Source: Opitutia bacterium (lineage in GTDB: Bacteria; Verrucomicrobiota; Verrucomicrobiia; Opitutales; Opitutaceae). From it: 64,000 bases of DNA. The notes under the pieces are model-generated. The model ran no database searches and was not told the origin of the DNA. It saw only the letters and a program-made list of their open reading frames with translations. Position 1 is the stretch's first letter, and every line of letters starts with the position of its first letter. The position numbers and the translations under genes were made by a program. Positions 1 through 64,000 of this stretch are shown piece after piece. The stretch is from NCBI GenBank assembly GCA_947472765.1, contig CANJCM010000010.1:1-64000 (forward strand). Reading direction: 5' to 3'.

Positions 1-131
1 AGCGGGCCGTAGTCGAAGAAGCCGTTGAGTCCGCCGTAGATCTCCGAGGACTGGAAAATGAAGCCGCGACGTTTCGCGAGGGAGACAATGGCGTCCATGG
101 AGACGCCCGGAGCAGTGGATTCGGCGGACAT
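1..131 (-). CDS. glyS: Glycyl-tRNA synthetase, N-terminal fragment
   Basis: This is the 5' end of a leftward gene that continues beyond the window; the ATG is the complement of 129-131. The 43 visible residues include [18 protein letters not shown] followed by LNGFFDYGP, the hallmark N-terminus of the dimeric alpha2-type (archaeal/eukaryotic-like) glycyl-tRNA synthetase. That family charges tRNA-Gly and is the usual form in several bacterial phyla. About 14 residues precede the conserved block. The gene is divergent from the small four-helix protein at 261. Only the start can be judged, so integrity of the rest is unknown. Confidence 0.9.
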
Positions 132-260
132 AAGGTGCGGGAGTTAGCCCGGGGGGGGCGGGGCGGTCAATTCCGCGGTTGCACCGGAAGGCCGGGCAGA
201 TCGGAGCGGATGCCGGAGGACGGACGAGTGGCCGTGAACCCGGACCCGTGGCGGCGTTCT

Positions 261-737
261 ATGAAGGACGCCATGATCCATTCCGACGACACCTCCATCC
301 TCGCGCTCAACCGCCTGATTGTAACCGGCCGCGACGCCGAAAGCGGATTTCGAGCAGCGGCGACCGACACGCGCGACCCCGTTCATGCCCGGCTGTACGG
401 CGAATATGCGGCGCAGCGAGCGCGGTTTGTCGCCGACCTCGAGTCGCGGGTGAAAGACCTCCGCGCGGAGCCGGCGAAGACGGGTTCAATCGCCGCAGCC
501 TTGCACCGCCAGTGGATGGACCTCGAGGCCGGGACGTCGGATCATGTTTCGCAGACGATCCTCCATGAAGTGGAGCGCGGCGAGGCCCTGGCGGTCACGG
601 CCTACCGCGAGGCGCTGCAGCTGAGCGGCCTCGATGAAATTTCCCGGGCAATGGTTCAGGTTCAGTATGAACAAGTGCAGGCGGCCCACGATCGCGTGAA
701 GCAACTCCGTGACCGCGGCACCCTCGCGGGCCGGTGA
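261..737 (+). CDS. DUF2383 / PA2169-family four-helix-bundle protein
   Basis: This is a 158-residue protein, or 154 if the second ATG at 273 is used. The stretch DDTSILALNRLIVTGRDAE, followed by a mostly helical body and a late HEVERGEALAVTAYREAL segment, matches the ferritin-like four-helix DUF2383 family (PA2169 type), usually linked to stress or unknown function. No signal peptide is visible. The reading frame is open up to 135, but the upstream residues are Arg/Gly-rich and unlike the family, so I place the start at 261. It stands alone between glyS (divergent) and the LTxxQ protein, followed by a palindrome and a REP hairpin. Confidence 0.7.
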   Translation: MKDAMIHSDDTSILALNRLIVTGRDAESGFRAAATDTRDPVHARLYGEYAAQRARFVADLESRVKDLRAEPAKTGSIAAALHRQWMDLEAGTSDHVSQTILHEVERGEALAVTAYREALQLSGLDEISRAMVQVQYEQVQAAHDRVKQLRDRGTLAGR

Positions 738-747
738 CGCAGCGATC

Positions 748-781
748 CCGAACCAGTTTGTCATTAATTAGATGACATCGG
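748..781. repeat. GTCAT palindrome, copy 1
   Basis: An imperfect palindrome with TGTCAT and ATGACA arms around a 7-nt AT-rich centre (759-777). It is flanked by CCCGA and TCGGG that extend the stem. The same core recurs at 8520-8562 and 18470-18506. It lies 20 bp after the DUF2383 stop codon and about 185 bp before the LTxxQ gene, so it could be a terminator-like hairpin, an operator or a mobile repeat. Confidence 0.55.
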
Positions 782-830
782 GGATCGGTTTCGTCCTGCC
801 GTGGGCCCGGCATTCCACCAGCCGTGCCAT

Positions 831-854
831 GGAGGGCCGGTGCCCTCACCGGCC
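831..854 (+). repeat. REP-type hairpin, family B, single copy
   Basis: GGAG tetranucleotide at 831-834, then an 8-bp stem GGCCGGTG/CACCGGCC with a CCCT loop. It has the layout of RAYT-recognised REP sequences. No inverted partner is visible nearby, unlike the other family B copies at 3.5, 7.9 and 15.9 kb. Confidence 0.7.
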
Positions 855-963
855 ACGGCAGAAGGTGGAACAGTCCATCGGCGGATGAAGAGCCCCGCTC
901 TCCATTCGGCACCGCGTAACTGCGGCGGCCCTTCGTCCGTCTGATCCGCATCCTCCATCTGCC

Positions 964-1371
964 ATGAAGACTCTCCTCAAGACTTCCCTGATTGTTCTCG
1001 GACTCGCCGCGGGCGCGCTGCCGCTGCTGCAGGCCGCCGACGCCACGGCTCCGGCCAACCACGAAAAGCGTTATCCGCGCCTTCGGGCGCTGCTGAAACA
1101 TCGCGCGGCAATTCGACACGAAGTGGCCCGCCGCCTCGATCTCACGGCCGAACAGAAGGCCCAGCTCAAGGCCGGCCGCGAAAAAACCGTCGCCACGCTC
1201 CGGGCGCTGCGCGCCGATCCGAATCTCACCCGCGAGCAAAAACGCGCGCAGGCCCGCCAGACGATTGAGGCGGCGCGGACCGAGATGCGCGGCGTGCTCA
1301 CGCCCGGGCAGCAGGCGAAGCTGAAGGAGATGCGCGAGAAGGCGCAGCAACGCCGCGGTAAGCACGTCTGA
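964..1371 (+). CDS. Periplasmic LTxxQ-motif (Spy/CpxP-like) protein
   Basis: A 135-residue protein with a clear Sec signal peptide (about residues 1-25, ending LLQAADA) followed by a highly charged, all-helical mature part. Two LTxxQ-type motifs are visible, LTAEQKAQL near residue 60 and LTPGQQAKL near residue 115, with KR/AQ-rich helices between them. This is the arrangement of Spy/CpxP-type periplasmic proteins, which act as envelope-stress chaperones or metal-linked regulators in other bacteria. It lies upstream of the HtrA protease, a functional neighbour in envelope quality control, but 560 bp of repeat-rich sequence separates them, so they are probably not co-transcribed. Confidence 0.75.
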   Translation: MKTLLKTSLIVLGLAAGALPLLQAADATAPANHEKRYPRLRALLKHRAAIRHEVARRLDLTAEQKAQLKAGREKTVATLRALRADPNLTREQKRAQARQTIEAARTEMRGVLTPGQQAKLKEMREKAQQRRGKHV

Positions 1372-1490
1372 GAGGCCTCGCTGCGCTCGGACGCGCGCAG
1401 CGGGAGCAAGTGGGCCCGCTGCCTCCGGCTGCCGACCCCTTTCATTCTTTTCCGCCCCTGCGAGCGCGAGCGAGGGGCAGGTTAGTCGCC

Positions 1491-1556
1491 GGGTGCGCAC
1501 GAAGCGTGCCCCTGCGAATCGCGGATTCGGTGGAGGGGCGTGGCTCGACCACGCCC
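1491..1556. repeat. REP-type inverted pair, family A (degenerate left copy)
   Basis: The right copy (1532-1556, +) is GGAG plus stem GGGCGTGG/CCACGCCC with loop CTCGA. The left copy (1491-1515, -) is degenerate: its stem contains two G-T wobbles and its tetranucleotide reads GCAG. This pair is the main recognisable content of the 560-bp gap 1372-1931, together with the inverted-repeat element at 1758-1845. Confidence 0.65.
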
Positions 1557-1757
1557 GACTCACTTCGAGCCGACCTTCGGCAGTGACAGAATCGTCTTCC
1601 GCGTCGGCTTGGGCCAGTGTTGCGTGGTGGCGTTGCGCAGCGCGGTGCGCGCGGAAGCAGGCCGGCATCGTGACGCAGAATCCGGCCAGCGCCGCGGGAA
1701 AATGGGTGACCTTTTTCAGCTCCGCGGTTGGCGGGCGAAAGAAGTGGGCCGGAGCAA

Positions 1758-1845
1758 GGATCCACGGATGCCGGAAGATGCCGGACCGATGGACGGAGCG
1801 TTTCGCTCGCCGGGCTCATCCCATCTGCCCGGCATCTGCGGATCC
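1758..1845. repeat. Short inverted-repeat element
   Basis: An 88-bp unit bounded by GGATCCACGGATGCCGG at the left and the complement of GGATCCGCAGATGCCGG at the right (15 of 17 matching). It sits about 90 bp upstream of the HtrA gene. It could be a non-autonomous mobile element or simply a large cruciform. No target-site duplication is evident. Confidence 0.45.
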
Positions 1846-1931
1846 CCGGATTGGCCTCCTCAGGTCCTTCCCGCCGGACCAAATGACGCGCTGGCTAAAT
1901 CTCCGATCGTCTCCTAACTGATCCCACCCGC

Positions 1932-3473
1932 ATGAAAACGAGAGCCACCGCCCGTTGCCTATTGGTTTTAGTTGCCACCGCCCTTGCGACCGCCCCGGCG
2001 GTTTCGCTCCGCGCCGCCGACGGCAAAGCGGCCGCTCCGGTCGAGAAGGAAAAGCGCGCGCCGCTCCGTCTGAATGTCGATCGCAAGCCGATCAACCGGG
2101 ACGCCCCCGACCGCGTCAGCTACGCCGGCATCGTGAAGCGCACCGCGGCCAGCGTGGTTTACGTCTACTCCACCCAGAAGGTGAAGATGCCGGCGGATGA
2201 CCTGCACAACGACCCGACGCTGCGGCGGTTCTTCGAGCAGAATCCCGACCTGGCGATTCCCAATCCCCAGGCCCCCAACTCCCGCAAGAAAGGCAGCCGC
2301 ACTCCTCCCGAACGCACGCGCCAGGGGCTGGGCTCTGGCGTCGTGATTTCCGCGGACGGCTATGTTCTCACCAACAACCACGTGGTCGAGGACGCCGACG
2401 AGGTCCGCGTCTCGATCGGTGAGTCGAACAAGCGCTACGTGGCCAAGATCATCGGCCGAGATCCGCAGACCGACATCGCCGTGCTCAAGATTGAGGCGAG
2501 CGGACTTTCCCCCGCGACGTTCGCGGACAGCGAGCAGCTCCAGATCGGCGACGTCGTCCTCGCGATCGGCAACCCCTTTGGCATCGGCCAGTCCGTCAGC
2601 CGTGGCGTCGTCAGCGCGCTCAGCCGCGGCGGCCTCGATGTCAGCCTCGAGATCGAAGACTTCATCCAGACCGATGCGGCGATCAATCCCGGCAACTCCG
2701 GGGGCGCGTTGATGGACACCGACGGCCGCGTTGTTGGCATCAACACCGCGATCCTCAGCGGCAGCGGCGGGTTCAACGGCGTCGGCTTCGCGATTCCGAT
2801 CAACCTCGTCCGCTTCGTCGCCGAACAAATTGTGAACAAGGGCCGCGTCGAGCGCGGCATGCTGGGCGTCCGCATTCAGGACCTCACCGAGGAACTCTCG
2901 ACCGAGTTTGGCACCGAGAAGGGCGCGCTGGTCGCGGAGCTCACGCCGGACAGCCCCGCGGAGAAGGCGGGCATCAAGGCCGGCGACGTCATTACGAAAG
3001 TCAACGGCACCGAGATTCGCGACGGCCGGCATCTGACGGTGCTCGTCAGCCAGAACGCGCCGGAGTCCGAGGTCGCGGTGGAATACCTGCGCGAGGGCAA
3101 ACCGACGGTGGCGAAGGTGAAACTCGGCCTGCGTCCGAACACCGCGGTCGCCGGGACCCAGGGCACGGCTCCGCAAGACGAGGGCGTGCTCAATGGCGTC
3201 AACGTGGGCGACATCACTCCGCAGATTCGTGACGAGCTGAAACTTCCCGCCCGGATCAAGGGCGTCGTGATCACGGAAATCGACCCCGACAGCGCGGCCG
3301 CCCGCCAGGGGCTGCGCGAGGGCGATCTCGTGCTGGAGATGAATCGCAAGCCGGTCACCAACTCCGACGAGGCCGTGCGCCTGAGCGAGCAGATCGAGGG
3401 GCCGAAAGTCCTCCTCCTGATCTGGCGCGGTGGCCGCACGAGCTACCTCGTGATCGACGAGTCGAAGAAGTAA
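1932..3473 (+). CDS. HtrA/Do-family periplasmic serine protease with two PDZ domains
   Basis: A 513-residue protein. An N-terminal signal peptide (about residues 1-29, ending SLRAADG) exports it to the periplasm. The trypsin-like domain has the full catalytic triad: H150 in TNNHVVEDAD, D181 in PQTDIAVL and S256 in NPGNSGGAL. Two PDZ domains follow, roughly residues 290-385 and 405-510, the usual DegP/DegQ layout and length. The family degrades or refolds damaged envelope proteins. The segment between signal peptide and protease carries a long loop (about residues 85-130) resembling the LA loop region of Do proteases. It appears monocistronic. The start is fixed by the signal peptide. Confidence 0.93.
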   Translation: MKTRATARCLLVLVATALATAPAVSLRAADGKAAAPVEKEKRAPLRLNVDRKPINRDAPDRVSYAGIVKRTAASVVYVYSTQKVKMPADDLHNDPTLRRFFEQNPDLAIPNPQAPNSRKKGSRTPPERTRQGLGSGVVISADGYVLTNNHVVEDADEVRVSIGESNKRYVAKIIGRDPQTDIAVLKIEASGLSPATFADSEQLQIGDVVLAIGNPFGIGQSVSRGVVSALSRGGLDVSLEIEDFIQTDAAINPGNSGGALMDTDGRVVGINTAILSGSGGFNGVGFAIPINLVRFVAEQIVNKGRVERGMLGVRIQDLTEELSTEFGTEKGALVAELTPDSPAEKAGIKAGDVITKVNGTEIRDGRHLTVLVSQNAPESEVAVEYLREGKPTVAKVKLGLRPNTAVAGTQGTAPQDEGVLNGVNVGDITPQIRDELKLPARIKGVVITEIDPDSAAARQGLREGDLVLEMNRKPVTNSDEAVRLSEQIEGPKVLLLIWRGGRTSYLVIDESKK

Positions 3474-3506
3474 CGCCGCACCCGGCGGCCGTTCGAACCG
3501 TCGTAT

Positions 3507-3605
3507 GGAGGGCGGGTGCCCTCACCCGCCAGCCCGTCGGCCTCCAAGTTCAGGCACAGTAGGATGCGCAGCGGGCTGCATGGCCGGTGAGGGCACCGGC
3601 CCTCC
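3507..3605. repeat. REP-type inverted pair, family B
   Basis: The + copy at 3507-3530 is GGAG plus stem GGCGGGTG/CACCCGCC, loop CCCT. The - copy at 3582-3605 has stem GGCCGGTG/CACCGGCC, loop AGGG, then CTCC (complement of GGAG). The two stems differ by a compensated base pair, so structure rather than sequence is conserved. Directly followed by a family C pair. Confidence 0.8.
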
Positions 3606-3633
3606 AGGGTACGGCCCCGCTCAATCGTGCGAA

Positions 3634-3709
3634 GTGGCACGGGTCTCCCGACCCGTGTGAATCGTACGAAATTGTTTATGCCCTTCACGGGTCAGGAGAC
3701 CCGTGCCAC
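3634..3709. repeat. REP-type inverted pair, family C
   Basis: The + copy at 3634-3657 is GTGG plus stem CACGGGTC/GACCCGTG with loop TCCC. The - copy at 3686-3709 has the same stem, loop AGGA and CCAC at its 3' foot. The same B plus C combination recurs in reversed order at 7744-7939. The two pairs fill most of the 339-bp gap between HtrA and the glycosyltransferase. Confidence 0.8.
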
Positions 3710-3812
3710 TGCCACTGCGTGGGCCACTGGCACTGCCAACGTGGGCAGTTCACGTCCCGCGCTTCTGCGCTGGCCTGCAACAATTCGCCCACCGGACGCG
3801 TCTTCATCGCGC

Positions 3813-5753
3813 ATGAGCACCGAGTCCGGCCCGGCTTTGGAACCCACCCCGCCGCTTCCCGCCCTTGAGCCTGCGCTGGTTTCGCGCGCGCTTTTCGCCG
3901 CGCTCATCCTCGCGGTGGTGCACTTCATCTGGCTGCACGCGCACTTCGCGCCGGCGGCGATGAGCCCCGACGCCAACGGCTATGTGGTCCAGGCCCGGCT
4001 GATCGCGCTCGAGGGAAAGACCGGCTTCACGCCGACGTCACCGGCGCAATTCGTCGGCATGCACTGGCTGGAAACCGACACCGGTGTATTTCAAAGCCGG
4101 TATCCGGCGGGCCTCGCGCTGCTTTTCGCGCTGGTTTGGAAGCTCGGCGGTTTCACGGCGGCTCTGCTCGTGAATCCGCTGCTCGCGAGTGCGACGGTGG
4201 CAGCGGTTTTCTTTTTCGCCCGGCGCTTCGTTTCCGAGTGGCTCGCCGTGCTGGCGGCCGCCGTCTTCGCCGTGGTGCCGGCGGCCAACGAGCATGCGCT
4301 CGCCGCGGATGCGCACACCTCGACGGCGTTCTTCCTCGTTACCGGGCTGATCGCGCTGCTGCGTTTCGCGGAGGAGCCGAAGCCCGGCGTCGGGCTGCTC
4401 GCAGGCTTCCTGCTCGGGCTCGTGCCGACGATGCGTTATCCGGAGGCGCTCGCTGGCGTGACGATTGCCGCGTGGTTGGTCTGGCGGGTGCGGCCACTGA
4501 CGCGGCTCTGGCCGGCGGTGGTCGGAGCGGCGGTACCGGTCGTCGCCCAACTCGCGCACAACGCCTCGGCCTACGGAGCGTTTTGGCGGACGGGTTACGC
4601 GCTGACGAATGAGCAGACCGGGTTCGGCTGGGCATATTTCACGAGCCACGTGCTCTCCTATTTGCAGGCGCTCGTTTCGTTTCAGGGACTCGGCCTGTTC
4701 TTCGCGCTCGGCCTCGCGGGCCTAATCGGGCTCGTCGCGGATCGGCCACATCGTGCGGCCGGCGTCCTGCTCGCGGGGATCGTGGCTCCGCTGATCCTGC
4801 TCTACATGGCGTATTACTTTGGCGGTGGCGGCGGAAACCTCCGCTTCCTGATTCCGACGCTCCCACTGCTCGCGGTGGCGGCCGTGTGGCTGCTCGCGCA
4901 ACTGGCGGTGCCGACGCGAACGCGCATCGCGATCGTGGCGGGGCTCGCCGCGTTGCAGCTCGGCGTCGCGGGCTCGGTTTCGTCCACGATGCTGGCCCAG
5001 ACCAGGACTTCCCTCACCGCCGCCGCCCGGGCGCGAGCCTTGGTGGAAAAGGAAATGCCGGGAGGTGGTGTGCTGATCGTTGAGCGGCAACTTGCGGAGA
5101 GCCTCGACGCGACCGGTCAGTGGCAGCTGGTGGAGGAAAGCCTCGTGCAAGGTGGCGGCCCGCGTGGCCCGGGTGGAATGGCGCCCGCCGGATTCGGTCC
5201 CGGTGGCGGATTTGCGCCCGGTGGCGTGGGCCCAGGTGGAATGGCACCGGGCGGATTCGGCGGTGGACCCGGTGGGATGGGCGGCCCCCCCGGTTTTTCG
5301 ATGGATCCCGATGCACCGAGTCCGCAACAGGCCGGCAAGAATCGCGCCCAACAGGAACGTTATCGCGATCTCAACGCGACAGAGCGACGGGCGCGAGTCT
5401 GGCAGGACATCGCGACGTGGGCTGCCGGCCGGCCTGTCTATTGGCTCGCGCGTTCCGTCGAAGCCGCGGAAGCGGCGCTGCCGGAGGGCGCTGATTACCA
5501 GAGCGTCGGCGAACTCGATGCGCCGACGATGATGGGTTTCGGCGGCGGCGGGCCCGGCGGCCCGGGCGGCGGGATGATGGGACCCGGTCCCGGCATGGGC
5601 CCGCAGGCGGGCAAGCGCGGCGTCGTCGGCGGACGCGGTGCATTGGGTGGACGCGGGGGCTTTGTCCCCGGCGGTCGCGGCCCCGGCATCGGCGGCAACG
5701 CCCCCGGCGGAGCACCGATGAAATTGCGTCTGCTCCGACTCTCACTGCCCTGA
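3813..5753 (+). CDS. Membrane glycosyltransferase (PMT/ArnT-like) with Gly-rich insertions
   Basis: 646 residues from the ATG at 3813. The frame is open further upstream, but that part is encoded by REP repeats and lacks membrane character. Residues about 25-415 contain many hydrophobic helices with a short acidic loop after helix 1 (SPDANGYVVQA), typical of GT-C enzymes of the PMT/ArnT group that move sugars from polyprenyl phosphates to acceptors at the outer face of the inner membrane. The C-terminal soluble part is unusual: residues about 445-497 and 573-635 are Gly/Pro/Met-rich (FGPGG, GGPGGMGG-type repeats). The acceptor is unknown, and no glycan cluster surrounds the gene. Confidence 0.65.
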   Translation: MSTESGPALEPTPPLPALEPALVSRALFAALILAVVHFIWLHAHFAPAAMSPDANGYVVQARLIALEGKTGFTPTSPAQFVGMHWLETDTGVFQSRYPAGLALLFALVWKLGGFTAALLVNPLLASATVAAVFFFARRFVSEWLAVLAAAVFAVVPAANEHALAADAHTSTAFFLVTGLIALLRFAEEPKPGVGLLAGFLLGLVPTMRYPEALAGVTIAAWLVWRVRPLTRLWPAVVGAAVPVVAQLAHNASAYGAFWRTGYALTNEQTGFGWAYFTSHVLSYLQALVSFQGLGLFFALGLAGLIGLVADRPHRAAGVLLAGIVAPLILLYMAYYFGGGGGNLRFLIPTLPLLAVAAVWLLAQLAVPTRTRIAIVAGLAALQLGVAGSVSSTMLAQTRTSLTAAARARALVEKEMPGGGVLIVERQLAESLDATGQWQLVEESLVQGGGPRGPGGMAPAGFGPGGGFAPGGVGPGGMAPGGFGGGPGGMGGPPGFSMDPDAPSPQQAGKNRAQQERYRDLNATERRARVWQDIATWAAGRPVYWLARSVEAAEAALPEGADYQSVGELDAPTMMGFGGGGPGGPGGGMMGPGPGMGPQAGKRGVVGGRGALGGRGGFVPGGRGPGIGGNAPGGAPMKLRLLRLSLP

Positions 5754-5791
5754 GTTTAAGCAACGGCACCGATCCCGAAGCAGGGGGGCGA

Positions 5792-5878
5792 ACCACTAAT
5801 TTTCACTCACGAGACACTCACTCGATCACGGCGCAGCCAGTTCAGCAAGTTAGTGCCCCGTTAGTGAAAGTTAGTGGT
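5792..5878. repeat. 87-bp inverted-repeat element with ACCACTAA ends
   Basis: Left end ACCACTAATTTTCACT and right end the complement of ACCACTAACTTTCACT match in 15 of 16 positions. The element lies between the convergent glycosyltransferase and DUF962 genes and could also act as a bidirectional terminator. The ACCACT ends are shared with the larger element at 58323-58540. Just beyond, 5900-5918 holds one copy of the CCTGGTTTCAGGCTC repeat. Confidence 0.5.
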
Positions 5879-5933
5879 GCCCACGGTCTGGCTCCCGGGT
5901 CCCTGGTTTCAGGCTCAAAATATTCCGGCCACC

Positions 5934-6413
5934 TCAATACCGCTGTCCCACTTTGCGGTACGCGCGGCTCAGCAGCCAGGCGGGTCCGATCAATAGGAAC
6001 GCGACGTCGTGCAGAAACGACGGCCGCCTTCCTTCGATGCTGTGACCGATGAACTGGCCAATCCACGCCACGGCGAAAGCCCCCGTGTAAATCCAGAGCA
6101 CCGGCACCGGCACGAGCATTTCCGTCAGCACGAGCAGCAGGTTGCAGAGCGCCATGAACGCCAGCATCCCCGCCGCAATCGCAGGCGAGAGCCGGAGATA
6201 GAACAGCGAGGCGAGGGCGATCGCGACGTGGGTCCAGTTGAACCAAGCGAAGCGATCGCTCAGCTCTGCGGGTACTGGCAGCAGCGAGATGAAGCCCAGG
6301 ACGCACGCGAAGATCACCGGCACGCAAATCCAGTGGATCAGCTCGTTGGTGGGATGTCGGTGGCTTTCGCCGTAGGCGGCGAACCACTCGTCGGCGGTTT
6401 TGCGGGCAGCCAT
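5934..6413 (-). CDS. DUF962 / Mpo1-like membrane protein
   Basis: A 159-residue integral membrane protein. The N-terminal motif WFAAYGESHRHPTNELIHW is the signature of the DUF962 family (yeast Mpo1/YGL010w), with conserved His residues in HRHPTNELIH and in the later GHSIEG segment. Four hydrophobic helices follow. In yeast the family member is an Fe-dependent dioxygenase of 2-hydroxy fatty acids; bacterial members are mostly uncharacterised, so the function here is by homology only. It starts 4 bp after the stop of the upstream DUF5009 gene, so the two are probably one leftward transcript. Confidence 0.85.
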   Translation of the reverse strand: MAARKTADEWFAAYGESHRHPTNELIHWICVPVIFACVLGFISLLPVPAELSDRFAWFNWTHVAIALASLFYLRLSPAIAAGMLAFMALCNLLLVLTEMLVPVPVLWIYTGAFAVAWIGQFIGHSIEGRRPSFLHDVAFLLIGPAWLLSRAYRKVGQRY

Positions 6414-6417
6414 GGAA

Positions 6418-7671
6418 TCAGACGCGGAGGAAAATCTGCCGGCGATGGAGGAACCACGCGAGCACGAGCAGCAGCGCCACCGACGCGAGCTCGATCAGGA
6501 GTTCGCCGGCGGCGGGCGAAAATGCGGCACTGACGCTGAGCTGCACGCTGCCGCCCACCAGCCGTTGCGCCGCGCGGGCCGAGCCCAGCAGGTTGTTCGC
6601 GAGATAGAGGGTGATCGGGTTCATGCCGATCCAGACAAACGGCGCACACCAGGCGCCGCGCCACCGGCGAACGTCCACGACGTAGTAAAACGCGGCGAGC
6701 AGCAGCAGGCTGTAGCCGCCGGTGACGAGGACGTACGACGAGGTCCAGATTTTCTTCACCACCGGAAACTGCAGGTGCCACAGCCAGCCGAGGACGAGCA
6801 GCACCACCCCCGCGACGACGAGGCGCCGGAGCCTGGCCGCGTCGTCAACCTCACGCTGTCGCAGCAGCAGTCCCGCGAAGACTCCGATCAAGCAGGAGGC
6901 GATCGCCGGCAGCGTGCTGAGCAGTCCTTCGGGATCCCAATAGACGTAGTGCTTCCGGCCGGGCAGGTGCTCGAAGTCGAAGTGATTCGCGAGATTCAAG
7001 CCGGGCGAATAGCCGCCGGTCACGCGTTTGTCTGCGGCCGCGTTGTAGAAAACCTTCGCTTCCGCGGGAGTCGGGAGGCGCGCCAATCCCATTGCCGCGG
7101 GCAGCGTGGTGCGATCCAGCACCACCGGCCGGAGGGAAACGAACGACAGCAGCGCCCAGTAACCGGCCAGCAGCACGACGCAGGTTCGCGCGAGCGCCCG
7201 GGGCGTGAAAAAGCAGAAGAGCAGGGCGCTCGCGGTGTAGACGAGGGCGATGCGCTGGAGCACGCCGAGCAGCCGCACCTCGGGCCACGGATTCATCAGC
7301 CCGCCGTTGTAGAAAATGCCGAGCAGGAAGAGCACGGCGCCGCGAATCAGGATCCGCCGCACGGCCTGCGGACGGCCGCCCTGCTCGAGCGTGCGGCTGA
7401 GCGAGAACACCAGCGACACGCCGACCATGAAGAGGAAGAGCGGGAAGATGAGATCGTAGAACCCGAGTCCCGCCCACGCCTTGTGCTCGAATTGCCCGGC
7501 GAGAAACGTGAATGGTGGCGCGTCCGTGGCCTCGCCGAGTTTCCGCATCACGGCGTCCGCGCCGAGAATCCAGACCATGTCGAACCCGCGCAGCACATCC
7601 AGCGAGAGGAGCCGCGCGGACGCCGCCGGCGGCGACGGAACCACATCTGCGATCGGGGCAGGGGAGGACAT
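6418..7671 (-). CDS. DUF5009 / heparan N-acetyltransferase-like membrane acyltransferase (NagX-type)
   Basis: About 417 residues from the ATG at 7671 (a longer frame starts at 7713). The early motif LLSLDVLRGFDMVWILGAD is typical of DUF5009/NagX proteins, relatives of heparan-alpha-glucosaminide N-acetyltransferase, with roughly ten membrane helices. These are thought to acetylate amino sugars across the membrane using acetyl-CoA, and in Bacteroidetes and Verrucomicrobia they often accompany glycan catabolism. An early His/Asn-rich periplasmic loop (GLNLANHFDFEHLPG) is visible. It is the first gene of a two-gene leftward unit with the DUF962 gene. The substrate is unproven. Confidence 0.8.
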   Translation of the reverse strand: MSSPAPIADVVPSPPAASARLLSLDVLRGFDMVWILGADAVMRKLGEATDAPPFTFLAGQFEHKAWAGLGFYDLIFPLFLFMVGVSLVFSLSRTLEQGGRPQAVRRILIRGAVLFLLGIFYNGGLMNPWPEVRLLGVLQRIALVYTASALLFCFFTPRALARTCVVLLAGYWALLSFVSLRPVVLDRTTLPAAMGLARLPTPAEAKVFYNAAADKRVTGGYSPGLNLANHFDFEHLPGRKHYVYWDPEGLLSTLPAIASCLIGVFAGLLLRQREVDDAARLRRLVVAGVVLLVLGWLWHLQFPVVKKIWTSSYVLVTGGYSLLLLAAFYYVVDVRRWRGAWCAPFVWIGMNPITLYLANNLLGSARAAQRLVGGSVQLSVSAAFSPAAGELLIELASVALLLVLAWFLHRRQIFLRV

Positions 7672-7743
7672 CGGAGGTGGGCCGACGGTGTTGAAGCTGC
7701 CGTCTCGGGTCAACGGAAGGCAGCCCGGTGGCCAAGTGGGCTG

Positions 7744-7819
7744 GTGGCACGGGTCTCCCGACCCGTGGTGGCCGTACGGAGATTTTCCATGTTTTCACGG
7801 GTCAGGAGACCCGTGCCAC
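7744..7819. repeat. REP-type inverted pair, family C
   Basis: The + copy 7744-7767 is GTGG plus stem CACGGGTC/GACCCGTG, loop TCCC. The - copy 7796-7819 has the same stem with loop AGGA and terminal CCAC. It is essentially identical to the pair at 3634-3709, showing recent spread or conversion. Located in the 325-bp gap 7672-7996. Confidence 0.8.
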
Positions 7820-7867
7820 GGCGGCTGCGTTAACGAATAATATTACGCGAACGAGACCCCAGCCGAT

Positions 7868-7939
7868 GGAGGGCGGGTGTCCTCACCCGCCAAAAAACCT
7901 AACGATTTGCTCGTTGGCCGGTGGGGGCACCGGCCCTCC
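7868..7939. repeat. REP-type inverted pair, family B
   Basis: The + copy 7868-7891 is GGAG plus stem GGCGGGTG/CACCCGCC, loop TCCT. The - copy 7916-7939 has stem GGCCGGTG/CACCGGCC, loop GGGG, then CTCC. As at 3.5 kb, the + copy uses the GGCGGGTG stem and the - copy the GGCCGGTG stem, so the pair moves as a unit. Confidence 0.8.
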
Positions 7940-7996
7940 AGGGTACGGCCGCCGCACTGCTCCGCCCTGCCCAAAAATGAAAAATCCAAAATCCCC

Positions 7997-8449
7997 TCAG
8001 CCTCTCCCGCCGCGGAGCACGACGAGATGGTCCACGCCCTTCGACTCGAACTCCCGCCAGTAGCCGTCCTCGATTTCGTCGAGCCGCTGGGTCTGCGCGT
8101 CGTCGAGTTCGTCGGACAGCTTCGTCGGTCCGAGCTCGGAGCGGAGGTCGCGCTCGGTGAGCCGCGTCACGAGTTCGCTCCAGAAGGCATCCTCGACGAA
8201 CTGGTCGATTTTATCGCGCACCGGTCCATCGGTGAGTTTCTCGTTGGGAAACAACTGGCCATTGACGTCGGTCTCCACGAGGTCCGCGCAACCGAATGGT
8301 TCGGCGAGCGCATAGGTCTTCTGGGCAATCTCCGCGTAGCGCTCGGGCATCGTCGCGGGATCGTCCGGCCGCGAACCCGTCACCCACAGTCCGAGATGCA
8401 CCAGTTCGAGCAGCCGCGTGTATTCCTTCGCCGTGAACGAGACCTTCAT
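7997..8449 (-). CDS. Conserved hypothetical protein, 150 aa
   Basis: I do not recognise this family. The protein is soluble, acidic and helical with no signal peptide: it opens MKVSFTAKEYTRLLELVHLG, then has a Glu/Asp-rich C-terminal half (LTERDLRSELGPTKLSDEL) and ends GVDHLVVLRGGRG. It is transcribed away from the 43-bp palindrome at 8520-8562 that sits about 70 bp upstream. There is no operon partner; flanking DNA on the 3' side is REP-rich. Codon use matches its neighbours, and the frame is much more protein-like than the opposite strand. Confidence 0.6.
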   Translation of the reverse strand: MKVSFTAKEYTRLLELVHLGLWVTGSRPDDPATMPERYAEIAQKTYALAEPFGCADLVETDVNGQLFPNEKLTDGPVRDKIDQFVEDAFWSELVTRLTERDLRSELGPTKLSDELDDAQTQRLDEIEDGYWREFESKGVDHLVVLRGGRG

Positions 8450-8519
8450 GGTGGCAACAGAGGATGCGATCCCTCCCCTCGCGCAAGGGCGGATTCACGG
8501 CGTCCCTCCCTGAGCGAAA

Positions 8520-8562
8520 CCCAAGCCCCGTTGTCATCTAATAGATGACAACGGGGCTTGGG
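8520..8562. repeat. 43-bp perfect palindrome, GTCAT family copy 2
   Basis: Bases 8520-8540 are the exact complement of 8542-8562 with a single central A. The inner core is GTCATCTAATAGATGAC, with GC-rich outer arms CCCAAGCCCCG. It lies between divergently transcribed genes (start at 8449 leftward, start at 8863 rightward), so an operator role is possible, but related palindromes near 760 and 18480 argue for a dispersed repeat. Confidence 0.65.
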
Positions 8563-8609
8563 GGAGATTGGGGCGCACCGACGCGAAACCGGAGCGATGC
8601 AGCGCAAAC

Positions 8610-8746
8610 AACCACAGATGGACGCAAATGGACACGGATTCAGAGGCAGCAAACCTGCGCAGGGCGGTAAGAAATCAGGCACACCGGCAGGTACACGATG
8701 TAAGGGGCCTTCACCCCTCTGTGTGCATCAGTGTCCAGCTGTGGTT
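8610..8746. repeat. 137-bp element with AACCACAG terminal inverted repeats
   Basis: The left end AACCACAGATGGAC and right end (complement of AACCACAGCTGGAC) differ at one position. An internal hairpin with AGGGG/CCCCT arms lies near 8703-8718. It makes up the middle of the 413-bp gap upstream of the TIM-barrel gene. It looks like a small non-autonomous element; no coding capacity. Confidence 0.5.
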
Positions 8747-8862
8747 CAACTGAGTGGTCCCGGTTGAAAAGGGCCGGGACGTGGACCGGGAAATGGAGAT
8801 TCAAACCGAAGAGGTTTCGCTGGCGGAGGCGCCGTGGCTGATTTAGCTCGTGCATCATCCCC

Positions 8863-9843
8863 ATGAATCTTCCCCCTGCTCCTGCTGCCTGGTCGCGTCG
8901 TGAATTCGTTGCCTCGCTCGCCGGTGTCGCGGCGGCCTCGGCGACCGGACTGATGCCGCGGGCCCTCGCGGCCACGGCGACTCCGGCCGCCCAGCCGACG
9001 GTCATCCATGTCTTCTCGAAGCCGCTGCAATGGCTGTCCTATGACGAGACCGCCGCGCTGATCGCCGAGGCGGGCTGTGGCGGGATCGACTTCGGCGTCC
9101 GCCCCGGCGGACACGTGTTGCCGGAAAAGGTGAAGGAGGATCTGCCCCGCGCGGTCGCGGCGGCGCGAAAGGCCGGACTGCGCGTCGACATGATCACGAC
9201 GGCGATCACGGATGCGAGGGCTCCGCACACCGAGACCGTGCTGCGCACCGCCGCCGATCTCGGGATCAAGTTCTACCGGCTCGGGTACCTCGACTATGAT
9301 CTCAAGGCGGGCGTCACGGCCTCGTTGCAGAAACACAAGGCGCTGCTCCGCGGGCTCGCGGATCTCAACGCGAAGCTCGGAATCCACGGCGCGTATCAGA
9401 ATCACTCGGGCACCCGCGTCGGCGGTCCGGTGTGGGATTTGCACGAGCTCGTGCGCGACTTCGATCCGGCCGCGCTCGGCGTGCAGTACGATGTGCGGCA
9501 CGCGACCGCGGAAGGCGGCGAGTCCTGGCCACTCGGCTTCCGGCTGCTGCAGCCGTGGATTCGCTGCACCGACATCAAGGATTTCCGCTGGCAGCAGTCG
9601 CCGGGGAAGCTCGTCGTCGAGGACGTCCCGATGGGCGAGGGCGTGGTGAACTTCGATCGCTACTTCAAGCTCGTGCGCGAGCTGAACGTCACGGGTCCGA
9701 TGTCGCTGCACTTCGAATACCCGCCGTTCGAGCGACTCAAGGAGCCGATGCCGCCCGCGCAGAAGCGCACCGCGTTTGCCGCCGCCATGAAGAAGGATGT
9801 CGCCGTGTTGAAGGATCGCATGGCGCGCCAGGGCGTGGCGTAA
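8863..9843 (+). CDS. Tat-exported sugar phosphate isomerase/epimerase-type TIM barrel
   Basis: 326 residues. The N-terminus has a twin-arginine signal (SRREFVASLAGVAAASA, about residues 10-26), so the folded enzyme is probably exported with its metal in place. The mature part fits the xylose-isomerase-like TIM-barrel (AP endonuclease 2) family: a phase of beta/alpha units with metal-site candidates in GAYQNHSG, QYDVRHA, CTDIKDF and HFEYPPF, the E/D/H pattern of divalent-metal sugar isomerases or epimerases. Exported versions are common in Verrucomicrobia and Planctomycetes and mostly have no assigned substrate. Monocistronic, preceded by repeats. Confidence 0.8.
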   Translation: MNLPPAPAAWSRREFVASLAGVAAASATGLMPRALAATATPAAQPTVIHVFSKPLQWLSYDETAALIAEAGCGGIDFGVRPGGHVLPEKVKEDLPRAVAAARKAGLRVDMITTAITDARAPHTETVLRTAADLGIKFYRLGYLDYDLKAGVTASLQKHKALLRGLADLNAKLGIHGAYQNHSGTRVGGPVWDLHELVRDFDPAALGVQYDVRHATAEGGESWPLGFRLLQPWIRCTDIKDFRWQQSPGKLVVEDVPMGEGVVNFDRYFKLVRELNVTGPMSLHFEYPPFERLKEPMPPAQKRTAFAAAMKKDVAVLKDRMARQGVA

Positions 9844-9895
9844 GGAATTCCGCGCGGAGTCGGCGGGGCTAGCGCGGCCGCTCCGTGACCGGACT

Positions 9896-10417
<522 letters not shown>

Positions 10418-10494
10418 TCACTGAAGGTAACCATGGCCCCGATTCAGGGGGAGCCCGGACTCCCGGCCGCTTTGACCCTTGGTCTTTTCCCGGA

Positions 10495-11835
10495 ATGAGC
10501 TCTCTTTTTCCTTCGTCCATGGCTTCACCGGCTTCGCCCAACCTGCGTCCGATCACGATTGCCCGCGTCAGCTCGAACTTCGAACGCGAGCCCCTGCTGC
10601 GCCCATTCGGTTTCAAGGGCGGGTACATGTCGGAGATCTGGCAGACGGCCGTCATGCTCGAGAGCGACAGCGGCCGCCGCGGGATCGGACTGGGTTCGCA
10701 GGGCGTGCTTTGGAGCGATGCGGAGGTCTTCGCGGCGCACGCCGAGAGCGGTGGCAATGCGCTGATGTACGCCGTGACGGAGTTTGCCGCGCAACTTGTT
10801 CGCGGGCGCTCGTTCACCGATCCGGTTGAGCTGCTCGAGTCGATTCGCGGCGACGTTTACACCTACGCCCGCTCGGTCACGCAGCACGTTGCGCTGCGCG
10901 AAACCTTCGTGCTGAACGCGCTCGTCGCCGTCGATAACGCCGCCTGGCTGCTCTTCGCGGCCGAGCACGGCATCACGAATTTCGACGACCTGATTCCGCC
11001 GGAGTATCGTCCCGCGCTCGCGCATCGCCACGAGCGGATTGCGAGCATCCCGCTGATGGCGTACGGCGTTCCGGTGCCGGAGATTCGAGCCGCGGTGCAG
11101 GCGGGCTACTTCTTCATGAAAGTGAAGCTCGGCCAGCCCGGCACCCAGGCCGAGATGCTCGAGTTGGACAAGGCGCGGCTCAGTGCGATTCACGCGGCAA
11201 TCGGCGCCGCCCGCACGCCCTACAGCGCGACGGGCCGGCTCCCGTATTACTTCGACGCCAACGGCCGCTACGAGAGCAAGGACACGTTGCTGCGACTGCT
11301 CGATCACGCCCGGGCGATCGGGGCCTTCGATCAGATCGCAATCATCGAGGAGCCGTTTCCCGAGGAGCTCGAAATCGACATCCGCGATCTCCCCGTGCGA
11401 ATCGCGGCCGACGAAAGCGCGCACACGGATCGCGATGCCCGCGCGCGGATGGACATGGGCTACCAGGCGATGGCGCTCAAACCGATCGCGAAGACGCTGA
11501 GCATGACCCTCAAAATCGCGCGGCTCGCCCACGAGCGCGGCGTGCCGTGTTTCTGCGCCGACCTCACCGTCAACCCGCTGCTCGTCGAGTGGAACAAGGC
11601 CGTGGCCGCCCGGCTGGCGCCGTTTCCCGGGCTCGGCCTCGGTCTGGTCGAAACGAACGGGCACCAGAATTATCGCGATTGGGAGCGGATGCGGAGTTAT
11701 CTGCCGCTGCCCGACGCTGCGTGGACCCGCGCGACGAAAGGCGTCTTCCAGCTCGACGCCGATTACTATGCGCGGAGTGGCGGGCTCTTCCTCCCCTCGG
11801 CGCACTACGAGGCGATGTTCCCTCCGCGGGTTTAA
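10495..11835 (+). CDS. Enolase-superfamily enzyme (mandelate racemase/muconate lactonizing type)
   Basis: 446 residues, or 438 from the ATG at 10519. The C-terminal barrel shows a KxK motif (FMKVKLG), metal ligands in YFDANGRYE, IIEEPFPEEL and IAADESAHTD, and a later lysine in MALKPIAKTL. This is the muconate-lactonizing/dipeptide-epimerase style of active site, with lysines on both faces. The N-terminal capping domain is longer than usual and has a VAVDNAAWLL helix. The reaction could be racemisation or dehydration of a carboxylate; the substrate is unknown. It stands alone. Its TAA stop codon lies inside the left terminal repeat of the element at 11829. Confidence 0.8.
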   Translation: MSSLFPSSMASPASPNLRPITIARVSSNFEREPLLRPFGFKGGYMSEIWQTAVMLESDSGRRGIGLGSQGVLWSDAEVFAAHAESGGNALMYAVTEFAAQLVRGRSFTDPVELLESIRGDVYTYARSVTQHVALRETFVLNALVAVDNAAWLLFAAEHGITNFDDLIPPEYRPALAHRHERIASIPLMAYGVPVPEIRAAVQAGYFFMKVKLGQPGTQAEMLELDKARLSAIHAAIGAARTPYSATGRLPYYFDANGRYESKDTLLRLLDHARAIGAFDQIAIIEEPFPEELEIDIRDLPVRIAADESAHTDRDARARMDMGYQAMALKPIAKTLSMTLKIARLAHERGVPCFCADLTVNPLLVEWNKAVAARLAPFPGLGLGLVETNGHQNYRDWERMRSYLPLPDAAWTRATKGVFQLDADYYARSGGLFLPSAHYEAMFPPRV

Positions 11836-12126
11836 CCACGAAGGCACGAAGACACAGAGAGTCGGATTTTCCCGGCGTGTCGGTTGTGCAACCGGCTCAA
11901 TCGTGAGGCCCCGAGCGGGATCCGTTGGAGCCTGAAACCAGGAATCGGGGAACCGATCCCGTGGCTGCAAGTGGGGTCGCCTGAACGGCCGCTGTCATTC
12001 TGAGCGCAGCGAAGAATCCACCGCCGGAGTTCGGAACGGCCCAACGTTTGTCCAGACGACCTTCGCCGGTCAGAGACCGGCGCTACCCCTGAGCCTCTGT
12101 GTGCTTTGTGCCTTCGTGGTTAAACC
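11829..12126. repeat. 298-bp element with GGTTTAACCACGAAGGCAC ends
   Basis: The two ends are inverted copies sharing 19 identical bases (11829-11847 and the complement of 12108-12126) and a weaker continuation. Inside lie a family D REP hairpin (12064-12086, -; CTAC foot), a GAGCCTGAAACCAGGAA copy at 11928-11944 and a GTCATTCTGAGCGCAGCGAA stretch near 11995. A matching TTTCCTGGCTTCGGGCTTAA copy sits just outside at 12144-12163. It fills the 445-bp gap after the enolase-like gene and supplies that gene's stop codon. Confidence 0.6.
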
Positions 12127-12280
12127 GGATTGGAAGTTCTGGGTTTCCTGGCTTCGGGCTTAACCCTCGGCGCCGGTCTGCGTCCCACTTCGAAACTCGA
12201 GAATCCAAAATCGACAATCCCACGCGGTCTTCCCAGTTTTCGGCACCCCACGGGCACCCGCCCGTTCATCCCCAATCCCC

Positions 12281-13063
12281 ATGATTACCTGTTCCGATCT
12301 TCGTCGGCCGGCGATGCGTTCGCTCGCCGTGCTCGCCTGCCTCGTCACCGCCGCGATCGCACCCCGACTCGGGGCCGCCGAGATGGCGCCCGCCAACACC
12401 CTCACGGCCGCCGAAAAATCCGTCGGCTGGCAGCTCCTCTTCGACGGCCGGAGTTTCACCGGCTGGCGCGCCTTCACCGGCACCGCCGTCCCGCTCGACA
12501 AATGGAAGGTCGAGGAGGGCACCCTGCACGCGCTGAAGGGCGTGCACCTCGCGGGTGACCGCAAGAGCGACATCATTACCGAGAAGAAATTCACCGACTA
12601 CGAATTCAGTTGGGACTGGAAGGTCGGTCCGCGCTCGAACAGCGGCATCAAGTATCTTGTCACCGAGTCCCGTCCGAACACCCCCGGGCCCGAGTATCAG
12701 ATGCTCGACGAGCCGCCGGCCCAGCCGGGAGAAAAGAAAAAAGGCGACGCCGCCCACCGCGCGCTCAGCTCGACGGGATCGTTCTACGAGATTCTCCCGC
12801 CGGCCGCCGACAAGCCGCTCAAGCCCGCGGGCGAATGGAACACCTCGCGGGTTGTCGTGCGCGGCAAGGACGTCGAGCACTGGCTCAACGGGAAGAAAAT
12901 TCTCTCGTTCAACCTGGACAGCCCGGAGGTCAAAGCCGGGATCGCGAAGAGCAAGTTCAAGGACGAGCCCGGCTTCGGCGACAAGATCGCCGGCCACCTG
13001 ATGCTCACGCACCACGGCGACGAGGCCTGGTTCCGGAACGTGAAGGTCCGCGAGATTAAGTGA
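12281..13063 (+). CDS. DUF1080 (3-keto-disaccharide hydrolase-type) secreted protein
   Basis: 260 residues, possibly 249 from the ATG at 12314. A signal peptide (about residues 12-33) precedes the DUF1080 jelly-roll: WQLLFDGRSFTGWRAF at the start, DYEFSWDWKVGPRSNSGI in the middle and HHGDEAWFRNVKVREIK at the very end are classic family landmarks. The family is a concanavalin-like fold; characterised members cleave 3-keto-glycosides. The Gly/Lys-rich loop near residue 155 (EKKKGDAAH) is also typical. It is monocistronic here, although such proteins usually work with Gfo/Idh oxidoreductases like those at 38-40 kb. Confidence 0.88.
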   Translation: MITCSDLRRPAMRSLAVLACLVTAAIAPRLGAAEMAPANTLTAAEKSVGWQLLFDGRSFTGWRAFTGTAVPLDKWKVEEGTLHALKGVHLAGDRKSDIITEKKFTDYEFSWDWKVGPRSNSGIKYLVTESRPNTPGPEYQMLDEPPAQPGEKKKGDAAHRALSSTGSFYEILPPAADKPLKPAGEWNTSRVVVRGKDVEHWLNGKKILSFNLDSPEVKAGIAKSKFKDEPGFGDKIAGHLMLTHHGDEAWFRNVKVREIK

Positions 13064-13087
13064 GCGGCGATGAGGTCTGCGGCTTAA

Positions 13088-13290
13088 GCGCAAAGACGCC
13101 AAGCCGCGAAGTTCAGTGATTGAATGTAGCGCCGGCGCTCGCCGCCGGGCGGTGTCGGCAGGATCATTTCGCGGTAACGGCTCTGCCCCACGCTCACGCC
13201 CACCGCCACGGGATCGTTTCCCCGCTTCCTGGCTTCAGGCTCAAGCCGCCCCGAATCGCCGCAGACCTTCGTGCCTTGGCGTCTTCGCGC
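13088..13290. repeat. Inverted-repeat element with GCGCAAAGACGCCAAG ends
   Basis: Left arm starting GCGCAAAGACGCCAAG (13088) pairs with the complement of the stretch ending at 13290 (GCGCGAAGACGCCAAG), 15 of 16 bases. It also contains a TTCCTGGCTTCAGGCTCA copy at 13226-13243. It makes up most of the 312-bp gap before the transglutaminase-like gene. Confidence 0.45.
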
Positions 13291-13375
13291 TTCTTCCCTC
13301 GCCGCGCGTAGGAATCTCCACCAAGCTTTTCTCGCCTGGCCGTTTTCGCCGCCTCACCCTTTCCTTCCCTGCGAC

Positions 13376-13942
13376 ATGCCGCTCCGCGCCGCCTTTTCCC
13401 GTTGTCTCCGCACGACCGTCCTGGTCGCGGTGGTGCGTGGACTGGTGCTCGCCGATGCGCGGGCTCTGACGGTGTTCGAGCTGCTCACCGAGCCGGAACT
13501 CACGCACAAGAAATTCGCGTCAAAGTTCGAGCGCTTCGAGTACGAGTTCGATCCGCTGGTTCAGCCGGCGGACGTTTTCCTGCGGCGGGAGATCGGCGAT
13601 TGCGACGACTACGCGATTCTCGCCAACCACATCTTGAAGCAGCGCGGCTTCCAAACGCGGATCCTCCACATCCGGCTCGTCGGTCGCGTGGCGCACGCCG
13701 TTTGCTACGTCGACGAGGCAAAGGCCTTTCTCGATTTCAACAACCGGCGCTATTTCCGGAACGTCGAGCGCAGTGGCCGGCGCCTGCGCGAAATTGCCGA
13801 CGAGGTGGCGTCGTCCTTCAAGGGCAGCTGGACCTCCGTCTCCGAGTTCACCTACGACTACAAGGAGGGCAAAAAACACTTTGCCCGCACCGTGGTTAAA
13901 ACCGAACCTCCGGAGCGGGACGCCGACGCCGGCGTCCCCTGA
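13376..13942 (+). CDS. Transglutaminase-like cysteine peptidase, exported
   Basis: 188 residues from the ATG at 13376; the upstream extension is repeat-derived. An N-terminal hydrophobic segment (about residues 8-28) suggests export or a membrane anchor. The catalytic region reads REIGDCDDYAILANHIL, with the nucleophilic Cys in GDCDD, then His in GRVAHAVCYV and Asp in FLDFNNRRY, the papain-like C-H-D order of bacterial transglutaminase-like domains. Such proteins act on peptides or peptidoglycan stems, but the target is unknown. The next gene, a CHASE3 sensor, starts 18 bp later, so they are probably co-transcribed. Confidence 0.75.
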   Translation: MPLRAAFSRCLRTTVLVAVVRGLVLADARALTVFELLTEPELTHKKFASKFERFEYEFDPLVQPADVFLRREIGDCDDYAILANHILKQRGFQTRILHIRLVGRVAHAVCYVDEAKAFLDFNNRRYFRNVERSGRRLREIADEVASSFKGSWTSVSEFTYDYKEGKKHFARTVVKTEPPERDADAGVP

Positions 13943-13960
13943 ACCAGCTCCGCTCCCCCC

Positions 13961-15112
13961 GTGCCCGACCGATTTCTCCGCCGCATCCTGGCTTTTTTCC
14001 TGCTGATCTCGGTCATCCTGATCGCGGTCGCGGTGAATGCCGTCCGCAACATCAGCCGGACCGTGGCGACCAGCGACTGGGTGAATCACACGCACGAGGC
14101 CATTCTCGAGGGCCAGGCGCTGCATGCCTCACTGCACATGGGCGATGCCGCGCTGCGCACCTATCTGTTGATCGGCGAAGCCCGCGACCAGGCGGCCGCG
14201 CGCGAGGCCTTCGCCGAGATGCTGGAACACCTCGAGGTGTTGCGCGCCCTTTTGAAGGACGACGCGGCGGCCAGCCCGGAAATCGCGGAGCTGGCGAAAC
14301 TGACGACGGTCCGCTCGGAGTTTGCCACCTCGCTGATGCAGCGCCGCGGCGCACCCGGAGAAACGCCCGCGTCGCTTGTGGCGGCAGATATCGCCTCCGG
14401 ATCGACCGCGGAAATCACCCGCCGGCTCGACCGGATCAAGAGCCAGCAGATGACGCTGCTCGCGGAACGCGACACGGCGTCGTACCTGCAGGCGCAGACT
14501 ACCCGGTGGACGGTCTGGGCGGGTGTCATCCTCGACTTCCTCCTGCTCGCGGGGGTGGCGTGGTTGATCAAGGATGACCTCGAGGCGCGGCGCCGGGTCG
14601 TGAAGACCCTCGAGTCGGCCAACCGCGATCTCGATGCCAAGGTGCGCGAGCGGACGGCCGAGCTCGTGGCGAGCAACGACCAGCTTTCAATCGAGAACCT
14701 CGAGCGCCGCTGGGCGAACCAGGCGCTCGAGCATCAGCATCGTTATGACGAGCTAATCATCAATTCGATCAACGATCTGGTGCTCGTGTTGACCAAGGTG
14801 CTGAACATTTCGCGGCTCAACCCGGCCGTGTTCGAGCGCACGGGCTTCTCCGCGAGCGAGCTGATCAACAAGCCGTTGGCGTCGCTGGTGGAGCTGGCCG
14901 AAGACCCGGGCGCGAGCCGGGTCGCCCACGCGCTGAGGACCGGCCATGAGCTGCGCGCGACCGGCCGGGTGCAGTGCAAATCCGGCGGGGCGCGGCCGGT
15001 GAAAGTGGCGGTCTATCCGCTCCGCGATGGCGACAAGGTCGTCGGCGGTGTTGTGACCCTCGAACTTCTGACCGACGATCGAAACCGAACGACTGGAACC
15101 ACCGCGCCATGA
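13961..15112 (+). CDS. CHASE3-PAS membrane sensor without kinase domain
   Basis: 383 residues from a GTG start. Layout: transmembrane helix 1 (about 7-28), an all-helical periplasmic CHASE3-like domain (about 30-180, with the family feature DAALRTYLLIGEARD), transmembrane helix 2 (about 183-202), a coiled coil (205-255) and a PAS domain (about 255-365, FERTGFSASELINKPLASLV). The protein ends there: no HisKA, HATPase, GGDEF or methyl-accepting module is visible. Its last codons overlap the receiver gene by 4 bp (ATGA), so the products are made in a fixed ratio. It may signal by protein contact or need a kinase encoded elsewhere. Confidence 0.75.
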   Translation: MPDRFLRRILAFFLLISVILIAVAVNAVRNISRTVATSDWVNHTHEAILEGQALHASLHMGDAALRTYLLIGEARDQAAAREAFAEMLEHLEVLRALLKDDAAASPEIAELAKLTTVRSEFATSLMQRRGAPGETPASLVAADIASGSTAEITRRLDRIKSQQMTLLAERDTASYLQAQTTRWTVWAGVILDFLLLAGVAWLIKDDLEARRRVVKTLESANRDLDAKVRERTAELVASNDQLSIENLERRWANQALEHQHRYDELIINSINDLVLVLTKVLNISRLNPAVFERTGFSASELINKPLASLVELAEDPGASRVAHALRTGHELRATGRVQCKSGGARPVKVAVYPLRDGDKVVGGVVTLELLTDDRNRTTGTTAP

Positions 15113-15471
15113 ACAAACACATTTTGCTGGTCGACGATGAGGTCACGATTCGGGAGCTGCTGGCGCAGTATCTCACCCGGACCGGCTACCGGATCACGGC
15201 GGTGGGCACCGCGCAGGAGGCGGAGAAGGTTTTCGCCAGCGATCCGCCCGCGCTGGTGATCACGGACCTGCAGCTCGAGGAGTCGGACGGTCTCGTCATG
15301 ATCGAGCGCATGAAGGCGAAGCTGCCGAACACGCCCGTGATTCTTCTCACCGGCGTGCTCTTTGACCCCGAGGTGATCGAGAGCACCATCAGCAAGAAAG
15401 TCTCCGCCTACTTCCAGAAGACCACCCCGCTGGCGCAGATCGTGAAGGAGATCAGAAGGTTGATCGGGTAG
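15109..15471 (+). CDS. Stand-alone response-regulator receiver (CheY-like)
   Basis: 120 residues with a complete receiver: acidic pair D9/D10 in LLVDDE, phospho-acceptor D53 in VITDLQL, switch T81 in ILLTGVL and K104 in YFQKTTP. There is no output domain, so it must act by protein binding. The ATG overlaps the TGA of the CHASE3-PAS gene (ATGA), indicating translational coupling and a shared pathway. I place the start at 15109; an upstream extension to 14974 would run inside the sensor gene. Confidence 0.88.
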   Translation: MNKHILLVDDEVTIRELLAQYLTRTGYRITAVGTAQEAEKVFASDPPALVITDLQLEESDGLVMIERMKAKLPNTPVILLTGVLFDPEVIESTISKKVSAYFQKTTPLAQIVKEIRRLIG

Positions 15472-15537
15472 GTGGGGCGTTGGTGGAAGTTGAGAGCTGG
15501 GAGTTGAGGGCTGAGAGCGAAAGGCGTCGGGCTCGAG

Positions 15538-15608
15538 GTAGCGCCGGTCTCTGACCGGCGAAATCGGGTACGCGAAACATACTTTCGCCGGTCGGAGGCC
15601 GGCGCTAC
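15538..15608. repeat. REP-type inverted pair, family D
   Basis: The + copy 15538-15560 is GTAG plus stem CGCCGGTC/GACCGGCG, loop TCT. The - copy 15586-15608 has CGCCGGTC/GGCCGGCG, loop GGA, and CTAC (complement of GTAG). The single family D copy at 12064 has the same stem. Confidence 0.8.
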
Positions 15609-15629
15609 TTTCGAACCGCCTTCGCCCGA

Positions 15630-15665
15630 TTTCTTCCTTCTTCCCTCTTACTTCTTCCTTTTTCC
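15630..15665 (+). repeat. Pyrimidine-rich tract repeat, copy 1
   Basis: A near-pure C/T tract (TTCTTCC/TTAC/TTCTTCC units) ending four bases before the ATG at 15669, where a Shine-Dalgarno site would be expected. Related tracts lie at 17449-17480 (reversed), 17540-17576 and 18799-18833, the last also directly before an ATG. Confidence 0.5.
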
Positions 15666-15668
15666 GCC

Positions 15669-15890
15669 ATGTCCTCCGACCTCGTCGCCACGGCCAAAAC
15701 GTACCTCAAGAAGACCTACGGGGAGGACACGGTGACGATGACCGTGACCAAGAACACCGTCGTTAACGGCACCGGCGCGTTGTCCGTGGATTGCACGGTG
15801 TCGGTCGAAGGCAACGAGTCCGACTGGAGCAAGGTCTTCCATTTCAAGAACGGCGTCATCGTGGACATGGATTACCGGATGCGCCGGTAG
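15669..15890 (+). CDS. Small conserved-looking protein, 73 aa
   Basis: I do not recognise a family. The 73 residues predict one helix (residues 1-17, VATAKTYLKKTYGED) and then beta strands (TVTMTVTKNTVV, ALSVDCTVSV, WSKVFHFKNGVIVDMDYRM), a compact alpha-beta fold of cystatin-like or DUF-type size. There is no signal peptide. It is isolated, preceded by a family D REP pair and a pyrimidine tract and followed by a family B REP pair. Its periodic strand pattern and clean start and stop favour a real gene. Confidence 0.55.
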   Translation: MSSDLVATAKTYLKKTYGEDTVTMTVTKNTVVNGTGALSVDCTVSVEGNESDWSKVFHFKNGVIVDMDYRMRR

Positions 15891-15913
15891 GGCGCGGCGG
15901 CACCTGCTCCGAT

Positions 15914-15986
15914 GGAGGGCGGGTGCCCACACACCCGCCAGACGTGTCGTGCACACTTCCGCGGCCGGTGGGGGCACCGGCCCTCC
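15914..15986. repeat. REP-type inverted pair, family B
   Basis: The + copy 15914-15939 is GGAG plus stem GGCGGGTG/CACCCGCC with a 6-nt loop. The - copy 15963-15986 has stem GGCCGGTG/CACCGGCC, loop GGGG and CTCC. It ends 18 bp before the sulfatase stop codon. Confidence 0.8.
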
Positions 15987-16004
15987 ATCGAAGGCAGAGT
16001 TCAC

Positions 16005-17534
16005 TCAACGCTTTTGGATCGCCGGATACGGACGTCCCGCGACCAGCCGCGTGCCATCCGAGAAACCCTCCGGCCGGCCTGCCAGCCGCTCCACCAACCG
16101 CGCGCGCCACGCCTTCAGCGTCGCGCTTTGCACCGGGCTTCGCGCGACGTCGTGCAACTCCGAGGGATCGGATCTTAGATCGAAGAGCTGCTCGGCCCCG
16201 TCTTTCGGCCGCCAGATGTATTTCGTCCGTCCGTCGGTCAGCGCATGAAAGGCCTGGGCTTCGCCATACGTGGGGGAATGCTCGAAGTGCAGCCAGGGCC
16301 GCACGAGCGCGGGCTCGCCGCGCAGAACCGGCACGAGACTTCGGCCGTCCATCCCGGCGGGCGCAGCGAGGCCGGCGAGTTCGAGCAGCGTGGGCATGAT
16401 GTCCTCGAGGCCGACCGGCTGGTTGCTGTGCGCGTGATTCGTCAACCGGAGCTGCGGCGAACCGGCGATGACCAGCGGGATGTTCGCCGCGCCTTCGTAA
16501 GGTTCGCATTTCCGAAAGTAGCCATGATCGCCGAGCATCTCGCCGTGATCGGACGTCAAAACGACCACCCACGGCCGGCCCGCCTGTTCGCTGCGCCGGC
16601 GGAACTCGGCGATGAGTTCGCCGACCTGCTCGTCGATTTGCTCGATCAATCCGAAGTAGCCCGCTTGGGCGCGGCGCAGCGTTTCACCTTCGAGCCGGAT
16701 GCGCTGGCCGTTGGCGCTGCCGGCCGGGGATAGGGCCGCGACGTCGACCCAGTCGCCCATCGCCACGGGCGGAAGTTGGCTGGCGAGGTAGCGCTGAAAG
16801 AGCCGCGCCGGAGGAAACAGCGGCGGATGCGGGGCGTAGAATGAAGCGGTGAGAAAGAGCGGCTGGCGGGAGGCCGTCGCCGCGATGACGCCACGGGCTT
16901 GTCGCACGATCCAGGCCGTCGGGTGCAACTCCTCGGCCAGCGGCCAGGGTTCGGCCGGCCAGCGATTGTTGTCGAGCCGGAGGCGTTCGACGATCGCCCG
17001 GATCCCACCGCTCGCCGGATTCGCCTGCTTGAGGGCCTCGTCGTAATCGTCGCCGGGAATGTAGGTGGATCCGAGAATCTGCTGCTGGTAACCGAGCGCA
17101 CCGCTCTTCGGATCCTGGTGCATGTTGCGGCCCACGAGCACGGTCGCATAGCCGGCCTCGGCGAGGCGCGCGGGCAGCGTCGGTGCCGTCAAGGGTCGCA
17201 TCGCGTAGCCGACGACGCCGCTCGCCTGCGGGGATTGACCGGTCAGCAACGCGTGCCGCGCCGGAATGCACGACGGCGCGGTCGAGTAAGCCCGACGGAA
17301 AAGCGTCCCGCCGGCCGCGAGCGCGTCGAGATTCGGCGTCTTCACCACCGGATGCCCCACGACCGACAGGCTGTCGCCGCGCATCTGATCGGGCATGAGC
17401 AGAAGGATATCCGGACGGACGGCTTCCGCCGCACTGACTGCCGGGGACGAAGTAAGAAGGAAGAAGGATGAAGTAAGAAACCAAACCAAGGCGCGGGCCG
17501 CGCCCGCCTTCGGCACTTTTCCTTCGAGGTACAT
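16005..17534 (-). CDS. Formylglycine-dependent sulfatase, secreted
   Basis: 509 residues. The sulfatase signature is C89-I-P-A-R in STAPSCIPARHALLTGQ; C89 is the residue converted to formylglycine. Metal ligands are in MPDQMRGD near residue 49 and LTSDHGEMLGDHG near residue 325. Targets of this S1-type family include sulfated glycans. Oddly, the hydrophobic signal segment (about residues 19-30, FLTSSFFLLTSS) is encoded by a copy of the pyrimidine-rich repeat, so the N-terminus may have been rebuilt by repeat DNA. It is the second gene of a possible leftward unit with the metallo-beta-lactamase (26-bp gap). A separate maturase gene is not present here. Confidence 0.88.
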   Translation of the reverse strand: MYLEGKVPKAGAARALVWFLTSSFFLLTSSPAVSAAEAVRPDILLLMPDQMRGDSLSVVGHPVVKTPNLDALAAGGTLFRRAYSTAPSCIPARHALLTGQSPQASGVVGYAMRPLTAPTLPARLAEAGYATVLVGRNMHQDPKSGALGYQQQILGSTYIPGDDYDEALKQANPASGGIRAIVERLRLDNNRWPAEPWPLAEELHPTAWIVRQARGVIAATASRQPLFLTASFYAPHPPLFPPARLFQRYLASQLPPVAMGDWVDVAALSPAGSANGQRIRLEGETLRRAQAGYFGLIEQIDEQVGELIAEFRRRSEQAGRPWVVVLTSDHGEMLGDHGYFRKCEPYEGAANIPLVIAGSPQLRLTNHAHSNQPVGLEDIMPTLLELAGLAAPAGMDGRSLVPVLRGEPALVRPWLHFEHSPTYGEAQAFHALTDGRTKYIWRPKDGAEQLFDLRSDPSELHDVARSPVQSATLKAWRARLVERLAGRPEGFSDGTRLVAGRPYPAIQKR

Positions 17535-17539
17535 CGGTT

Positions 17540-17576
17540 CTGTTTCTTCCTTCTACCTTCTTACTTCTTACTTTGC
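17540..17576. repeat. Pyrimidine-rich tract repeat, copy 2
   Basis: A C/T tract on the + strand (TTTCTTCC/TTCTTACTT units). It spans the end of the metallo-beta-lactamase gene and its gap to the sulfatase start. A reversed copy at 17449-17480 lies within the sulfatase signal-peptide codons. Confidence 0.5.
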
Positions 17577-18418
17577 CTTTCGAGCTCGGCTCGAAACGCC
17601 TTCTCCTTCGATTCCACGTACGCTTTGTAGCCCGCGGGGTCGAAGAACGGGTTCGCGGCGCCCGGCTTCAACTTCGGAAATTTTTCCTGCATCCCGAAAT
17701 AGTCGCCGTGCGCTCCAAGAAAGAGATCGCAAGGCAGGGACTTCAGGATCTCGAAGGTCTTCGCGTAGTCGGTCGCGATGTTCGGATACTTCGGGTGGTT
17801 CACCAGCTTGTAGCCCTCGTTGACGTTCGGGCTGCCGATGATGACGGCATTGTAGGTCTTGCCGCCATCGGTCACGCGCATCGTCCAGGTCGTACAGCCA
17901 GGCGTGTGTCCGGGCGTCAGTCGGGCCACCAGCACCGCACCGCCCAGCCGGACTTCGTCGCCGTCGTGCAGCACGCGATCCACCTTTGTTGCGGGATAAT
18001 GCGTCGTCGGCACATGTCCGTAATTCGGATCCGAACGGCCACCAGTTTCGACGACGCTCACGTCCGGCTCCATCACGTGATACTTCGCGCCGGTGAGCTG
18101 TTTGATCATGGCGCTGCCGGCGTTGTGGTCCCAGTGGCCGTGGCTGATCAGGAGAATCTTGATGTCGGTGAACTTGAACCCGAGCTGCTCGACGCTCTGC
18201 CGAATCATCGGGACGTGTTCCTCGAGGTCCGAGTTGATCAGGATGTGCCCTTCGGGTGTCGTGATCAGGTAGTTCGCGAGCCCGCGCGTGCCGACGTAGT
18301 AGAGATTGTCGGCGATCTTGAATGGCGGAAACGGCTGGCTCCAATCCGAGCTCGATGGGGCGGCCGCCGTCGCCGCGTTTACGATCAGGGCGAAAAGAAA
18401 CGAGACGAGCAGCTTCAT
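17561..18418 (-). CDS. Subclass B3 metallo-beta-lactamase
   Basis: 285 residues with a signal peptide (about 1-19), hence periplasmic. Zinc ligands are complete for B3 enzymes: H93, H95, D97 and H98 in SHGHWDHNAG, H171 in TPGHTPGCTTW and H237 in GAHGDYFGM. The segments TGAKYHVMEPDVSVVETGG and IIGSPNVNEGYKL are typical of B3 enzymes rather than glyoxalases. It should hydrolyse beta-lactams, although chromosomal environmental members vary in strength. The 61-bp-upstream palindrome (18470-18506) is the nearest candidate control element. No AmpR-type regulator is adjacent. Confidence 0.87.
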   Translation of the reverse strand: MKLLVSFLFALIVNAATAAAPSSSDWSQPFPPFKIADNLYYVGTRGLANYLITTPEGHILINSDLEEHVPMIRQSVEQLGFKFTDIKILLISHGHWDHNAGSAMIKQLTGAKYHVMEPDVSVVETGGRSDPNYGHVPTTHYPATKVDRVLHDGDEVRLGGAVLVARLTPGHTPGCTTWTMRVTDGGKTYNAVIIGSPNVNEGYKLVNHPKYPNIATDYAKTFEILKSLPCDLFLGAHGDYFGMQEKFPKLKPGAANPFFDPAGYKAYVESKEKAFRAELERQSKK

Positions 18419-18469
18419 GGTGGCCGACGGAATACACGACGCCCGGCACGGTCAATGATCGGCCGCCAC

Positions 18470-18506
18470 CCCGGGTTCGTTGTCATCTAACAAATGACAA
18501 CCCGGG
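18470..18506. repeat. GTCAT palindrome, copy 3
   Basis: Arms CCCGGGTT and GTCAT pair with ATGAC and AACCCGGG around CTAACAA; four extra bases interrupt the left arm. A half copy (GTCATCTAAC) follows at 18536. Located between the divergent metallo-beta-lactamase and M20 peptidase genes. Confidence 0.55.
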
Positions 18507-18545
18507 CCTGCTCCGCTGGGAAAGGCGGCCGGCGCGTCATCTAAC

Positions 18546-18673
18546 ACCTGGATTCCGAAGTTAAACGGATTGGCGTGGCCCTGTCCGTGAGGACAGGGAC
18601 CTCTTGATCGCTTCGCCTCAAGCCGTCCCGCTGCTCACGCAGCGGGCTACAAAGCCAACTTAGGAATCCAGGT
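18546..18673. repeat. 128-bp element with terminal repeats and REP hairpins of families E and F
   Basis: The ends ACCTGGATTCCGAAG and its inverted copy match in 14 of 15 bases. Inside, REP E (18575-18598, +) is GTGG plus CCCTGTCC/GGACAGGG with loop GTGA. REP F (18627-18650, -) is CCCGCTGC/GCAGCGGG with loop TCAC and a CTAC foot. The first 53 bp match 25173-25225 (opposite strand) at 48 positions. It fills most of the 418-bp gap before the peptidase. Confidence 0.7.
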
Positions 18674-18798
18674 AATACGTGACGTGCAAGGTTTGGAGGT
18701 CAGCCGTGGGCATGGGCCGGGTAGACAGGGGCGCCAAGGATATCCCCGGCAGAAGAACGCGCATGGAAAGATGTCAGCTCGCGATTGCCGCCGCTCGG

Positions 18799-18833
18799 TT
18801 TCTTCCTTCCTCCTTCTTACTTCTTCCTTTCTC
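18799..18833 (+). repeat. Pyrimidine-rich tract repeat, copy 3
   Basis: A C/T tract ending four bases before the ATG at 18837, in the position of a ribosome-binding site. Strongly similar to the tract before 15669. Confidence 0.5.
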
Positions 18834-18836
18834 CCG

Positions 18837-19976
18837 ATGTCTCCCGTCCTCTCCACCCTCGCCGATCTCATCCGGATCAACAGCATCAACACCGCCTACG
18901 AGGACGGCACGTCCGAGGCCGGCGTGGCGGCGTACCTGAAGGAATTCTTCCAGCGCGAGGGCATCGAGACATTCGAGCAGGAAGTTTTCCCCGGTCGCTC
19001 CAATGTGATCGCGCGGCTGCCGGGAAAGAATTCCGCGCGGCGCGTCGTGCTCGAGGCCCATATGGACACGGTGTCCGTGAAGGGCATGACCATCCCGCCG
19101 TTCGAGCCAACGGTCAGCAATGGCCGGATGCATGGCCGCGGCTCGTGCGACACGAAAGCCGGGCTCGCCGGCATGGCGCACGCCCTCGTGGCGTTGAAAC
19201 GCGACGGGATTGTGCCGCCCTGCGAGATCTGGTTCGCCGCCGTCGTGGATGAGGAACACGCGTACCGCGGCGTGGTGAAGCTCTGCGAAGGTCTCACGGC
19301 CCATGCCTCCATCGTCGCCGAGCCGACCGAGCTCCGGCTCGTCGTCGCCACCAAGGGTGTCCTGCGCTGGCGGATCCACACCCACGGCAAATCTGCCCAC
19401 AGCTCGAAGCCGCATCTCGGCATCAACGCGATCGAGCACATGTCCCGGCTCATCCTCGCCCTTGAACCGGAGCATGCGTCGCTCTCGCAACACGTGCATC
19501 CGCTGCTCGGCCCCGCGACCGGCAACGTCGGCATCATCAAGGGCGGCGTGCAGGTGAACTTCGTCCCCGCTTCCTGCGTGATCGAAATCGATCGCCGGCT
19601 GCTCCCCGGCGATAACGTCCCGCAGATCTTCGCGCGCTATCAGACCCTGATTGACGAACTCGCCGCGCGACAGTCGGGCTTCCACGCGACGATCGAGCAG
19701 CCGCCCCTGCTCGTCGACGAGGCGCTCTCGACGGAAGTGAGCGAAGGCGTGGTCAAGACGGCGTCCGCCGTGCTGCGGGACGCCGGACTCGACGGCACGC
19801 CGGCCGGCGTTCCGTACGGCAGCGACGCCAGCAAGCTATCGCGGCAGGGCGTGCCCAGCATTGTGTTCGGCCCCGGCAGCATCGACCGCGCTCACGCCGC
19901 GGTCGAATACGTGGAGACGGATCAGGTGCTCCAGGCCTTCGAGTTCTACCGCGACTTTCTCAAGCGCTTTGAGTGA
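18837..19976 (+). CDS. M20-family metallopeptidase/deacylase (ArgE/DapE-like)
   Basis: 379 residues from the ATG at 18837; the frame continues upstream but through repeat DNA. Di-zinc site residues are all visible: H75 and D77 in LEAHMDTVS, D105 in GSCDTKAGL, E139/E140 in VVDEEHAYRG and E162 in AEPTEL. A dimerisation/lid domain follows, and the last His ligand is probably in GPGSIDRAHAAVEY. The family hydrolyses N-acyl amino acids or dipeptides in the cytoplasm. Its 3' end overlaps the convergent aminotransferase gene by 17 bp. Confidence 0.88.
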   Translation: MSPVLSTLADLIRINSINTAYEDGTSEAGVAAYLKEFFQREGIETFEQEVFPGRSNVIARLPGKNSARRVVLEAHMDTVSVKGMTIPPFEPTVSNGRMHGRGSCDTKAGLAGMAHALVALKRDGIVPPCEIWFAAVVDEEHAYRGVVKLCEGLTAHASIVAEPTELRLVVATKGVLRWRIHTHGKSAHSSKPHLGINAIEHMSRLILALEPEHASLSQHVHPLLGPATGNVGIIKGGVQVNFVPASCVIEIDRRLLPGDNVPQIFARYQTLIDELAARQSGFHATIEQPPLLVDEALSTEVSEGVVKTASAVLRDAGLDGTPAGVPYGSDASKLSRQGVPSIVFGPGSIDRAHAAVEYVETDQVLQAFEFYRDFLKRFE

Positions 19977-21096
19977 GCGCCCGGCCGAGCGTCGCGAGCA
20001 ATCGCTCGACGTCGGCGCTGGTATTGTAGCCGTGGAGCGAGACACGAATGCGTCCCGCCTGGTGCATGACGTGAATGTTGCCCTGCTCCAGCGCAGCATG
20101 GAGCGCCGGGGCACGCGGATGCTGGAAGGCGACGATTCCTGATGTGTAACCCGGCTGAGCGGGCGCCATCGGCGTGATCCCGAGTTCGCTGAGACCGCGA
20201 TGCACGGCGGCGACGAGCGGATCGGCATGGCGGGCGATCGCGGCGATTCCGATTTGTTCAAGATAACGCAGCGAGGCGTTGAGCGCGTAGAGTGCGGCGA
20301 AGCTCGGCATGCCGACGGCGAAGCTCGCCGCGCCCGACTTCGGCACGGCGCGTTCGAACCGATCCGCGGCGAACGCATTCTCCAGGTGATGCCAGCCGCC
20401 GGCGTGAGTGGTCAGCTCAGTGGCGCGTCCCGCCGGCACACCGACGATGCACCCGCCGTGCACGCCGAGGGTCCATTTGTGCGTGCTTGAGATCACGATG
20501 TCAGCGTCCCCGCAGTCTAGTTCGATCCGGCCGAAGGCCTGGGTGATGTCGACCGACAAAATCGCCCGCGGTGCGAGCTGGCGCACGGCATCGCGCAACG
20601 CCGGCCAGACCACGCGGTGGCCGTTGAGAAAACTCACGAGTGAGACCTGCACGAGGCGCGTCTTCGCGTTGAGCAGGGGCACGAGGTCCGCGATCGAGAG
20701 TTCGCCGCCGCGCGCACGCCAGAGTTGGACCCGAGGAGCCGCGGCCGCGCGGAGCCAGGTCGTCACTCCGGCGGGGAAATCGAGATCGGTAATCACGACT
20801 TCGTCCGACGGGGTGAGCTGCAGGGCACTCGCGAGGAGGTTGTACGCCTCGGAAGTGCAGGAGCAGAAACTGACCTCGTCGAGTTGCCGGCCCAGCAGCC
20901 GGGCGCTGACCTCCTGGCAGGCTTTCCAGGTCGCGTAGTGTTCGTCGCGTCCGCGCATCCCGCGCTGTTTGTGCTCCCAGTAGGCGGCCAGCGCTTCGCC
21001 GACGCACCTCGGAGGAATGCTTTCCGCGGCGGTGTTGAGATACGTCATGCCCTCGAGGGTGGGGAAGTCGCGGGCCCGGGTGGCGGAGGTGAGCAT
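19960..21096 (-). CDS. Class V aminotransferase (cysteine-desulfurase fold)
   Basis: 378 residues. The PLP lysine is K207 in SSTHKWTLG, with the ring-binding Asp in LSVDITQAFG (D183). The N-terminal MTYLNTAAESIPPR is typical of fold-type I class V enzymes. The Cys loop expected for SufS/IscS is not apparent, so a group II aminotransferase, kynureninase-like or isopenicillin-epimerase-like reaction is as likely as desulfuration. It is convergent with the M20 peptidase (17-bp overlap). An MFS permease gene follows upstream on the same strand after a REP-bearing gap. Confidence 0.8.
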   Translation of the reverse strand: MLTSATRARDFPTLEGMTYLNTAAESIPPRCVGEALAAYWEHKQRGMRGRDEHYATWKACQEVSARLLGRQLDEVSFCSCTSEAYNLLASALQLTPSDEVVITDLDFPAGVTTWLRAAAAPRVQLWRARGGELSIADLVPLLNAKTRLVQVSLVSFLNGHRVVWPALRDAVRQLAPRAILSVDITQAFGRIELDCGDADIVISSTHKWTLGVHGGCIVGVPAGRATELTTHAGGWHHLENAFAADRFERAVPKSGAASFAVGMPSFAALYALNASLRYLEQIGIAAIARHADPLVAAVHRGLSELGITPMAPAQPGYTSGIVAFQHPRAPALHAALEQGNIHVMHQAGRIRVSLHGYNTSADVERLLATLGRALTQSA

Positions 21097-21146
21097 GGCG
21101 GCGGAAAAGTAAGAATTAAGCAGGAGGAATTAAGAAAAAGCGGAGC

Positions 21147-21205
21147 GGGCGCGCAGAAGGCGCGCCCCTACGAAATCAGGGTAGGGGCGGGGCTCGTCCA
21201 CGCCC
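21147..21205. repeat. REP-type inverted pair, family A
   Basis: The - copy 21147-21171 has stem GGGCGCGC/GCGCGCCC, loop AGAAG and CTAC foot. The + copy 21181-21205 is GTAG plus GGGCGGGG/CCACGCCC (one mismatch), loop CTCGT. It ends 8 bp before the MFS stop codon, in the 116-bp gap to the aminotransferase gene. Confidence 0.8.
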
Positions 21206-21212
21206 GATTGCG

Positions 21213-22475
21213 TTACGTTCTTCCCGCGGTCCCGGTCGGCGTGGCGGAGGTCGGCGCCCAGGTCAGGGTTTCAATCTTCGGCACGAGGAGGACGTAGGCA
21301 AAAATTCCGGCGAGCAGCACCACCGACGCGGCGGCGAACGCGAGCAGATACGACTGCGTCTGGGTTACGATCCACCCGGTGAGCAGCGGCGAGACCACCC
21401 CGCCAAAATTGCCGATGCAGTTCTGGAGGCCGGTCCAATTGCCGGCGGCGCGGCGGCCGGCGAGCGATTGCGTGACAGCCCAGACGTTCGACGTGTAGAT
21501 GCCGAGCGAGGCGCAGGCGGCGACGAGCAGCGCCACCGAGAGAGAGGCGTTGGTCACGACGGCGGCGGGAAACATGAACACCGCGCAGAGCGAAAAGCCG
21601 GCGATGAGGAATCCCTTCCGGACCCGCGTCGGCGACATCCCTCCGCGAATCCAGCGGTCGGAGAGCCAGCCGCCGAAGGCCGTCGTTCCCGCCATCGCCC
21701 AGAAGGGCAGCGAGCCGAGCACCGCCATCGAGGAGAGCGAAAACCCGCGGGCGTCGACGAGGTACGAAGGCAGCCACGAGAGCAGGAAGTACCAGACGAA
21801 CCCGAGGCAGAACATCCCGAGCGACGTGCCCCACACTTCGCGGCGGCGCAGGAGTTCGAGGAGCGTGATGGCCGGTTCGGGCGGAGTCGTTGCAGCGGCA
21901 TCCACCCCCGGCCGGCCCTGTGACGGCACGAGCGCAATCCACGGGATGAGCCAGAAAAAGCTGGCAACACCGAGCACGAGGAAGAGTGCGCGCCAGCCGT
22001 ACTCCGCGACGACGAGTCCGCCGAGCAGCGTGCTCAAAGCCGGGCCGAGTTTGGATCCCGCATCGATCAAGCCGTTCGCGAGACCGCGCCGATCCTCGGG
22101 CAGATGTTCGGCGAGGATGCGCGAGGTCGCCGGGTACGCGACGCTTTCGCCGATGCCGAGTAGTAGCCGCAGCGCGAAGAAGGCGGCGAAGGTGGAGAAG
22201 AAACTCATCGCCAGCGTGGCGGCGGACCAGAGCACGAAGCCGCCCGCGTACACCCACTTCACGTCGTAGCGATCGACGAGCCAGCCCGAGACGAGTTGGA
22301 ACAGGGCGTAGCTCCAGAAAAACGCCGAGAACAGAAATCCCATCTGCGTCGGATTGAGCGCGTACTCGGCCGCGAGGGCCGGCTTCGCCACCGAGAGGCT
22401 GCCGCGGTCGAGGTAGTTGATGCCGATCGCGAGGACCAGCAGGACGACGAGCGTGGTGGGCTTGGCGCGACTCAT
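21213..22475 (-). CDS. MFS permease, anion:cation symporter (GudP/ExuT-like)
   Basis: 420 residues with about twelve hydrophobic helices. INYLDRGSLSVAKPAL in helix 1, DRYDVKWVYAGGFVLWS after helix 2 and the GIGESVAYPATSRI segment in helix 4 are characteristic of the ACS family, which takes up hexuronates, glucarate, sulfonates or other organic acids with cations. It could supply a carboxylate substrate to the cell, but no catabolic genes adjoin it. Start at 22475 (ATG). The upstream 509 bp contains two inverted-repeat elements. Confidence 0.82.
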   Translation of the reverse strand: MSRAKPTTLVVLLVLAIGINYLDRGSLSVAKPALAAEYALNPTQMGFLFSAFFWSYALFQLVSGWLVDRYDVKWVYAGGFVLWSAATLAMSFFSTFAAFFALRLLLGIGESVAYPATSRILAEHLPEDRRGLANGLIDAGSKLGPALSTLLGGLVVAEYGWRALFLVLGVASFFWLIPWIALVPSQGRPGVDAAATTPPEPAITLLELLRRREVWGTSLGMFCLGFVWYFLLSWLPSYLVDARGFSLSSMAVLGSLPFWAMAGTTAFGGWLSDRWIRGGMSPTRVRKGFLIAGFSLCAVFMFPAAVVTNASLSVALLVAACASLGIYTSNVWAVTQSLAGRRAAGNWTGLQNCIGNFGGVVSPLLTGWIVTQTQSYLLAFAAASVVLLAGIFAYVLLVPKIETLTWAPTSATPTGTAGRT

Positions 22476-22560
22476 GGGGTGGGTGGCGGACGCGGAAGTT
22501 GAAGGCCCGCCGAGCGGCGGTGCGAGCTTTGGTGTAGGAAACCAAGGTCCTAGCTGGATT

Positions 22561-22764
22561 GAGCCTGAAGCCAGGAACCCAGGAACCGAGCCGCGAGCCT
22601 TGAACAGGAAGACCGGGGAGATCGGAAAGAGAAGAGTCGGTACTCCGGCTCCGCTCGGTGCGCTCTGTGCACCCAGTGTAAAACCTCCGGAGATTTTTGA
22701 CCACGGAGTGTATCGAATGCGCAGAGTGGGAATTGCAGGTTCCTGACTTCCTGGTTTCAGGCTC
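22561..22764. repeat. Element with GAGCCTGAAGCCAGGAA ends, copy 1
   Basis: A 204-bp unit bounded by GAGCCTGAAGCCAGGAA (22561) and its inverted copy ending at 22764. The internal sequence (AGCCGCGAGC, GGGGAGATCGG, CTCCGGCTCC, CTCTGTGCAC blocks in order) is repeated in copy 2 at 22791-22944. Together they account for most of the 509-bp gap between the ABC exporter and the MFS genes. Confidence 0.6.
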
Positions 22765-22790
22765 CATCGAATGGATCGAGGCCGGCGTTT

Positions 22791-22944
22791 GAGCCCGAAG
22801 CCAGGAAGTCAGGAATCGAGCCGCGAGCTTGGAACAGGAAGGTCGGGGAGATCGGGAAGGAGGACTCTGCGCTCCGGCTCCACTCAGTGCACAGAATGCA
22901 CGGAACCGGAATGGGGTGTTTCCTCGCTTCCTGGATTCAGGCTC
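22791..22944. repeat. Element with GAGCCTGAAGCCAGGAA ends, copy 2
   Basis: A 154-bp unit in direct orientation behind copy 1, with the same terminal and internal blocks, shorter at its right side. Other single ends of this family occur at 5900, 11928, 12144 and 13226. Confidence 0.6.
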
Positions 22945-22984
22945 ACCCCCCGGATCGGTGGCTCGAGCCATGAGCTATGCGGCG

Positions 22985-24841
22985 CTACTTCTCGAGCGCC
23001 TGGCCGAACTGCAGCGAACTCAGGTGTCGGTAAAGGCCGTCGGGGCGCGCGGACAATTCGTCGTGCGTGCCGCTCTCGACGACACGACCGCCGTCGATCA
23101 CGGCGATGCGATTCGCGTCCCGGATCGTCGCCAGCCGGTGCGCGATGATGAAGGTCGTGCGTCCCTCCATCAGCCGATCGAGCGCGAGTTGCACGAGGCG
23201 CTCGCCTTCGCTGTCGAGGGAACTCGTTGCCTCGTCGAGGATGAGAATCGCGGGGTTCTTCAGGATGGCGCGGGCAATCGCCACGCGTTGCCGCTGGCCG
23301 CCGGAAAGCTTGATGCCACGATCGCCGACGAGTGTCGCGTAACCCTCGGGAAACGCGCGGATGAACTCGTCCGCATTCGCCAGCCGGGCGGCCTCGCGGA
23401 TCGCGGCGTCGTCCGCGCCGGGCCGGCCGTAACGGATGTTCTCGGCGATGGTGCCGCCGAAGAGCAGGACGTCCTGCGGCACGATCGCCATCTGTCCGCG
23501 GAGCCAGCCGAGCGGATAGCTGCCGGCGTCGCGACCGTCGATCAGCAGCCGGCCGGACTCGGGGGCGTAGAACCGGAGCAGCAGCGCCGTGATCGTGGAC
23601 TTGCCGGCGCCGCTGGGACCGACGAGCGCGATCCGTTCGCCGGGTTGTGCGGCGAGATTGAGATCGCGCAGCACCTGAATCTCCGGGCGTGACGGATAGC
23701 GGAAGTTGACGTGCTCGAAGGCGACCGCGCCCTGGAGTCGAGCCGGCAGGTCGAGGCGGGCGCGGGTGGCGGCATCCGGGTCCACGGCATTCTCGGCCGG
23801 CTCGCGCAACAGTTCCCTTACGCGCTGGGTCGCGCCGACGGTCTTCTGAATCTGGCTGAACAGCTCGGCTGACTGGCCCATCGCGCCGGCGACGAAGATG
23901 GTATAAAGCCCGAAGCGCGTCATCTGTCCGGCCGTGATGGTGCCGGCCTGCAACAGTCCCGCGCCGAACCAGAGCACGATCACGATGCCGCCGAACAGGG
24001 CGACGATGAAGAACGCGACGAACACCGCCCGCCAGCGCGCCGCGCTCAGGGCGGCCGCGAGCACGCGGCTGTTGGCCTGATGGTAGCGACCGAGCTCGAA
24101 CGCTTCATTGGCAAAGGCCTTCACACTCGCGATCGCCTGGAGCGTTTCCTCGACGATGGTGTTGGTGGCGGCGAGTTGATCCTGGGTCTCGCGCGAGTAG
24201 CGCCGCAGCCGCCGGCCGAAGAAAACCGCCGCGGCGATCAGGAAAGGCAGCGTGCCGAGCATGACGAGCGTCAGCCGGCCCGACGTGAGCGAGATCAGCG
24301 TGATGCCGCCGACGAGAAACAACGATTGCCGGCAGAGCTGCGGCAGCGCGTCGATCAATGCGCCCTCGATTTGGGCGATGTCGGTCGAGACGCGGCTGGT
24401 GAGTTCACCGACCCGCCGCTGGCCGAAGAACGCCATCGGCAGCGAAATCAGCCGGCCGTAGCAATCGCGCCGCAGATCGGCGAGGGCGCTCTGGCCGACG
24501 CGGTTGAAGGCGAGCGAACTGTTGAAGGAGCTGAGCGCCTGGAGCGTAACCGAGCCGGCGAGCAGCGCCGCGACCTGATTGAGCGTGAGTGCGCCGAGCA
24601 GCGGCACGACCGCGCCGCCGGGGCGCAGGGCCGCGTCAATCATCGCACCGGCGAGCAGCGGAAACGCGAGCCCGAGCGACGCGCTGACGAGCAACGTGGC
24701 GAGTCCGGAATAGAACCGCGTGCGGTACGGCCGCACATAGCCGTAGAGCGACAACGTCTCCCGCAGGCTTTCGCGGTTGAGCTTGGCCTTCGGTAGCCGG
24801 TCGAGGGCTTGATCTTCCGCGGAGGAATCGTGGCGCGCCAT
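22985..24841 (-). CDS. MsbA-like ABC exporter (fused membrane and ATPase domains)
   Basis: 618 residues from the ATG at 24841. The membrane domain (about residues 40-330) has six helices. The nucleotide-binding domain (375-605) contains Walker A GPSGAGKST, signature LSGGQRQR, Walker B ILILDEATSSLD and an H-loop in FIIAHRLAT. Length and order fit homodimeric lipid or multidrug exporters of the MsbA/BmrA type. Odd: the start codon and first five codons lie within a RAYT-derived fragment on the opposite strand (24825-24862), and no other ATG precedes the membrane domain. The original start may have been replaced. Confidence 0.9.
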   Translation of the reverse strand: MARHDSSAEDQALDRLPKAKLNRESLRETLSLYGYVRPYRTRFYSGLATLLVSASLGLAFPLLAGAMIDAALRPGGAVVPLLGALTLNQVAALLAGSVTLQALSSFNSSLAFNRVGQSALADLRRDCYGRLISLPMAFFGQRRVGELTSRVSTDIAQIEGALIDALPQLCRQSLFLVGGITLISLTSGRLTLVMLGTLPFLIAAAVFFGRRLRRYSRETQDQLAATNTIVEETLQAIASVKAFANEAFELGRYHQANSRVLAAALSAARWRAVFVAFFIVALFGGIVIVLWFGAGLLQAGTITAGQMTRFGLYTIFVAGAMGQSAELFSQIQKTVGATQRVRELLREPAENAVDPDAATRARLDLPARLQGAVAFEHVNFRYPSRPEIQVLRDLNLAAQPGERIALVGPSGAGKSTITALLLRFYAPESGRLLIDGRDAGSYPLGWLRGQMAIVPQDVLLFGGTIAENIRYGRPGADDAAIREAARLANADEFIRAFPEGYATLVGDRGIKLSGGQRQRVAIARAILKNPAILILDEATSSLDSEGERLVQLALDRLMEGRTTFIIAHRLATIRDANRIAVIDGGRVVESGTHDELSARPDGLYRHLSSLQFGQALEK

Positions 24842-24890
24842 GGTCGCAGAAGCTGTGCGGGCAGTCCGGAAACACAAGGGCGGCACTAGA
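24822..24890 (+). pseudogene. RAYT C-terminal fragment (transposase remnant)
   Basis: Read on the + strand, this stretch encodes EESWRAMVAEAVRAV followed by RKHKGGTR, matching ESWRAMVAEAVRA in the broken RAYT at 27.3 kb. 38 consecutive bases (24825-24862) are identical to 27325-27362. Only this tail of the gene is left here, and it is followed, as at 27.4 kb, by a family A REP pair. Confidence 0.65.
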
Positions 24891-25030
24891 GCAGATTAAA
24901 TCGAAGTGTAGCCGGTAAGACTTCGCGGGCGCGCACGAGGCGCGCCCCTACGATGCGACGTTGCAAGATCCGCTGTAGGGGCGTGGCTTGTCCACGCCCG
25001 CCGGCTACGCCATCTCTTAATCTGCCCTAG
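24886..25030. repeat. 145-bp element with CTAGAGCAGATTAA ends and family A REP pair
   Basis: Thirty-base terminal inverted repeats (24886-24915 and 25001-25030) match in 22 positions, including CTAG at the tip and GTAGCCGG at the inner edge. Between them lie REP A copies at 24927-24951 (-, stem GGGCGCGC/GCGCGCCC) and 24975-24999 (+, GTAG, stem GGGCGTGG/CCACGCCC). The same 30-bp end recurs at 58274-58303. Confidence 0.7.
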
Positions 25031-25172
25031 CCGACCGCTCGAGTCCATGATCGTCGCCCAATCCTCCAATCGGTTTTACAGGAGTCGATCTGAGTCGAGC
25101 CGAGTTCGATCGCGGCTTCTGCACGTCGGACAGATCGAGCTCGGGAGGGCCTTCGGCGTATCGATCGAGAAA

Positions 25173-25225
25173 TCCCTGTCCTCACGGACAGGGCCACGAC
25201 GAACCGTTTAACCTCGGAATTCAGG
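25173..25225 (-). repeat. Partial family E element
   Basis: A 53-bp block on the - strand matching 18547-18599 at 48 positions, including REP E (25174-25197; CCAC foot, stem CCCTGTCC/GGACAGGG). Its last five bases overlap the stop codon of the PEP-CTERM gene, so the repeat provides the TGA. With the 24886 element it explains most of the 379-bp gap 24842-25220. Confidence 0.7.
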
Positions 25226-26963
25226 CCCGATGTCGCAGGCGCTGCCAGCCGAAGAGCGCCAGCCCTGCGCCGATGAGGATCGCGCCGTAGGTGGCGGGCT
25301 CGGGCGACGGGCGGATTTGCCGGTCGAAGGATTCCCAGTGGGATAGGTTGTTGCTGAAGCCGGTGAAACTCACGCGATTCTGCGGGGCCACGCCGCCCAC
25401 GTCGAAGCTAGCCGGCGTCTGTTTCATCGTGCCCGTGTTGAGCCCGTAGAACGTGCCGCTGGCGAAGAAATAGTCCTGCAGGTAAACCCAGTTGTTAATC
25501 GTCAGGACGGCGTTGTTTTCGATGATGACGTTGCCGGCGGTCAGGAACGTGGCGGCGTTGTTGCCGAAATCGAGGACGGTGTCGCCCGAGATCCGCAGGG
25601 TGCCGACCGTAAGGTTGATGCCCGCGAGGGTCAGGGAGCCGCCGGCCAGCCGCAGTTCGCCCGCGAAATTGAAGGAGCGATCGAACACGAGGGCACCCGT
25701 GCCGATTTTCTCGAAGACGCCGGTCCCGGCCAGCGTGCCGCCAAAGGTGGTCGAGGCGTTGTTGCCACCGACGGTGAGCTGGCCGCCGGCGATCGTGATG
25801 TCGCCCGCACCGGAGAGCGATGCGACCTCGGCGGAGTATCCGCCGAGTTCAAGCGTTGCCCCGCTTGAGATGGTCAGGGTCGTGGTGGCGGCGAGGGCAA
25901 GGTTGGCGCCGAGGCTGAGCTGGCCCGCCGCGAGGTGGGTGGCGCCCGTGTACGAATTGGCGCCGGTCAGTGTCAGATTTCCCGCGCCGGTCTTGGTCAA
26001 CGAACCGGAACCAGAGATGGTGCCGGCGAACGTGCCCGCGCTCGCCTGATCGAAGACGAGGGCTGCGCTGTTGGTGATGGCGCCCTGCAGGCTGGTGGTG
26101 TTGCCCTGCAGGGTGCCGGCGGCAACGGTCGTGCCGCCGGTGTAATTGTTGGGGCCGGTGAGGGTCAGCGTGCCGGCCCCGGACTTCGTCAACCCGCCCG
26201 CCCCCGAGAGCGCGCCCGCCAGCGCCACGTCGACGCCGTTCGTGTCGATCGTGCCGCCGGAAGTGCCGAGGGCGATCGTTCGCGCCGAACTCAATCCGGC
26301 GGTGGTCCGGAGCGTTCCGCCGTCGAAGATCAGGCCACCGGCCACGCCGCCGAGGTTCGCGTCGGCGGCAACGCTGACCGTGCCGGAGTTCAGCCGGGTG
26401 CCGCCGCTGTAGGAATTCGTGCCGCTCAATTGCAGCGTGCCGTTGCCGGACTTCGTCAGGCTGCCCGCGCCGCTGATCGCGCCAGTCATCGTGGTATTCG
26501 CTGCGCCGGTGAGCGTCAGCGCGCGGCTGCCGAGCGCGACGGTTCCGGTGAAGGCGAGAGCGGCGTTGGTCGCGCTCCACGTTTGATTGGCGGCGACCGT
26601 GATGGCGTTGGTGATCGTCTGGAGCTGGCTCGAGGTGTTGGCGACCGCCTGCGTGACCGACGTGCCGTCAATGGTGAGCGTGCTGCCCCCGATGGTGAAA
26701 GCGCCCGCGCCGCTGTCGAAGGCGATCGAGTTGATGCTCCACTTCGCATTCGCATCGGGTGTCAGCCGGGTGCTGCCGGTGAAAATCAGGTCCGCGGTGC
26801 CGGTCTTGGGCGGCGCGCCGTCTGGACTCCAGTTAGCGGCGTCTGCCCACCGATCCTTGCTGGCATGCCCGCCGTCCCAGACGAAAGTCGCCGCCCGCGT
26901 CGGACTGCCGGGGCCGCCGAGCCCCAGCGCAGTAACCCAGAAGAGTGTGGTTCTGAGTTTCAT
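25221..26963 (-). CDS. Autotransporter-strand-repeat PEP-CTERM surface protein
   Basis: 580 residues. A signal peptide (about 1-24) is followed by a Gly/Thr/Ser-rich beta-solenoid with repeated G-L-T-K-x-G-x-G-T-L-x-L-x-G-x-N-x-Y-x-G units (autotransporter-associated strand repeats) across about residues 150-450. The C-terminus has the PEP-CTERM signal: P-S-P-E-P-A-T-Y, a hydrophobic helix GAILIGAGLALFGW, then RLRHR. Such proteins are sorted and probably released by an exosortase and are linked to biofilm or exopolysaccharide; there is no exosortase gene in the window. The stop codon is contributed by a repeat (25173-25225). Confidence 0.87.
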   Translation of the reverse strand: MKLRTTLFWVTALGLGGPGSPTRAATFVWDGGHASKDRWADAANWSPDGAPPKTGTADLIFTGSTRLTPDANAKWSINSIAFDSGAGAFTIGGSTLTIDGTSVTQAVANTSSQLQTITNAITVAANQTWSATNAALAFTGTVALGSRALTLTGAANTTMTGAISGAGSLTKSGNGTLQLSGTNSYSGGTRLNSGTVSVAADANLGGVAGGLIFDGGTLRTTAGLSSARTIALGTSGGTIDTNGVDVALAGALSGAGGLTKSGAGTLTLTGPNNYTGGTTVAAGTLQGNTTSLQGAITNSAALVFDQASAGTFAGTISGSGSLTKTGAGNLTLTGANSYTGATHLAAGQLSLGANLALAATTTLTISSGATLELGGYSAEVASLSGAGDITIAGGQLTVGGNNASTTFGGTLAGTGVFEKIGTGALVFDRSFNFAGELRLAGGSLTLAGINLTVGTLRISGDTVLDFGNNAATFLTAGNVIIENNAVLTINNWVYLQDYFFASGTFYGLNTGTMKQTPASFDVGGVAPQNRVSFTGFSNNLSHWESFDRQIRPSPEPATYGAILIGAGLALFGWQRLRHRA

Positions 26964-27077
26964 GGATGGCGGCAGGTGAAGGGCCCGGGCGGGTAGAGGA
27001 CGATGCGCGGCGAGTCTACGCCCCGGGCCGCCGATCTACTATGGGGCCTAACCCTGCAACCCGCCGCCTTCGGCCGG

Positions 27078-27474
27078 CGTGTCTGGTGGGGGCAGGTCGG
27101 TCGTCCGTTTCAGGGGACGAACAAGGCGCTGCACGTGGAGCCAGGGCCGGGCCTCGCCGGGATGGCGCATTACATTCATCTCAATCCCGTGCGGGCGAAG
27201 CTGGTCCGGGCGGAGCGGCTGTTGCAGCCTGCATCATTTTGCCAGCAAGAACCGGCCGGCGTGCCTCGAAGCGGCGACGATTCTCGCGGAGGCGACATCC
27301 CCCTTGCTTGTTTCGCCCGCAGACGAATCGTGGCGCGCCATGGTCGCAGAAGCTGTGCGGGCCGCCGCGAAACAAAAGGACCGGACGGCGTTGATGGACC
27401 TGCGGCGCGGGTGCCAGCGCGGGCGCGCACAAGGCGCACCCCTACGATGCTGGCTTGAACGACGTCCGTCGTAG
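27078..27474 (+). pseudogene. Truncated, frameshifted REP-associated tyrosine transposase (RAYT)
   Basis: Frame 1 (about 27078-27230) reads ALHVEPGPGLAGMAHYIHL then NPVRAKLVRAERLL, containing the Y-I-x-x-N-P-V-R motif with the catalytic tyrosine of Y1 transposases (codon 27171-27173). The continuation LHHFASKNRPACLEAATI and ESWRAMVAEAVRAAAKQK is in the next frame from about 27231, so a small deletion has broken the gene. The N-terminal part with the HUH metal motif is missing. RAYTs mobilise REP sequences; this relic is the only transposase trace among the 25 REP hairpins and ends against a family A REP pair. Confidence 0.8.
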
Positions 27475-27495
27475 GGGCGTGGCTCGTCCACGCCC
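27421..27495. repeat. REP-type inverted pair, family A, downstream of the RAYT relic
   Basis: The - copy 27421-27445 has stem GGGCGCGC/GCGCACCC, loop ACAAG, CTAC foot. The + copy 27471-27495 is GTAG plus GGGCGTGG/CCACGCCC, loop CTCGT. It overlaps the 3' end of the RAYT relic and stops 6 bp before the GT41 stop codon. RAYT genes flanked by their REPs are the expected arrangement. Confidence 0.8.
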
Positions 27496-27501
27496 AATCG
27501 G

Positions 27502-29868
27502 CTACAGTTTCGACCCGGCAGCCACGCAGTAGTCACGCCACATCGCCTCGTATGCTGCCTCGATCGTGCGGGCGAATCCCGCGGCGTCGCACAATGGCGA
27601 TCCCGCCATCCGCACTCGGAGCGTGCGGCGCAGTTCCGCCAGCCGCGGTACATCGGTGGCCCACGCAGCGGCGAGGTCGACGTAGGCCGGAGTCGAGTCG
27701 GCGATGGCTTCTTCGAGACCCACGCGGGTCAGGAGGCTGGCGCCGACGCGGGCCGAGTGGCGATCGCCCCGCAGCGTGATCACGGGCACGCCCATCCACA
27801 GCGCCTCGCACGTGGTGGTGGTGCCGTTGTAGGGAAAAGGATCCAGCGCCACGTCGACTTCGGCGTAGTGAGCGAGGTGGTCGGCGGCGGCGGGTTGCAT
27901 CGGCGCGAGCCGGACCCGGCTGGGATCGAAGCCATGATCCCGTTCGAGGCGGCCAAGAAAGGCGGAGGAACTCGCCGGGTCGGAGAATAATTTCCCTTTG
28001 AGGAGCAGCCGTGAATTCGGCACCCGGCGAAGGATCGCGCTCCACGCGTCGAGCGTCGCGGCCGAGAGCTTCGTGGTGTTGTTGAAGGAGCCAAACGTGA
28101 TCACGCCGTGACTTGTCACCGGCGGACTCGAGGGCATGGGTGCGTCCGGGAGCGGACCAAAGCAGAGAAAGCCGTGCGGGAGGCGGATCAGCTTTTCGGT
28201 GGCGAGGGCGTCGCTACCGGCTGGATCGGTGATCGCATCGACGATCCGGTAATCAACTGCCCGCAGTCCCGTCGTGTCCGGGTAGCCGAGCCACGCCACC
28301 TGGATCGGCGCCGGTTTGCGGGCGAACACGGGGAGCCGGCTGCGCGCGGTGTGGCCGGCGAGATCGACAAGGATGTCGATGCCGTCGTCCACGCTGCGCG
28401 CGGCGAGTTCCTCGTCCGAGAGCCCGACGGTTTGGACCCAGCGGGAGCAGAGTTCGCGGAGCCGGGCCGTGACGGCGTCGGGTCGCGGAACCTCGGCGTA
28501 GCAGGTCACCTCGACCGCCTGCGGATCGTGGGCGCGAAGCAGCGGTTCGAGGAAGGTGGCCACCGGGTGCTGCTGTAGATCCGGCGAAACGTATCCGATG
28601 CGCAGCGGACGATGGGGCGCGGGCGGCGGGTGAAAACTTCGCGGCGGCGGCACGGCCGGTTCGCCAAGCTGGAGATGCTCCGCGAAAATTTCCCGGGCCG
28701 AACTGCGCGACGTATAGTGCACCGAGAGCAGGATGTTCGAGCGCACCGTCGGATTGTCCGGCTGGAGGGCGAAGGCCCGCCGGTAGCACTGCTCGGCGGC
28801 GGTGGGATCGAGATATTGCAGCGTGCGGCCGAGGTTGTTCCAGGCCTCGAAAAAGCGCGGATCGATCTCGATCGCCCGGCGGTAACTCGCGACGGCCTCC
28901 TGCCAGCGCCCGAGATCGGCCAGGGTCGAGCCGAGATTGTTGTGAGCCTTGGGAAACGCGGGATGCTGCGCAATCGCCCGCCGCAGCGGCGCCTCGGCAT
29001 CCTCGGGGCGGCCGAGCCGCTGCAGCGTGGAACCGAGGTTGTTCAGGACTTCGACCCGATCCGGCTGGAGTCGCAGGGCCGCCCGCAGGATGGGCTCAGC
29101 CTCCTCGGGGCGGCCGAGTTCAAGCACGAGTCCGCCGAGATTGTTGAACGCATCAGGGTAGTCCGGGTTCAACCCGGTGGCGCGACGAAACTGCGCCTCC
29201 GCGCCCGAGCGATCGTTCAGGGCATGCAGAATGAGGCCGAGATTGTTCGCGGCCTCGGCGTCGTCGGGGAGAAGTGCGACGGCCTGGCGAGCGGCCCCGG
29301 CTGCCTCGGCCGATCGACCGAGCAGTTGCAGCGATGCACTCAGGACTTTCCACGCGAGCGGATGAGTTGGGTGCCTCTGGGTGAAGGGCCGCGCGCTTTC
29401 GACGACCGCGGCGTGCTCGCCAGCGCGGAAGTGCGCGAGGATCGTACCCTCGTCGACGCCCTCCGGGCCGCCAGGTGCGGGCGCCGTCGCCGGTGTACCC
29501 GCGTGGCGCAGCCGCGCTTCGGCTTCGCGAATGAACTTCGGCGCGATCCCCCGCCGCTGGCCCAGCCGGATGGTCTGCTGCGCGAGATCGAGGCGGTTTG
29601 CGGCGATGAGTCCCTGCAGCTGGCTCTGCCAGAACGTGACGTTGGCTGGCGCGGCTTCGACCGCGGCCTTCAGATGAGGCAGTCCGGCCTCGGGTTGACC
29701 CACGGCTACGAGCAGGAGGCCGAGGTTGTGGTTGGCATCGGCGTGCCGGGGTTGCTGCGCGAGAATCGCCCGGTAGAGCGGCTCGGCCTCGGCCAGCTGG
29801 CCGGCGCGGTGCGCGGCGATGGCGCGCGCGAGCAACGCGGCAACCTTGGGCGCGCCGGAATCAGCCAT
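27502..29868 (-). CDS. TPR protein with GT41 (O-GlcNAc-transferase-like) domain
   Basis: 788 residues. The first ~390 residues are TPR helices (repeated A-x-x-N-L-G-x-x-L units, e.g. DAFNNLGGLVLELGRPEEA). The C-terminal half is a GT41 domain with RIGYVSPDLQQHPVATFLEP, the F-G-S-F-N-N-T-T-K sugar-nucleotide motif and LDPFPYNGTTTTCEALWMGVPVITL. In eukaryotes this enzyme places O-GlcNAc on Ser/Thr; bacterial members modify cytosolic proteins, adhesins or flagellin. The TPR part selects protein partners. Apparently monocistronic; no adhesin gene is adjacent. The frame is intact and length is typical. Confidence 0.88.
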   Translation of the reverse strand: MADSGAPKVAALLARAIAAHRAGQLAEAEPLYRAILAQQPRHADANHNLGLLLVAVGQPEAGLPHLKAAVEAAPANVTFWQSQLQGLIAANRLDLAQQTIRLGQRRGIAPKFIREAEARLRHAGTPATAPAPGGPEGVDEGTILAHFRAGEHAAVVESARPFTQRHPTHPLAWKVLSASLQLLGRSAEAAGAARQAVALLPDDAEAANNLGLILHALNDRSGAEAQFRRATGLNPDYPDAFNNLGGLVLELGRPEEAEPILRAALRLQPDRVEVLNNLGSTLQRLGRPEDAEAPLRRAIAQHPAFPKAHNNLGSTLADLGRWQEAVASYRRAIEIDPRFFEAWNNLGRTLQYLDPTAAEQCYRRAFALQPDNPTVRSNILLSVHYTSRSSAREIFAEHLQLGEPAVPPPRSFHPPPAPHRPLRIGYVSPDLQQHPVATFLEPLLRAHDPQAVEVTCYAEVPRPDAVTARLRELCSRWVQTVGLSDEELAARSVDDGIDILVDLAGHTARSRLPVFARKPAPIQVAWLGYPDTTGLRAVDYRIVDAITDPAGSDALATEKLIRLPHGFLCFGPLPDAPMPSSPPVTSHGVITFGSFNNTTKLSAATLDAWSAILRRVPNSRLLLKGKLFSDPASSSAFLGRLERDHGFDPSRVRLAPMQPAAADHLAHYAEVDVALDPFPYNGTTTTCEALWMGVPVITLRGDRHSARVGASLLTRVGLEEAIADSTPAYVDLAAAWATDVPRLAELRRTLRVRMAGSPLCDAAGFARTIEAAYEAMWRDYCVAAGSKL

Positions 29869-30006
29869 GGCGAATTGAATTCATCCGCCCCAGAGCTGAC
29901 AGCCCGCGCCGCCGGAGGGAAGATCGGTTAATTCCGCGCGGGGTCGCGACGCGGCCCGCGGCACGGGCGGAACGAAACGGACGGAAGCCGGCCGGCTCAA
30001 CCGCGG

Positions 30007-31221
30007 CTACTCGACGTTGATCGACAGTTTGCCGGTGCGGTACTGCTCCTCCCAGACCTTGAGGCAGTCCGCGATATACTGGTCGAGCGGACGACTCTCG
30101 CCGGTGTGCTCGAGGAGCTCCGGGAGCCAGCGCTTGCCGAAGCGGACGTGCTGGGTCTCGTCGGCGATGTCGTAGCGCACAAACTGTTCGCTCAGCAGGT
30201 CACCGGACTTCTGGTGCGCCTCCACGCGGCGGTGGCGATACGGAAACGCATGCACCTCGTTGCCCATCGTCAGCATGCAGTACTGCATCACGGGCGGGAA
30301 CTGGCAGCGCCACTTGAAGATCTGCAGGTACTGCGGTGACTGATACGGATCCATCCGGTGGTGGCGCATCCACTCATAGCCCATCAGCGCATGGCGGACC
30401 TCGTCGTAGAGGTGACGGGCCGAGTCGAACTGAAACTCCCACGGCATCTTGGTAATCCCGAACATCACGACGGCCACGGTTTCCGCGGCGAGCATCTCGG
30501 TCGAGTAACGCTCGAACTCCTCGACGGTATGGGCGTCGTGGTCCTCCTCCGCCGGCATGGCCGCCACGTCCGATCCGAGGTTCGTGAAGCGTTCGTCGCG
30601 GCGTGCCTCGCGCGGCGCGACAAACGGAACGCGTTCCAGCGCGGCCGCCGGGGTGGGTCCGCGGCTTTCGAGCCCGCTGACGCCGCCCGCCGCCGAGAGC
30701 AACGCGCGCATGTAGCGCTCCCACGCCCGGGCCGCGGGCGAAATGCGACCGGCCTGTTCCGCGTCCTTCAGGAGCGGCTGGAGGCGCAGCCGTTCCGCCT
30801 TCAGGTCCAGCAGCATGTGCTGAATCGCGCGGACGCTCGGCAGGTCGCTGTTCGGAAAGGTCGCGGTCTCGTGATTCTCGAGCGCGGCGATCAAGCTCGG
30901 CGTCACCACGCCATAGTAGGCCAGCGCGAGGGCGTATTCGTCCGGGGCGTGCAGGCATTCCTCCATCAGGCGGACCAGCGCCACGTCGGCGGGTCGCTGG
31001 AAGGCCGGCGACTGGATTTCACGCAGACGCAGGTAGAGCGCGTTCACGTGCAGCGAGTTTTCCCAGATCGTGCGGCCGAACTCGCACTTCAGTTCAAATC
31101 GCGCCGCGGCGGGCAGCCAGCCGGCGAGGATGCGCATGGCCTCGTGGACCACATAACGATACCGATTGAGCAGGCGGCGGTTGGCGTCGATGTCGATGGC
31201 GGGCGCGACGGTCACATTCAT
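30007..31221 (-). CDS. Probable di-iron ferritin-fold protein
   Basis: 404 residues from the ATG at 31221 (a longer frame starts at 31275). The N-terminal half is helical. The C-terminal half has the di-iron pattern E (AAETVAVVMF), E-x-x-H in LYDEVRHALMGYEWM, and E-x-x-H in DIADETQHVRFGKRWL, plus H-rich HAFPYRHRRVEAH. This matches ferritin-like carboxylate-bridged oxygenases, but I cannot name the family; proteins of this kind are sometimes described as hypothetical in Verrucomicrobia. An oxygenase or oxidase role on a small molecule is the best guess. It is divergent from the AraC regulator gene, with candidate operator repeats between them. Confidence 0.55.
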   Translation of the reverse strand: MNVTVAPAIDIDANRRLLNRYRYVVHEAMRILAGWLPAAARFELKCEFGRTIWENSLHVNALYLRLREIQSPAFQRPADVALVRLMEECLHAPDEYALALAYYGVVTPSLIAALENHETATFPNSDLPSVRAIQHMLLDLKAERLRLQPLLKDAEQAGRISPAARAWERYMRALLSAAGGVSGLESRGPTPAAALERVPFVAPREARRDERFTNLGSDVAAMPAEEDHDAHTVEEFERYSTEMLAAETVAVVMFGITKMPWEFQFDSARHLYDEVRHALMGYEWMRHHRMDPYQSPQYLQIFKWRCQFPPVMQYCMLTMGNEVHAFPYRHRRVEAHQKSGDLLSEQFVRYDIADETQHVRFGKRWLPELLEHTGESRPLDQYIADCLKVWEEQYRTGKLSINVE

Positions 31222-31295
31222 GGGTTGCGAGGAGGATTGGAGACTTCCGCCGGTGAAGTTGCCGGAGCCCTGCACCCAACAGGAGGTTTATAAAT

Positions 31296-31327
31296 TGATA
31301 AAACCGATGATTCCGTGATAAATCGGC
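31296..31327. promoter_or_regulatory. Candidate AraC-type direct-repeat operator
   Basis: TGATAAAACCGAT (31296) and TGATAAATCGGC (31316) form an imperfect direct repeat with 20-bp spacing, roughly two helical turns, as expected for AraC-type regulators. It lies in an AT-rich patch between the divergent di-iron and AraC genes. Assignment is by position and spacing only. Confidence 0.4.
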
Positions 31328-31350
31328 TTTTCACGCACCGCACCCGGCAA

Positions 31351-32130
31351 ATGAAACTCCTCATCTGTGGCACGGGAAGCTACCGGGCTGGCGGCACCAT
31401 CGGGCCGGCCCGCTGGCCGCATCACGACTTGCTGATCGTGACCGGGGGAAGCGTGGAACTCCGCTGCGGGGCAAGGGAGCTGGCCCTGCGGGCGCACGAT
31501 GCGGTGTTGATTCCGCCGGGGACCGACTTTGTCGGGAAGGCGGGCTACGCCGGCGGGGCGATTTGGGTGCAGCATTGCGTGCTGGCGGCGGGGGATTTGC
31601 CCCCGGCATTCAGCCGGGCGGCCGGGCCGGTGGTGTGCCGGGGCATCGCGGGCAGCGAAATGGTGCGGGTGCTGCTGCGCCGGTTGCACGGACTGCGGGA
31701 GCGCGAGTCGGCGGCTGACCGGCGGCTGCGCGAAGCTTTGTTTCGGGCGCTGCTGCTCGAGCTGGCGCAGCCGGCGCCCGAGGCCGGAACGTCCGGGCCC
31801 GGCGTGAATCGCCTTCAGCCCGCGATCGAGTGGGCGGAGACGAACCCCGGAGCTACGCCGGGATTGCGCGTCATGGCCGGACGGGCCCGACTCTCCGAAA
31901 GCCATTTTCGCAGTCTCTTTCGCAAGCTCCGGGGCCAGCCGGCGGGGACCTGGCTGCGCGAGCGCCGGATGGAGGAGGCGGGGCGGCTGCTGCGCACCAC
32001 CGAGCTGACGTTGAAGGAAATCGCCGCGCGGCTGGGTTACGGCGATGTGGTCAGCTTCAATCGCGCTTTCGCGCGCCATCATGGGACGCCGCCGGGCCGG
32101 TTTCGCCGGACGAGTCCGAAGGCGGTCTGA
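31351..32130 (+). CDS. AraC-family transcriptional regulator
   Basis: 259 residues from the ATG at 31351 (a GTG at 31315 is an alternative). The N-terminal part is a cupin-like sensing domain (residues about 1-90, LIPPGTDFVGKAGYAGG). The C-terminal ~100 residues carry two helix-turn-helix motifs (LRVMAGRARLSESHFRSLFR and LTLKEIAARLGYGDVVSFNR) with the family ending RAFARHHGTPPGRFRR. It probably controls the divergent di-iron gene and perhaps itself. Its last 74 bp overlap the convergent MFS gene at 32057, unusually long for convergent genes. Confidence 0.88.
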   Translation: MKLLICGTGSYRAGGTIGPARWPHHDLLIVTGGSVELRCGARELALRAHDAVLIPPGTDFVGKAGYAGGAIWVQHCVLAAGDLPPAFSRAAGPVVCRGIAGSEMVRVLLRRLHGLRERESAADRRLREALFRALLLELAQPAPEAGTSGPGVNRLQPAIEWAETNPGATPGLRVMAGRARLSESHFRSLFRKLRGQPAGTWLRERRMEEAGRLLRTTELTLKEIAARLGYGDVVSFNRAFARHHGTPPGRFRRTSPKAV

Positions 32131-33484
32131 CCGCTCGCGGCGGGCTTTCGGTCAGGTTGATCAAGTTGGCGAGCCCGCGAATCGGGCGGAGCAGCCACGC
32201 GCCCCGCAGCAGGGGTTCGTCGGCGGGAGCCTGTTCCGGCAGGCGCCGCAGGAGCAGGCTGAGGACGACCATGACGAGGAGCAGGATGATGAAGAACGCG
32301 ACGAAGACGGGCTCGCGGACCGCCCGGCCGCTGTCGTCCTTCAGGAAGAGGCCCCACACGACCGGCGCGACGCCGCCGAGGCAGGTGATGGTGGCGCTGT
32401 GCAGCGACACGGGGAGGGCACGATCCTCGGCCGGCACGAGGCGGACGAGGTAGTTCAGGTTGGCGGACGTCCAGCAGCCACCCGCGAAGCCCTGGACGAA
32501 GAAGAGCACGGGTACGATCGCGTTCAGGGGCTCGCCCACCTTCAGGAACGCGAGCCAGCCCACGGCGACGAAGCCGTAGCCCGAATACGAATACCGGAAG
32601 AACGGCTTCGCGCCGACGCGATCGATGCGCGAACGCATCACGATGTTTGCCGTGATCACGCCGAGGTAGGTGAGCATCGCATAAATCATGATCGCAGCGG
32701 CGGCGGTGCCGTGGGCGGTCTTGAGGTAGAACGCGGTGAACGGGGCGAGCGGCGTGATGGCGATGAAGAGCGGGACCGACTGATAGAGATACGTCCGATA
32801 CAGTCCCCGTTGCGTCAGGAGCCGCGGCGTTTCGGTCAGGATTTTCTCCAGGCTGATCAGCTTGGGCTTCGGCACATCGGGCAGCCGCTTCAGCTCGCGG
32901 TAGGCGGCCAGCGCTCCGAAGACGGCGATCAGGTACTGCACCTGAAAGGCCGAGTAAGGCGGCAGGACGATGAAGATGGCCGCGCAGAGCATGAGGATGC
33001 CGAGTCCTGCGACGGCGGCGAGGAGCTGGTCGGTCGACCAGTAGCGGCCGCGGACGTCCTCCGGCACCACCTGATACAGCCACGGTGTAATCGCGGCGGT
33101 GCCCATGGCGCGGTAGATCGCGTAGCAGAACATCGCGATGACCATCCCCGAAATCATCCAGCCCGACGGGTGCGCCGGCGCGAGCGCGGCGAGTCCCAGC
33201 GGCACGAGCAGAAACCAGGCGCGTGCATTCCAGCCGAAGAGGGTGAGCCGCTTGTAGCCGAGATGCGGCAGCAGGGCCGTGGCCACGACCTGGACGGGCG
33301 TGAGCAGGAACGTCCAGGCGAACACCAGCCCGACCTGGAACGAGTCCGCGCCGAGATGCTGCATGAAGAGCACCGTCGGCGTGCCGATCACGACCTGCCA
33401 GTTGAGCGCGTGGAAGAAGGCGAAGTACAACCCGTGCCGATACGGGTAGAGCTCGGGATGGCGGGTGCGCGTCGGAAACAGCAT
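32057..33484 (-). CDS. MFS permease (last gene of the leftward sugar operon)
   Basis: 475 residues with about twelve hydrophobic helices and the loop signature EDVRGRYWSTDQLL. The start ELYPYRHGLYFAFFHALNW resembles MFS subgroups found with sugar catabolic genes in Verrucomicrobia and Planctomycetes. The C-terminal ~30 residues are Ser/Pro-rich and hydrophilic; the coding region overlaps the 3' end of the AraC gene by 74 bp on the other strand. As the distal gene of the leftward operon (40.4 to 32.1 kb), it is a likely importer of the breakdown sugar or exporter of a by-product. Start at 33484. Confidence 0.8.
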   Translation of the reverse strand: MLFPTRTRHPELYPYRHGLYFAFFHALNWQVVIGTPTVLFMQHLGADSFQVGLVFAWTFLLTPVQVVATALLPHLGYKRLTLFGWNARAWFLLVPLGLAALAPAHPSGWMISGMVIAMFCYAIYRAMGTAAITPWLYQVVPEDVRGRYWSTDQLLAAVAGLGILMLCAAIFIVLPPYSAFQVQYLIAVFGALAAYRELKRLPDVPKPKLISLEKILTETPRLLTQRGLYRTYLYQSVPLFIAITPLAPFTAFYLKTAHGTAAAAIMIYAMLTYLGVITANIVMRSRIDRVGAKPFFRYSYSGYGFVAVGWLAFLKVGEPLNAIVPVLFFVQGFAGGCWTSANLNYLVRLVPAEDRALPVSLHSATITCLGGVAPVVWGLFLKDDSGRAVREPVFVAFFIILLLVMVVLSLLLRRLPEQAPADEPLLRGAWLLRPIRGLANLINLTESPPRAVRPPSDSSGETGPAASHDGARKRD

Positions 33485-33502
33485 CGGGGGACGGGCGGCG
33501 GC

Positions 33503-34345
33503 TCAGCGGCGCGAAGTCGACCAGAGGGCGCGGAGATCGCGGGCGACGACGAGGGTGTCCTGCCAGGTGTCACCGTGCGTGCTCAGCCCGTAGGCGGGCG
33601 CCGCGTGACCGAGTTCCGGCACCGCGATCACCGGCCCGGTGGCGCGCTGGCGCTGCAGATGGTGGAAGAGCGGGGCGATGAACTCGTCGCGCCAGGCGAG
33701 ATATTCGGGCGTGCGCCGGCCGCGCGCATTGAGCACGGGGAGCTGGGCGTGGTGCGCGTTGAACGGACGGAGGTGAAACTGCTCCGCGTGCGCCAGGGCG
33801 GAGGGTTGCTGCGTGGTGAGCGTTGACCAGGTGACCGCCGGGACGAGGTGGCGGACGACGGCGACATGGGAGTAGTCGAGGCAGACGGGGAGGTCCTCGC
33901 CGCAGCTTTTCCGGTAGGCGGATTGCAGCGCGGTGAGCGTCTCGGGCAATTCCGTGAAGGTGGCACGATGGGTCTCGATGGCGAACGGCAGCTCGAAGCG
34001 CCGGGCGGCGGCGCGGATCCGCCGCGCGAGACTAAGCGCGACGCGCAAGGGTGTTTCGGGCCGGCCGATCTGGATGCCGATCGCGACGGCGCCGAGATCT
34101 TTCGCTGCCTGGAACGTCGGGACGATCGACTCCGGCGTCGCGACACTGGTGATCGCGAGGTAGCGCAGGTTGCCGCGGGCGGCGATGGCCGGGATCGGAG
34201 GCGACATCACGCCGTCGAAGCCGGCCGCGCGGATGGCCGCAAACTTCCGGGCCCAGCTCCAATCCCGGGATTTCGTCGGGTACTCGCGGAGTGACCACAG
34301 CGTGGCGAAGAGCTGAAGCGAACGGGATGGATGAGCGACTGACAT
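33503..34345 (-). CDS. Sugar isomerase/epimerase-like TIM barrel
   Basis: 280 residues. It resembles xylose-isomerase-like TIM-barrel proteins: a conserved opening (LFATLWSLREYPTKS), metal-site-like residues in LPFAIETHRATF, VCLDYSHVAVVR and VIAVPELGHA. Compared with the exported isomerase at 8863, it has no signal peptide and is cytoplasmic. An isomerase, epimerase or dehydratase step in the sugar pathway is the likely role; the substrate is unknown. It sits between the MFS gene (18-bp gap) and the glycosidase-like gene (12-bp gap), so it belongs to the same operon. Confidence 0.75.
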   Translation of the reverse strand: MSVAHPSRSLQLFATLWSLREYPTKSRDWSWARKFAAIRAAGFDGVMSPPIPAIAARGNLRYLAITSVATPESIVPTFQAAKDLGAVAIGIQIGRPETPLRVALSLARRIRAAARRFELPFAIETHRATFTELPETLTALQSAYRKSCGEDLPVCLDYSHVAVVRHLVPAVTWSTLTTQQPSALAHAEQFHLRPFNAHHAQLPVLNARGRRTPEYLAWRDEFIAPLFHHLQRQRATGPVIAVPELGHAAPAYGLSTHGDTWQDTLVVARDLRALWSTSRR

Positions 34346-34357
34346 CGGGCACGAGCT

Positions 34358-36079
34358 TCACGATTTCCGGCCGGTACGCGAGCGGCTGGATTTTCGAACG
34401 GCGAGTTCGACGCACACCAGCGTCAGCGGCCGGGGGCCGTGGTTGTGCACGGTGATTTCATTCCAGCCGTCATGGATCAGGTGGGTGGGGTAACAAAAAT
34501 TCCCTGCCGCGTTTTCCCGCGTGTGCCGGCGATAAGGTCCGCAGGGAAACAGCAGGTCACGGGTCGGCGTGCCGGCGGTCACTTGAGCGTGGCCGTTGAA
34601 ACTCGTCGTCAACCGGCGACTCAGGGTGGGCCCGCGGCCGATGACCTGCACGACGAGTTCCAGCCGGGCACGGGGCGGCTCCGCGCACATGGGCAGCCGG
34701 AACTTTCGGCTTTCCCCGGCCGGAATCTCCGCGGGAAAAGACATCGGCGCGTCCCACTTTTCGTGGTGGTTTCCCGAGGCGGTGTTGAAGGCGTAGTGCT
34801 TTTCCTTTCCGCGCAGCGTGGAAAGATCGGCGAGTTCGCGGAGAATCTCGTACGCGCCGCGCTGACCCGGCACGCGGACCTGATCCGCGACGAAGAAATT
34901 GAATTGTTCGAGTCCGTCGACGGGCAGGACCAGCTTGCCGGCCGCGTTGCCCCGCAGGAGCGGCGGGCTGGCCGGCAGATAGCGGGTGCCTTCCACGACG
35001 ACTTGCTTCGGACGGCGCCGGGCCGTGGTCGCCGCACTGTCACCCGCGAGCTGGAGTTCCTGATAAGCGGGCTGCTCGACGAGGGCCGGCGCGGTGGCCT
35101 TCAGCCAGTTCGGTGCGCCCTCCATGCCGGCGTAAATTCGAATCTCGGGGCCGAGTTCGCGGCGGAGATCGTCCAGCGGCATCGTCCAGGACGTCTGCCA
35201 GTAATTGCTGAACGAAACGAAATCGATCAGCCGCCGCCGGACGATCGCGCGCAAATCGATCCCGATGCGGCGCAGGTAGTCCAGGTTGCCCGGCACGCGC
35301 AGTCCCAGCGGCAGGGTTCGTCCGCGGCGGCGGGTGAGCGCGCGGAGGTCGGCGATCCAGTCCGTGATCGCATCCGTGTCGCGCTGGCTGGCGGGAGCTT
35401 CGACGCAGAGTGGGTGACGCAGCCAGTCGAGTTCGACGCCATCGTAGTCGTACCCTTCGACACCTTCCCGGATCAGGGCGAACATGTGAGCGCGTACCGG
35501 AGCGCAGGCGTAGTTCAGGCCGAGCCAGGCGTGGTCCTTCCGCCCGCGTGCACCCGGGACCCGGCCGGACAGACGGTAGCGCGCTTCGCGAAAGAGCCGG
35601 CAGTTGACCGGGCTGTCGGGGGCGCCGGAGAAGTGCGTCGCGTTCATCCGGTAGCTCAACCACGGCGTGATCCCATGCCGTCGGCAGGCGTGCGCCGCTT
35701 CCGCCAGCCAGTCCGTGCCCGCCTCCTGCAGATCGAGGTAGCGGTCGAACAATTCCGTCATCACCTCGATGTAGCGTTTCACCTGCGGGCGGGTGAGTGC
35801 GGCGTTGGCCGCCGCGATGCGCGAGATGAAGCGACGGTCCCCGCGCCGGTAGCCCTGGAAGACGTGTTCGAGTCGCGCTGACGGATACCAGGCGACCTGC
35901 GTGTTCGGATTGATCAGCAGCGTGTCGACGCCGCAGGTGGCGAGCTGGGCGACGCAGCGATCGATCGCCTTGGCCGAATAGGGACCGCCCTCTGGCTGCC
36001 ACAACTCGGGATTGTAGAAGAAGAAATTGCAGTCGCCGTTGAACAGATTCCGGGGCGGCGGCCGGGTGACGATCTTCAT
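34358..36079 (-). CDS. Glycoside-hydrolase-like TIM-barrel protein with C-terminal beta domain
   Basis: 573 residues from the ATG at 36079. There is no obvious signal peptide. Residues about 25-330 look like a (beta/alpha)8 barrel: TLLINPNTQVAWYPS, GITPWLSYRMNATHFSG and YDYDGVELDWLRHPLC, the last with the Asp/Glu cluster expected at the catalytic face of clan A-type glycosidases. The C-terminal part is beta-rich (ARLELVVQVIGRGP, EITVHNHGPRPLTLV). I do not recognise the exact family. Its start overlaps the stop of the CBM9-like gene (ATGA), indicating coupled translation and joint action. Confidence 0.6.
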   Translation of the reverse strand: MKIVTRPPPRNLFNGDCNFFFYNPELWQPEGGPYSAKAIDRCVAQLATCGVDTLLINPNTQVAWYPSARLEHVFQGYRRGDRRFISRIAAANAALTRPQVKRYIEVMTELFDRYLDLQEAGTDWLAEAAHACRRHGITPWLSYRMNATHFSGAPDSPVNCRLFREARYRLSGRVPGARGRKDHAWLGLNYACAPVRAHMFALIREGVEGYDYDGVELDWLRHPLCVEAPASQRDTDAITDWIADLRALTRRRGRTLPLGLRVPGNLDYLRRIGIDLRAIVRRRLIDFVSFSNYWQTSWTMPLDDLRRELGPEIRIYAGMEGAPNWLKATAPALVEQPAYQELQLAGDSAATTARRRPKQVVVEGTRYLPASPPLLRGNAAGKLVLPVDGLEQFNFFVADQVRVPGQRGAYEILRELADLSTLRGKEKHYAFNTASGNHHEKWDAPMSFPAEIPAGESRKFRLPMCAEPPRARLELVVQVIGRGPTLSRRLTTSFNGHAQVTAGTPTRDLLFPCGPYRRHTRENAAGNFCYPTHLIHDGWNEITVHNHGPRPLTLVCVELAVRKSSRSRTGRKS

Positions 36080-36735
36080 GCGGGGAGGAGGGTGAGCAGA
36101 TCCCACTCGGCCGGACGGTGAAAGGAGAGCTCCCGCAGCGGCGCTGTTGATGAATTCACCGCGGTGGCGCCGGGGCCACAATCGTAGCGGCATACCGCAG
36201 CGCGCAGGATCGTATCGGGCCCGAGTCGATCCAGGCCCAGCACGCGGGCGGGAACGGACAACCGCGCGGCCCAGTGGTCGCCGCGGACCACGGCGGAGCT
36301 CGTCAGGCCGGCGTCGGGTCCGAGGCTGAAGCGCTCGAGGGGTGCGGCGCCGGCGCGAAGTTCCGCGAGTCCTCCGGCCGGCCACCAGACCTGCAGGCGT
36401 TGGTTTTCCGGCGTGACATGAAACTCGCCGTAGTCGGTGCGGCCATCGACCTGCACGAAGGCCTCGCCAACGTCGCCGAGTTCCCACGTTGGCTCGTTGA
36501 GCCGTCGCGCGCGGTTCCCGGCTGGCACGCCGAGAAAAATCCATTCGAAGACGAGCCCGTCGGCGCGCCAGAAGATCCGCGCCCAGCCCGGCCGGGATTC
36601 ATTGGCGGGGCGCTGCCAGTTCTGCTGCAACGGACGCCACGTCGTTCCCGCAGCCGGCGGAATCGGGAGCGCGCTCTGATCCGGTGGCGCCGGCCGGACC
36701 GGCCACGCTGCGGGCGACGGACCGGCGGAAGTCAT
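36076..36735 (-). CDS. CBM9/DOMON-like carbohydrate-binding protein
   Basis: 219 residues from the ATG at 36735; an earlier ATG at 36774 would overlap the SDR gene. The core WARIFWRADGLVFEWIFLGV and RADGRTDYGEFHVTPENQ-like spacing (LNEPTWELGDVGEAFVQVD, GRTDYGEFHVTPENQRLQVW) fits family 9 carbohydrate-binding or DOMON-like domains, which bind sugar ends or haem. There is no signal peptide, so it is probably cytoplasmic and paired with the following glycosidase-like protein, whose start it overlaps by 4 bp. Confidence 0.6.
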   Translation of the reverse strand: MTSAGPSPAAWPVRPAPPDQSALPIPPAAGTTWRPLQQNWQRPANESRPGWARIFWRADGLVFEWIFLGVPAGNRARRLNEPTWELGDVGEAFVQVDGRTDYGEFHVTPENQRLQVWWPAGGLAELRAGAAPLERFSLGPDAGLTSSAVVRGDHWAARLSVPARVLGLDRLGPDTILRAAVCRYDCGPGATAVNSSTAPLRELSFHRPAEWDLLTLLPA

Positions 36736-36748
36736 CGCGGCCGGCCGA

Positions 36749-37537
36749 CTATTTGGCGGTGTAGCCGCCATCAATCGGCAGGTTCACGCCGGTGATGTAG
36801 GTGGACGCGTCACTCAGCAGGAAGACAACCGCGCCGCCCATTTCGCGAGCCTCACCCATTCGGTTCATCATGGTCATCTTGTTGTAGCGGCCGAGGAAAG
36901 GCTCGGGCTGTGGCTTCTCGGGGTTGAAGATGCCGCCGGGAGAAACCACATTCACGCGGACCTTGCGCGTTCCATAGAGCGAAGCGTAGTGGCGGGTGAG
37001 ATTGATCATGCCGCCCTTGTGGAAGAAGTAGTCCGGAACGGTGCCCATGGTGGTTCCCTCGTAGACCGGCGGATTGCTGCCGATCATGCCCATGATCGAG
37101 GAAATGTTCACGATGCTGCCGCCGGTGGGCTGGGCGGCCATGGCGTTGGCAAACGTGCGCAGGGTGATGAAGAGCCCCGTCGCGTTCACCTGCATGGAGG
37201 CGACCCAGTTCGCCACGTCGTCCTGCTCGTTGCGCATCGGGCGGCTGACGGCGTTGAAGACGATCCCGTCCACTCGTCCATGTCGGGCGAGCACGCGATC
37301 GCGCAAGCCGGTCACCGACGGTTCACTCGTGATGTCGACTTCGTCGATTTCCACCTTGCGACCGGCCGCCTGTTCCCGGTCCGCGAGGGCTTGGAGCGAC
37401 GCCCGATTCCGCGACGCGATTACGAGGGTGGCACCGGCCGAGGCGAGCGACTCGACGAGCGCGCGGCCGAGCAGACCGGTGCCGCCGAATTGAACGATTA
37501 CTTTTCCTTCGAGCGAGAACGGCGTGAGGTTGGGCAT
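36749..37537 (-). CDS. SDR-family dehydrogenase
   Basis: 262 residues. A short-chain dehydrogenase/reductase with a variant cofactor loop GGTGLLGRALVES, active-site S in NISSIMGMIG and Y-x-x-x-K in DYFFHKGGM. The C-terminal INLTRHYASLYGTRKVRVN and GVNLPIDGGYTAK are standard SDR landmarks. The family oxidises sugar or hydroxy-acid carbonyls with NAD(P). In this operon it is the likely sugar or lactone dehydrogenase step ahead of the aldolase. The gap to the HpcH/HpaI gene is 93 bp; the CBM9-like gene follows after 13 bp. Confidence 0.88.
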   Translation of the reverse strand: MPNLTPFSLEGKVIVQFGGTGLLGRALVESLASAGATLVIASRNRASLQALADREQAAGRKVEIDEVDITSEPSVTGLRDRVLARHGRVDGIVFNAVSRPMRNEQDDVANWVASMQVNATGLFITLRTFANAMAAQPTGGSIVNISSIMGMIGSNPPVYEGTTMGTVPDYFFHKGGMINLTRHYASLYGTRKVRVNVVSPGGIFNPEKPQPEPFLGRYNKMTMMNRMGEAREMGGAVVFLLSDASTYITGVNLPIDGGYTAK

Positions 37538-37630
37538 GGCAAGAGAATCAAGGGCGGCGGGATCCGCGGGCGTTCCAGCACGGCCGGCCGGCTCGCGGAG
37601 GGGAGGTGGGTTCGAGCGAGCCGCTCGCGA

Positions 37631-38452
37631 TCAGACGTACGGCGAACGGGCTGGCGGTTTGCTGCCGTCAGGGAGCGCGGCGATGTGATTGTGCACCAAT
37701 TCGAGGCGCTGCTTCACGTAGCTGGCGACCCCGACCACGTCGGCGCCAATGCCGATCAGCCGGTGGCCCTCGGCGGCGAGTTCGGCGAACGGTGCGATCA
37801 AGCCGGCGGTCATGGCGAACTTTCCCGCCTTCACCGCGGCGGCGGCCACGCGTTTGCGGGCGGCGACCACCTCAGGTGCATCGAGCTGGCCGGCTTTGCC
37901 GACGCGATGGCTGAAATCACCCGGTCCGAAAAGGAAACCGTCGAAACCGGGCACGGCCGCGATTTCCTCAACCTGGCTCAACGCCTCGGGGGATTCGATC
38001 TGGAGAATGACAATCCGCTCGGTGTTCGAGTGGTGCAGGTAGTCCGCCAGCGGGGTCAGGCAGAAGTTGCCGTCGATATTGCCGCCGTCGAGGGCGCGCC
38101 GCCCGACCGGATGAAACCGGACCCAGTCGACGATCTGCCGCGCTTCCTGGGCGCTGGCGACGTGCGGCACGATGATGCCGGTGGCACCCGCCTCGAACGG
38201 GCGGATGTAATCGCTGTAGCTGCCGCGGCCGACACGGACCAGCGTGTCGATGTTGTGCACGCGGCCGGCACGAATCTGGTTCTCGAGCCCGACCCAGTCG
38301 TTCGGCACGTGCTCATTGCAGAGCCAGACGGAATCGGCGCCGGCGAGCGCCGCGATCTCGATCACACGGGGATCGGCCAGATTGATCTTGAGCACCGTCG
38401 GAAACTGTCCGGCTCGAATCAGCTGCAGGACACGGCTGGGTCTTAAAGTCAT
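37631..38452 (-). CDS. HpcH/HpaI-family aldolase
   Basis: 273 residues from the ATG at 38452. This (beta/alpha)8 class II pyruvate aldolase has RVGRGSYSDYIRPFEAGATG (substrate loop) and metal ligands E in ILQIESPEALS and D in FLFGPGDFSHRVG. Relatives cleave 2-keto-3-deoxy-acids such as 2-keto-3-deoxy-L-rhamnonate into pyruvate and an aldehyde. The opening VLKINLADPRVIEIAALAG and ICNEHVPNDW-type loop fit this group. Its position between a Gfo/Idh oxidoreductase and an SDR suggests the last step of a non-phosphorylative acid-sugar pathway. Confidence 0.85.
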   Translation of the reverse strand: MTLRPSRVLQLIRAGQFPTVLKINLADPRVIEIAALAGADSVWLCNEHVPNDWVGLENQIRAGRVHNIDTLVRVGRGSYSDYIRPFEAGATGIIVPHVASAQEARQIVDWVRFHPVGRRALDGGNIDGNFCLTPLADYLHHSNTERIVILQIESPEALSQVEEIAAVPGFDGFLFGPGDFSHRVGKAGQLDAPEVVAARKRVAAAAVKAGKFAMTAGLIAPFAELAAEGHRLIGIGADVVGVASYVKQRLELVHNHIAALPDGSKPPARSPYV

Positions 38453-38454
38453 TT

Positions 38455-39426
38455 TCAGAGGAGGTTCTTGATTTCGTCGACGGTGACGCAACGGGAGTTT
38501 TCCTGACGGCTCACGATTCCGGCGATGAGGACGCACATCATCTCGACGGTGTGAGGAAACGGATGCGGCGCGCGACCCGTGCGCACGAACTCAATATAAC
38601 TGAGGAGCTGGTTGCGGAAGGCGGTGTAGGTGTCGGTGAAGCGGAAATGGGACTGACCCTTGGTGCCGCAGACGTGCACCGTGCCGAAAGTCGCACCTCC
38701 ATCGTAGATGATGGGCAGCGTCACCTGCGTGCCGCTTTGGTGGACGAGGTGGGCCACCTCGACGCCGGGACGGCTTTCGAGCCGGACCGAGAGGAAGCCG
38801 GGTCCAAGGAGGACGAACGCGGGCTCCAGCACATGAATGCCGTAGCGTTCCCAGGTCTTCGCGGTGACGAGCGACATCCAGCGGAGATCGCCGAGAGAGC
38901 CGCGGTCGGCGGCGAGCCGCGCCAGTTCGGGAGCGTAGCGCAGTCCGCTCGAGGAGAGAACCTTGGCGCCAGCCCGTTCCCACGCGATGAACTGCTTCAG
39001 CTCCGCGAGGGTGGTCGCCATCGGCTTGTCGACGAACACCGGCAGGCCGGCCTCGATGAAGGGTCGGGCGCGGCGGACGTGGTCGGAGCCGTCGTCGGTC
39101 GCCACCAGCACGGCGTCGACGTGTCCGATGACGTCCTCGGGTCGGGCGACGATATTCGGGATGAGTGAAGCGCGGGCGACGGCCGGGGCCTCCGCGGGAT
39201 TGTCGGTCCAGAGGTGCGTGACCTGGACGCCGGGGACTCTCACCTGCTCATGCGGCTGCGCGCCGAGGTAGTTCGGGATGGCGGCATACGGGCAGCGCGC
39301 CATCTCCGTGCGATCGTAGCCATTGATGATGGCCGACCAGGAGTATGGGTGGCCGTTGCCATCGATCATCCCCAGCATGGCGAGCCGGAGTGGCGTGGTC
39401 GGGGCGGAGGAAGCGGGCTTACTCAT
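38455..39426 (-). CDS. Gfo/Idh/MocA oxidoreductase, subfamily with altered nucleotide loop
   Basis: 323 residues from the ATG at 39426, which overlaps the stop of the previous gene by 8 bp. The family is recognised by VFVDKPMATTLAELKQF (D-K-P in place of the usual E-K-P) and the C-terminal alpha/beta domain. Unlike most members, the N-terminal cofactor loop is AMLGMIDGNGHPYSW rather than a classical G-x-G-x-x-G, so the NAD(P) binding mode is uncertain. Two Gfo/Idh genes in tandem are common in inositol and glycan pathways and in 3-keto-glycoside chemistry. Confidence 0.82.
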   Translation of the reverse strand: MSKPASSAPTTPLRLAMLGMIDGNGHPYSWSAIINGYDRTEMARCPYAAIPNYLGAQPHEQVRVPGVQVTHLWTDNPAEAPAVARASLIPNIVARPEDVIGHVDAVLVATDDGSDHVRRARPFIEAGLPVFVDKPMATTLAELKQFIAWERAGAKVLSSSGLRYAPELARLAADRGSLGDLRWMSLVTAKTWERYGIHVLEPAFVLLGPGFLSVRLESRPGVEVAHLVHQSGTQVTLPIIYDGGATFGTVHVCGTKGQSHFRFTDTYTAFRNQLLSYIEFVRTGRAPHPFPHTVEMMCVLIAGIVSRQENSRCVTVDEIKNLL

Positions 39427-40423
39427 GGATCGAGGCGCACGAAACACGTCGACCCGAGTCGGCGGAGGCGAGCGCGGAAAGATTGAAACGGAGGGTGGCC
39501 GCGGCGGCTTCCAGGGAGCACAAACGCGAGGGCTGACCTGCCAGCAGATCTAGAAACGCATTCGCCTGAAGCGTGAACGGCCCGTCGCGATCGAGCGGTG
39601 GAACCTCATGCCAGGTCCAGCCGGGCGCGCCGAAGGCGAAAGTTCCCCACCGTTGCTGATGCAATTCCACCTTCACGCTGCCGCCGGCGGCGTTGAACTG
39701 GAAGGTGGTTTCGTTGGGCGACTGAAACTGGTTGAGGCTGAAGTTGGAGAGAACCGCCCCGTGCCGCACGGCGGCATGCGCGGTGTCCTCGACCTCCACC
39801 CCCGGCAGCACTTGGTGGGCGCAGTCGCAGAGCACGCTCTCGCTCGCCCCCACCACGCTCTCCACCCAATTCACGGAATGCGTGAGCGCGTCCTGAATCG
39901 CGCCGCCGCCCATTTTGCGGTCCCGATAGTAGGTCTGGGCAAAGGCCGGGCGAAACGTGGGGAAGGATTGACCGCTCACCACCGTGACCTGCCGGACCGG
40001 TCCGAACTCGCCGCGCCGCAGGAACTCACGGGCGGCGCACAGGATTGGATACACGTGGAGGACATAGGCGACCGCGGCGAATCGCCTCAGGCGGTCGCGC
40101 GTCGCAATGAGCTCGGCGACCCCCCCCAGCGATTGCGAAAGGGGCTTCTCAACCAGCACATGCGCACCGGCTTCCATCGCCTGCCGCGCCATCGAGACGT
40201 GAAACGGGGCGGGAGTGCAGACGACCACCGCATCAAACCCCGCCTGGAGCGACTTCTGCCAATCGTCGCTGACCGGGACCGAGTAAGTCGCCGCCATCTT
40301 CTTCAACAGGTCTGGATTGGTGTCGCAGGCAGTGACGCTGGCGCGCCCCGTTTTTATGAAGCACCGCAGGTGGCGTTCGCCAATGCTGCCGCAGCCAATG
40401 ACTAGAAGGTTTAAATCGGGCAT
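39419..40423 (-). CDS. Gfo/Idh/MocA oxidoreductase
   Basis: 334 residues from the ATG at 40423. The N-terminal Rossmann fold has VIGCGSIGERHLRC and the signature EKPLSQSLGG; the C-terminal domain contains the expected GGGAIQDALTHSVNW (D-x-x-x-H). It is the first gene of the leftward operon and starts 104 bp from the divergent GntR gene, with the candidate GntR operator at 40505 between them. Probable NAD(P)-dependent sugar oxidoreductase, possibly acting on C3 of a glycoside as in AFR/3-keto routes. Confidence 0.88.
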   Translation of the reverse strand: MPDLNLLVIGCGSIGERHLRCFIKTGRASVTACDTNPDLLKKMAATYSVPVSDDWQKSLQAGFDAVVVCTPAPFHVSMARQAMEAGAHVLVEKPLSQSLGGVAELIATRDRLRRFAAVAYVLHVYPILCAAREFLRRGEFGPVRQVTVVSGQSFPTFRPAFAQTYYRDRKMGGGAIQDALTHSVNWVESVVGASESVLCDCAHQVLPGVEVEDTAHAAVRHGAVLSNFSLNQFQSPNETTFQFNAAGGSVKVELHQQRWGTFAFGAPGWTWHEVPPLDRDGPFTLQANAFLDLLAGQPSRLCSLEAAAATLRFNLSALASADSGRRVSCASIHE

Positions 40424-40504
40424 ATGCAACGAGCCGCCGGGCTTGATTTTAAGTTGCCCTTCACGCCCGGCCGTGGCAAGGATCGTACAACAAGAGCTGT
40501 TATG

Positions 40505-40519
40505 TATACAAGTGCATCC
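40505..40519. promoter_or_regulatory. Candidate GntR operator, site 1 (GntR/Gfo-Idh divergent region)
   Basis: TATACAAGTGCATCC, one of three near-identical 15-bp palindromic sites (others at 41307 and 59762). It ends 9 bp before the GntR start codon, suggesting autoregulation, and may also control the leftward operon. It is the weakest of the three copies. Confidence 0.6.
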
Positions 40520-40527
40520 TAATTTCT

Positions 40528-41271
40528 ATGAAGAAAGTCAACTCAGATGTCGCTTACGACTATATCCGCAAAAAAATCATCAGTGGAGAATACGCTCCGG
40601 GGAACCCGCTGATGACGGAGTCGCTTTCGAGTGAGATCAAGGTGAGCCGCACGCCGGTCCGGGAGGCGCTCTACAAGCTGAAAGGGGAGGGGCTCGTCAG
40701 CATCAGCCCTCGCTTAGGCGCCAGTGTTAAGAAAATGGATGTCAAGGAATTCAGGGAGACTTGTGAACTTCGATTGGCATTGGAAGGCCACGCTGCCGGA
40801 CTCGCGGCCGTCAATCATAGCCAGGCTGATTTGCGGGAAATTCGCTTCGCCCTGGAGGCGATGCGGGAGCTCACGGAGAGAATCATCGCCGGGAAGGATG
40901 AAACCAACTTCATCGACGATCTCGTTCGCGAGGATGTGCGTTTCCACGTCGGGATCATGACGGCGGCAAACAACGACCTGATGAAACGGGAGATCCTGCG
41001 GCTCAACATGGTTAACCGGCTTATGATTGGACCTTTAAACATCCGGCAGCCGGCGAAGACCAAGGCTGAAACCGACGAGAATCGTCGCCGGGTGCTGGCC
41101 AGCCACGAAGAAATCTATGAAGCTATTGCCCGGGGCGATGCGGGGGCCGCGCGGGAAGCCATGGAGCAGCATATTCAGGATATCGTGGAGAAGACCCTTC
41201 ATCTCATTTCTGGATCCGGTCGAAGCGAAACCCGCCAGCTCAGTGAAGAAGAGCTGGCGTACAGCGGGTAG
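40528..41271 (+). CDS. GntR-family transcriptional regulator, FCD type
   Basis: 247 residues. The winged helix (residues about 8-72, with MTESLSSEIKVSRTPVREAL as recognition region) belongs to the FadR/GntR subfamily. The FCD ligand domain (about 75-225) contains the D/H metal positions in DLVREDVRFHVGIM and ASHEEIYEAI. FCD regulators bind carboxylic or sugar acids, consistent with an acid-sugar locus. It is divergent from the leftward operon, directly upstream of the TonB receptor, and a matching operator motif lies next to its own start, the receptor and the amidohydrolase genes. Confidence 0.92.
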   Translation: MKKVNSDVAYDYIRKKIISGEYAPGNPLMTESLSSEIKVSRTPVREALYKLKGEGLVSISPRLGASVKKMDVKEFRETCELRLALEGHAAGLAAVNHSQADLREIRFALEAMRELTERIIAGKDETNFIDDLVREDVRFHVGIMTAANNDLMKREILRLNMVNRLMIGPLNIRQPAKTKAETDENRRRVLASHEEIYEAIARGDAGAAREAMEQHIQDIVEKTLHLISGSGRSETRQLSEEELAYSG

Positions 41272-41306
41272 GCCTTCGGGAATTGCGTTGACGAAAAACG
41301 CATTGT

Positions 41307-41321
41307 TATACCAGTGTATGC
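41307..41321. promoter_or_regulatory. Candidate GntR operator, site 2 (TonB receptor)
   Basis: TATACCAGTGTATGC, a 15-bp palindromic site 16 bp before the TonB receptor start. TTGACG (41288-41293) lies upstream as a possible -35 element. The three sites share TATAC and TG-AT at fixed spacing. Confidence 0.7.
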
Positions 41322-41337
41322 AATCTTAGCGTCACCT

Positions 41338-43566
41338 ATGACAAATATCACCAAGCCGTCTGCCGCGTCCCGGCGGATGATGTGTATCATCGCGGCGCTC
41401 GCCGCTTCAGTTGTCGGGTCAGCTCAAACTCCCACCCCACCGGCCGCGACTGGGAAGGATGATGTGGTCCAGCTCAACCCCTTCGTTGTCACTTCGGAAA
41501 ACGACACCGGCTATCGCAGTGAGCGAACCCTCGTCGGCAGCCGCACGGCGAAGAGCCTGCTGGATCTCGCCGGGACGGTCTCGATCATCAATGCGCAGCA
41601 AATCGCCGACCTGAATGCCGTTGAAGTCCACGAAGTGCTTCAATTCGGCGTGGCCGGGGTGACGCAGAACCAGACGATCAACGACGACGTCAACATCCGC
41701 GGTTTCCGCACCACCTTCTCGCTGCGTGACGGCGTCACGAAGACGAGCTTCAAGCGCAACCCGATGTTCGACGTCGAGCGCGTCGAAGTCATCAAGGGCC
41801 CGGGCGCGATGCTCCTCGGCAACAACACGTTTCTGGGTGGCGGCGTGAATTTCGTCACGCGCCAGCCCTCCCACCGCAAGGGCGGGGATGTTAATGTGAC
41901 CTTTGGCGACAACAGCTACGTCCGTCTCGCCGCCAACTCCACGGGTCCGCTGATCGACCAGGGCAGTTTCAAGGTCGATTATCGGGTCACGGTCGGCGGT
42001 CTGATGTCCGACAAGGACAAGGCCATCGAGGAAGAGGATCAGAAGTTCATCGGCGCCGCGGTAACCGCCTACTTCGGGGACAACACCCGGGTGATGCTCA
42101 ACGCCTACCGCCTGCAGGATAACGGCTATTTTTACTGGGAGGACTTCCTCGACTATAACACCACCCTGGGTACGGCGGCCAAGCCGATGGACGCTGCCCT
42201 GAACAGCTATTCGACCAAGGGCTTCTCGCCGGGTCGCAGCAAGGACGCCTACTGGAACAACCGGGACACCTTCGTCAACCTGACCTTCCTGACGAAGCTG
42301 ACGGACAATGCGAACCTCCGGCTCGCCTACTTCTTCACCGATCTGGTCGACCGCCGGCGGATCGTGCGCGGCATTACGATCACCGCGAACAACAAGACGC
42401 TCCTTCGCCAGGACATCCCGCTGGCGATCGACAACTACGCCCACAACGTCCAGGCGGACTTCAATCACAAGCTGCAGACCTCTACGTTCACGCTCGACAG
42501 CACCCTCGGCGCGGACGGAAGCACGCAGTACCAGCGCCAGGACCAGTCGGTGAACACCGCCATTCCGAGCCTGGACACGTCCGCCATCAATCTGGACGCG
42601 GACGAGGCGTATTTCTCCGTGCCGCGCGCGGGCGCCGGGCTGGCCCACACCTCCCAGCAGATCAACCGGCCGCAGAGCCTTTCGACCTACTTCCAGGAGA
42701 ATCTCTCCTTTTTCAAGGACCGGCTGATTCTGATCGGCGGCCTCCGCTGGTTCTATCCGTCGGGCACCGACAAGAACAACCTGACCGGGGTGGTCACCGA
42801 TCGCGTGAGCGACCGGCTGAAGACCCACAAGTACGGTGTCGTCGCCAAGCCGATCCCCGGCGTCTCGCTCTACTACACCGATTCCCAAAACGTGTTCTCG
42901 CAGGTGGGCCGCACGGATCGCTTCTCGGGCAACGACCAACTCGGCGCCCCGTTGAGCAACCAGGAAGGCAAGATGGAGGAATATGGCGTGAAGGTTGACT
43001 ACAAGTTCAACCAGGCCTTCTCCGTCTACGGTTCGCTCGCCCATTACGACATGTCGCTCACCCACGTCCGCACCTTCGGTGTTCTTCCGGAAGGCGTTCC
43101 GGCGGGTTCCATCGGTATCGTTGAATCCGCGGCCGACATGGCGCAGGGCTGGGAATTTGAATACGGCCTGCGCTACGGTACGTCCGATGGCGAACTGAAC
43201 CTCATCGGCACGTTTGCGGATGGAGAGTCGCAGATCGCGGCCGACCCGACGCAGATGGCCGCCGACTTCGTGCCGCGCAAGACGAGCCTCATGGCCCGCT
43301 ACGGCTTCAAGTCCGGCCCGCTGAATGGCTTCCACTTCGGCGCGACGTACTTCGACCAGACGAAGAAGCGTAATGCCAACTTCTGGATCGATTTCCCGGC
43401 CACCTACAACGTCTTCGCCGGCTATCATTGGGGCAAGCACTGGAGCGCGCAGCTCAACCTGAACAACGTCACGGACGAGCGCTACATCGTCGCCATCGCG
43501 GCGAACGGCCTCGTGCAGACGGAGGCGGGTTCGGACATGAAGCTCGCCCTCAAGTACACCTGGTAA
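41338..43566 (+). CDS. TonB-dependent outer-membrane receptor
   Basis: 742 residues from the ATG at 41338. A signal peptide (about 1-28) precedes the TonB-box region VVQLNPFVVTSEND, the plug domain (about 50-170; VSIINAQQIADLNAVE, NIRGFRT, VERVEVIKGPGAMLLG) and a 22-strand barrel ending in the aromatic residue W (LKYTW). The LNPFVVT motif is typical of Opitutaceae receptors. It would import an oligomeric or chelated substrate. It sits directly after the GntR gene with an operator in front and a terminator behind (43619-43650), so it may be expressed more strongly than the genes that follow. There is no SusD partner. Confidence 0.92.
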   Translation: MTNITKPSAASRRMMCIIAALAASVVGSAQTPTPPAATGKDDVVQLNPFVVTSENDTGYRSERTLVGSRTAKSLLDLAGTVSIINAQQIADLNAVEVHEVLQFGVAGVTQNQTINDDVNIRGFRTTFSLRDGVTKTSFKRNPMFDVERVEVIKGPGAMLLGNNTFLGGGVNFVTRQPSHRKGGDVNVTFGDNSYVRLAANSTGPLIDQGSFKVDYRVTVGGLMSDKDKAIEEEDQKFIGAAVTAYFGDNTRVMLNAYRLQDNGYFYWEDFLDYNTTLGTAAKPMDAALNSYSTKGFSPGRSKDAYWNNRDTFVNLTFLTKLTDNANLRLAYFFTDLVDRRRIVRGITITANNKTLLRQDIPLAIDNYAHNVQADFNHKLQTSTFTLDSTLGADGSTQYQRQDQSVNTAIPSLDTSAINLDADEAYFSVPRAGAGLAHTSQQINRPQSLSTYFQENLSFFKDRLILIGGLRWFYPSGTDKNNLTGVVTDRVSDRLKTHKYGVVAKPIPGVSLYYTDSQNVFSQVGRTDRFSGNDQLGAPLSNQEGKMEEYGVKVDYKFNQAFSVYGSLAHYDMSLTHVRTFGVLPEGVPAGSIGIVESAADMAQGWEFEYGLRYGTSDGELNLIGTFADGESQIAADPTQMAADFVPRKTSLMARYGFKSGPLNGFHFGATYFDQTKKRNANFWIDFPATYNVFAGYHWGKHWSAQLNLNNVTDERYIVAIAANGLVQTEAGSDMKLALKYTW

Positions 43567-43618
43567 GCTTAAGGTGAGACCGGCCGGTCATGGTGTGCCG
43601 GCCGGTCCCCCCAATCTC

Positions 43619-43650
43619 GCGCCTTCCGGGCAACCGGCAGGCGCTTTTTT
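43619..43650 (+). terminator. Rho-independent terminator after TonB receptor
   Basis: A hairpin with arms GCGCCTTCCGG and CCGGCAGGCGC, loop GCAA, followed by six T. It lies 53 bp after the receptor stop and 54 bp before the propeller gene. A second hairpin (GACCGGCC/GGCCGGTC) precedes it. Read-through, or a weak promoter beyond it, would allow the downstream run. Confidence 0.85.
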
Positions 43651-43703
43651 CTTCCGGCCACCGACGCGAGGCGTGTTGCCCGCGTCCCAGCGCAGTTACC
43701 GCC

Positions 43704-45275
43704 ATGAAATTCCCCGGGCTCTTCGCTTCCCTCGTCCTGCCGGCCGCGTTGTTCGCCGCCGACGTCCCTCAGCTCGGCACGGATCTCCAGCTGATCGCCG
43801 ACCGCTCGATCGTTGACCACCTCTCGGGCGGGGCCGCGCTGCGGTTGGGTCAGCCCGTGGAACGGGAAGTGATCTTCAAGACCGAGAAACCGTGGGAAGG
43901 CACCGCCTTCTTCATCAGCTCGATCTATCAACACGGCGGCGTGCACCACATGCTGTACCGCGGGATCAACGAGGCCTCGGGCAAAGAGGATGCCGACAAC
44001 GTTTATCTCTGCCTCGCGACCAGCCGGGATGGCATCCACTGGGAGCGGCCGGAGCTGGGCCTCGTCGAATTCCAGGGCTCCAAGGCCAACAACATCACCG
44101 CCGCGACGGGCGGGAAGGCCCAGACCTTCATGTTCACGTTCTACGATCCGCGTCCTGGCACGCCGGAGGACGAGCGGGTCAAGGGCATCGACATGCGCGA
44201 CGGCGAGCGCCGGGCCGGCGGCGCCGGCAAGGGTTTGCGCGCTGCGATTCTCGGCTCCGCCGACGGCCGCGTCTGGCGCGATCTGAATCTGGGAGCCGAC
44301 CTCCAGAGCGACTGGCCGAATGCCTTCGATGGCGGCAGCGTGTCCTGGTCCGAGGTCGAACAGCAATTCGTGGGTTATTTCCGCTGGTGGGACACGGAGG
44401 CGCCGCGCCATCCGCGCACCCTCGACGACTGGATGATCATCCGTCCGGGGATGCGTTCGGTGTTCCGTTCGGTGTCGAAGGATCTCAAGAGCTGGTCGAA
44501 GCCGGAGCCGATGTCCTTCGGCGACACGCCGCGCGAGCAAATCTACGAGGCGCCGACGATCCCGTATTTTCGCAATCCGCGGCTGTATATTTCGCTCGCG
44601 AGTCGTTTCAACCCCGGCCGGCGCGCCCTAACCCTCGAGGAGGAGCGGGCGCTCGCGATCAAGACGTTCCCCGGCAACAAGACCACGCCCACCTACACGT
44701 TCGCGCACGACGCCAACGACCTGGTCCTGCTCGTGACGAAGCCCGGCCTGCTGGCCTACGACCGGCCGTTCATGGAAGCCTTCCTCCGGCCCGGGACGGA
44801 CCTCGGGAACTGGGGCTCGCGTTCCAATTACACCGCGCTCAGCGGCAGCTTCATCCAAACGGGTCCGTCGGAGCTGTCGTTTTTCGTTTCCCGGAATCAT
44901 CTCCAGAAAACGAACTACATTCAGCGCATCTCGCTTCGGCTGGACGGCTTCGTCTCCGTCAACGGTCCCTACGCTGGGGGTGAAATGGTCACGGTTCCGT
45001 TCACCTATACCGGCGATCATCTTGAGGTGAACTTTGCCACCAGTGGGGCCGGCGAGGTTCGCGTTGAAGTGCAGGACGCCGACGGCAAGCCGCTGCCCGG
45101 ACTGGCACTCGAGGATTGCGATCCGCTCATCGGCGATCGCATCGCGGGCAGCGTGCACTGGCGCGGCCAGAGTTCGCTCGCGCGTTATGTCGCGAAGCCG
45201 ATCCGGCTGCGCTTCCAGCTGGTCGATGCCGACCTCTATTCCTTCCGGTTTCCCGGCGCTCCGGCGCAGCGCTGA
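43704..45275 (+). CDS. Secreted beta-propeller glycosidase-like protein 1
   Basis: 523 residues from the ATG at 43704, with a signal peptide (about 1-19). The repeated strand pattern and ATSRDGIHWERPELGLVEFQG and SKANNI blocks place it among beta-propeller proteins like GH32/GH43/GH68 enzymes or GH33-like sialidases. The C-terminal ~130 residues (SLRLDGFVSVNGPYAGGEMV, VRFQLVD-type end) form a jelly-roll module shared with the protein at 48246. Two further relatives lie at 61755 and 63443. No exact family or substrate can be named. First gene of the rightward run, after the terminator. Confidence 0.75.
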   Translation: MKFPGLFASLVLPAALFAADVPQLGTDLQLIADRSIVDHLSGGAALRLGQPVEREVIFKTEKPWEGTAFFISSIYQHGGVHHMLYRGINEASGKEDADNVYLCLATSRDGIHWERPELGLVEFQGSKANNITAATGGKAQTFMFTFYDPRPGTPEDERVKGIDMRDGERRAGGAGKGLRAAILGSADGRVWRDLNLGADLQSDWPNAFDGGSVSWSEVEQQFVGYFRWWDTEAPRHPRTLDDWMIIRPGMRSVFRSVSKDLKSWSKPEPMSFGDTPREQIYEAPTIPYFRNPRLYISLASRFNPGRRALTLEEERALAIKTFPGNKTTPTYTFAHDANDLVLLVTKPGLLAYDRPFMEAFLRPGTDLGNWGSRSNYTALSGSFIQTGPSELSFFVSRNHLQKTNYIQRISLRLDGFVSVNGPYAGGEMVTVPFTYTGDHLEVNFATSGAGEVRVEVQDADGKPLPGLALEDCDPLIGDRIAGSVHWRGQSSLARYVAKPIRLRFQLVDADLYSFRFPGAPAQR

Positions 45276-45287
45276 TTGCTGACTCCG

Positions 45288-46775
45288 ATGTGCGCGTCCC
45301 GGAACAGCCCACGTCGTGACTTTCTGAAGACCGTACTCGCGGCGGGAGCGGCGTGGTCACTCGCCGGCCGGGCTGCGGCGGCGACAGTGCCGACCGGACC
45401 ACCAGGCAGCCTCAACTCGCTTCTGCCGGGCTTCGACCGGCTCAAGCCGGAGGACAAGGTCCGGCGGATTGAACGACTCACCGCGCCGGCGCGGGTGCAT
45501 CCGACGGGCATCATGATTTGCATGCCGTACATCGCCCCCGAGGGATTGCGCGCCGTCCGCTCCTCGGACTTCGAGGGGATGGACCAGTTTACCTTCAATT
45601 TCGGCCATCAGTTCAAGTCGGACACGGACTTCTTCACCAACGAGAACTCGCTCACCGCCTCCGGCTCGCACCTCGCCGCCCAGAGTATCCGCTTCCTCGC
45701 CACGGGAGAGCAGGAGGCGCTCACGGCGGCGCGAGTCGCCTACCGCTCGATCCGAATCGTCTACGAGTTCGGCGTTCAGGCCGGAAATCCGGGATTCCTC
45801 GGCAAACCGTTTCACTTCGAATATTCGGTCCACACGACCGGCGACCAGTACCTGCACTCCCTGTGGGGCCTGTGGACTTTCCTCCCGATCGCCTCACCGG
45901 ACGAGCAGAAGGAGATCCGCGCGATGCTGATCGCGATGGCCGACTACCAAATCAAGGTCGACTACACGATTTTCAACCGGACGGGCGGCGGCTGGAACTA
46001 CCGGCTCGATCCAACCGACTACAACGCGATCATGGCGGCGCTGGTGGCGGCCGCGTATAAGGTATCCGGCGACAAGAAATACCGCGACGCCTACGAGTTC
46101 GTCGTTCGCACCGGCCAGTGGCAGACGAAACGCCGCGTCGACTACATCATCGGCAAAATTCAGGACGGCAGTTACGTCGCCCGGCCCTGGGATAAAATCG
46201 CCGGAGCGAACGTTGAAGCTGGCGAGTTCGCGCACTGGGAGCAGATCCAGCACTGCCAGTTCACCGCCATCTCGGTGGCGATCATTCACGAGTGCGTGCC
46301 GGACTTGTTTCCCGCGGAGGAACTGCGCCGCGTCCTCGCGTTGTGGTGGGCGGACCAGCCGGTCGGATTCGATACCGAGCGCTGGGATTATCTCTACTGG
46401 TTCATCGTCTCGGCGAAGGACCGCTCCTGGCGACCGGTGGAACTCACGCCGCGGCTGCCGCGCGAACAGTGGCTGGGCGGGCATCCGATGCTGTCGTTCG
46501 CCTCGAAGTGGGTCTACGGTGATTGCCTCGCCCGCTTCCAGTGGACTGCGATGGTCGTGGCGCGCCACTGCCCGGAGAAACGCAAGGAGGCGGCGACGTT
46601 TGCCGCCGAAACGCTCCGGCGCCTCCAGCCGCGCCACCTCGTCTGGATCTCGGATCCGGATGGCCGGCAGGTGCCGCCGGAAGTGAATTATTTCACCCGC
46701 TTTCTCAGCAGCGAGGTGCCCGAAAGCATGATCGCGTCCTACTGGGAGGGACGCCGGCTCAAGCTGTGGGCCTGA
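45288..46775 (+). CDS. Tat-exported protein, probable (alpha/alpha) barrel
   Basis: 495 residues from the ATG at 45288 (a TTG in frame at 45276 is an alternative). A twin-arginine signal is present (NSPRRDFLKTVLAAGAAWSL, about residues 6-25). The body is helix-rich with Trp/Tyr-His clusters (FHFEYSVHTTGDQYLHSLWG, FNRTGGGWNYRLDPTDYN), reminiscent of (alpha/alpha)6 polysaccharide lyases or unsaturated glycosidases, but I cannot assign a family. It follows propeller 1 after 12 bp and precedes another helical protein by 14 bp, so these three are cotranslated. It is presumably a periplasmic glycan-processing enzyme. Confidence 0.6.
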   Translation: MCASRNSPRRDFLKTVLAAGAAWSLAGRAAAATVPTGPPGSLNSLLPGFDRLKPEDKVRRIERLTAPARVHPTGIMICMPYIAPEGLRAVRSSDFEGMDQFTFNFGHQFKSDTDFFTNENSLTASGSHLAAQSIRFLATGEQEALTAARVAYRSIRIVYEFGVQAGNPGFLGKPFHFEYSVHTTGDQYLHSLWGLWTFLPIASPDEQKEIRAMLIAMADYQIKVDYTIFNRTGGGWNYRLDPTDYNAIMAALVAAAYKVSGDKKYRDAYEFVVRTGQWQTKRRVDYIIGKIQDGSYVARPWDKIAGANVEAGEFAHWEQIQHCQFTAISVAIIHECVPDLFPAEELRRVLALWWADQPVGFDTERWDYLYWFIVSAKDRSWRPVELTPRLPREQWLGGHPMLSFASKWVYGDCLARFQWTAMVVARHCPEKRKEAATFAAETLRRLQPRHLVWISDPDGRQVPPEVNYFTRFLSSEVPESMIASYWEGRRLKLWA

Positions 46776-46789
46776 GCATCACTACCGTC

Positions 46790-48190
46790 ATGAACATTGG
46801 CTTCCGAACTTTTGCCTTGGTGATGCTGGCGTTGGTCTCCGTCCAAGCGGCCGAGCGCGAGCGCCCGCTGGGTCAGCTCAAAACGAGTCAGCCGCTCGCG
46901 GATCGGATCACGACACTCGACCGTTTCGTGCACGAACATTACTATGACGCTTCGGGGCTGATGTACTCGCACTGGAACTGGCGGGAGGAGCGGCCGTTTG
47001 CGGCCGGCGATTTCGGCCCGGGGGATTCCACGATGCCCGGCCCGGAGCCGCATCAGTGGATGAGCTATGAGAACAGCCCGTTCATCGCGGGCCTCTTTCT
47101 CGCGGCGCAGTCCTACCGCTATCAGGCGACGAAGGATCCGGAGGCCCTGGCCTATGCCCGGCGCGCCTACGAAGCCGTGGACAAGGACTACCGCCTCAAC
47201 GAAGCGAGCCCGGCCGATTCCGGTCCGGTGCAGAAGGCGGGCATCGTCGAAGTTGCGACCCGGGGCGCCGGGCCCACGGGAGGCTTTTTTTGCAAGCCCT
47301 ACTACGGCGAGGCGACGGATCACACCAGCACCGAGCAGCATTTTGGTCCGCTGTTCGGGCTGTATCATTACTGGAAGATCGCGCCGCCGGAAACGCGGGA
47401 ACGGATTCGCGAAATCTTCAGTGCCGTTTCGCGACGCTGGCGCGCGGGCTACCGCATCAATTACTTTGGCGAGACCTGGAATCTCGAGGAATCCTACCCG
47501 CGCGCGCAACGGCACATGTTCGTCTGGGCGGTGATGCAGCGTCTGGCGTACGAGATTACCCGCGAGCCAGCGTGTCTCGAGGAGTTCCGCCGGCTCGATG
47601 CCCTCTATGGAGGCATGCCGACGCCCCGCGAAACCGCGCTGGGTCTGGGCCGGCCCAGCTACATCAGCACCGAAGACCGGCAGTTCCACGTGCAGATTGT
47701 CATGGGCGCCGAACTGCTGGCGGAACTCGAGCCCGCCTCCCGGGACCGCTATCTCCGCGGGATGCGGGCCTGGTGGCAGTACTCGTCGATTGGCCAGCGC
47801 GACGATCTGGCCGCCTATTACTTCATCAAGATCGATAGTCTGACCGGCGCCTGGGAGAAACTTCCGGCCTCGATCAAGCCGCGCTCGCAGTGGCGTTCGT
47901 CCTACATGTTTCAGAACGTGACGCTCCCCGTCTGCTGGGAGGGAATTCGCGAGCGGCAGGCCTTCACCGGCGCGATCGTCAGTCGCCATTTTCCGGAGGA
48001 AGCGGTGGCCGCCCGCGAGCGGGTGGACCGGATTTTTGCCGGGCTCGCGAAGGACCATTTGAAGTGGTTCTCCGATCCCGAGGGCGTCGTGCCACCGCCG
48101 TTGCAATGGACGCTCAATGTCCTGCAAGGCGACGCGCTCGCGTTCTACTCGCTGGGCTACTGGTACGCCCGCGCCAATCACCTCCGCTGA
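46790..48190 (+). CDS. Secreted helix-rich protein, possible (alpha/alpha) barrel enzyme
   Basis: 466 residues from the ATG at 46790; the frame runs upstream into the previous gene, so this start, with its signal peptide (about 1-20), is preferred. The body is helical with aromatic stretches YDASGLMYSHWNWREERPF, HQWMSYENSPFIAGLFLAA, FCKPYYGEATDHTSTEQHFG and AQRHMFVWAVMQRLA. This layout resembles six-hairpin glycosidases; no family name can be given from sequence alone. It is not an obvious paralogue of the preceding Tat protein. Predicted periplasmic and part of the same run. Confidence 0.6.
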   Translation: MNIGFRTFALVMLALVSVQAAERERPLGQLKTSQPLADRITTLDRFVHEHYYDASGLMYSHWNWREERPFAAGDFGPGDSTMPGPEPHQWMSYENSPFIAGLFLAAQSYRYQATKDPEALAYARRAYEAVDKDYRLNEASPADSGPVQKAGIVEVATRGAGPTGGFFCKPYYGEATDHTSTEQHFGPLFGLYHYWKIAPPETRERIREIFSAVSRRWRAGYRINYFGETWNLEESYPRAQRHMFVWAVMQRLAYEITREPACLEEFRRLDALYGGMPTPRETALGLGRPSYISTEDRQFHVQIVMGAELLAELEPASRDRYLRGMRAWWQYSSIGQRDDLAAYYFIKIDSLTGAWEKLPASIKPRSQWRSSYMFQNVTLPVCWEGIRERQAFTGAIVSRHFPEEAVAARERVDRIFAGLAKDHLKWFSDPEGVVPPPLQWTLNVLQGDALAFYSLGYWYARANHLR

Positions 48191-48245
48191 TCCACGCGCC
48201 CCAAAACCACCACGCTCTCCCGCCCGAATTCTCCCCCGCCCTCCC

Positions 48246-49766
48246 ATGAACATCCGCCACCTTACGCTTCTCTCCCTTGGAATTCTCACGGCCATGGCCG
48301 CCACCGCGGCCGAACCGCTCAAGATCGGCAACCGGCTCGAGCCGTTCGTCGATCGCTTCCTGATCGACCGCCTGGCGGGCGCGACCCACCAGCTGCATCA
48401 TCCGCACTACGAGGGCATCGCCGTGCCCTTCAACGATCCCTGGGATCGCGACGCCTCGGGCTACGCCACGATCCTCCACGACAACGGCCTTTACCGGCTT
48501 TATTATCGCGGCGGGCCACGCGACGCGAGCGCCGGTCAGTCCGAGGGCTCGACGTCCTACTTCTGCTACGCCGAGAGCCGCGACGGCCTCACCTGGGTGA
48601 AGCCGAAGCTCGGGCTGGTGGAGTTTGAAGGTTCCAAGGCGAACAACATTCTCCTCGCGCCGTCGCCGCGCGAGGATCCGTGGACGCAGAGCATCAGCCC
48701 GTTCATCGATACCCGCCCGGGCGTGCCGGCCGAGGAGCGCTACAAGGCGATCGGCGGGCAGTGGCCGCAGGGCTTGTATGTGCTCGTGTCGCCGGACGGC
48801 TTGAAGTGGAAGAAGTGGCGTGACGAAGCCGTGTTCAAGGACGGCGCTTTCGATTCGTTGAACGTCGGTTTCTGGTCGGAGCTCGAGCAGTGCTACGTGC
48901 TCTATTTCCGCGTCTTCACCAGCTGGACGGACTACAAGAGCAAGGCCTTCAACCTCGATGGGTTTCGCAGTATCTCCCGCACGACTTCGACGGACCTCAT
49001 CCACTGGACGCCCGCGCAACGGATGAGTTTTGGCAACACCCCGCTCGAGGAACTCTACACCAATCACACGCGGCCGTATTTCCGGGCCCCGCACATCGCC
49101 CTCGCGACCCCGATGCGTCTGATTCACAACCGCCGGTTCCTTACCGATGCGGAGATGGACGAACAGAAGATCGGCAAGGGCTTTCGCGGGATCTCCGGCC
49201 ACAATCACAGCATCCCGAACGAGGTCGCCGACACCGTCTTCATGACCACACGCGGAGGTGCGGTTTATGACCGCACGTTCCTCGAGTCCTTCGTCCGGCC
49301 GGGCCTCGACAAGGGCAACTGGGTTTCGCGCAACGGCGTTCCCGCGACAGGCCTGATTCAGACCGGGCCCAACGAGATGTCGATTTACGTGGGCCAGAAT
49401 TACGTGCAGCCCACGGCCCACCTCGGCCGCTACTCGATGCGGCTGGATGGCTTCGCTTCCGTTTCCGCCGGCTACGCAGGCGGAGAGATGCTGACCAAGC
49501 CCATCGTCATCGAAGGCGCGCGGCTGCTGCTCAACTACTCGACCTCCGCCGCCGGTGGTCTGCGCGTGGAAATTCAGACGCCCGAGGGCCAGGCCATCCC
49601 GGGCTACACCCTCGAGGAGTGTCCCCCCATGGTCGGTGACTCCGTGGAGCGCGCGGTCAACTGGGTCACGACCTCCGATCTCACCCCGCTGCGGGGCCGG
49701 GCCGTGCGCCTCCGGTTTGTGCTCAAGGACGCCGATGTCTTTGCGCTCCGCGTGGCCGCACAATGA
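48246..49766 (+). CDS. Secreted beta-propeller glycosidase-like protein 2
   Basis: 506 residues from the ATG at 48246, with a signal peptide (about 1-22). Closest in the window to protein 1 (43704): matching RDGLTWVKPKLGLVEFEG/SKANNI block, SMRLDGFASVSAGYAGGEM and the Pro/Gly-rich RVEIQTPEGQAIPGYTLEEC end. A mid-protein insertion (FRGISGHNHSIPNE, about residue 310) differs from protein 1. It overlaps the following Kelch gene by 4 bp (ATGA). Function is as for protein 1. Confidence 0.75.
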   Translation: MNIRHLTLLSLGILTAMAATAAEPLKIGNRLEPFVDRFLIDRLAGATHQLHHPHYEGIAVPFNDPWDRDASGYATILHDNGLYRLYYRGGPRDASAGQSEGSTSYFCYAESRDGLTWVKPKLGLVEFEGSKANNILLAPSPREDPWTQSISPFIDTRPGVPAEERYKAIGGQWPQGLYVLVSPDGLKWKKWRDEAVFKDGAFDSLNVGFWSELEQCYVLYFRVFTSWTDYKSKAFNLDGFRSISRTTSTDLIHWTPAQRMSFGNTPLEELYTNHTRPYFRAPHIALATPMRLIHNRRFLTDAEMDEQKIGKGFRGISGHNHSIPNEVADTVFMTTRGGAVYDRTFLESFVRPGLDKGNWVSRNGVPATGLIQTGPNEMSIYVGQNYVQPTAHLGRYSMRLDGFASVSAGYAGGEMLTKPIVIEGARLLLNYSTSAAGGLRVEIQTPEGQAIPGYTLEECPPMVGDSVERAVNWVTTSDLTPLRGRAVRLRFVLKDADVFALRVAAQ

Positions 49767-50845
49767 ACCGTTTCACTCCGGCCTTCGCGGCCCTGCTTAC
49801 TCTCATGACGATATCCTCCGCTTCCAGTCAGCCGGCTTCCGGCTGGAAATCACTCCCTTCGCTGCCTGATCCGGTTGGCTTCGCCGGCATGGCGGCCGGG
49901 GTCCTCGGCGACCGGCTCGTCGCCACCGGCGGTTCCCAGTGGGATCTTCCGATTTGGCTCAAGGGCACGCGTGCCTTCACGGATCGCATTTTCGTCCTCG
50001 ATGCGCCCGACGGCCGCTGGCGTTCGGCCGGCGCCAAATTGCCGGTGCCGTCCGGGCACTTCGCGACGGCGGCGACCGCGGATGAGATCTTTCTCGCGGG
50101 CGGCAACATCCTCACCAGTTCCGTGGCGACCGTTTATGCGATCAAGGCTGCCGGCAGCGACTACGCGATCACGCGGCTGCCGGACCTGCCGGCGCCGACC
50201 GGCTACGCCGCCGCCGCGATCGCGGGCGGGCGACTTTTCGTCATCGGTGGCGTGCCGGATCCGTCATCGACGGCCGCGCGACGCGAGGTGTGGTCGCTCG
50301 ATCTCGCGGCCCGGAAGTCCTGGCAGCGCGAAGCCGATCTACCCGGTGCCGGCGTGATCGTTCCCGCGGCGGCGGGCCGGGGCGACGAGCTCTATGTTTT
50401 CGGCGGCATGTCCTACTCTGCGGACAAGAAGCCGTCACCGTCCCGAGCCGTCTCCCGGCTGCCGCGTTCCGGTGGCGCGTGGGAAGTTCTCCCCGAACTG
50501 CCCGAACCGCGGGTGGCGTGTGTCAGCCCGTGCCCCGTCTTGGATGATGGCCGGATTTGGCTCATCGGCGGATACGCCGAAGTCTGGGGCGGAGCCCAGC
50601 GGGAGCATCCCGGATTCAGCGCGCAGACTTTGTTGTTCGATCCCGTCCCGCGCAGCGTGACTCCTGGTCCGGTGCTACCTCGTGCCGCTGAATCGAACCG
50701 CGATGCCGCCGGCGATCCCGGTCCCGTTCCGATGGTGGGCGCCCCGGCCGTGAAGTGGCGCAACCACATCGTTGTGGTCGGGGGCGAGGTTCGCATTTCC
50801 ACGCGGACCAATGCCGTCCTCGCGCATCCGCTGCCGGTGCGTTGA
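49763..50845 (+). CDS. Kelch-repeat beta-propeller protein (NanM-like)
   Basis: 360 residues with a signal peptide (about 1-22). At least four Kelch units are visible (GDRLVATGG, ADEIFLAGG, GGRLFVIGG, GDELYVFGG), a six- or seven-bladed propeller as in periplasmic N-acetylneuraminate mutarotase NanM or galactose oxidase-like proteins. It could speed the mutarotation of an imported sugar or bind a glycan. Its start overlaps the previous stop (ATGA) and is followed by the enolase gene after 22 bp, so it is part of the same run. Confidence 0.75.
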   Translation: MNRFTPAFAALLTLMTISSASSQPASGWKSLPSLPDPVGFAGMAAGVLGDRLVATGGSQWDLPIWLKGTRAFTDRIFVLDAPDGRWRSAGAKLPVPSGHFATAATADEIFLAGGNILTSSVATVYAIKAAGSDYAITRLPDLPAPTGYAAAAIAGGRLFVIGGVPDPSSTAARREVWSLDLAARKSWQREADLPGAGVIVPAAAGRGDELYVFGGMSYSADKKPSPSRAVSRLPRSGGAWEVLPELPEPRVACVSPCPVLDDGRIWLIGGYAEVWGGAQREHPGFSAQTLLFDPVPRSVTPGPVLPRAAESNRDAAGDPGPVPMVGAPAVKWRNHIVVVGGEVRISTRTNAVLAHPLPVR

Positions 50846-50867
50846 ACGCGCCCGAACATTCCGCCGC

Positions 50868-52076
50868 ATGAAAATCACCAAGGTTACCACGCATCTCCTG
50901 ACCACGCGCTGGACGGACGATCCGTATTTCCCCAACGCCCTTCACTCCACCGCGATCTTCCGGCTCGAGACCGATGCCGGCGTCGACGGCCTGGGCGAAT
51001 CGACTTGGGGCTACTTCGCCCCGGACGCCGTGCCGGCGATGGTCGATTATTTCCGCCCCGTCCTGCTCGGCCGCGATCCGATGGATCTAACCGCGATTAC
51101 GCGTGCGCTGACGGATGACTCCGTCTGGTGGGCGCGCTCCGGGGCCGGCAAGAGTGTCATCAGTGGACTGGAGCTCGCGCTCTGGGATCTCAAGGGCAAG
51201 GCCCTCGGCGTGCCGGTCTATCAGTTGCTCGGCGGGAAGGTCCGCGAGTCGGTCCCGGTCTACGCTTCGGGGGGGCCGTCACTCTGGCCGATGGATCAGA
51301 CGGTCCGAAAAATCGAACACTACGCGAAGCTCGGTTATCGCGCCGTGAAGCTTTCGACGGGGCTCTACGAATTGCCGCCGCCTTCCCAACTCGGGCACCA
51401 GGTGCGGATGAAGCAGGTGCCCTGTGCGCACTCGCGCAAGCTCGAGCGGCTCACCGAACTGTTTACGCTGTTGCGGCGTGAATTCGGCCACGACATCGAT
51501 CTCGCGATCGATGGTCACCAGGGCGGCGTGCCAAACCCGATCCCGGTCAGCGAGGCCGTGGCCATCGCCGAAACGCTGGCTCCGTACCGGCTGCGGTTCT
51601 ACGAGGAGCCGCTGGCTTACACGAATCTGGATGGCTATGTGGAATTGCGATCGCGCTCGGCGATCCCGATCGCCGGCGGTGAAAGCCTCTGCGGCCTGGA
51701 TCAGTTCCACTCCCTGATCGCCCGTGGGGGCGTGAACATGATTCAGCCCGACCTCGGCTTTGTCGGCGGCCTGCAGGAAACCACGCGGGTCATGCACCAC
51801 GCGGAGGCGTCGAATCTCTCCACGGCCATTCACACCGGCGCCTCGATGGGTCCGTCGCTCGCCGCCTCCTGGCATCTTGCGGCAGCGTCTCACTCGGTCG
51901 ACTGGCTCGAGCACGTCCAGGCTGCCACCACCATCCAGCGGGCGATCATGATCGATCCGTTCACGGTCAAGGATGGCGCGGTCGGACTGCCGACTTCACC
52001 GGGACTGGGCGTGCGACTGACGCCGGAAATCATCGAACAATTCCGTTTCGTTCCCCGCTCGGGTGAACGCACCTGA
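50868..52076 (+). CDS. Enolase-superfamily sugar-acid dehydratase 1
   Basis: 402 residues from the ATG at 50868. Mandelate-racemase-like: metal ligands in LAIDGHQGGV, FYEEPLAY and IAGGESLCGL, a Lys in YRAVKLSTGLY and a His in STAIHTGASMG. This pattern (D-x-H with a second His) is typical of acid-sugar dehydratases such as mannonate, gluconate or galactarate dehydratases. It shares the opening MKITKVTTHLLTT with the enzyme at 53094 (MKITDVRTTLLTG), so the two are a tandem duplicate. It is followed after 3 bp by a 2-hydroxyacid dehydrogenase, forming module 1. Confidence 0.85.
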   Translation: MKITKVTTHLLTTRWTDDPYFPNALHSTAIFRLETDAGVDGLGESTWGYFAPDAVPAMVDYFRPVLLGRDPMDLTAITRALTDDSVWWARSGAGKSVISGLELALWDLKGKALGVPVYQLLGGKVRESVPVYASGGPSLWPMDQTVRKIEHYAKLGYRAVKLSTGLYELPPPSQLGHQVRMKQVPCAHSRKLERLTELFTLLRREFGHDIDLAIDGHQGGVPNPIPVSEAVAIAETLAPYRLRFYEEPLAYTNLDGYVELRSRSAIPIAGGESLCGLDQFHSLIARGGVNMIQPDLGFVGGLQETTRVMHHAEASNLSTAIHTGASMGPSLAASWHLAAASHSVDWLEHVQAATTIQRAIMIDPFTVKDGAVGLPTSPGLGVRLTPEIIEQFRFVPRSGERT

Positions 52077-52079
52077 CCC

Positions 52080-53081
52080 GTGAAAATTCTGCTCAACTCC
52101 CCGTACGTTTTGACTCCGGGCGATGCCGACGCGCTGCGCGCGACCGGGCCCGGGATCGAGATTGTGTCCGTGCCGTTCACCCCCGATCCCGACAAACTGG
52201 TCGGGGCCGACGTCGACGTGCTCGTGACCGAGCAGGTCCCGCGCAATCTCGCCGCCTGGCCGAAGCTTCGCTGGATCCAGCTGCTCTCGGCCGGATCGAA
52301 TCAGGTGGTCGGCCATCCAGTCGCGGCCACGTCGATCCCGGTCACCACCGCCAGCGGCTGCCACGGCGTGCCGATCGCGCAGTACATCACCTGCAGTGTG
52401 CTGATGCTCGCGCACCGCATGCCGCAACTGCTCGAGTTCAAGCCGACCCGCAAGTGGCCGAACCGGATCGCGCTGGCCGGCTTCACCCTCCGCGGCCGCA
52501 CCGCGGGCATCCTGGGTTATGGCAGCATCGGACGGGAAAGTGCCCGCCAGCTCGCCGCGCTCGGTATGCGGATCATCTGCTACAAACGCGACCCGGCGGT
52601 TCGCGCGGATCCAGGTTTCAACGCGTGGCCCGGCACGGGCGATCCCCAGGGAGAGTTGCCCGCGGCTTGGTACGGTCCCGGCCAGCTCGGGGAAATGCTG
52701 CCGCAGTGCGACGTCGTTGTCGTCACCGTCCCGAGTACGCCGCAAACGGTCAGTCTGATCGGAGCGCGGGAACTCGCGCAGTGCCGGCCCACCGCCCATC
52801 TCATCCACATCTCGCGCGGCGGGGTGGTGGACGAGGCGGCGCTCGCCGACGCGCTGCGGGGCAACCGTCTCGCGGGTGCGGTCGTCGACTGCTTTGTCCG
52901 CGAACCGACGGTTCCTGAGGACCCGCTCTTCGACGTCCCGAACCTCGTCATGACGCCCCACATGTCGGGCGTGTACGACGCGTTCTATCCTGCCTTCAAC
53001 CAGCTCCTCCGCGAAAACCTCCGCCGCCTCCTGGCCGGTCAGCCGGTCCTGAACACGGTGAGCGCCGCCGCGGGTTATTAA
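52080..53081 (+). CDS. D-2-hydroxyacid dehydrogenase 1
   Basis: 333 residues from a GTG start. The NAD-binding fold has ILGYGSIGRE, and the catalytic R-E-H set is visible: R in ISRGGVVDE, E in CFVREPTVPEDPLFD and H in TPHMSG. An unusual PGTGDPQGELPAAWYGPGQL insertion (about residues 184-203) is shared with the second copy at 54310. The family reduces 2-keto-acids (glyoxylate, hydroxypyruvate, 2-keto-sugar acids). Placement after the dehydratase suggests that it handles the keto acid or its breakdown product. Confidence 0.87.
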   Translation: MKILLNSPYVLTPGDADALRATGPGIEIVSVPFTPDPDKLVGADVDVLVTEQVPRNLAAWPKLRWIQLLSAGSNQVVGHPVAATSIPVTTASGCHGVPIAQYITCSVLMLAHRMPQLLEFKPTRKWPNRIALAGFTLRGRTAGILGYGSIGRESARQLAALGMRIICYKRDPAVRADPGFNAWPGTGDPQGELPAAWYGPGQLGEMLPQCDVVVVTVPSTPQTVSLIGARELAQCRPTAHLIHISRGGVVDEAALADALRGNRLAGAVVDCFVREPTVPEDPLFDVPNLVMTPHMSGVYDAFYPAFNQLLRENLRRLLAGQPVLNTVSAAAGY

Positions 53082-53093
53082 TCCAGCTTCGCC

Positions 53094-54308
53094 ATGAAAA
53101 TCACCGATGTCCGCACGACGCTCCTCACGGGCCCGTGCACCAACGATCCCTTCCTTCGCGAAGCCCGCAAGCGTCGCAGCGCGGCCTTCATCGAGATCTT
53201 CACTGACGGTCCGCACATCGGGCTGGGTGAAACTTACGCCGGCTATTTCTGCCCCGAGGCGGTGCCGGCCATTGTCGACTTCTTCAAACCGATCCTCGTC
53301 GGCCAGAACGTCGATGACATCCCGGAGCTCTGGCAGCGGATGTATCACTGCGGCAACTTCTGGTGCCGGGTGGGCCTCGGCACCATCGTGTTGAACGGGA
53401 TCGAGGCGGCGCTTTGGGATCTCAAGGGCAAGCTGCTCGATCAACCGGTGCACGCGCTGCTGGGCGGCGCGAAATACGATCGCCTGCCGGCGTATGCCAC
53501 GGGCGGTCCCAGCAATTATCCGAAGGAGAAGCTGGCGAAGAAAATGGATCATTACTTCTCGCTCGGTTTCCGCGGCCTCAAGGTGGGAGCCGGGAGCTTC
53601 ACCGCCGGCGAGGGCTGGTACATGCCGATGGCACCGGCGGAAGCGGCGGACTTCGAGGCGGACAAGGTCGCGTTCATGCGCCGCCACGGCGGCGCCGACG
53701 CGTGGATCATGATGGACGCCCACATGGGCAACAATCCCGTCGCGACGTGGACGCTCGAGACGGCCACGGCGGTGGCGAAGGCCCTCGAACCCTACGGCCT
53801 CGTGTTCCTCGAGGAGCCGCTGCACTACACCGACCCGTGGGGTTACGCGGAGCTCTGCAAGGCGACGACCACGCCGATCGCCGGCGGCGAATGTCTCACG
53901 GCCGCCTACGAGTGGCGCGTGTTTGCCCGGCAGGACTCCTTCGACATCGGCCAGCCCGATGCGTCGTTCACCGGCGGCCTGCACGAATTCCTCGTCGTCG
54001 CGAAAATGATGGCGGAGCGCGGCCGGCAAGTGGCCACGCACGCCTGGGGTGCCGGCGGATCGCTGATGCAGAACGTCCACGCCGGCTTCGCCGCGCCGAA
54101 CACGCGCATCCTGGAAATCGCGCCCGACTATGCCGGCCTCCATTCCGAGGTCATCGATGGCGGTCTGATCATCAAGGATGGCTATGTGCTGCCGCCCGAT
54201 CGCCCCGGCCTCGGCATCGTGCTGACCGAGGAGACGCGCCGCCGGTACCCGTTCCAGCCGGGCAGCGGCGAATTCAACAGCGTGCCCGGAAAAATTCTCA
54301 CCGACTGA
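53094..54308 (+). CDS. Enolase-superfamily sugar-acid dehydratase 2
   Basis: 404 residues. Metal ligands appear in IMMDAHMGNN, VFLEEPLHY and IAGGECLTAA, and the catalytic His in QVATHAWGAGG; K is in FRGLKVGAGSF. This is the mandelate-racemase-type acid-sugar dehydratase pattern, with a D-A-H instead of the D-G-H of copy 1. It begins 12 bp after the first dehydrogenase and ends 1 bp before the second, repeating the dehydratase-dehydrogenase order. The two copies probably handle different stereoisomers or chain lengths of acidic sugars. Confidence 0.85.
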   Translation: MKITDVRTTLLTGPCTNDPFLREARKRRSAAFIEIFTDGPHIGLGETYAGYFCPEAVPAIVDFFKPILVGQNVDDIPELWQRMYHCGNFWCRVGLGTIVLNGIEAALWDLKGKLLDQPVHALLGGAKYDRLPAYATGGPSNYPKEKLAKKMDHYFSLGFRGLKVGAGSFTAGEGWYMPMAPAEAADFEADKVAFMRRHGGADAWIMMDAHMGNNPVATWTLETATAVAKALEPYGLVFLEEPLHYTDPWGYAELCKATTTPIAGGECLTAAYEWRVFARQDSFDIGQPDASFTGGLHEFLVVAKMMAERGRQVATHAWGAGGSLMQNVHAGFAAPNTRILEIAPDYAGLHSEVIDGGLIIKDGYVLPPDRPGLGIVLTEETRRRYPFQPGSGEFNSVPGKILTD

Positions 54309-54309
54309 T

Positions 54310-55323
54310 ATGAAGCTCATCGTCGATGTCGCCCCCCAGCCCGACGTGCTCGCGAAGTTGCGCGAGCAAACTGATCTGGAACTGATCACGCTCGACCCGC
54401 CGGCGCTGGCGGTGCGCGCGGTGGACGCGTCCCAGCTCGGCGACGCCGAGGCGCTCTTCTGCACGTTTCCGCCGGCGAACCTGGCCGACCTGCGCGCGCT
54501 GCGCTGGATCCAGATCGCCTCGACCGGCTACACGCAGCTCTTCGGCTTGCAGCTCGTCGAGCGGGGAATCCGCGCGACGAATGCGCGCGGCTGCTTCGAC
54601 GTGCCGATCGCCGAGTGGAATCTCGCGATGATGGTCAACCTGCTGCGCGACCTGCGGCTGATGATTCGCAACCAGGACAGCGCGGTCTGGGATCGATCGG
54701 CGCGGTTCCAGCGTGAGTTGCGCGGATTGACCGTCGGACTGTGGGGTTATGGCGGCATTGGCCGCGAGACGGCGCGACTGGCGCGGCAATTCGGTCTGAA
54801 GGTCCACGTGCTCACGCGCAACGGGAAGACCGGGCCGCGCGGTGAAGTCTACGCCGTGCCGGGCACGGGCGACGCCGACGGCACGCTGGCGGATCGCGTG
54901 TTTGGCGCGGGTCAGGAGCAGGAGTTTCTCGGCGGCCTCGACTTCCTGATTCTCGCGCTGCCTCTCACCAAGGCGACCGAGGGCCTCATCGGGGAGCGGG
55001 AACTCCAGGCTCTGCCGCGTCATGCGTTCGTGCTGAACCCGGCCCGCGGGCCGATCATCAAGGAAAAGGCCCTGCTGCGCGCCCTCGACGAAGGGTGGAT
55101 CGCCGGCGCGGCGCTGGACACGCACTACCACTATCCCATGCCACCGGAGCATCCGCTCTGGAAATATCCGCAGGTGATCTTCACGCCGCATATTTCCGGC
55201 TCGAGCCTCAGCCCGCGCTTCAACGACCGGTTGTGGGACATCTTCCAGTTGAACGTCGGCCGCTTCCGCCGCGGCGAGCCGCTGCTCAATGAGCTCACGG
55301 CCTTCCAGCTCAGCGGCAACTGA
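54310..55323 (+). CDS. D-2-hydroxyacid dehydrogenase 2, catalytic Glu not conserved
   Basis: 337 residues. The NAD-binding fold has LWGYGGIGRETARL and the Arg site NPARGPII; His is in TPHISGS. The usual E-P motif before the His is replaced by H-Y-P (THYHYPMPPEHPLW), so the catalytic Glu of the family triad is Tyr. Formate dehydrogenases show a Gln there, so activity on a special substrate is possible, or the enzyme may be weak or non-classical. The PGTGDADGTLADRVFGAGQ insertion is shared with copy 1. It is the second gene of module 2. Confidence 0.85.
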   Translation: MKLIVDVAPQPDVLAKLREQTDLELITLDPPALAVRAVDASQLGDAEALFCTFPPANLADLRALRWIQIASTGYTQLFGLQLVERGIRATNARGCFDVPIAEWNLAMMVNLLRDLRLMIRNQDSAVWDRSARFQRELRGLTVGLWGYGGIGRETARLARQFGLKVHVLTRNGKTGPRGEVYAVPGTGDADGTLADRVFGAGQEQEFLGGLDFLILALPLTKATEGLIGERELQALPRHAFVLNPARGPIIKEKALLRALDEGWIAGAALDTHYHYPMPPEHPLWKYPQVIFTPHISGSSLSPRFNDRLWDIFQLNVGRFRRGEPLLNELTAFQLSGN

Positions 55324-55337
55324 AACGGCCGCTCCGC

Positions 55338-58277
55338 ATGAAGTCTTCCGTCCTGGGTTTTGCGCTGCTGCTTTCCGTCCTCGGTCCGCTCGCCGGCACG
55401 GCTCCGGCCAGTGACACCGGTGCGATCGTGCACCGCGGGTTCGAGGCCTTCCGGCGCGGCACGCTCGGCGACGCCGGTGCGAATACCTACGTTTCGGCCA
55501 GGGGTAATATTGAGACCATCCACCGGTGGGACCTGAACCGCGACGGGGAGATCGACCTGATCTTCACGCAGGACCACAACGCCGACTATGCGCCCGACGC
55601 GATGATCTACTGGGGCGGGGCGGATGGTCCGACTTCGCTCCAGCCCGAGCTGCCGGAACACCGGTCGCCCTACACGCTGTTGAAACACGCCGAGCAGGCG
55701 CTGAAGCAGGTCACGTGGCTGCCGAGTCTCGGGGGAGGCCGTTGCCAGGTCGCGGACCTGAATAACGACGGCTACCTCGATATCATTTCGGGCAACATGA
55801 TGCACAATTTCCGGCAGGACATGCCGGCGTATGTCTACTGGGGCAGCGCCCAGGGATTCCGCGAGAGCGAGCGGACGATCCTGCCAGCCTACATCGCGAG
55901 CGGCATCGCGGTCGGCGATCTCAACGAGGACGGCCTGCCGGAGGTGGTGCTGGCCAACCAGGGTTTCGAGCGGGGCTTCGATCTTCGCTTCGGGCCGATG
56001 CTCAACCACCTCGAGTCCTTTGTCTACTGGGGCCACCCGGCCGGGTTCGACGTCACGCGCCGGAGTTCGCTTCCAACGATCGCGGCCACCGACGTCGCTA
56101 TCGGTGACTTCAACGGCGACCGGCACCTCGACGTCGCCTTCGTGAACAACCTGCACGAGGAACAGAGTGCCTACATCTATTGGGGCGACGGCAGCGGGAA
56201 GTTTTCCGAGGCCGCGCGGCAGGTCGTGAAGTTCGCGGCGGACGACAAGGGCCGGGTGGTGATGAACACCGCGCTGGCTTCCGACGTGAACAAGGATGGG
56301 GTGACCGACCTCGTCGTCTCCGGCAATCGCCACGCCCTGCTCTTTCTCGGGTCGAAGAGCGGTCTTGGCGCCGCCCCCGTCGCCGACCTGCCGGCGGAAA
56401 ACAGCCACGCCCTCGAGGCAGCGGACCTGAACCGCGACGGCTGGCCCGACCTCGTCGTCGCCAACGCGGGCGCCGAGCCGGCGCGGCCGAAGTCGACAAT
56501 CTATTGGGGTGGCGAAAAGGGTTTCAGCGCCGACCGGACCACACCGCTTTCCACGCTGGGGGCGATGGCGGTCAAGACCGGCGACCTGAACCGCGACGGC
56601 TTTCCGGATCTGGTGTTCGGCAACATGAGCACGAGTCAGGGTGTGCCCACCCAGATTTTCTGGGGCAGCGCCGGTGGTTATTCAGACCTTCGCCGCCGCG
56701 AGCTGCAGGCCTTCGGCGCCATCGGCGTGGGCGTGGCCGATTTCAATCGCGACGGAAACCAGGACCTTGTGTTGCTCAACCATCTTTCCAGCAGTGGCGA
56801 GACGAGCCTGCCCACCTCAATTTACTGGGGAAACAAGGAGCACGCTTACTCGGACGCCGCCGTGACCCACCTGCAGCCCGGTGGCTACATGATGTACACG
56901 GTCGCCGATTTTGATGACGACGGTTATCCCGATCTCGTGCTCGTTCATCAGGGGCATGCGTCGGTCTGGTGGGGCGGCGCGGCTGGCTACCAGGCGGACA
57001 ACCGGACGGAGCTGCCGATCACGGCGTTGCCCGGCGGCGAAAGCGTTTTCGGATTAAATGTCGCCGACCTCAATGGCGACGGGCACCTGGATCTGGTTTG
57101 CACCGGCTGGAGAGGGGCGAACACCCAGGTGAAAGGCCCGCACGCGATCATCGCGTACGGCGGCACCGACCGTTTCAAGACCGCCCGCACCGAAGCCTTC
57201 CAGCTGCCGGGCGGCCCGGGCACGGTCGGAGCGACGGCGCTCGCGATCGCCGACCTGAACCGGGACGGCTATCTGGACATGATTTTTCCCCTGCAGGATT
57301 TCGGTGAATCAGAGATCCGGTGGGGCGGGCCCCAGGGTTATGCGGCCGCCCGGGTCACGAGCCTCGCGACCAATGGCGCCAGCCAGGCGACGGTGGCGGA
57401 TCTGGATCATGACGGCCGGCTCGACGTCGTCTTCACCAGCGGGCTCATGGGCAAAAGAAAACCCGGCCAGCCCGTGGTGGGCGGCACGGGCGTGAAAGGG
57501 ACGACGCGCAACAGCGAGGCCACCATTTATTGGGGTAACGCCGCCTGGGACGGGAGCGAGAGCAGCACCCTCGAGTGCTACAACGGGCTGGACGTGACCG
57601 TGGCGGACCTGAATCGCGATGGCCACCTCGACCTCGCGTTCTCGAGCTACATGTCGGACACCACGCGCGAACTCCCCGCGATTATCTACTGGGGCGACGG
57701 CAAGCGGGGCTACCGCGAGAAGCACCGCACGTTCATCGAGGCCGCGTCTTCCTCCGGTATGGATGCCCTGGATCTCAACCGCGACGGCTGGCTCGATCTC
57801 ATCGTCACCAATCACCAGAAGAACTTCAGCCACGTCAGCGGCACGAACATTTACTGGGGCGGGGAGCAGGGGTACTCGATCGCGCGCCGCACGCTCCTGC
57901 CGTCGATCGGTTCCCACCTCGATGCGATGGTGGATGCGGGCAACATCTACGACCGCAAGTATGAGTGGGATTATGTCTCGGCCCCGGTCGAGGCGATCCA
58001 GGGGCTGGCCTTTGATCGGCTCACCTGGAAGGCGGCGACCGAGTTCGGCACCGGCGTCAAGTTCCAGGTCCGCAGTGCCGCGTCCCAGGCGGAGCTCGCT
58101 CGCGCCGCGTGGTCCGGACCGGAGGGCGCCGGTTCCCATTATACCGTATCCGGAAGCAGGCTGGCCGGCGTGAAACCCGAGAATGCCTGGCTGCAATATC
58201 GTGCCGTCCTCACATCGCCCGACGGCGCGAACTCCGCGCTCTTGACCGAAGTCGAGATCGGGTGCGCCAGCCGCTAG
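55338..58277 (+). CDS. Large secreted FG-GAP/VCBS-repeat protein
   Basis: 979 residues with a signal peptide (about 1-25). It has about ten VCBS/FG-GAP units of the form D-L-N-x-D-G-x-x-D-L-x-x (e.g. DLNRDGEIDLIF, DLNNDGYLDIISG, DLNEDGLPEVVL), which bind Ca2+ and build an integrin-like beta-propeller, interleaved with YWG(G/D/S) strands. A C-terminal beta domain (about 870-979) follows. Such proteins bind or degrade surface glycans (some are lyases). It is the last gene of the rightward run; its TAG stop is inside the CTAGAGC end of a repeat element. Confidence 0.82.
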   Translation: MKSSVLGFALLLSVLGPLAGTAPASDTGAIVHRGFEAFRRGTLGDAGANTYVSARGNIETIHRWDLNRDGEIDLIFTQDHNADYAPDAMIYWGGADGPTSLQPELPEHRSPYTLLKHAEQALKQVTWLPSLGGGRCQVADLNNDGYLDIISGNMMHNFRQDMPAYVYWGSAQGFRESERTILPAYIASGIAVGDLNEDGLPEVVLANQGFERGFDLRFGPMLNHLESFVYWGHPAGFDVTRRSSLPTIAATDVAIGDFNGDRHLDVAFVNNLHEEQSAYIYWGDGSGKFSEAARQVVKFAADDKGRVVMNTALASDVNKDGVTDLVVSGNRHALLFLGSKSGLGAAPVADLPAENSHALEAADLNRDGWPDLVVANAGAEPARPKSTIYWGGEKGFSADRTTPLSTLGAMAVKTGDLNRDGFPDLVFGNMSTSQGVPTQIFWGSAGGYSDLRRRELQAFGAIGVGVADFNRDGNQDLVLLNHLSSSGETSLPTSIYWGNKEHAYSDAAVTHLQPGGYMMYTVADFDDDGYPDLVLVHQGHASVWWGGAAGYQADNRTELPITALPGGESVFGLNVADLNGDGHLDLVCTGWRGANTQVKGPHAIIAYGGTDRFKTARTEAFQLPGGPGTVGATALAIADLNRDGYLDMIFPLQDFGESEIRWGGPQGYAAARVTSLATNGASQATVADLDHDGRLDVVFTSGLMGKRKPGQPVVGGTGVKGTTRNSEATIYWGNAAWDGSESSTLECYNGLDVTVADLNRDGHLDLAFSSYMSDTTRELPAIIYWGDGKRGYREKHRTFIEAASSSGMDALDLNRDGWLDLIVTNHQKNFSHVSGTNIYWGGEQGYSIARRTLLPSIGSHLDAMVDAGNIYDRKYEWDYVSAPVEAIQGLAFDRLTWKAATEFGTGVKFQVRSAASQAELARAAWSGPEGAGSHYTVSGSRLAGVKPENAWLQYRAVLTSPDGANSALLTEVEIGCASR

Positions 58278-58303
58278 AGCATCTTGGGAAAAATCGTAGC
58301 CGG
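58274..58303. repeat. 30-bp CTAGAGCA...GTAGCCGG repeat end
   Basis: Matches the terminal repeat of the 24886-25030 element at 20 of 30 positions, including both tips (CTAGAGCA and GTAGCCGG). Its CTAG provides the TAG stop of the FG-GAP gene. No second end is clear, so this is probably a partial copy. Confidence 0.5.
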
Positions 58304-58322
58304 AAACGAAGCAGAGGGAGCA

Positions 58323-58540
58323 ACCACTGACGGATTTCGCCAACGGCGAAATCTCATTCCAGTGCCTCCGCCTAATCGGCTCCGGCCTAGAGCGTCGTCG
58401 GCTGCTTATCACCGCCGAAGTCCTGACGTTGAAGAGGGCCACTCCGATCCAGCCCGCTGTTAGCGGGCCCCTCTCTAAAGCGAAGGCGATTAGCCGAAGC
58501 CGCCATTCAGATTTCGCCGTTGGCGAAATCCGTTAGTGGT
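58323..58540. repeat. 218-bp element with 32-bp terminal inverted repeats
   Basis: The left arm begins ACCACTGACGGATTTCGCC, the right arm is the complement of ACCACTAACGGATTTCGCC; 31 of 32 terminal bases match. The arms themselves fold on GATTTCGCCAACGGCGAAATC-like hairpins (GATTTCGCC/GGCGAAATC). An internal CCCGCTGTTAGCGGG hairpin lies near 58454-58468. It is non-coding and non-autonomous, and fills the gap between the FG-GAP gene and the leftward amidohydrolase. Confidence 0.7.
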
Positions 58541-58571
58541 CGATCGGCCGGCTCTAACTGCGGCTGACGGT

Positions 58572-59732
58572 TCACGCGCTCGCAGCCGGCAATCGAAGCA
58601 GGCGGGCGGCGTTTCCGCCCATCAGCGCGGCGCGGTCGGTGGCGGTCAGAAACGGATCGCAGTAGCGCTCGATGTAGTCGCGCGACTGGCGGTACGTGCA
58701 GAAACGATTCTGGAACGGCATGTCCGAGCCCCAGAGCAGCCGGTCAGGTCCGACGTGCTTCAGCATCGCTTCGATCACGGGCCAGCAGGCGCGATAGGGG
58801 TAGTCGAGAATGTCGCCGAGCCGGTAGGGGAAGCCGACCTCGAGACAGGTGTTCGTGTGGGCCAGCGGCGCCCACATGTCCTTGGGCAGCGTGAAGCTGC
58901 GCCCCGACAGGAATTCGCGCCACGGGTAGCCGTGGGTGATGCTCGTGACGAGGGTGGGGTGTTGGTCCAGCAGCTTCCGGAGCTCCCATAGCTCGTCGAT
59001 GAATCCCTGGCGCGGGTCGGTCGATCCTGGCCGCGCCCCGAGCGTGAAGAAGATCGGCACCTGCAGTCCCGCGACCGCTTTCCAGAAGGGCTGCCAGGCG
59101 GGCTCGTTGAAACTCTGCGTCCGCCCGTGCTGGTAGGCGTACGCCGGAATGATTTTCAGCCCATGCAGGTGATGCGTCTGGATGGCGTCCACGGCCTGTT
59201 GGATCGCGCGGTCGGGTTCGCTCGGAATCAACCACTCGTCGATCGGCGCCATCGCCCGCAGCCGGTTCGGGAACGCGGCCACACATTGCGCAAGATAAGC
59301 GGTGTCACGCGTCAAGGTGGCGTCGGCATGAATCAGCCCCCAGTCGACTCCGGCATAGTCCATCTCGGCGATCATCGCGCCGGGCGGGAATTCGATCACA
59401 TGGGGCGGGAGCTGCTGTTTCGTATAGTCCTCGCCATCCACCGTCCAGACCAGGCGCCGGCAGGTTCGGTCGACGCGGAAATTCACGTCACGGACCAGGC
59501 GCATCGGGTCGTCCGGACCGGGATTGAGCAGCCGGTGCGCGTCGCCCGGTGCCCGATCACGCACCCGAAACGCCGGTTGGTGATGCACCGCGTACTGGCG
59601 CTGCCACCAGTCCAAGTGCTCCTGTCCCGAGTCATGCCCGGCCGGCGTGTCGGGGGCCGTGAAGCAATAGACATGACTGTCGACGACGCACGGCGCGCCG
59701 GAAGCAGGAGGGCGGGGTTCAGGAGCTGGCAT
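58572..59732 (-). CDS. Amidohydrolase-2-family protein with altered first metal motif
   Basis: 386 residues from the ATG at 59732; the longer upstream frame crosses the operator and is not used. The family is recognised by GLKIIPAYAYQHG, SITHGYPWREFLSG and LLWGSDMPFQNRF near the end, a TIM-barrel layout. The first motif reads VVDSHVYCF: the expected H-x-H is H-x-Y, so one of two N-terminal metal ligands is missing. Relatives include sugar lactonases, decarboxylases and pyrone-type lactonases. It is divergent from the next amidohydrolase, sharing the 15-bp operator. Confidence 0.8.
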   Translation of the reverse strand: MPAPEPRPPASGAPCVVDSHVYCFTAPDTPAGHDSGQEHLDWWQRQYAVHHQPAFRVRDRAPGDAHRLLNPGPDDPMRLVRDVNFRVDRTCRRLVWTVDGEDYTKQQLPPHVIEFPPGAMIAEMDYAGVDWGLIHADATLTRDTAYLAQCVAAFPNRLRAMAPIDEWLIPSEPDRAIQQAVDAIQTHHLHGLKIIPAYAYQHGRTQSFNEPAWQPFWKAVAGLQVPIFFTLGARPGSTDPRQGFIDELWELRKLLDQHPTLVTSITHGYPWREFLSGRSFTLPKDMWAPLAHTNTCLEVGFPYRLGDILDYPYRACWPVIEAMLKHVGPDRLLWGSDMPFQNRFCTYRQSRDYIERYCDPFLTATDRAALMGGNAARLLRLPAASA

Positions 59733-59761
59733 GCCGATGCGAGGCTTGACAGAAAAAAATA

Positions 59762-59776
59762 TATACAACTGTATGC
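59762..59776. promoter_or_regulatory. Candidate GntR operator, site 3 (amidohydrolase pair)
   Basis: TATACAACTGTATGC, the best palindrome of the three sites. On the - strand it falls in the 16-bp spacer between TTTACG (complement 59780-59785) and TATATT (complement 59758-59763), a plausible -35/-10 pair for the 59732 gene. TTGACA (59746-59751) could serve the rightward gene. Confidence 0.72.
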
Positions 59777-59871
59777 GAGCGTAAACAAAAAGCGCTTCCT
59801 CCTTTCCCCGAAGAGGAACCGTCAGGGAGAATCCAGCCTCGCCCCCCGGCGCAGGCGAGTTGGCCAAACGC

Positions 59872-60705
59872 ATGACTTTCAGCGACGTACCAGCGATCGA
59901 CAGCCACGCCCATACCGGCCGTTACCTCCACGCCGATCCCCTCATTTCCGAGTTCTCGAGCGGTGAGGCGGCGGTCGTGGCCGCCAGGGCAGCCGCCTGC
60001 GGGATCCAGTGGACCATCGCGTCGCCCCTGGCCGGACTTCTACCCCGCGGCCGGACTGTGGACGTGGCACCCGCGAACGAGGCGGCCTTCCGGGAGGTGC
60101 CGGCGGTCCCGGGCCTGTTGCAGTATGTCATCGTCAATCCGCTGCAGCCGAAGACCTATGATCAGGCGCGGCGGATGCTCAAATCTCCGTGGTGCGTGGG
60201 AATCAAGATTCACCCCGAGGAGCACGCCTACCGCATCGCGGACCACGGCGAGGAGTTGTTCAGCTTCTTCGAGGAAGTCGGCGCCCCGGTGATGACCCAC
60301 AGCGGCTGTCCCAACAGTCTCCCGGCCGAGTTTGTCCCCTTCGCCGACCGCCATCCCGGAGCCCGGGTCCTCCTCGCCCACCTCGGCAACGGCGCCGGCG
60401 CGAACGGCCGGGTGGATCTGCAGGTGCGGGCCGTGCAGGCGGCGAAGCATGGCAACCTCTGGGTCGATACCTCCAGCGCGCGCAGCATTCTGCCGGGGCT
60501 GGTCGAGTGGGCGGTCCGCGAACTCGGCGCCGAGCGGCTGCTTTTCGGCAGCGATACGCCGCTCTATTCCGTCAGCATGCAGCGCACCCGTATCGAAATG
60601 GCGGACATCCCCGCCGCGGCAAAGCAGCTCATCCTGCGCGACAATGCCGTGAAATTCTTCCGCCTCGACCGCCTGCCTTCCGCTGGTTTCGGGGCGGCTT
60701 CGTAA
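59872..60705 (+). CDS. Amidohydrolase-2-family protein (lactonase/decarboxylase-like)
   Basis: 277 residues from the ATG at 59872 (a TTG in frame at 59860 is an alternative). Complete metal motifs: H-x-H in AIDSHAHTGRY, His in GIKIHPEEHAY and VMTHSG, and Asp in LFGSDTPLYS. These features fit the amidohydrolase-2 group of sugar-lactone hydrolases and non-oxidative decarboxylases. It is divergent from the 58572 gene across an operator and precedes the DapA-like aldolase by 39 bp. A lactone-opening step between a sugar dehydrogenase and the acid dehydratases fits the pathway model. Confidence 0.82.
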   Translation: MTFSDVPAIDSHAHTGRYLHADPLISEFSSGEAAVVAARAAACGIQWTIASPLAGLLPRGRTVDVAPANEAAFREVPAVPGLLQYVIVNPLQPKTYDQARRMLKSPWCVGIKIHPEEHAYRIADHGEELFSFFEEVGAPVMTHSGCPNSLPAEFVPFADRHPGARVLLAHLGNGAGANGRVDLQVRAVQAAKHGNLWVDTSSARSILPGLVEWAVRELGAERLLFGSDTPLYSVSMQRTRIEMADIPAAAKQLILRDNAVKFFRLDRLPSAGFGAAS

Positions 60706-60744
60706 GCGACCCCGAAACCGCTTCAGCTGCGTTTTTCCTTTCCC

Positions 60745-61719
60745 ATGAGTTCCGCCAAAAAGCCCGCCAAGATTGTCCCTCTCACTCGTCAGACGCTCAA
60801 GGGCGTCTGGGCCGCGCTGATCGTCCCCTGGACCGATCGCGACGAGCTCGACGCCCGTCGTCTCGTCAAGGAAGTGCGGGGCTACGGCGGCACCGGTGTC
60901 AGCGGCGTCTATACCGGTGGCACCACCGGCGAGTTCTACGCTCAGGACGATGCGACGTTCGCGAAGATCGCCGAGATCGTGTGCACCGAGGCCCATGCGC
61001 TCGGCCTGCCGGTCCAAATCGGGGCCTCGGCGTTGAGCACGCGGACGACGATCCAGCGGATTCGCGTGGCGAAAAAGGCAGGCGCCGACGCCATTCAACT
61101 GGCGTTGCCGTTCTGGCTCGAGCTGAAGGATGACGAAGTGAAGCGCTACGTCGCCGAGGTCGTCGCCGCCGCCGGCAAGACCCCGATTATTCTTTATCTC
61201 ACCGGCCGGTCGAAGCGGAAGCTGACGCCCGAGCTGCTCGGTGAACTCGCGAAGAAACACCCGACCTTCATCGGCACGAAAGACACCGGCGCCGATGCGG
61301 CCGGCCTCCAGGCCATGCTCAAGGCCGCCCCGGGCCTCGCGATTTTTGGCGGCGAGGATTTCTACGTGCGTGTTCCGGCCGGTGGCCGTGGCGGCTACTG
61401 CTCCATCACGGGCTTCAACGCGCCGAAGGTCGTCGAACTCTACAATCTCTGCGCGGCCGGAAAGCTCGAAGAAGCGAAGCCGCTCGCCGACGCGATGCAC
61501 CGCTACCTGTACGAGGCGCTGGTGAATCCGCTGGTGAAGGAAGCCGGTCTTTGGGATTCAGCGGTCGATCGCATTCAACGCGTCGCGGGCGGCGGTGTGG
61601 TCGGCGTACGCTGCCAGTCTCCCTATCGCAGCGGCACGCAGAAGCACGTCGACGGCGTCATCGCCTGGGTGCGGAAGAACACCCCGGAGCTGCTGCCCGC
61701 GCATCTGGTGCGGCGCTAA
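60745..61719 (+). CDS. DapA/NanA-family aldolase
   Basis: 324 residues. A class I Schiff-base (beta/alpha)8 aldolase of the dihydrodipicolinate synthase/N-acetylneuraminate lyase family: GVYTGGTTGEFYAQD, catalytic Tyr in PIILYLTGRS and Schiff-base Lys in FIGTKDTGADA. Members include 2-keto-3-deoxy-gluconate aldolase and keto-deoxy-sugar dehydratases. In this locus it would act on the 2-keto-3-deoxy-acid produced by the enolase-superfamily dehydratases. It has 39-bp and 35-bp gaps to its neighbours. Start at 60745 (ATG). Confidence 0.9.
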   Translation: MSSAKKPAKIVPLTRQTLKGVWAALIVPWTDRDELDARRLVKEVRGYGGTGVSGVYTGGTTGEFYAQDDATFAKIAEIVCTEAHALGLPVQIGASALSTRTTIQRIRVAKKAGADAIQLALPFWLELKDDEVKRYVAEVVAAAGKTPIILYLTGRSKRKLTPELLGELAKKHPTFIGTKDTGADAAGLQAMLKAAPGLAIFGGEDFYVRVPAGGRGGYCSITGFNAPKVVELYNLCAAGKLEEAKPLADAMHRYLYEALVNPLVKEAGLWDSAVDRIQRVAGGGVVGVRCQSPYRSGTQKHVDGVIAWVRKNTPELLPAHLVRR

Positions 61720-61754
61720 ATCTCTCCCGCCGAAAATCTCCCCGTCTCCGGAAA

Positions 61755-63401
61755 GTGAGCACCCGGCTTCTGCACCGCCTCCTGCCTTCGGACCGGAGGC
61801 GTCTTGGCCGGGCCTCGCGTTTTCTTCCGCCCTGGCTGGCGCTCGGATTCTGCCTCGCGTTGTCCGCCGGCCACGCCGCGGAAAATTCACCGGCGCGGGC
61901 GGGCCTGAGTCTTGGCGCGTACTCCGGCAAGCGGCTGACGTTTCTCGCGATCGATGACTACGCGCTGCCGCTGCGGGGCGAGCTCTGTTACTACCTCTCC
62001 AAGCCGACGGTGCGCGCCGAGCCGGTGATTACGCCGAGCCGGGGCAACCCGCACGCGACCGACGATGTCGCGACGCATTTCTACGGCACGGTGCTCCACG
62101 AGAACGGCCGGTTCCGCATGTGGTATTACGGCGTGGGTTGGGCAGCGACGCCGAACGACAAGGACATCGAGACGACCAAACTCCGGGAAGGGCCGGTGTG
62201 TTACGCCGAGAGCCAGGATGGCCTGCACTGGACGAAGCCGAAACTCGGCCAGGTCGTGCACCACGGCGGGAGCGACAATAACGCCATCGCGTTGCCGGAC
62301 GCCAAGACCGAGGGCGCCTTTGTCATCCGCGACGATCGCGATCCGGATCCCACCCGCCGCTACAAGATGGTTTACGAGAATCGCCCGGCGCACGATCGCT
62401 TCATGTCGGTGCGCACGGCGACGAGCGCCGATGGCATCACCTGGAAGGCGGGTCCGGACGCGCCGATCAAGGAGGGACTCGAGCCCTGCGCCTTCTACCA
62501 GCATGAGGGACTTTTTTATGTCAGCGCCCAGTTCGCTCCCCGTGCTGTGAGCGAGGGTGGGCACCGCGGCGGGCGGCAGGGCTACGTCTGGGTGTCCACC
62601 GATTTCAAGACCTGGCTGCAGGAGGCGGGCGAGGCGTTTCTCCTGCCCGAGCCGGCCGAGCCGAACGATCGCGGACTGGATCGGCCGGGCATGCAGGTTC
62701 ATCTCGGCGTGGGCGCGGTGAGCCAGGGCAACGTGCTGGTCGGACTCTACTGCCAGTGGAACAGCCAGCCCAAGGCGGGCGATTGGTTTGGTCGTGGCAC
62801 GACGACGGGTGATTTCGGTCTGCTTGTCTCGAGTGATGGTCAGCATTTTCGCGAGCCGGTGAAAGGACACGTGTTCATGTCGCGCAACGCTTCGCGCGCG
62901 GCGGTCACGCCGGGGATCCGGCACCAGCAAATCCTGCAGCAGTCCGGCAACGGCATCCTCAATATCGGCAACGAGACCTGGATCTACCACGGGCGCTGGG
63001 TGAACCCCGAGAAGCTGGAGAATTACTACGCCGAGATCGCCCTCGCCACGCTGCCGCGCGATCGCTGGGGCGCGGTTGGACTCTATCCCCGTTCGACGAG
63101 TGGCGCGGTCTGGAGCGCCCCGCTGACGCTGCAGCAGGCGGGCGCCCTCGTGACGCTCAACGCCGACGGCGTGCGCGGCATGCGGGTCGAGGTCGCCGAT
63201 GCGAACTTCCAGCTGCTGCCCGAGTTCTCTGGCGACAACGCCGGCCAGGCGGTCGCGGCAGATGGCCTCGACTGCGCGGTGACGTGGCCGCGCGGCAACC
63301 TCGATGCGCTCACGGGCCGCACCGTTCGCCTTAAAATCAGCCTGCAGCGCGGCGATTACGCTGAGCCCAGACTCTTCGCCTTGTACGTAACCTGCCCGTG
63401 A
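61755..63401 (+). CDS. Secreted beta-propeller glycosidase-like protein 3
   Basis: 548 residues from a GTG at 61755; upstream frame lies inside the aldolase gene, so this start with a signal peptide (about 14-40) is chosen. It contains THFYGTVLHENGRFRMWYYG, ESQDGLHWTKPKLGQVVHHG and a C-terminal jelly-roll (RVEVADANFQLLPEF). It is nearest to protein 4 (63443), which repeats LAIDDxxLPLR, YLSKPxVRAEPV and FRMWYY. The two form a recent tandem pair, distinct from proteins 1 and 2. Probable carbohydrate-active secreted protein. Confidence 0.75.
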   Translation: MSTRLLHRLLPSDRRRLGRASRFLPPWLALGFCLALSAGHAAENSPARAGLSLGAYSGKRLTFLAIDDYALPLRGELCYYLSKPTVRAEPVITPSRGNPHATDDVATHFYGTVLHENGRFRMWYYGVGWAATPNDKDIETTKLREGPVCYAESQDGLHWTKPKLGQVVHHGGSDNNAIALPDAKTEGAFVIRDDRDPDPTRRYKMVYENRPAHDRFMSVRTATSADGITWKAGPDAPIKEGLEPCAFYQHEGLFYVSAQFAPRAVSEGGHRGGRQGYVWVSTDFKTWLQEAGEAFLLPEPAEPNDRGLDRPGMQVHLGVGAVSQGNVLVGLYCQWNSQPKAGDWFGRGTTTGDFGLLVSSDGQHFREPVKGHVFMSRNASRAAVTPGIRHQQILQQSGNGILNIGNETWIYHGRWVNPEKLENYYAEIALATLPRDRWGAVGLYPRSTSGAVWSAPLTLQQAGALVTLNADGVRGMRVEVADANFQLLPEFSGDNAGQAVAADGLDCAVTWPRGNLDALTGRTVRLKISLQRGDYAEPRLFALYVTCP

Positions 63402-63442
63402 TCCGCCCAGGCGGTTGTCGCTGGCCGAACCTTGATTCCTCC

Positions 63443-64000
63443 ATGCAATTGAAAATCGCCCGGTCACCTTTCCTCGCTCCGCTGCTTGCCGGCATCGCGG
63501 CGCTTCTGCCTTCGCTCGCCTGCGGCGCCGACACCGCCCGGCCGCCGCGCGATTTCTATTTCCCCTCCACGGGCGTGCACGTCGAGGGCCAGGCGCTGCT
63601 GCTCGCGATCGACGACCAGCTCCTGCCGCTGCGCGAGAACATGGTCGAGTATCTGTCGAAGCCCGCCGTCCGCGCCGAGCCGGTGCTGTCACCGAGCAAG
63701 GACGACCCGCTGGCTCCCGATCAAGTTGCCGCCCACTTCTACGGCGCGGTTATTCAGGACGGCGGCAAATTTCGGATGTGGTATTACCCGGTGGGGTTGA
63801 GTGAACCAGGTGACGCGCGGAAGGCGGACCTCAAGAAAGTGACGCAGGGCCCGGTCTGCTACGCCGAGAGCACGGATGGCATTCACTGGACGAAGCCCGT
63901 GCTCGACCAGCTCGAGTTTAAGGGCAGCAAGCACAACAACGCCGTCGCGCTGCCCGACGAAAAGATCGAGGGCGTGCACGTCATCAAGGACGAGAGCGAC
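63443..64000 (+). CDS. Secreted beta-propeller glycosidase-like protein 4, partial
   Basis: The first 186 residues of a gene running off the window end; open from the ATG at 63443 with a signal peptide (about 1-29). It matches protein 3: LLLAIDDQLLPLR, YLSKPAVRAEPVLSPSKDD, AHFYGAVIQDGGKFRMWYYP, ESTDGIHWTKPVLDQLEFKG and SKHNNAV. Evidently a tandem duplicate. Completeness of the rest cannot be judged. Confidence 0.75.
   Translation, partial: MQLKIARSPFLAPLLAGIAALLPSLACGADTARPPRDFYFPSTGVHVEGQALLLAIDDQLLPLRENMVEYLSKPAVRAEPVLSPSKDDPLAPDQVAAHFYGAVIQDGGKFRMWYYPVGLSEPGDARKADLKKVTQGPVCYAESTDGIHWTKPVLDQLEFKGSKHNNAVALPDEKIEGVHVIKDESD

Follow-up and report, generated by a model that had tools for sequence, protein, structure and literature searches.

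A candidate operator connecting a GntR/FCD regulator with sugar-acid genes in Opitutaceae

GguR, UxuR, ExuR, LldR and other GntR regulators of the FCD type control local, autoregulated regulons for carboxylated substrates. NanR, the sialic acid regulator of E. coli, reads GGTATA direct repeats and not TGTATACA, the box described below. Atu1419 of Agrobacterium fabrum, a member of the VanR group of the FCD subfamily of GntR, binds ATGTATACAT at sites located on the -10 element or between -10 and -35, including the upstream region of its own gene (PMC7797058). It is a local repressor whose targets are hydroxycinnamate genes and whose proposed effector is methylenetetrahydrofolate, with a tetramer and DNA looping (PMC7797058).

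We analyzed a window of 64,000 nucleotides, which is the whole stretch of DNA studied here and encodes a regulator of this type.

gntR, 40528..41271, + strand: GntR winged helix-turn-helix and FCD regulator of 247 aa with a VanR-like six-helix effector domain

Pfam assigned the N-terminal winged helix-turn-helix of GntR (PF00392, E=1.5e-16) and the C-terminal FCD domain (PF07729, E=3.6e-20), both above the cut-off. Residues D136, H140, H193 and H215 and the RTPVR sequence were invariant in 18 orthologs, and the four residues are placed like FCD metal ligands in a predicted metal site. The predicted model (pLDDT 84.8) contained six effector-domain helices (72-96, 99-121, 126-147, 150-166, 179-201 and 205-229). 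As six rather than seven such helices are the mark of the VanR group of FCD (PMC7797058), the protein was assigned to this group. The fold search was topped by VanR members, the best solved match being the Atu1419-DNA complex (6za3, TM 0.68-0.71). The recognition helix, SRTPVREAL, was identical to that of Atu1419; this helix is common in GntR proteins and is therefore no specific proof. Among the NCBIfam models, NanR was the second best match, with 55.2 bits versus a cut-off of 260.

A sequence-only reading of the window had reported three nearly identical 15-mers in control regions, two of them adjoining gntR. We located these at 40505-40519, 41307-41321 and 59762-59776, all on the + strand, and the window contained no extra copy with up to two mismatches (0.10 expected from shuffles), in agreement with the earlier statement that no other intergenic one was seen. 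With sensible choices of gene start, all three were intergenic. Site 1 falls between the starts of gfoA (40423, minus strand) and gntR (40528), site 2 between the gntR stop at 41271 and the ATG of a TonB receptor at 41338, and site 3 between divergent amidohydrolases (starts 59732, minus strand, and 59872, plus strand). Two of the sites thus adjoin gntR, as had been claimed. An alternative GTG start of the receptor at 41314 would fall within site 2.

The whole host genome (4.97 Mb) was scanned by pattern, and a PWM was applied to the fetched loci. The core TATACNNNNGYAT matched eight times in the genome, and the reversed-pattern control gave no match. The three window sites were the only strong intergenic copies in the genome. 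Among the five copies outside the window, three lay within genes, with one PWM score of 20 and the others low; the two without a called gene over them scored low as well (8.3 and 12.2). When the pattern was relaxed to two mismatches, 129 matches were obtained versus 149 for the reversed control, showing no excess, and these degenerate matches were excluded from use. Within a GMC oxidoreductase gene (G000:C1:46026-46040; L001, L183), 16 bp identical to operator 1 were observed in frame. This coding copy is probably due to chance, although by a rough estimate only ~0.001 copies would be expected in the host genome. A dispersed repeat was ruled out by the one or two exact matches per genome.

Comparison of the sites yielded the following elements.

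Operator 1, 40503..40520, + strand: TGTATACAAGTGCATCCT, with the primary box TGTATACA at 40503-40510 and the half-site GCAT at 40514-40517; between gfoA and gntR
Operator 2, 41305..41322, + strand: GTTATACCAGTGTATGCA, mirrored, with the half-site followed by the box TGTATGCA; 15 bp before the ATG of the TonB receptor
Operator 3, 59760..59787, + strand: TATATACAACTGTATGCGAGCGTAAACA, a triple array with boxes every 10 bp; between the divergent amidohydrolases
TTGACA, 59748..59753, + strand: likely -35 box for the amidohydrolase-aldolase unit on the right, kept in L174 and L179

The 15-mer had been described as a palindrome. It is partly palindromic, with the dyad core ATAC-N4-GYAT, and as a whole it consists of a primary TGTATACA/TGTATGCA box and a half-site at exactly 10 bp. 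An overlapping further box at 59770-59787, overlooked earlier, makes site 3 a triple array. Site 3 had also been placed between plausible -35 and -10 boxes; the conserved TTGACA at 59748 does precede it, whereas a consensus -10 at standard spacing could not be fixed. Among 131 occurrences of TGTATAC, a GYAT half-site or its mirror image was present at exactly 10 bp in 30-37, and the same half-site at nearly all other offsets occurred 0-3 times; this count contains the motif-defining gntR sites and is descriptive rather than an independent test. The TGTATACA box was symmetric in its conservation and the outer part of the half-site was asymmetric. Positions G2, A4, T5 and C7 of TGTATACA, and likewise T15, were invariant across 29 gntR-upstream sites. 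Because the half-site is fixed at 10 bp, the box is symmetric and the outer half-site is asymmetric, we read the putative operator as one primary dimer site plus an accessory half-site on the same helix face, rather than one 15-bp palindrome.

The motif was sought both genome-wide, with the three strong intergenic copies given above, and in orthologous loci. Orthologs of gntR with 48-73% identity were present in 45 further genomes (252 genomes of the Opitutaceae-like family searched), and up to 20 kb was fetched around 40 ortholog loci. TGTATACANNNGTATNC was matched at 10 or more of 13 positions in 29 of the 42 gntR-upstream regions (shuffled mean 0.3, maximum 3). The element in these 29 regions, carried as TGTATACANNNGYAT, starts 24-28 bp before the gntR start codon. 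The other 13 regions fell below the motif threshold, some with a weaker box and some with none. The recognition helix was nearly invariant throughout and unchanged in the orthologs without a box. Many gntR promoters showed, by eye, TTGnCA or TTGCAA upstream and a weak TAT ~16 bp further on; from this spacing, the box would occupy the -35/-10 spacer of the gntR promoter and the half-site its -10 region.

In L143, L144 and L176, gntR orthologs without the operator stand beside a transporter gene and have the common stretch TTTTTTGCAAAGCTTGGGCNTACGGTCCG directly before the start codon. Tandem gntR paralogs were observed in L179 (13514-15490) and L174 (9548-10294), with the operator at one copy and TGTGTTTTCTGTGTGC upstream of the other. 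A division of autoregulation between these paralogs is possible.

The units that face the three sites contain the following genes.

gfoA, 39419..40423, - strand: Gfo/Idh/MocA oxidoreductase, at the head of the leftward operon
gfoB, 38455..39426, - strand: Gfo/Idh/MocA oxidoreductase, leftward operon
Aldolase gene, 37631..38452, - strand: HpcH/HpaI-type 2-keto-3-deoxy acid aldolase, leftward operon
SDR gene, 36749..37537, - strand: SDR dehydrogenase, leftward operon
TonB receptor gene, 41338..43566, + strand: TonB-dependent receptor, preceded by operator 2
Dehydratase gene, 50868..52076, + strand: sugar-acid dehydratase of the enolase superfamily, in a downstream set of four genes that alternate between dehydratase and 2-hydroxyacid dehydrogenase
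Leftward amidohydrolase gene, 58572..59732, - strand: protein of the amidohydrolase 2 family, on the leftward side of operator 3 and less certainly under its control
Rightward amidohydrolase gene, 59872..60705, + strand: protein of the amidohydrolase 2 family, target of operator 3 on the rightward side
Aldolase gene, 60745..61719, + strand: DHDPS/N-acetylneuraminate-lyase-type aldolase, rightward amidohydrolase-aldolase unit

The order gfoA-gfoB-HpcH aldolase-SDR, divergent from gntR and with the site in between, was kept in most loci. The first codons of gntR (MKKVN, 40528-40541) read TTGACTTTCTTCAT on the other strand, and TTGAC(A/T) was kept there in nearly all orthologs. The -35 box of the leftward operon may therefore lie within the beginning of the gntR coding sequence.

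A mirrored element was found before the gntR-adjoining receptor genes in L147, L164, L165, L167, L170, L171 and L173. In clear cases, the receptor sites lay 15-44 bp before the start, with TTGAC(A/T/G) upstream. The site persisted in L147 and L171, although the receptor there is only about 25% identical. Control from operator 2 would extend to the downstream dehydratase / 2-hydroxyacid dehydrogenase genes by read-through.

The triple array, (N)ATAC-N4-GTATRC-N4-GTAAACA, precedes the amidohydrolase-aldolase unit in the window and in G245, G246, G011, G096 and G242. Its leftward partner varies, being an amidohydrolase in L174, another gene in L179 and yet another in G041. We therefore assign the array primarily to the rightward unit. 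The sequence-only reading had placed the leftward operon and the amidohydrolase-aldolase unit under the same control, and the comparison supports this with the refinement that the conserved partner of site 3 is the rightward unit. In regulator-positive genomes, 14 of 24 amidohydrolase orthologs had a nearby site. The missing sites are partly explained by the fact that several orthologs are second copies or appear operon-internal.

We compared the distribution of the motif with that of the regulator in the 252 genomes. TGTATACANNNGYAT was present in 29 of 46 regulator-positive genomes versus 8 of 206 others (p=4e-19, relatedness uncorrected), a figure that is partly circular as gntR promoters are counted. 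With the gntR-promoter hits removed by a list drawn by hand, the numbers were 15/46 versus 8/206 (p=1.7e-7, relatedness uncorrected). The reversed-pattern control gave six matches in the 252 genomes, all in regulator-free ones. The eight TGTATACANNNGYAT matches in regulator-free genomes, four of them within called genes, are close to the six of this control. The motif is thus not equally frequent at random positions, which would have spoken against the earlier proposal; regulator-free genomes stand at background. Among regulator-positive genomes, 21 of 24 had the site at the gfoA ortholog, compared with none of six regulator-free genomes; in most regulator-positive genomes gfoA and gntR share one upstream region. 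The site was also retained at unlinked gfoA genes, located 13 kb from gntR in G149 and, in G249, at a large distance from it on the same contig. In G041, the amidohydrolase-aldolase unit with its site is on a different contig from gntR.

Phylogenetic footprinting, gene-content correlation and the operator of a solved relative all favor the proposal that the neighboring GntR protein is the reader of the motif. We consider it very probable that the GntR/FCD protein encoded at 40528-41271 uses the motif as its operator, acting as a repressor of four units that a carboxylated intermediate would release. Sequence comparison shows the identity and positions of the sites, their targets, their link to this regulator and the match in operator type. 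We infer direct binding and repression. The regulator would recognize the TGTATACA-type box through its SRTPVREAL helix, with cooperative help from the GYAT half-site at a distance of exactly one helical turn. In the ligand-free state, it would sit on the promoter region just downstream of -35 and keep four units low: gntR itself, the leftward operon Gfo-Gfo-aldolase-SDR(-GH156-like-transporter), the amidohydrolase-aldolase unit, and the TonB receptor together with the sugar-acid genes that follow it. Release would occur when a carboxylated intermediate binds the FCD domain at its metal site. The control most likely takes the form of an autoregulating repressor that covers the promoter downstream of -35; as the -10 elements could not be fixed, we infer occlusion as the means of repression.

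The regulator might read the sites and activate, or act both ways, at some targets, for example at the leftward operon, where site 1 is ~80 bp from gfoA and downstream of TTGACT inside the gntR coding start. We regard this as unlikely, as the closest match in structure, Atu1419, acts as a repressor and the sites lie over the core promoter region. The sites could instead be operators of another factor, global or unlinked, that also controls gntR, since sites in front of regulator genes can serve a regulator higher in the hierarchy. However, gntR-free genomes were at motif background, orthologous targets included, the regulator gene repeatedly found next to the targets is gntR, and the box matches the solved operator of Atu1419, the best structural relative. 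Such a factor is therefore improbable.

The location of the motif downstream of TTGACA-like -35 boxes and near start codons would also suit a mere promoter element (-10 or extended -10) common to these genes. Such an element should recur genome-wide, but the motif occurs ~1-2 times per genome, mainly with the regulator. Moreover, its best-conserved part, TGTATACA, is a perfect dyad in the -35/-10 spacer of gntR, and its orientation and -35 distance vary among the target types. A promoter-only reading was ruled out by this rarity and the tie to the regulator, and the promoter element is highly improbable. A chance likeness of AT-rich intergenic hexamers deserves next to no credence: the motif is short and one 16-bp identical copy lies within an unrelated coding gene, but conservation at orthologous positions contradicts chance, and shuffles and reversed controls gave far lower numbers.

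The carboxylated intermediate was considered from the cluster enzymes. The genes include a neuraminate-lyase-type aldolase, an HpcH-type aldolase, enolase-type acid-sugar dehydratases, 2-hydroxyacid dehydrogenases, and a kelch protein related to neuraminate epimerase. No cluster enzyme scanned reached an NCBIfam equivalog cut-off. Two further entries are relevant here.

GH156-like gene, 34358..36079, - strand: GH156 exosialidase-like protein (E=9e-34), on the same strand as the leftward operon
Gene at 43704..45275, + strand: protein without a Pfam family, in which a short stretch resembles GH130-type propeller enzymes

The GH156-like gene gave no Pfam family at usual thresholds. Equivalents of the catalytic His134 and the carboxylate-binding Arg129 and Arg202 of EnvSia156 were conserved in its product. 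The catalytic base of EnvSia156, Asp14, lies outside the local alignment; the invariant Asp16 in NGDCNFxFY of the GH156-like protein is its likely equivalent. Both HpcH-type and neuraminate-lyase-type aldolases act on 2-keto-3-deoxy acids. Because of the GH156-like gene and the two pyruvate-type aldolases, we tentatively suggest that the pathway and inducer may be a carboxylated 2-keto-3-deoxy sugar of the ulosonic acid type.

Pfam gave no meaningful match for the proteins encoded at 43704, 45276, 46766, 48246 and 61860. These five proteins have ~470-525 aa and are encoded within 43704-49766 and 61860-63401, both on the + strand. Those at 45276 and 46766 are distantly related to each other; those at 43704, 48246 and 61860 form a second group with the short stretch like GH130-type propellers. 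A family profile of the 45276 protein found no solved relative, and its structure model was poor (pLDDT 57). A more speculative and rather doubtful extension is a family-wide regulon for a nonulosonic acid (sialic-acid-, KDN- or Kdo-like), in which the VanR-type GntR would occupy tandem boxes spaced by one helical turn, two or three in each operator, as side-by-side dimers or a tetramer, with several enzyme families that have no described member.

In the literature searched, we found neither this regulon nor an Opitutaceae regulon of the FCD-GntR type with this operator. The regulon is new, the type of control is already well known, and the operator has a modest structural twist. The cluster, which is found in many genera of one Verrucomicrobia family and includes several enzymes without a Pfam family, now has a probable regulator, together with an operator sequence and a list of targets. 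The substrate becomes testable, as the ligand that releases the regulator would lead to the pathway.

Among known systems, PmiR of Pseudomonas aeruginosa (7xp0/7xp1), TM0439 and McbR belong to the same FCD group by sequence and fold. NanR (6on4) is likewise an FCD regulator and sits with NanA/NanM-like genes; however, 6on4 was a weak structural match, and the score was far below the NanR cut-off. The regulator of this locus and Atu1419 are about 25% identical, and there is no sign of the proposed Atu1419 effector, methylenetetrahydrofolate, at this locus. Nevertheless, both have the FCD fold with six effector-domain helices and the SRTPVREAL helix, and both operators have the core GTATAC; ATGTATACAA of site 1 agrees with ATGTATACAT at 9 of 10 positions. 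The Atu1419 operator is a single 10-bp palindrome, whereas the operator here is a box and a half-site at 10 bp, extended to a triple array at site 3. This arrangement, with the half-site at exactly 10 bp, can be compared with the solved Atu1419-DNA complex.
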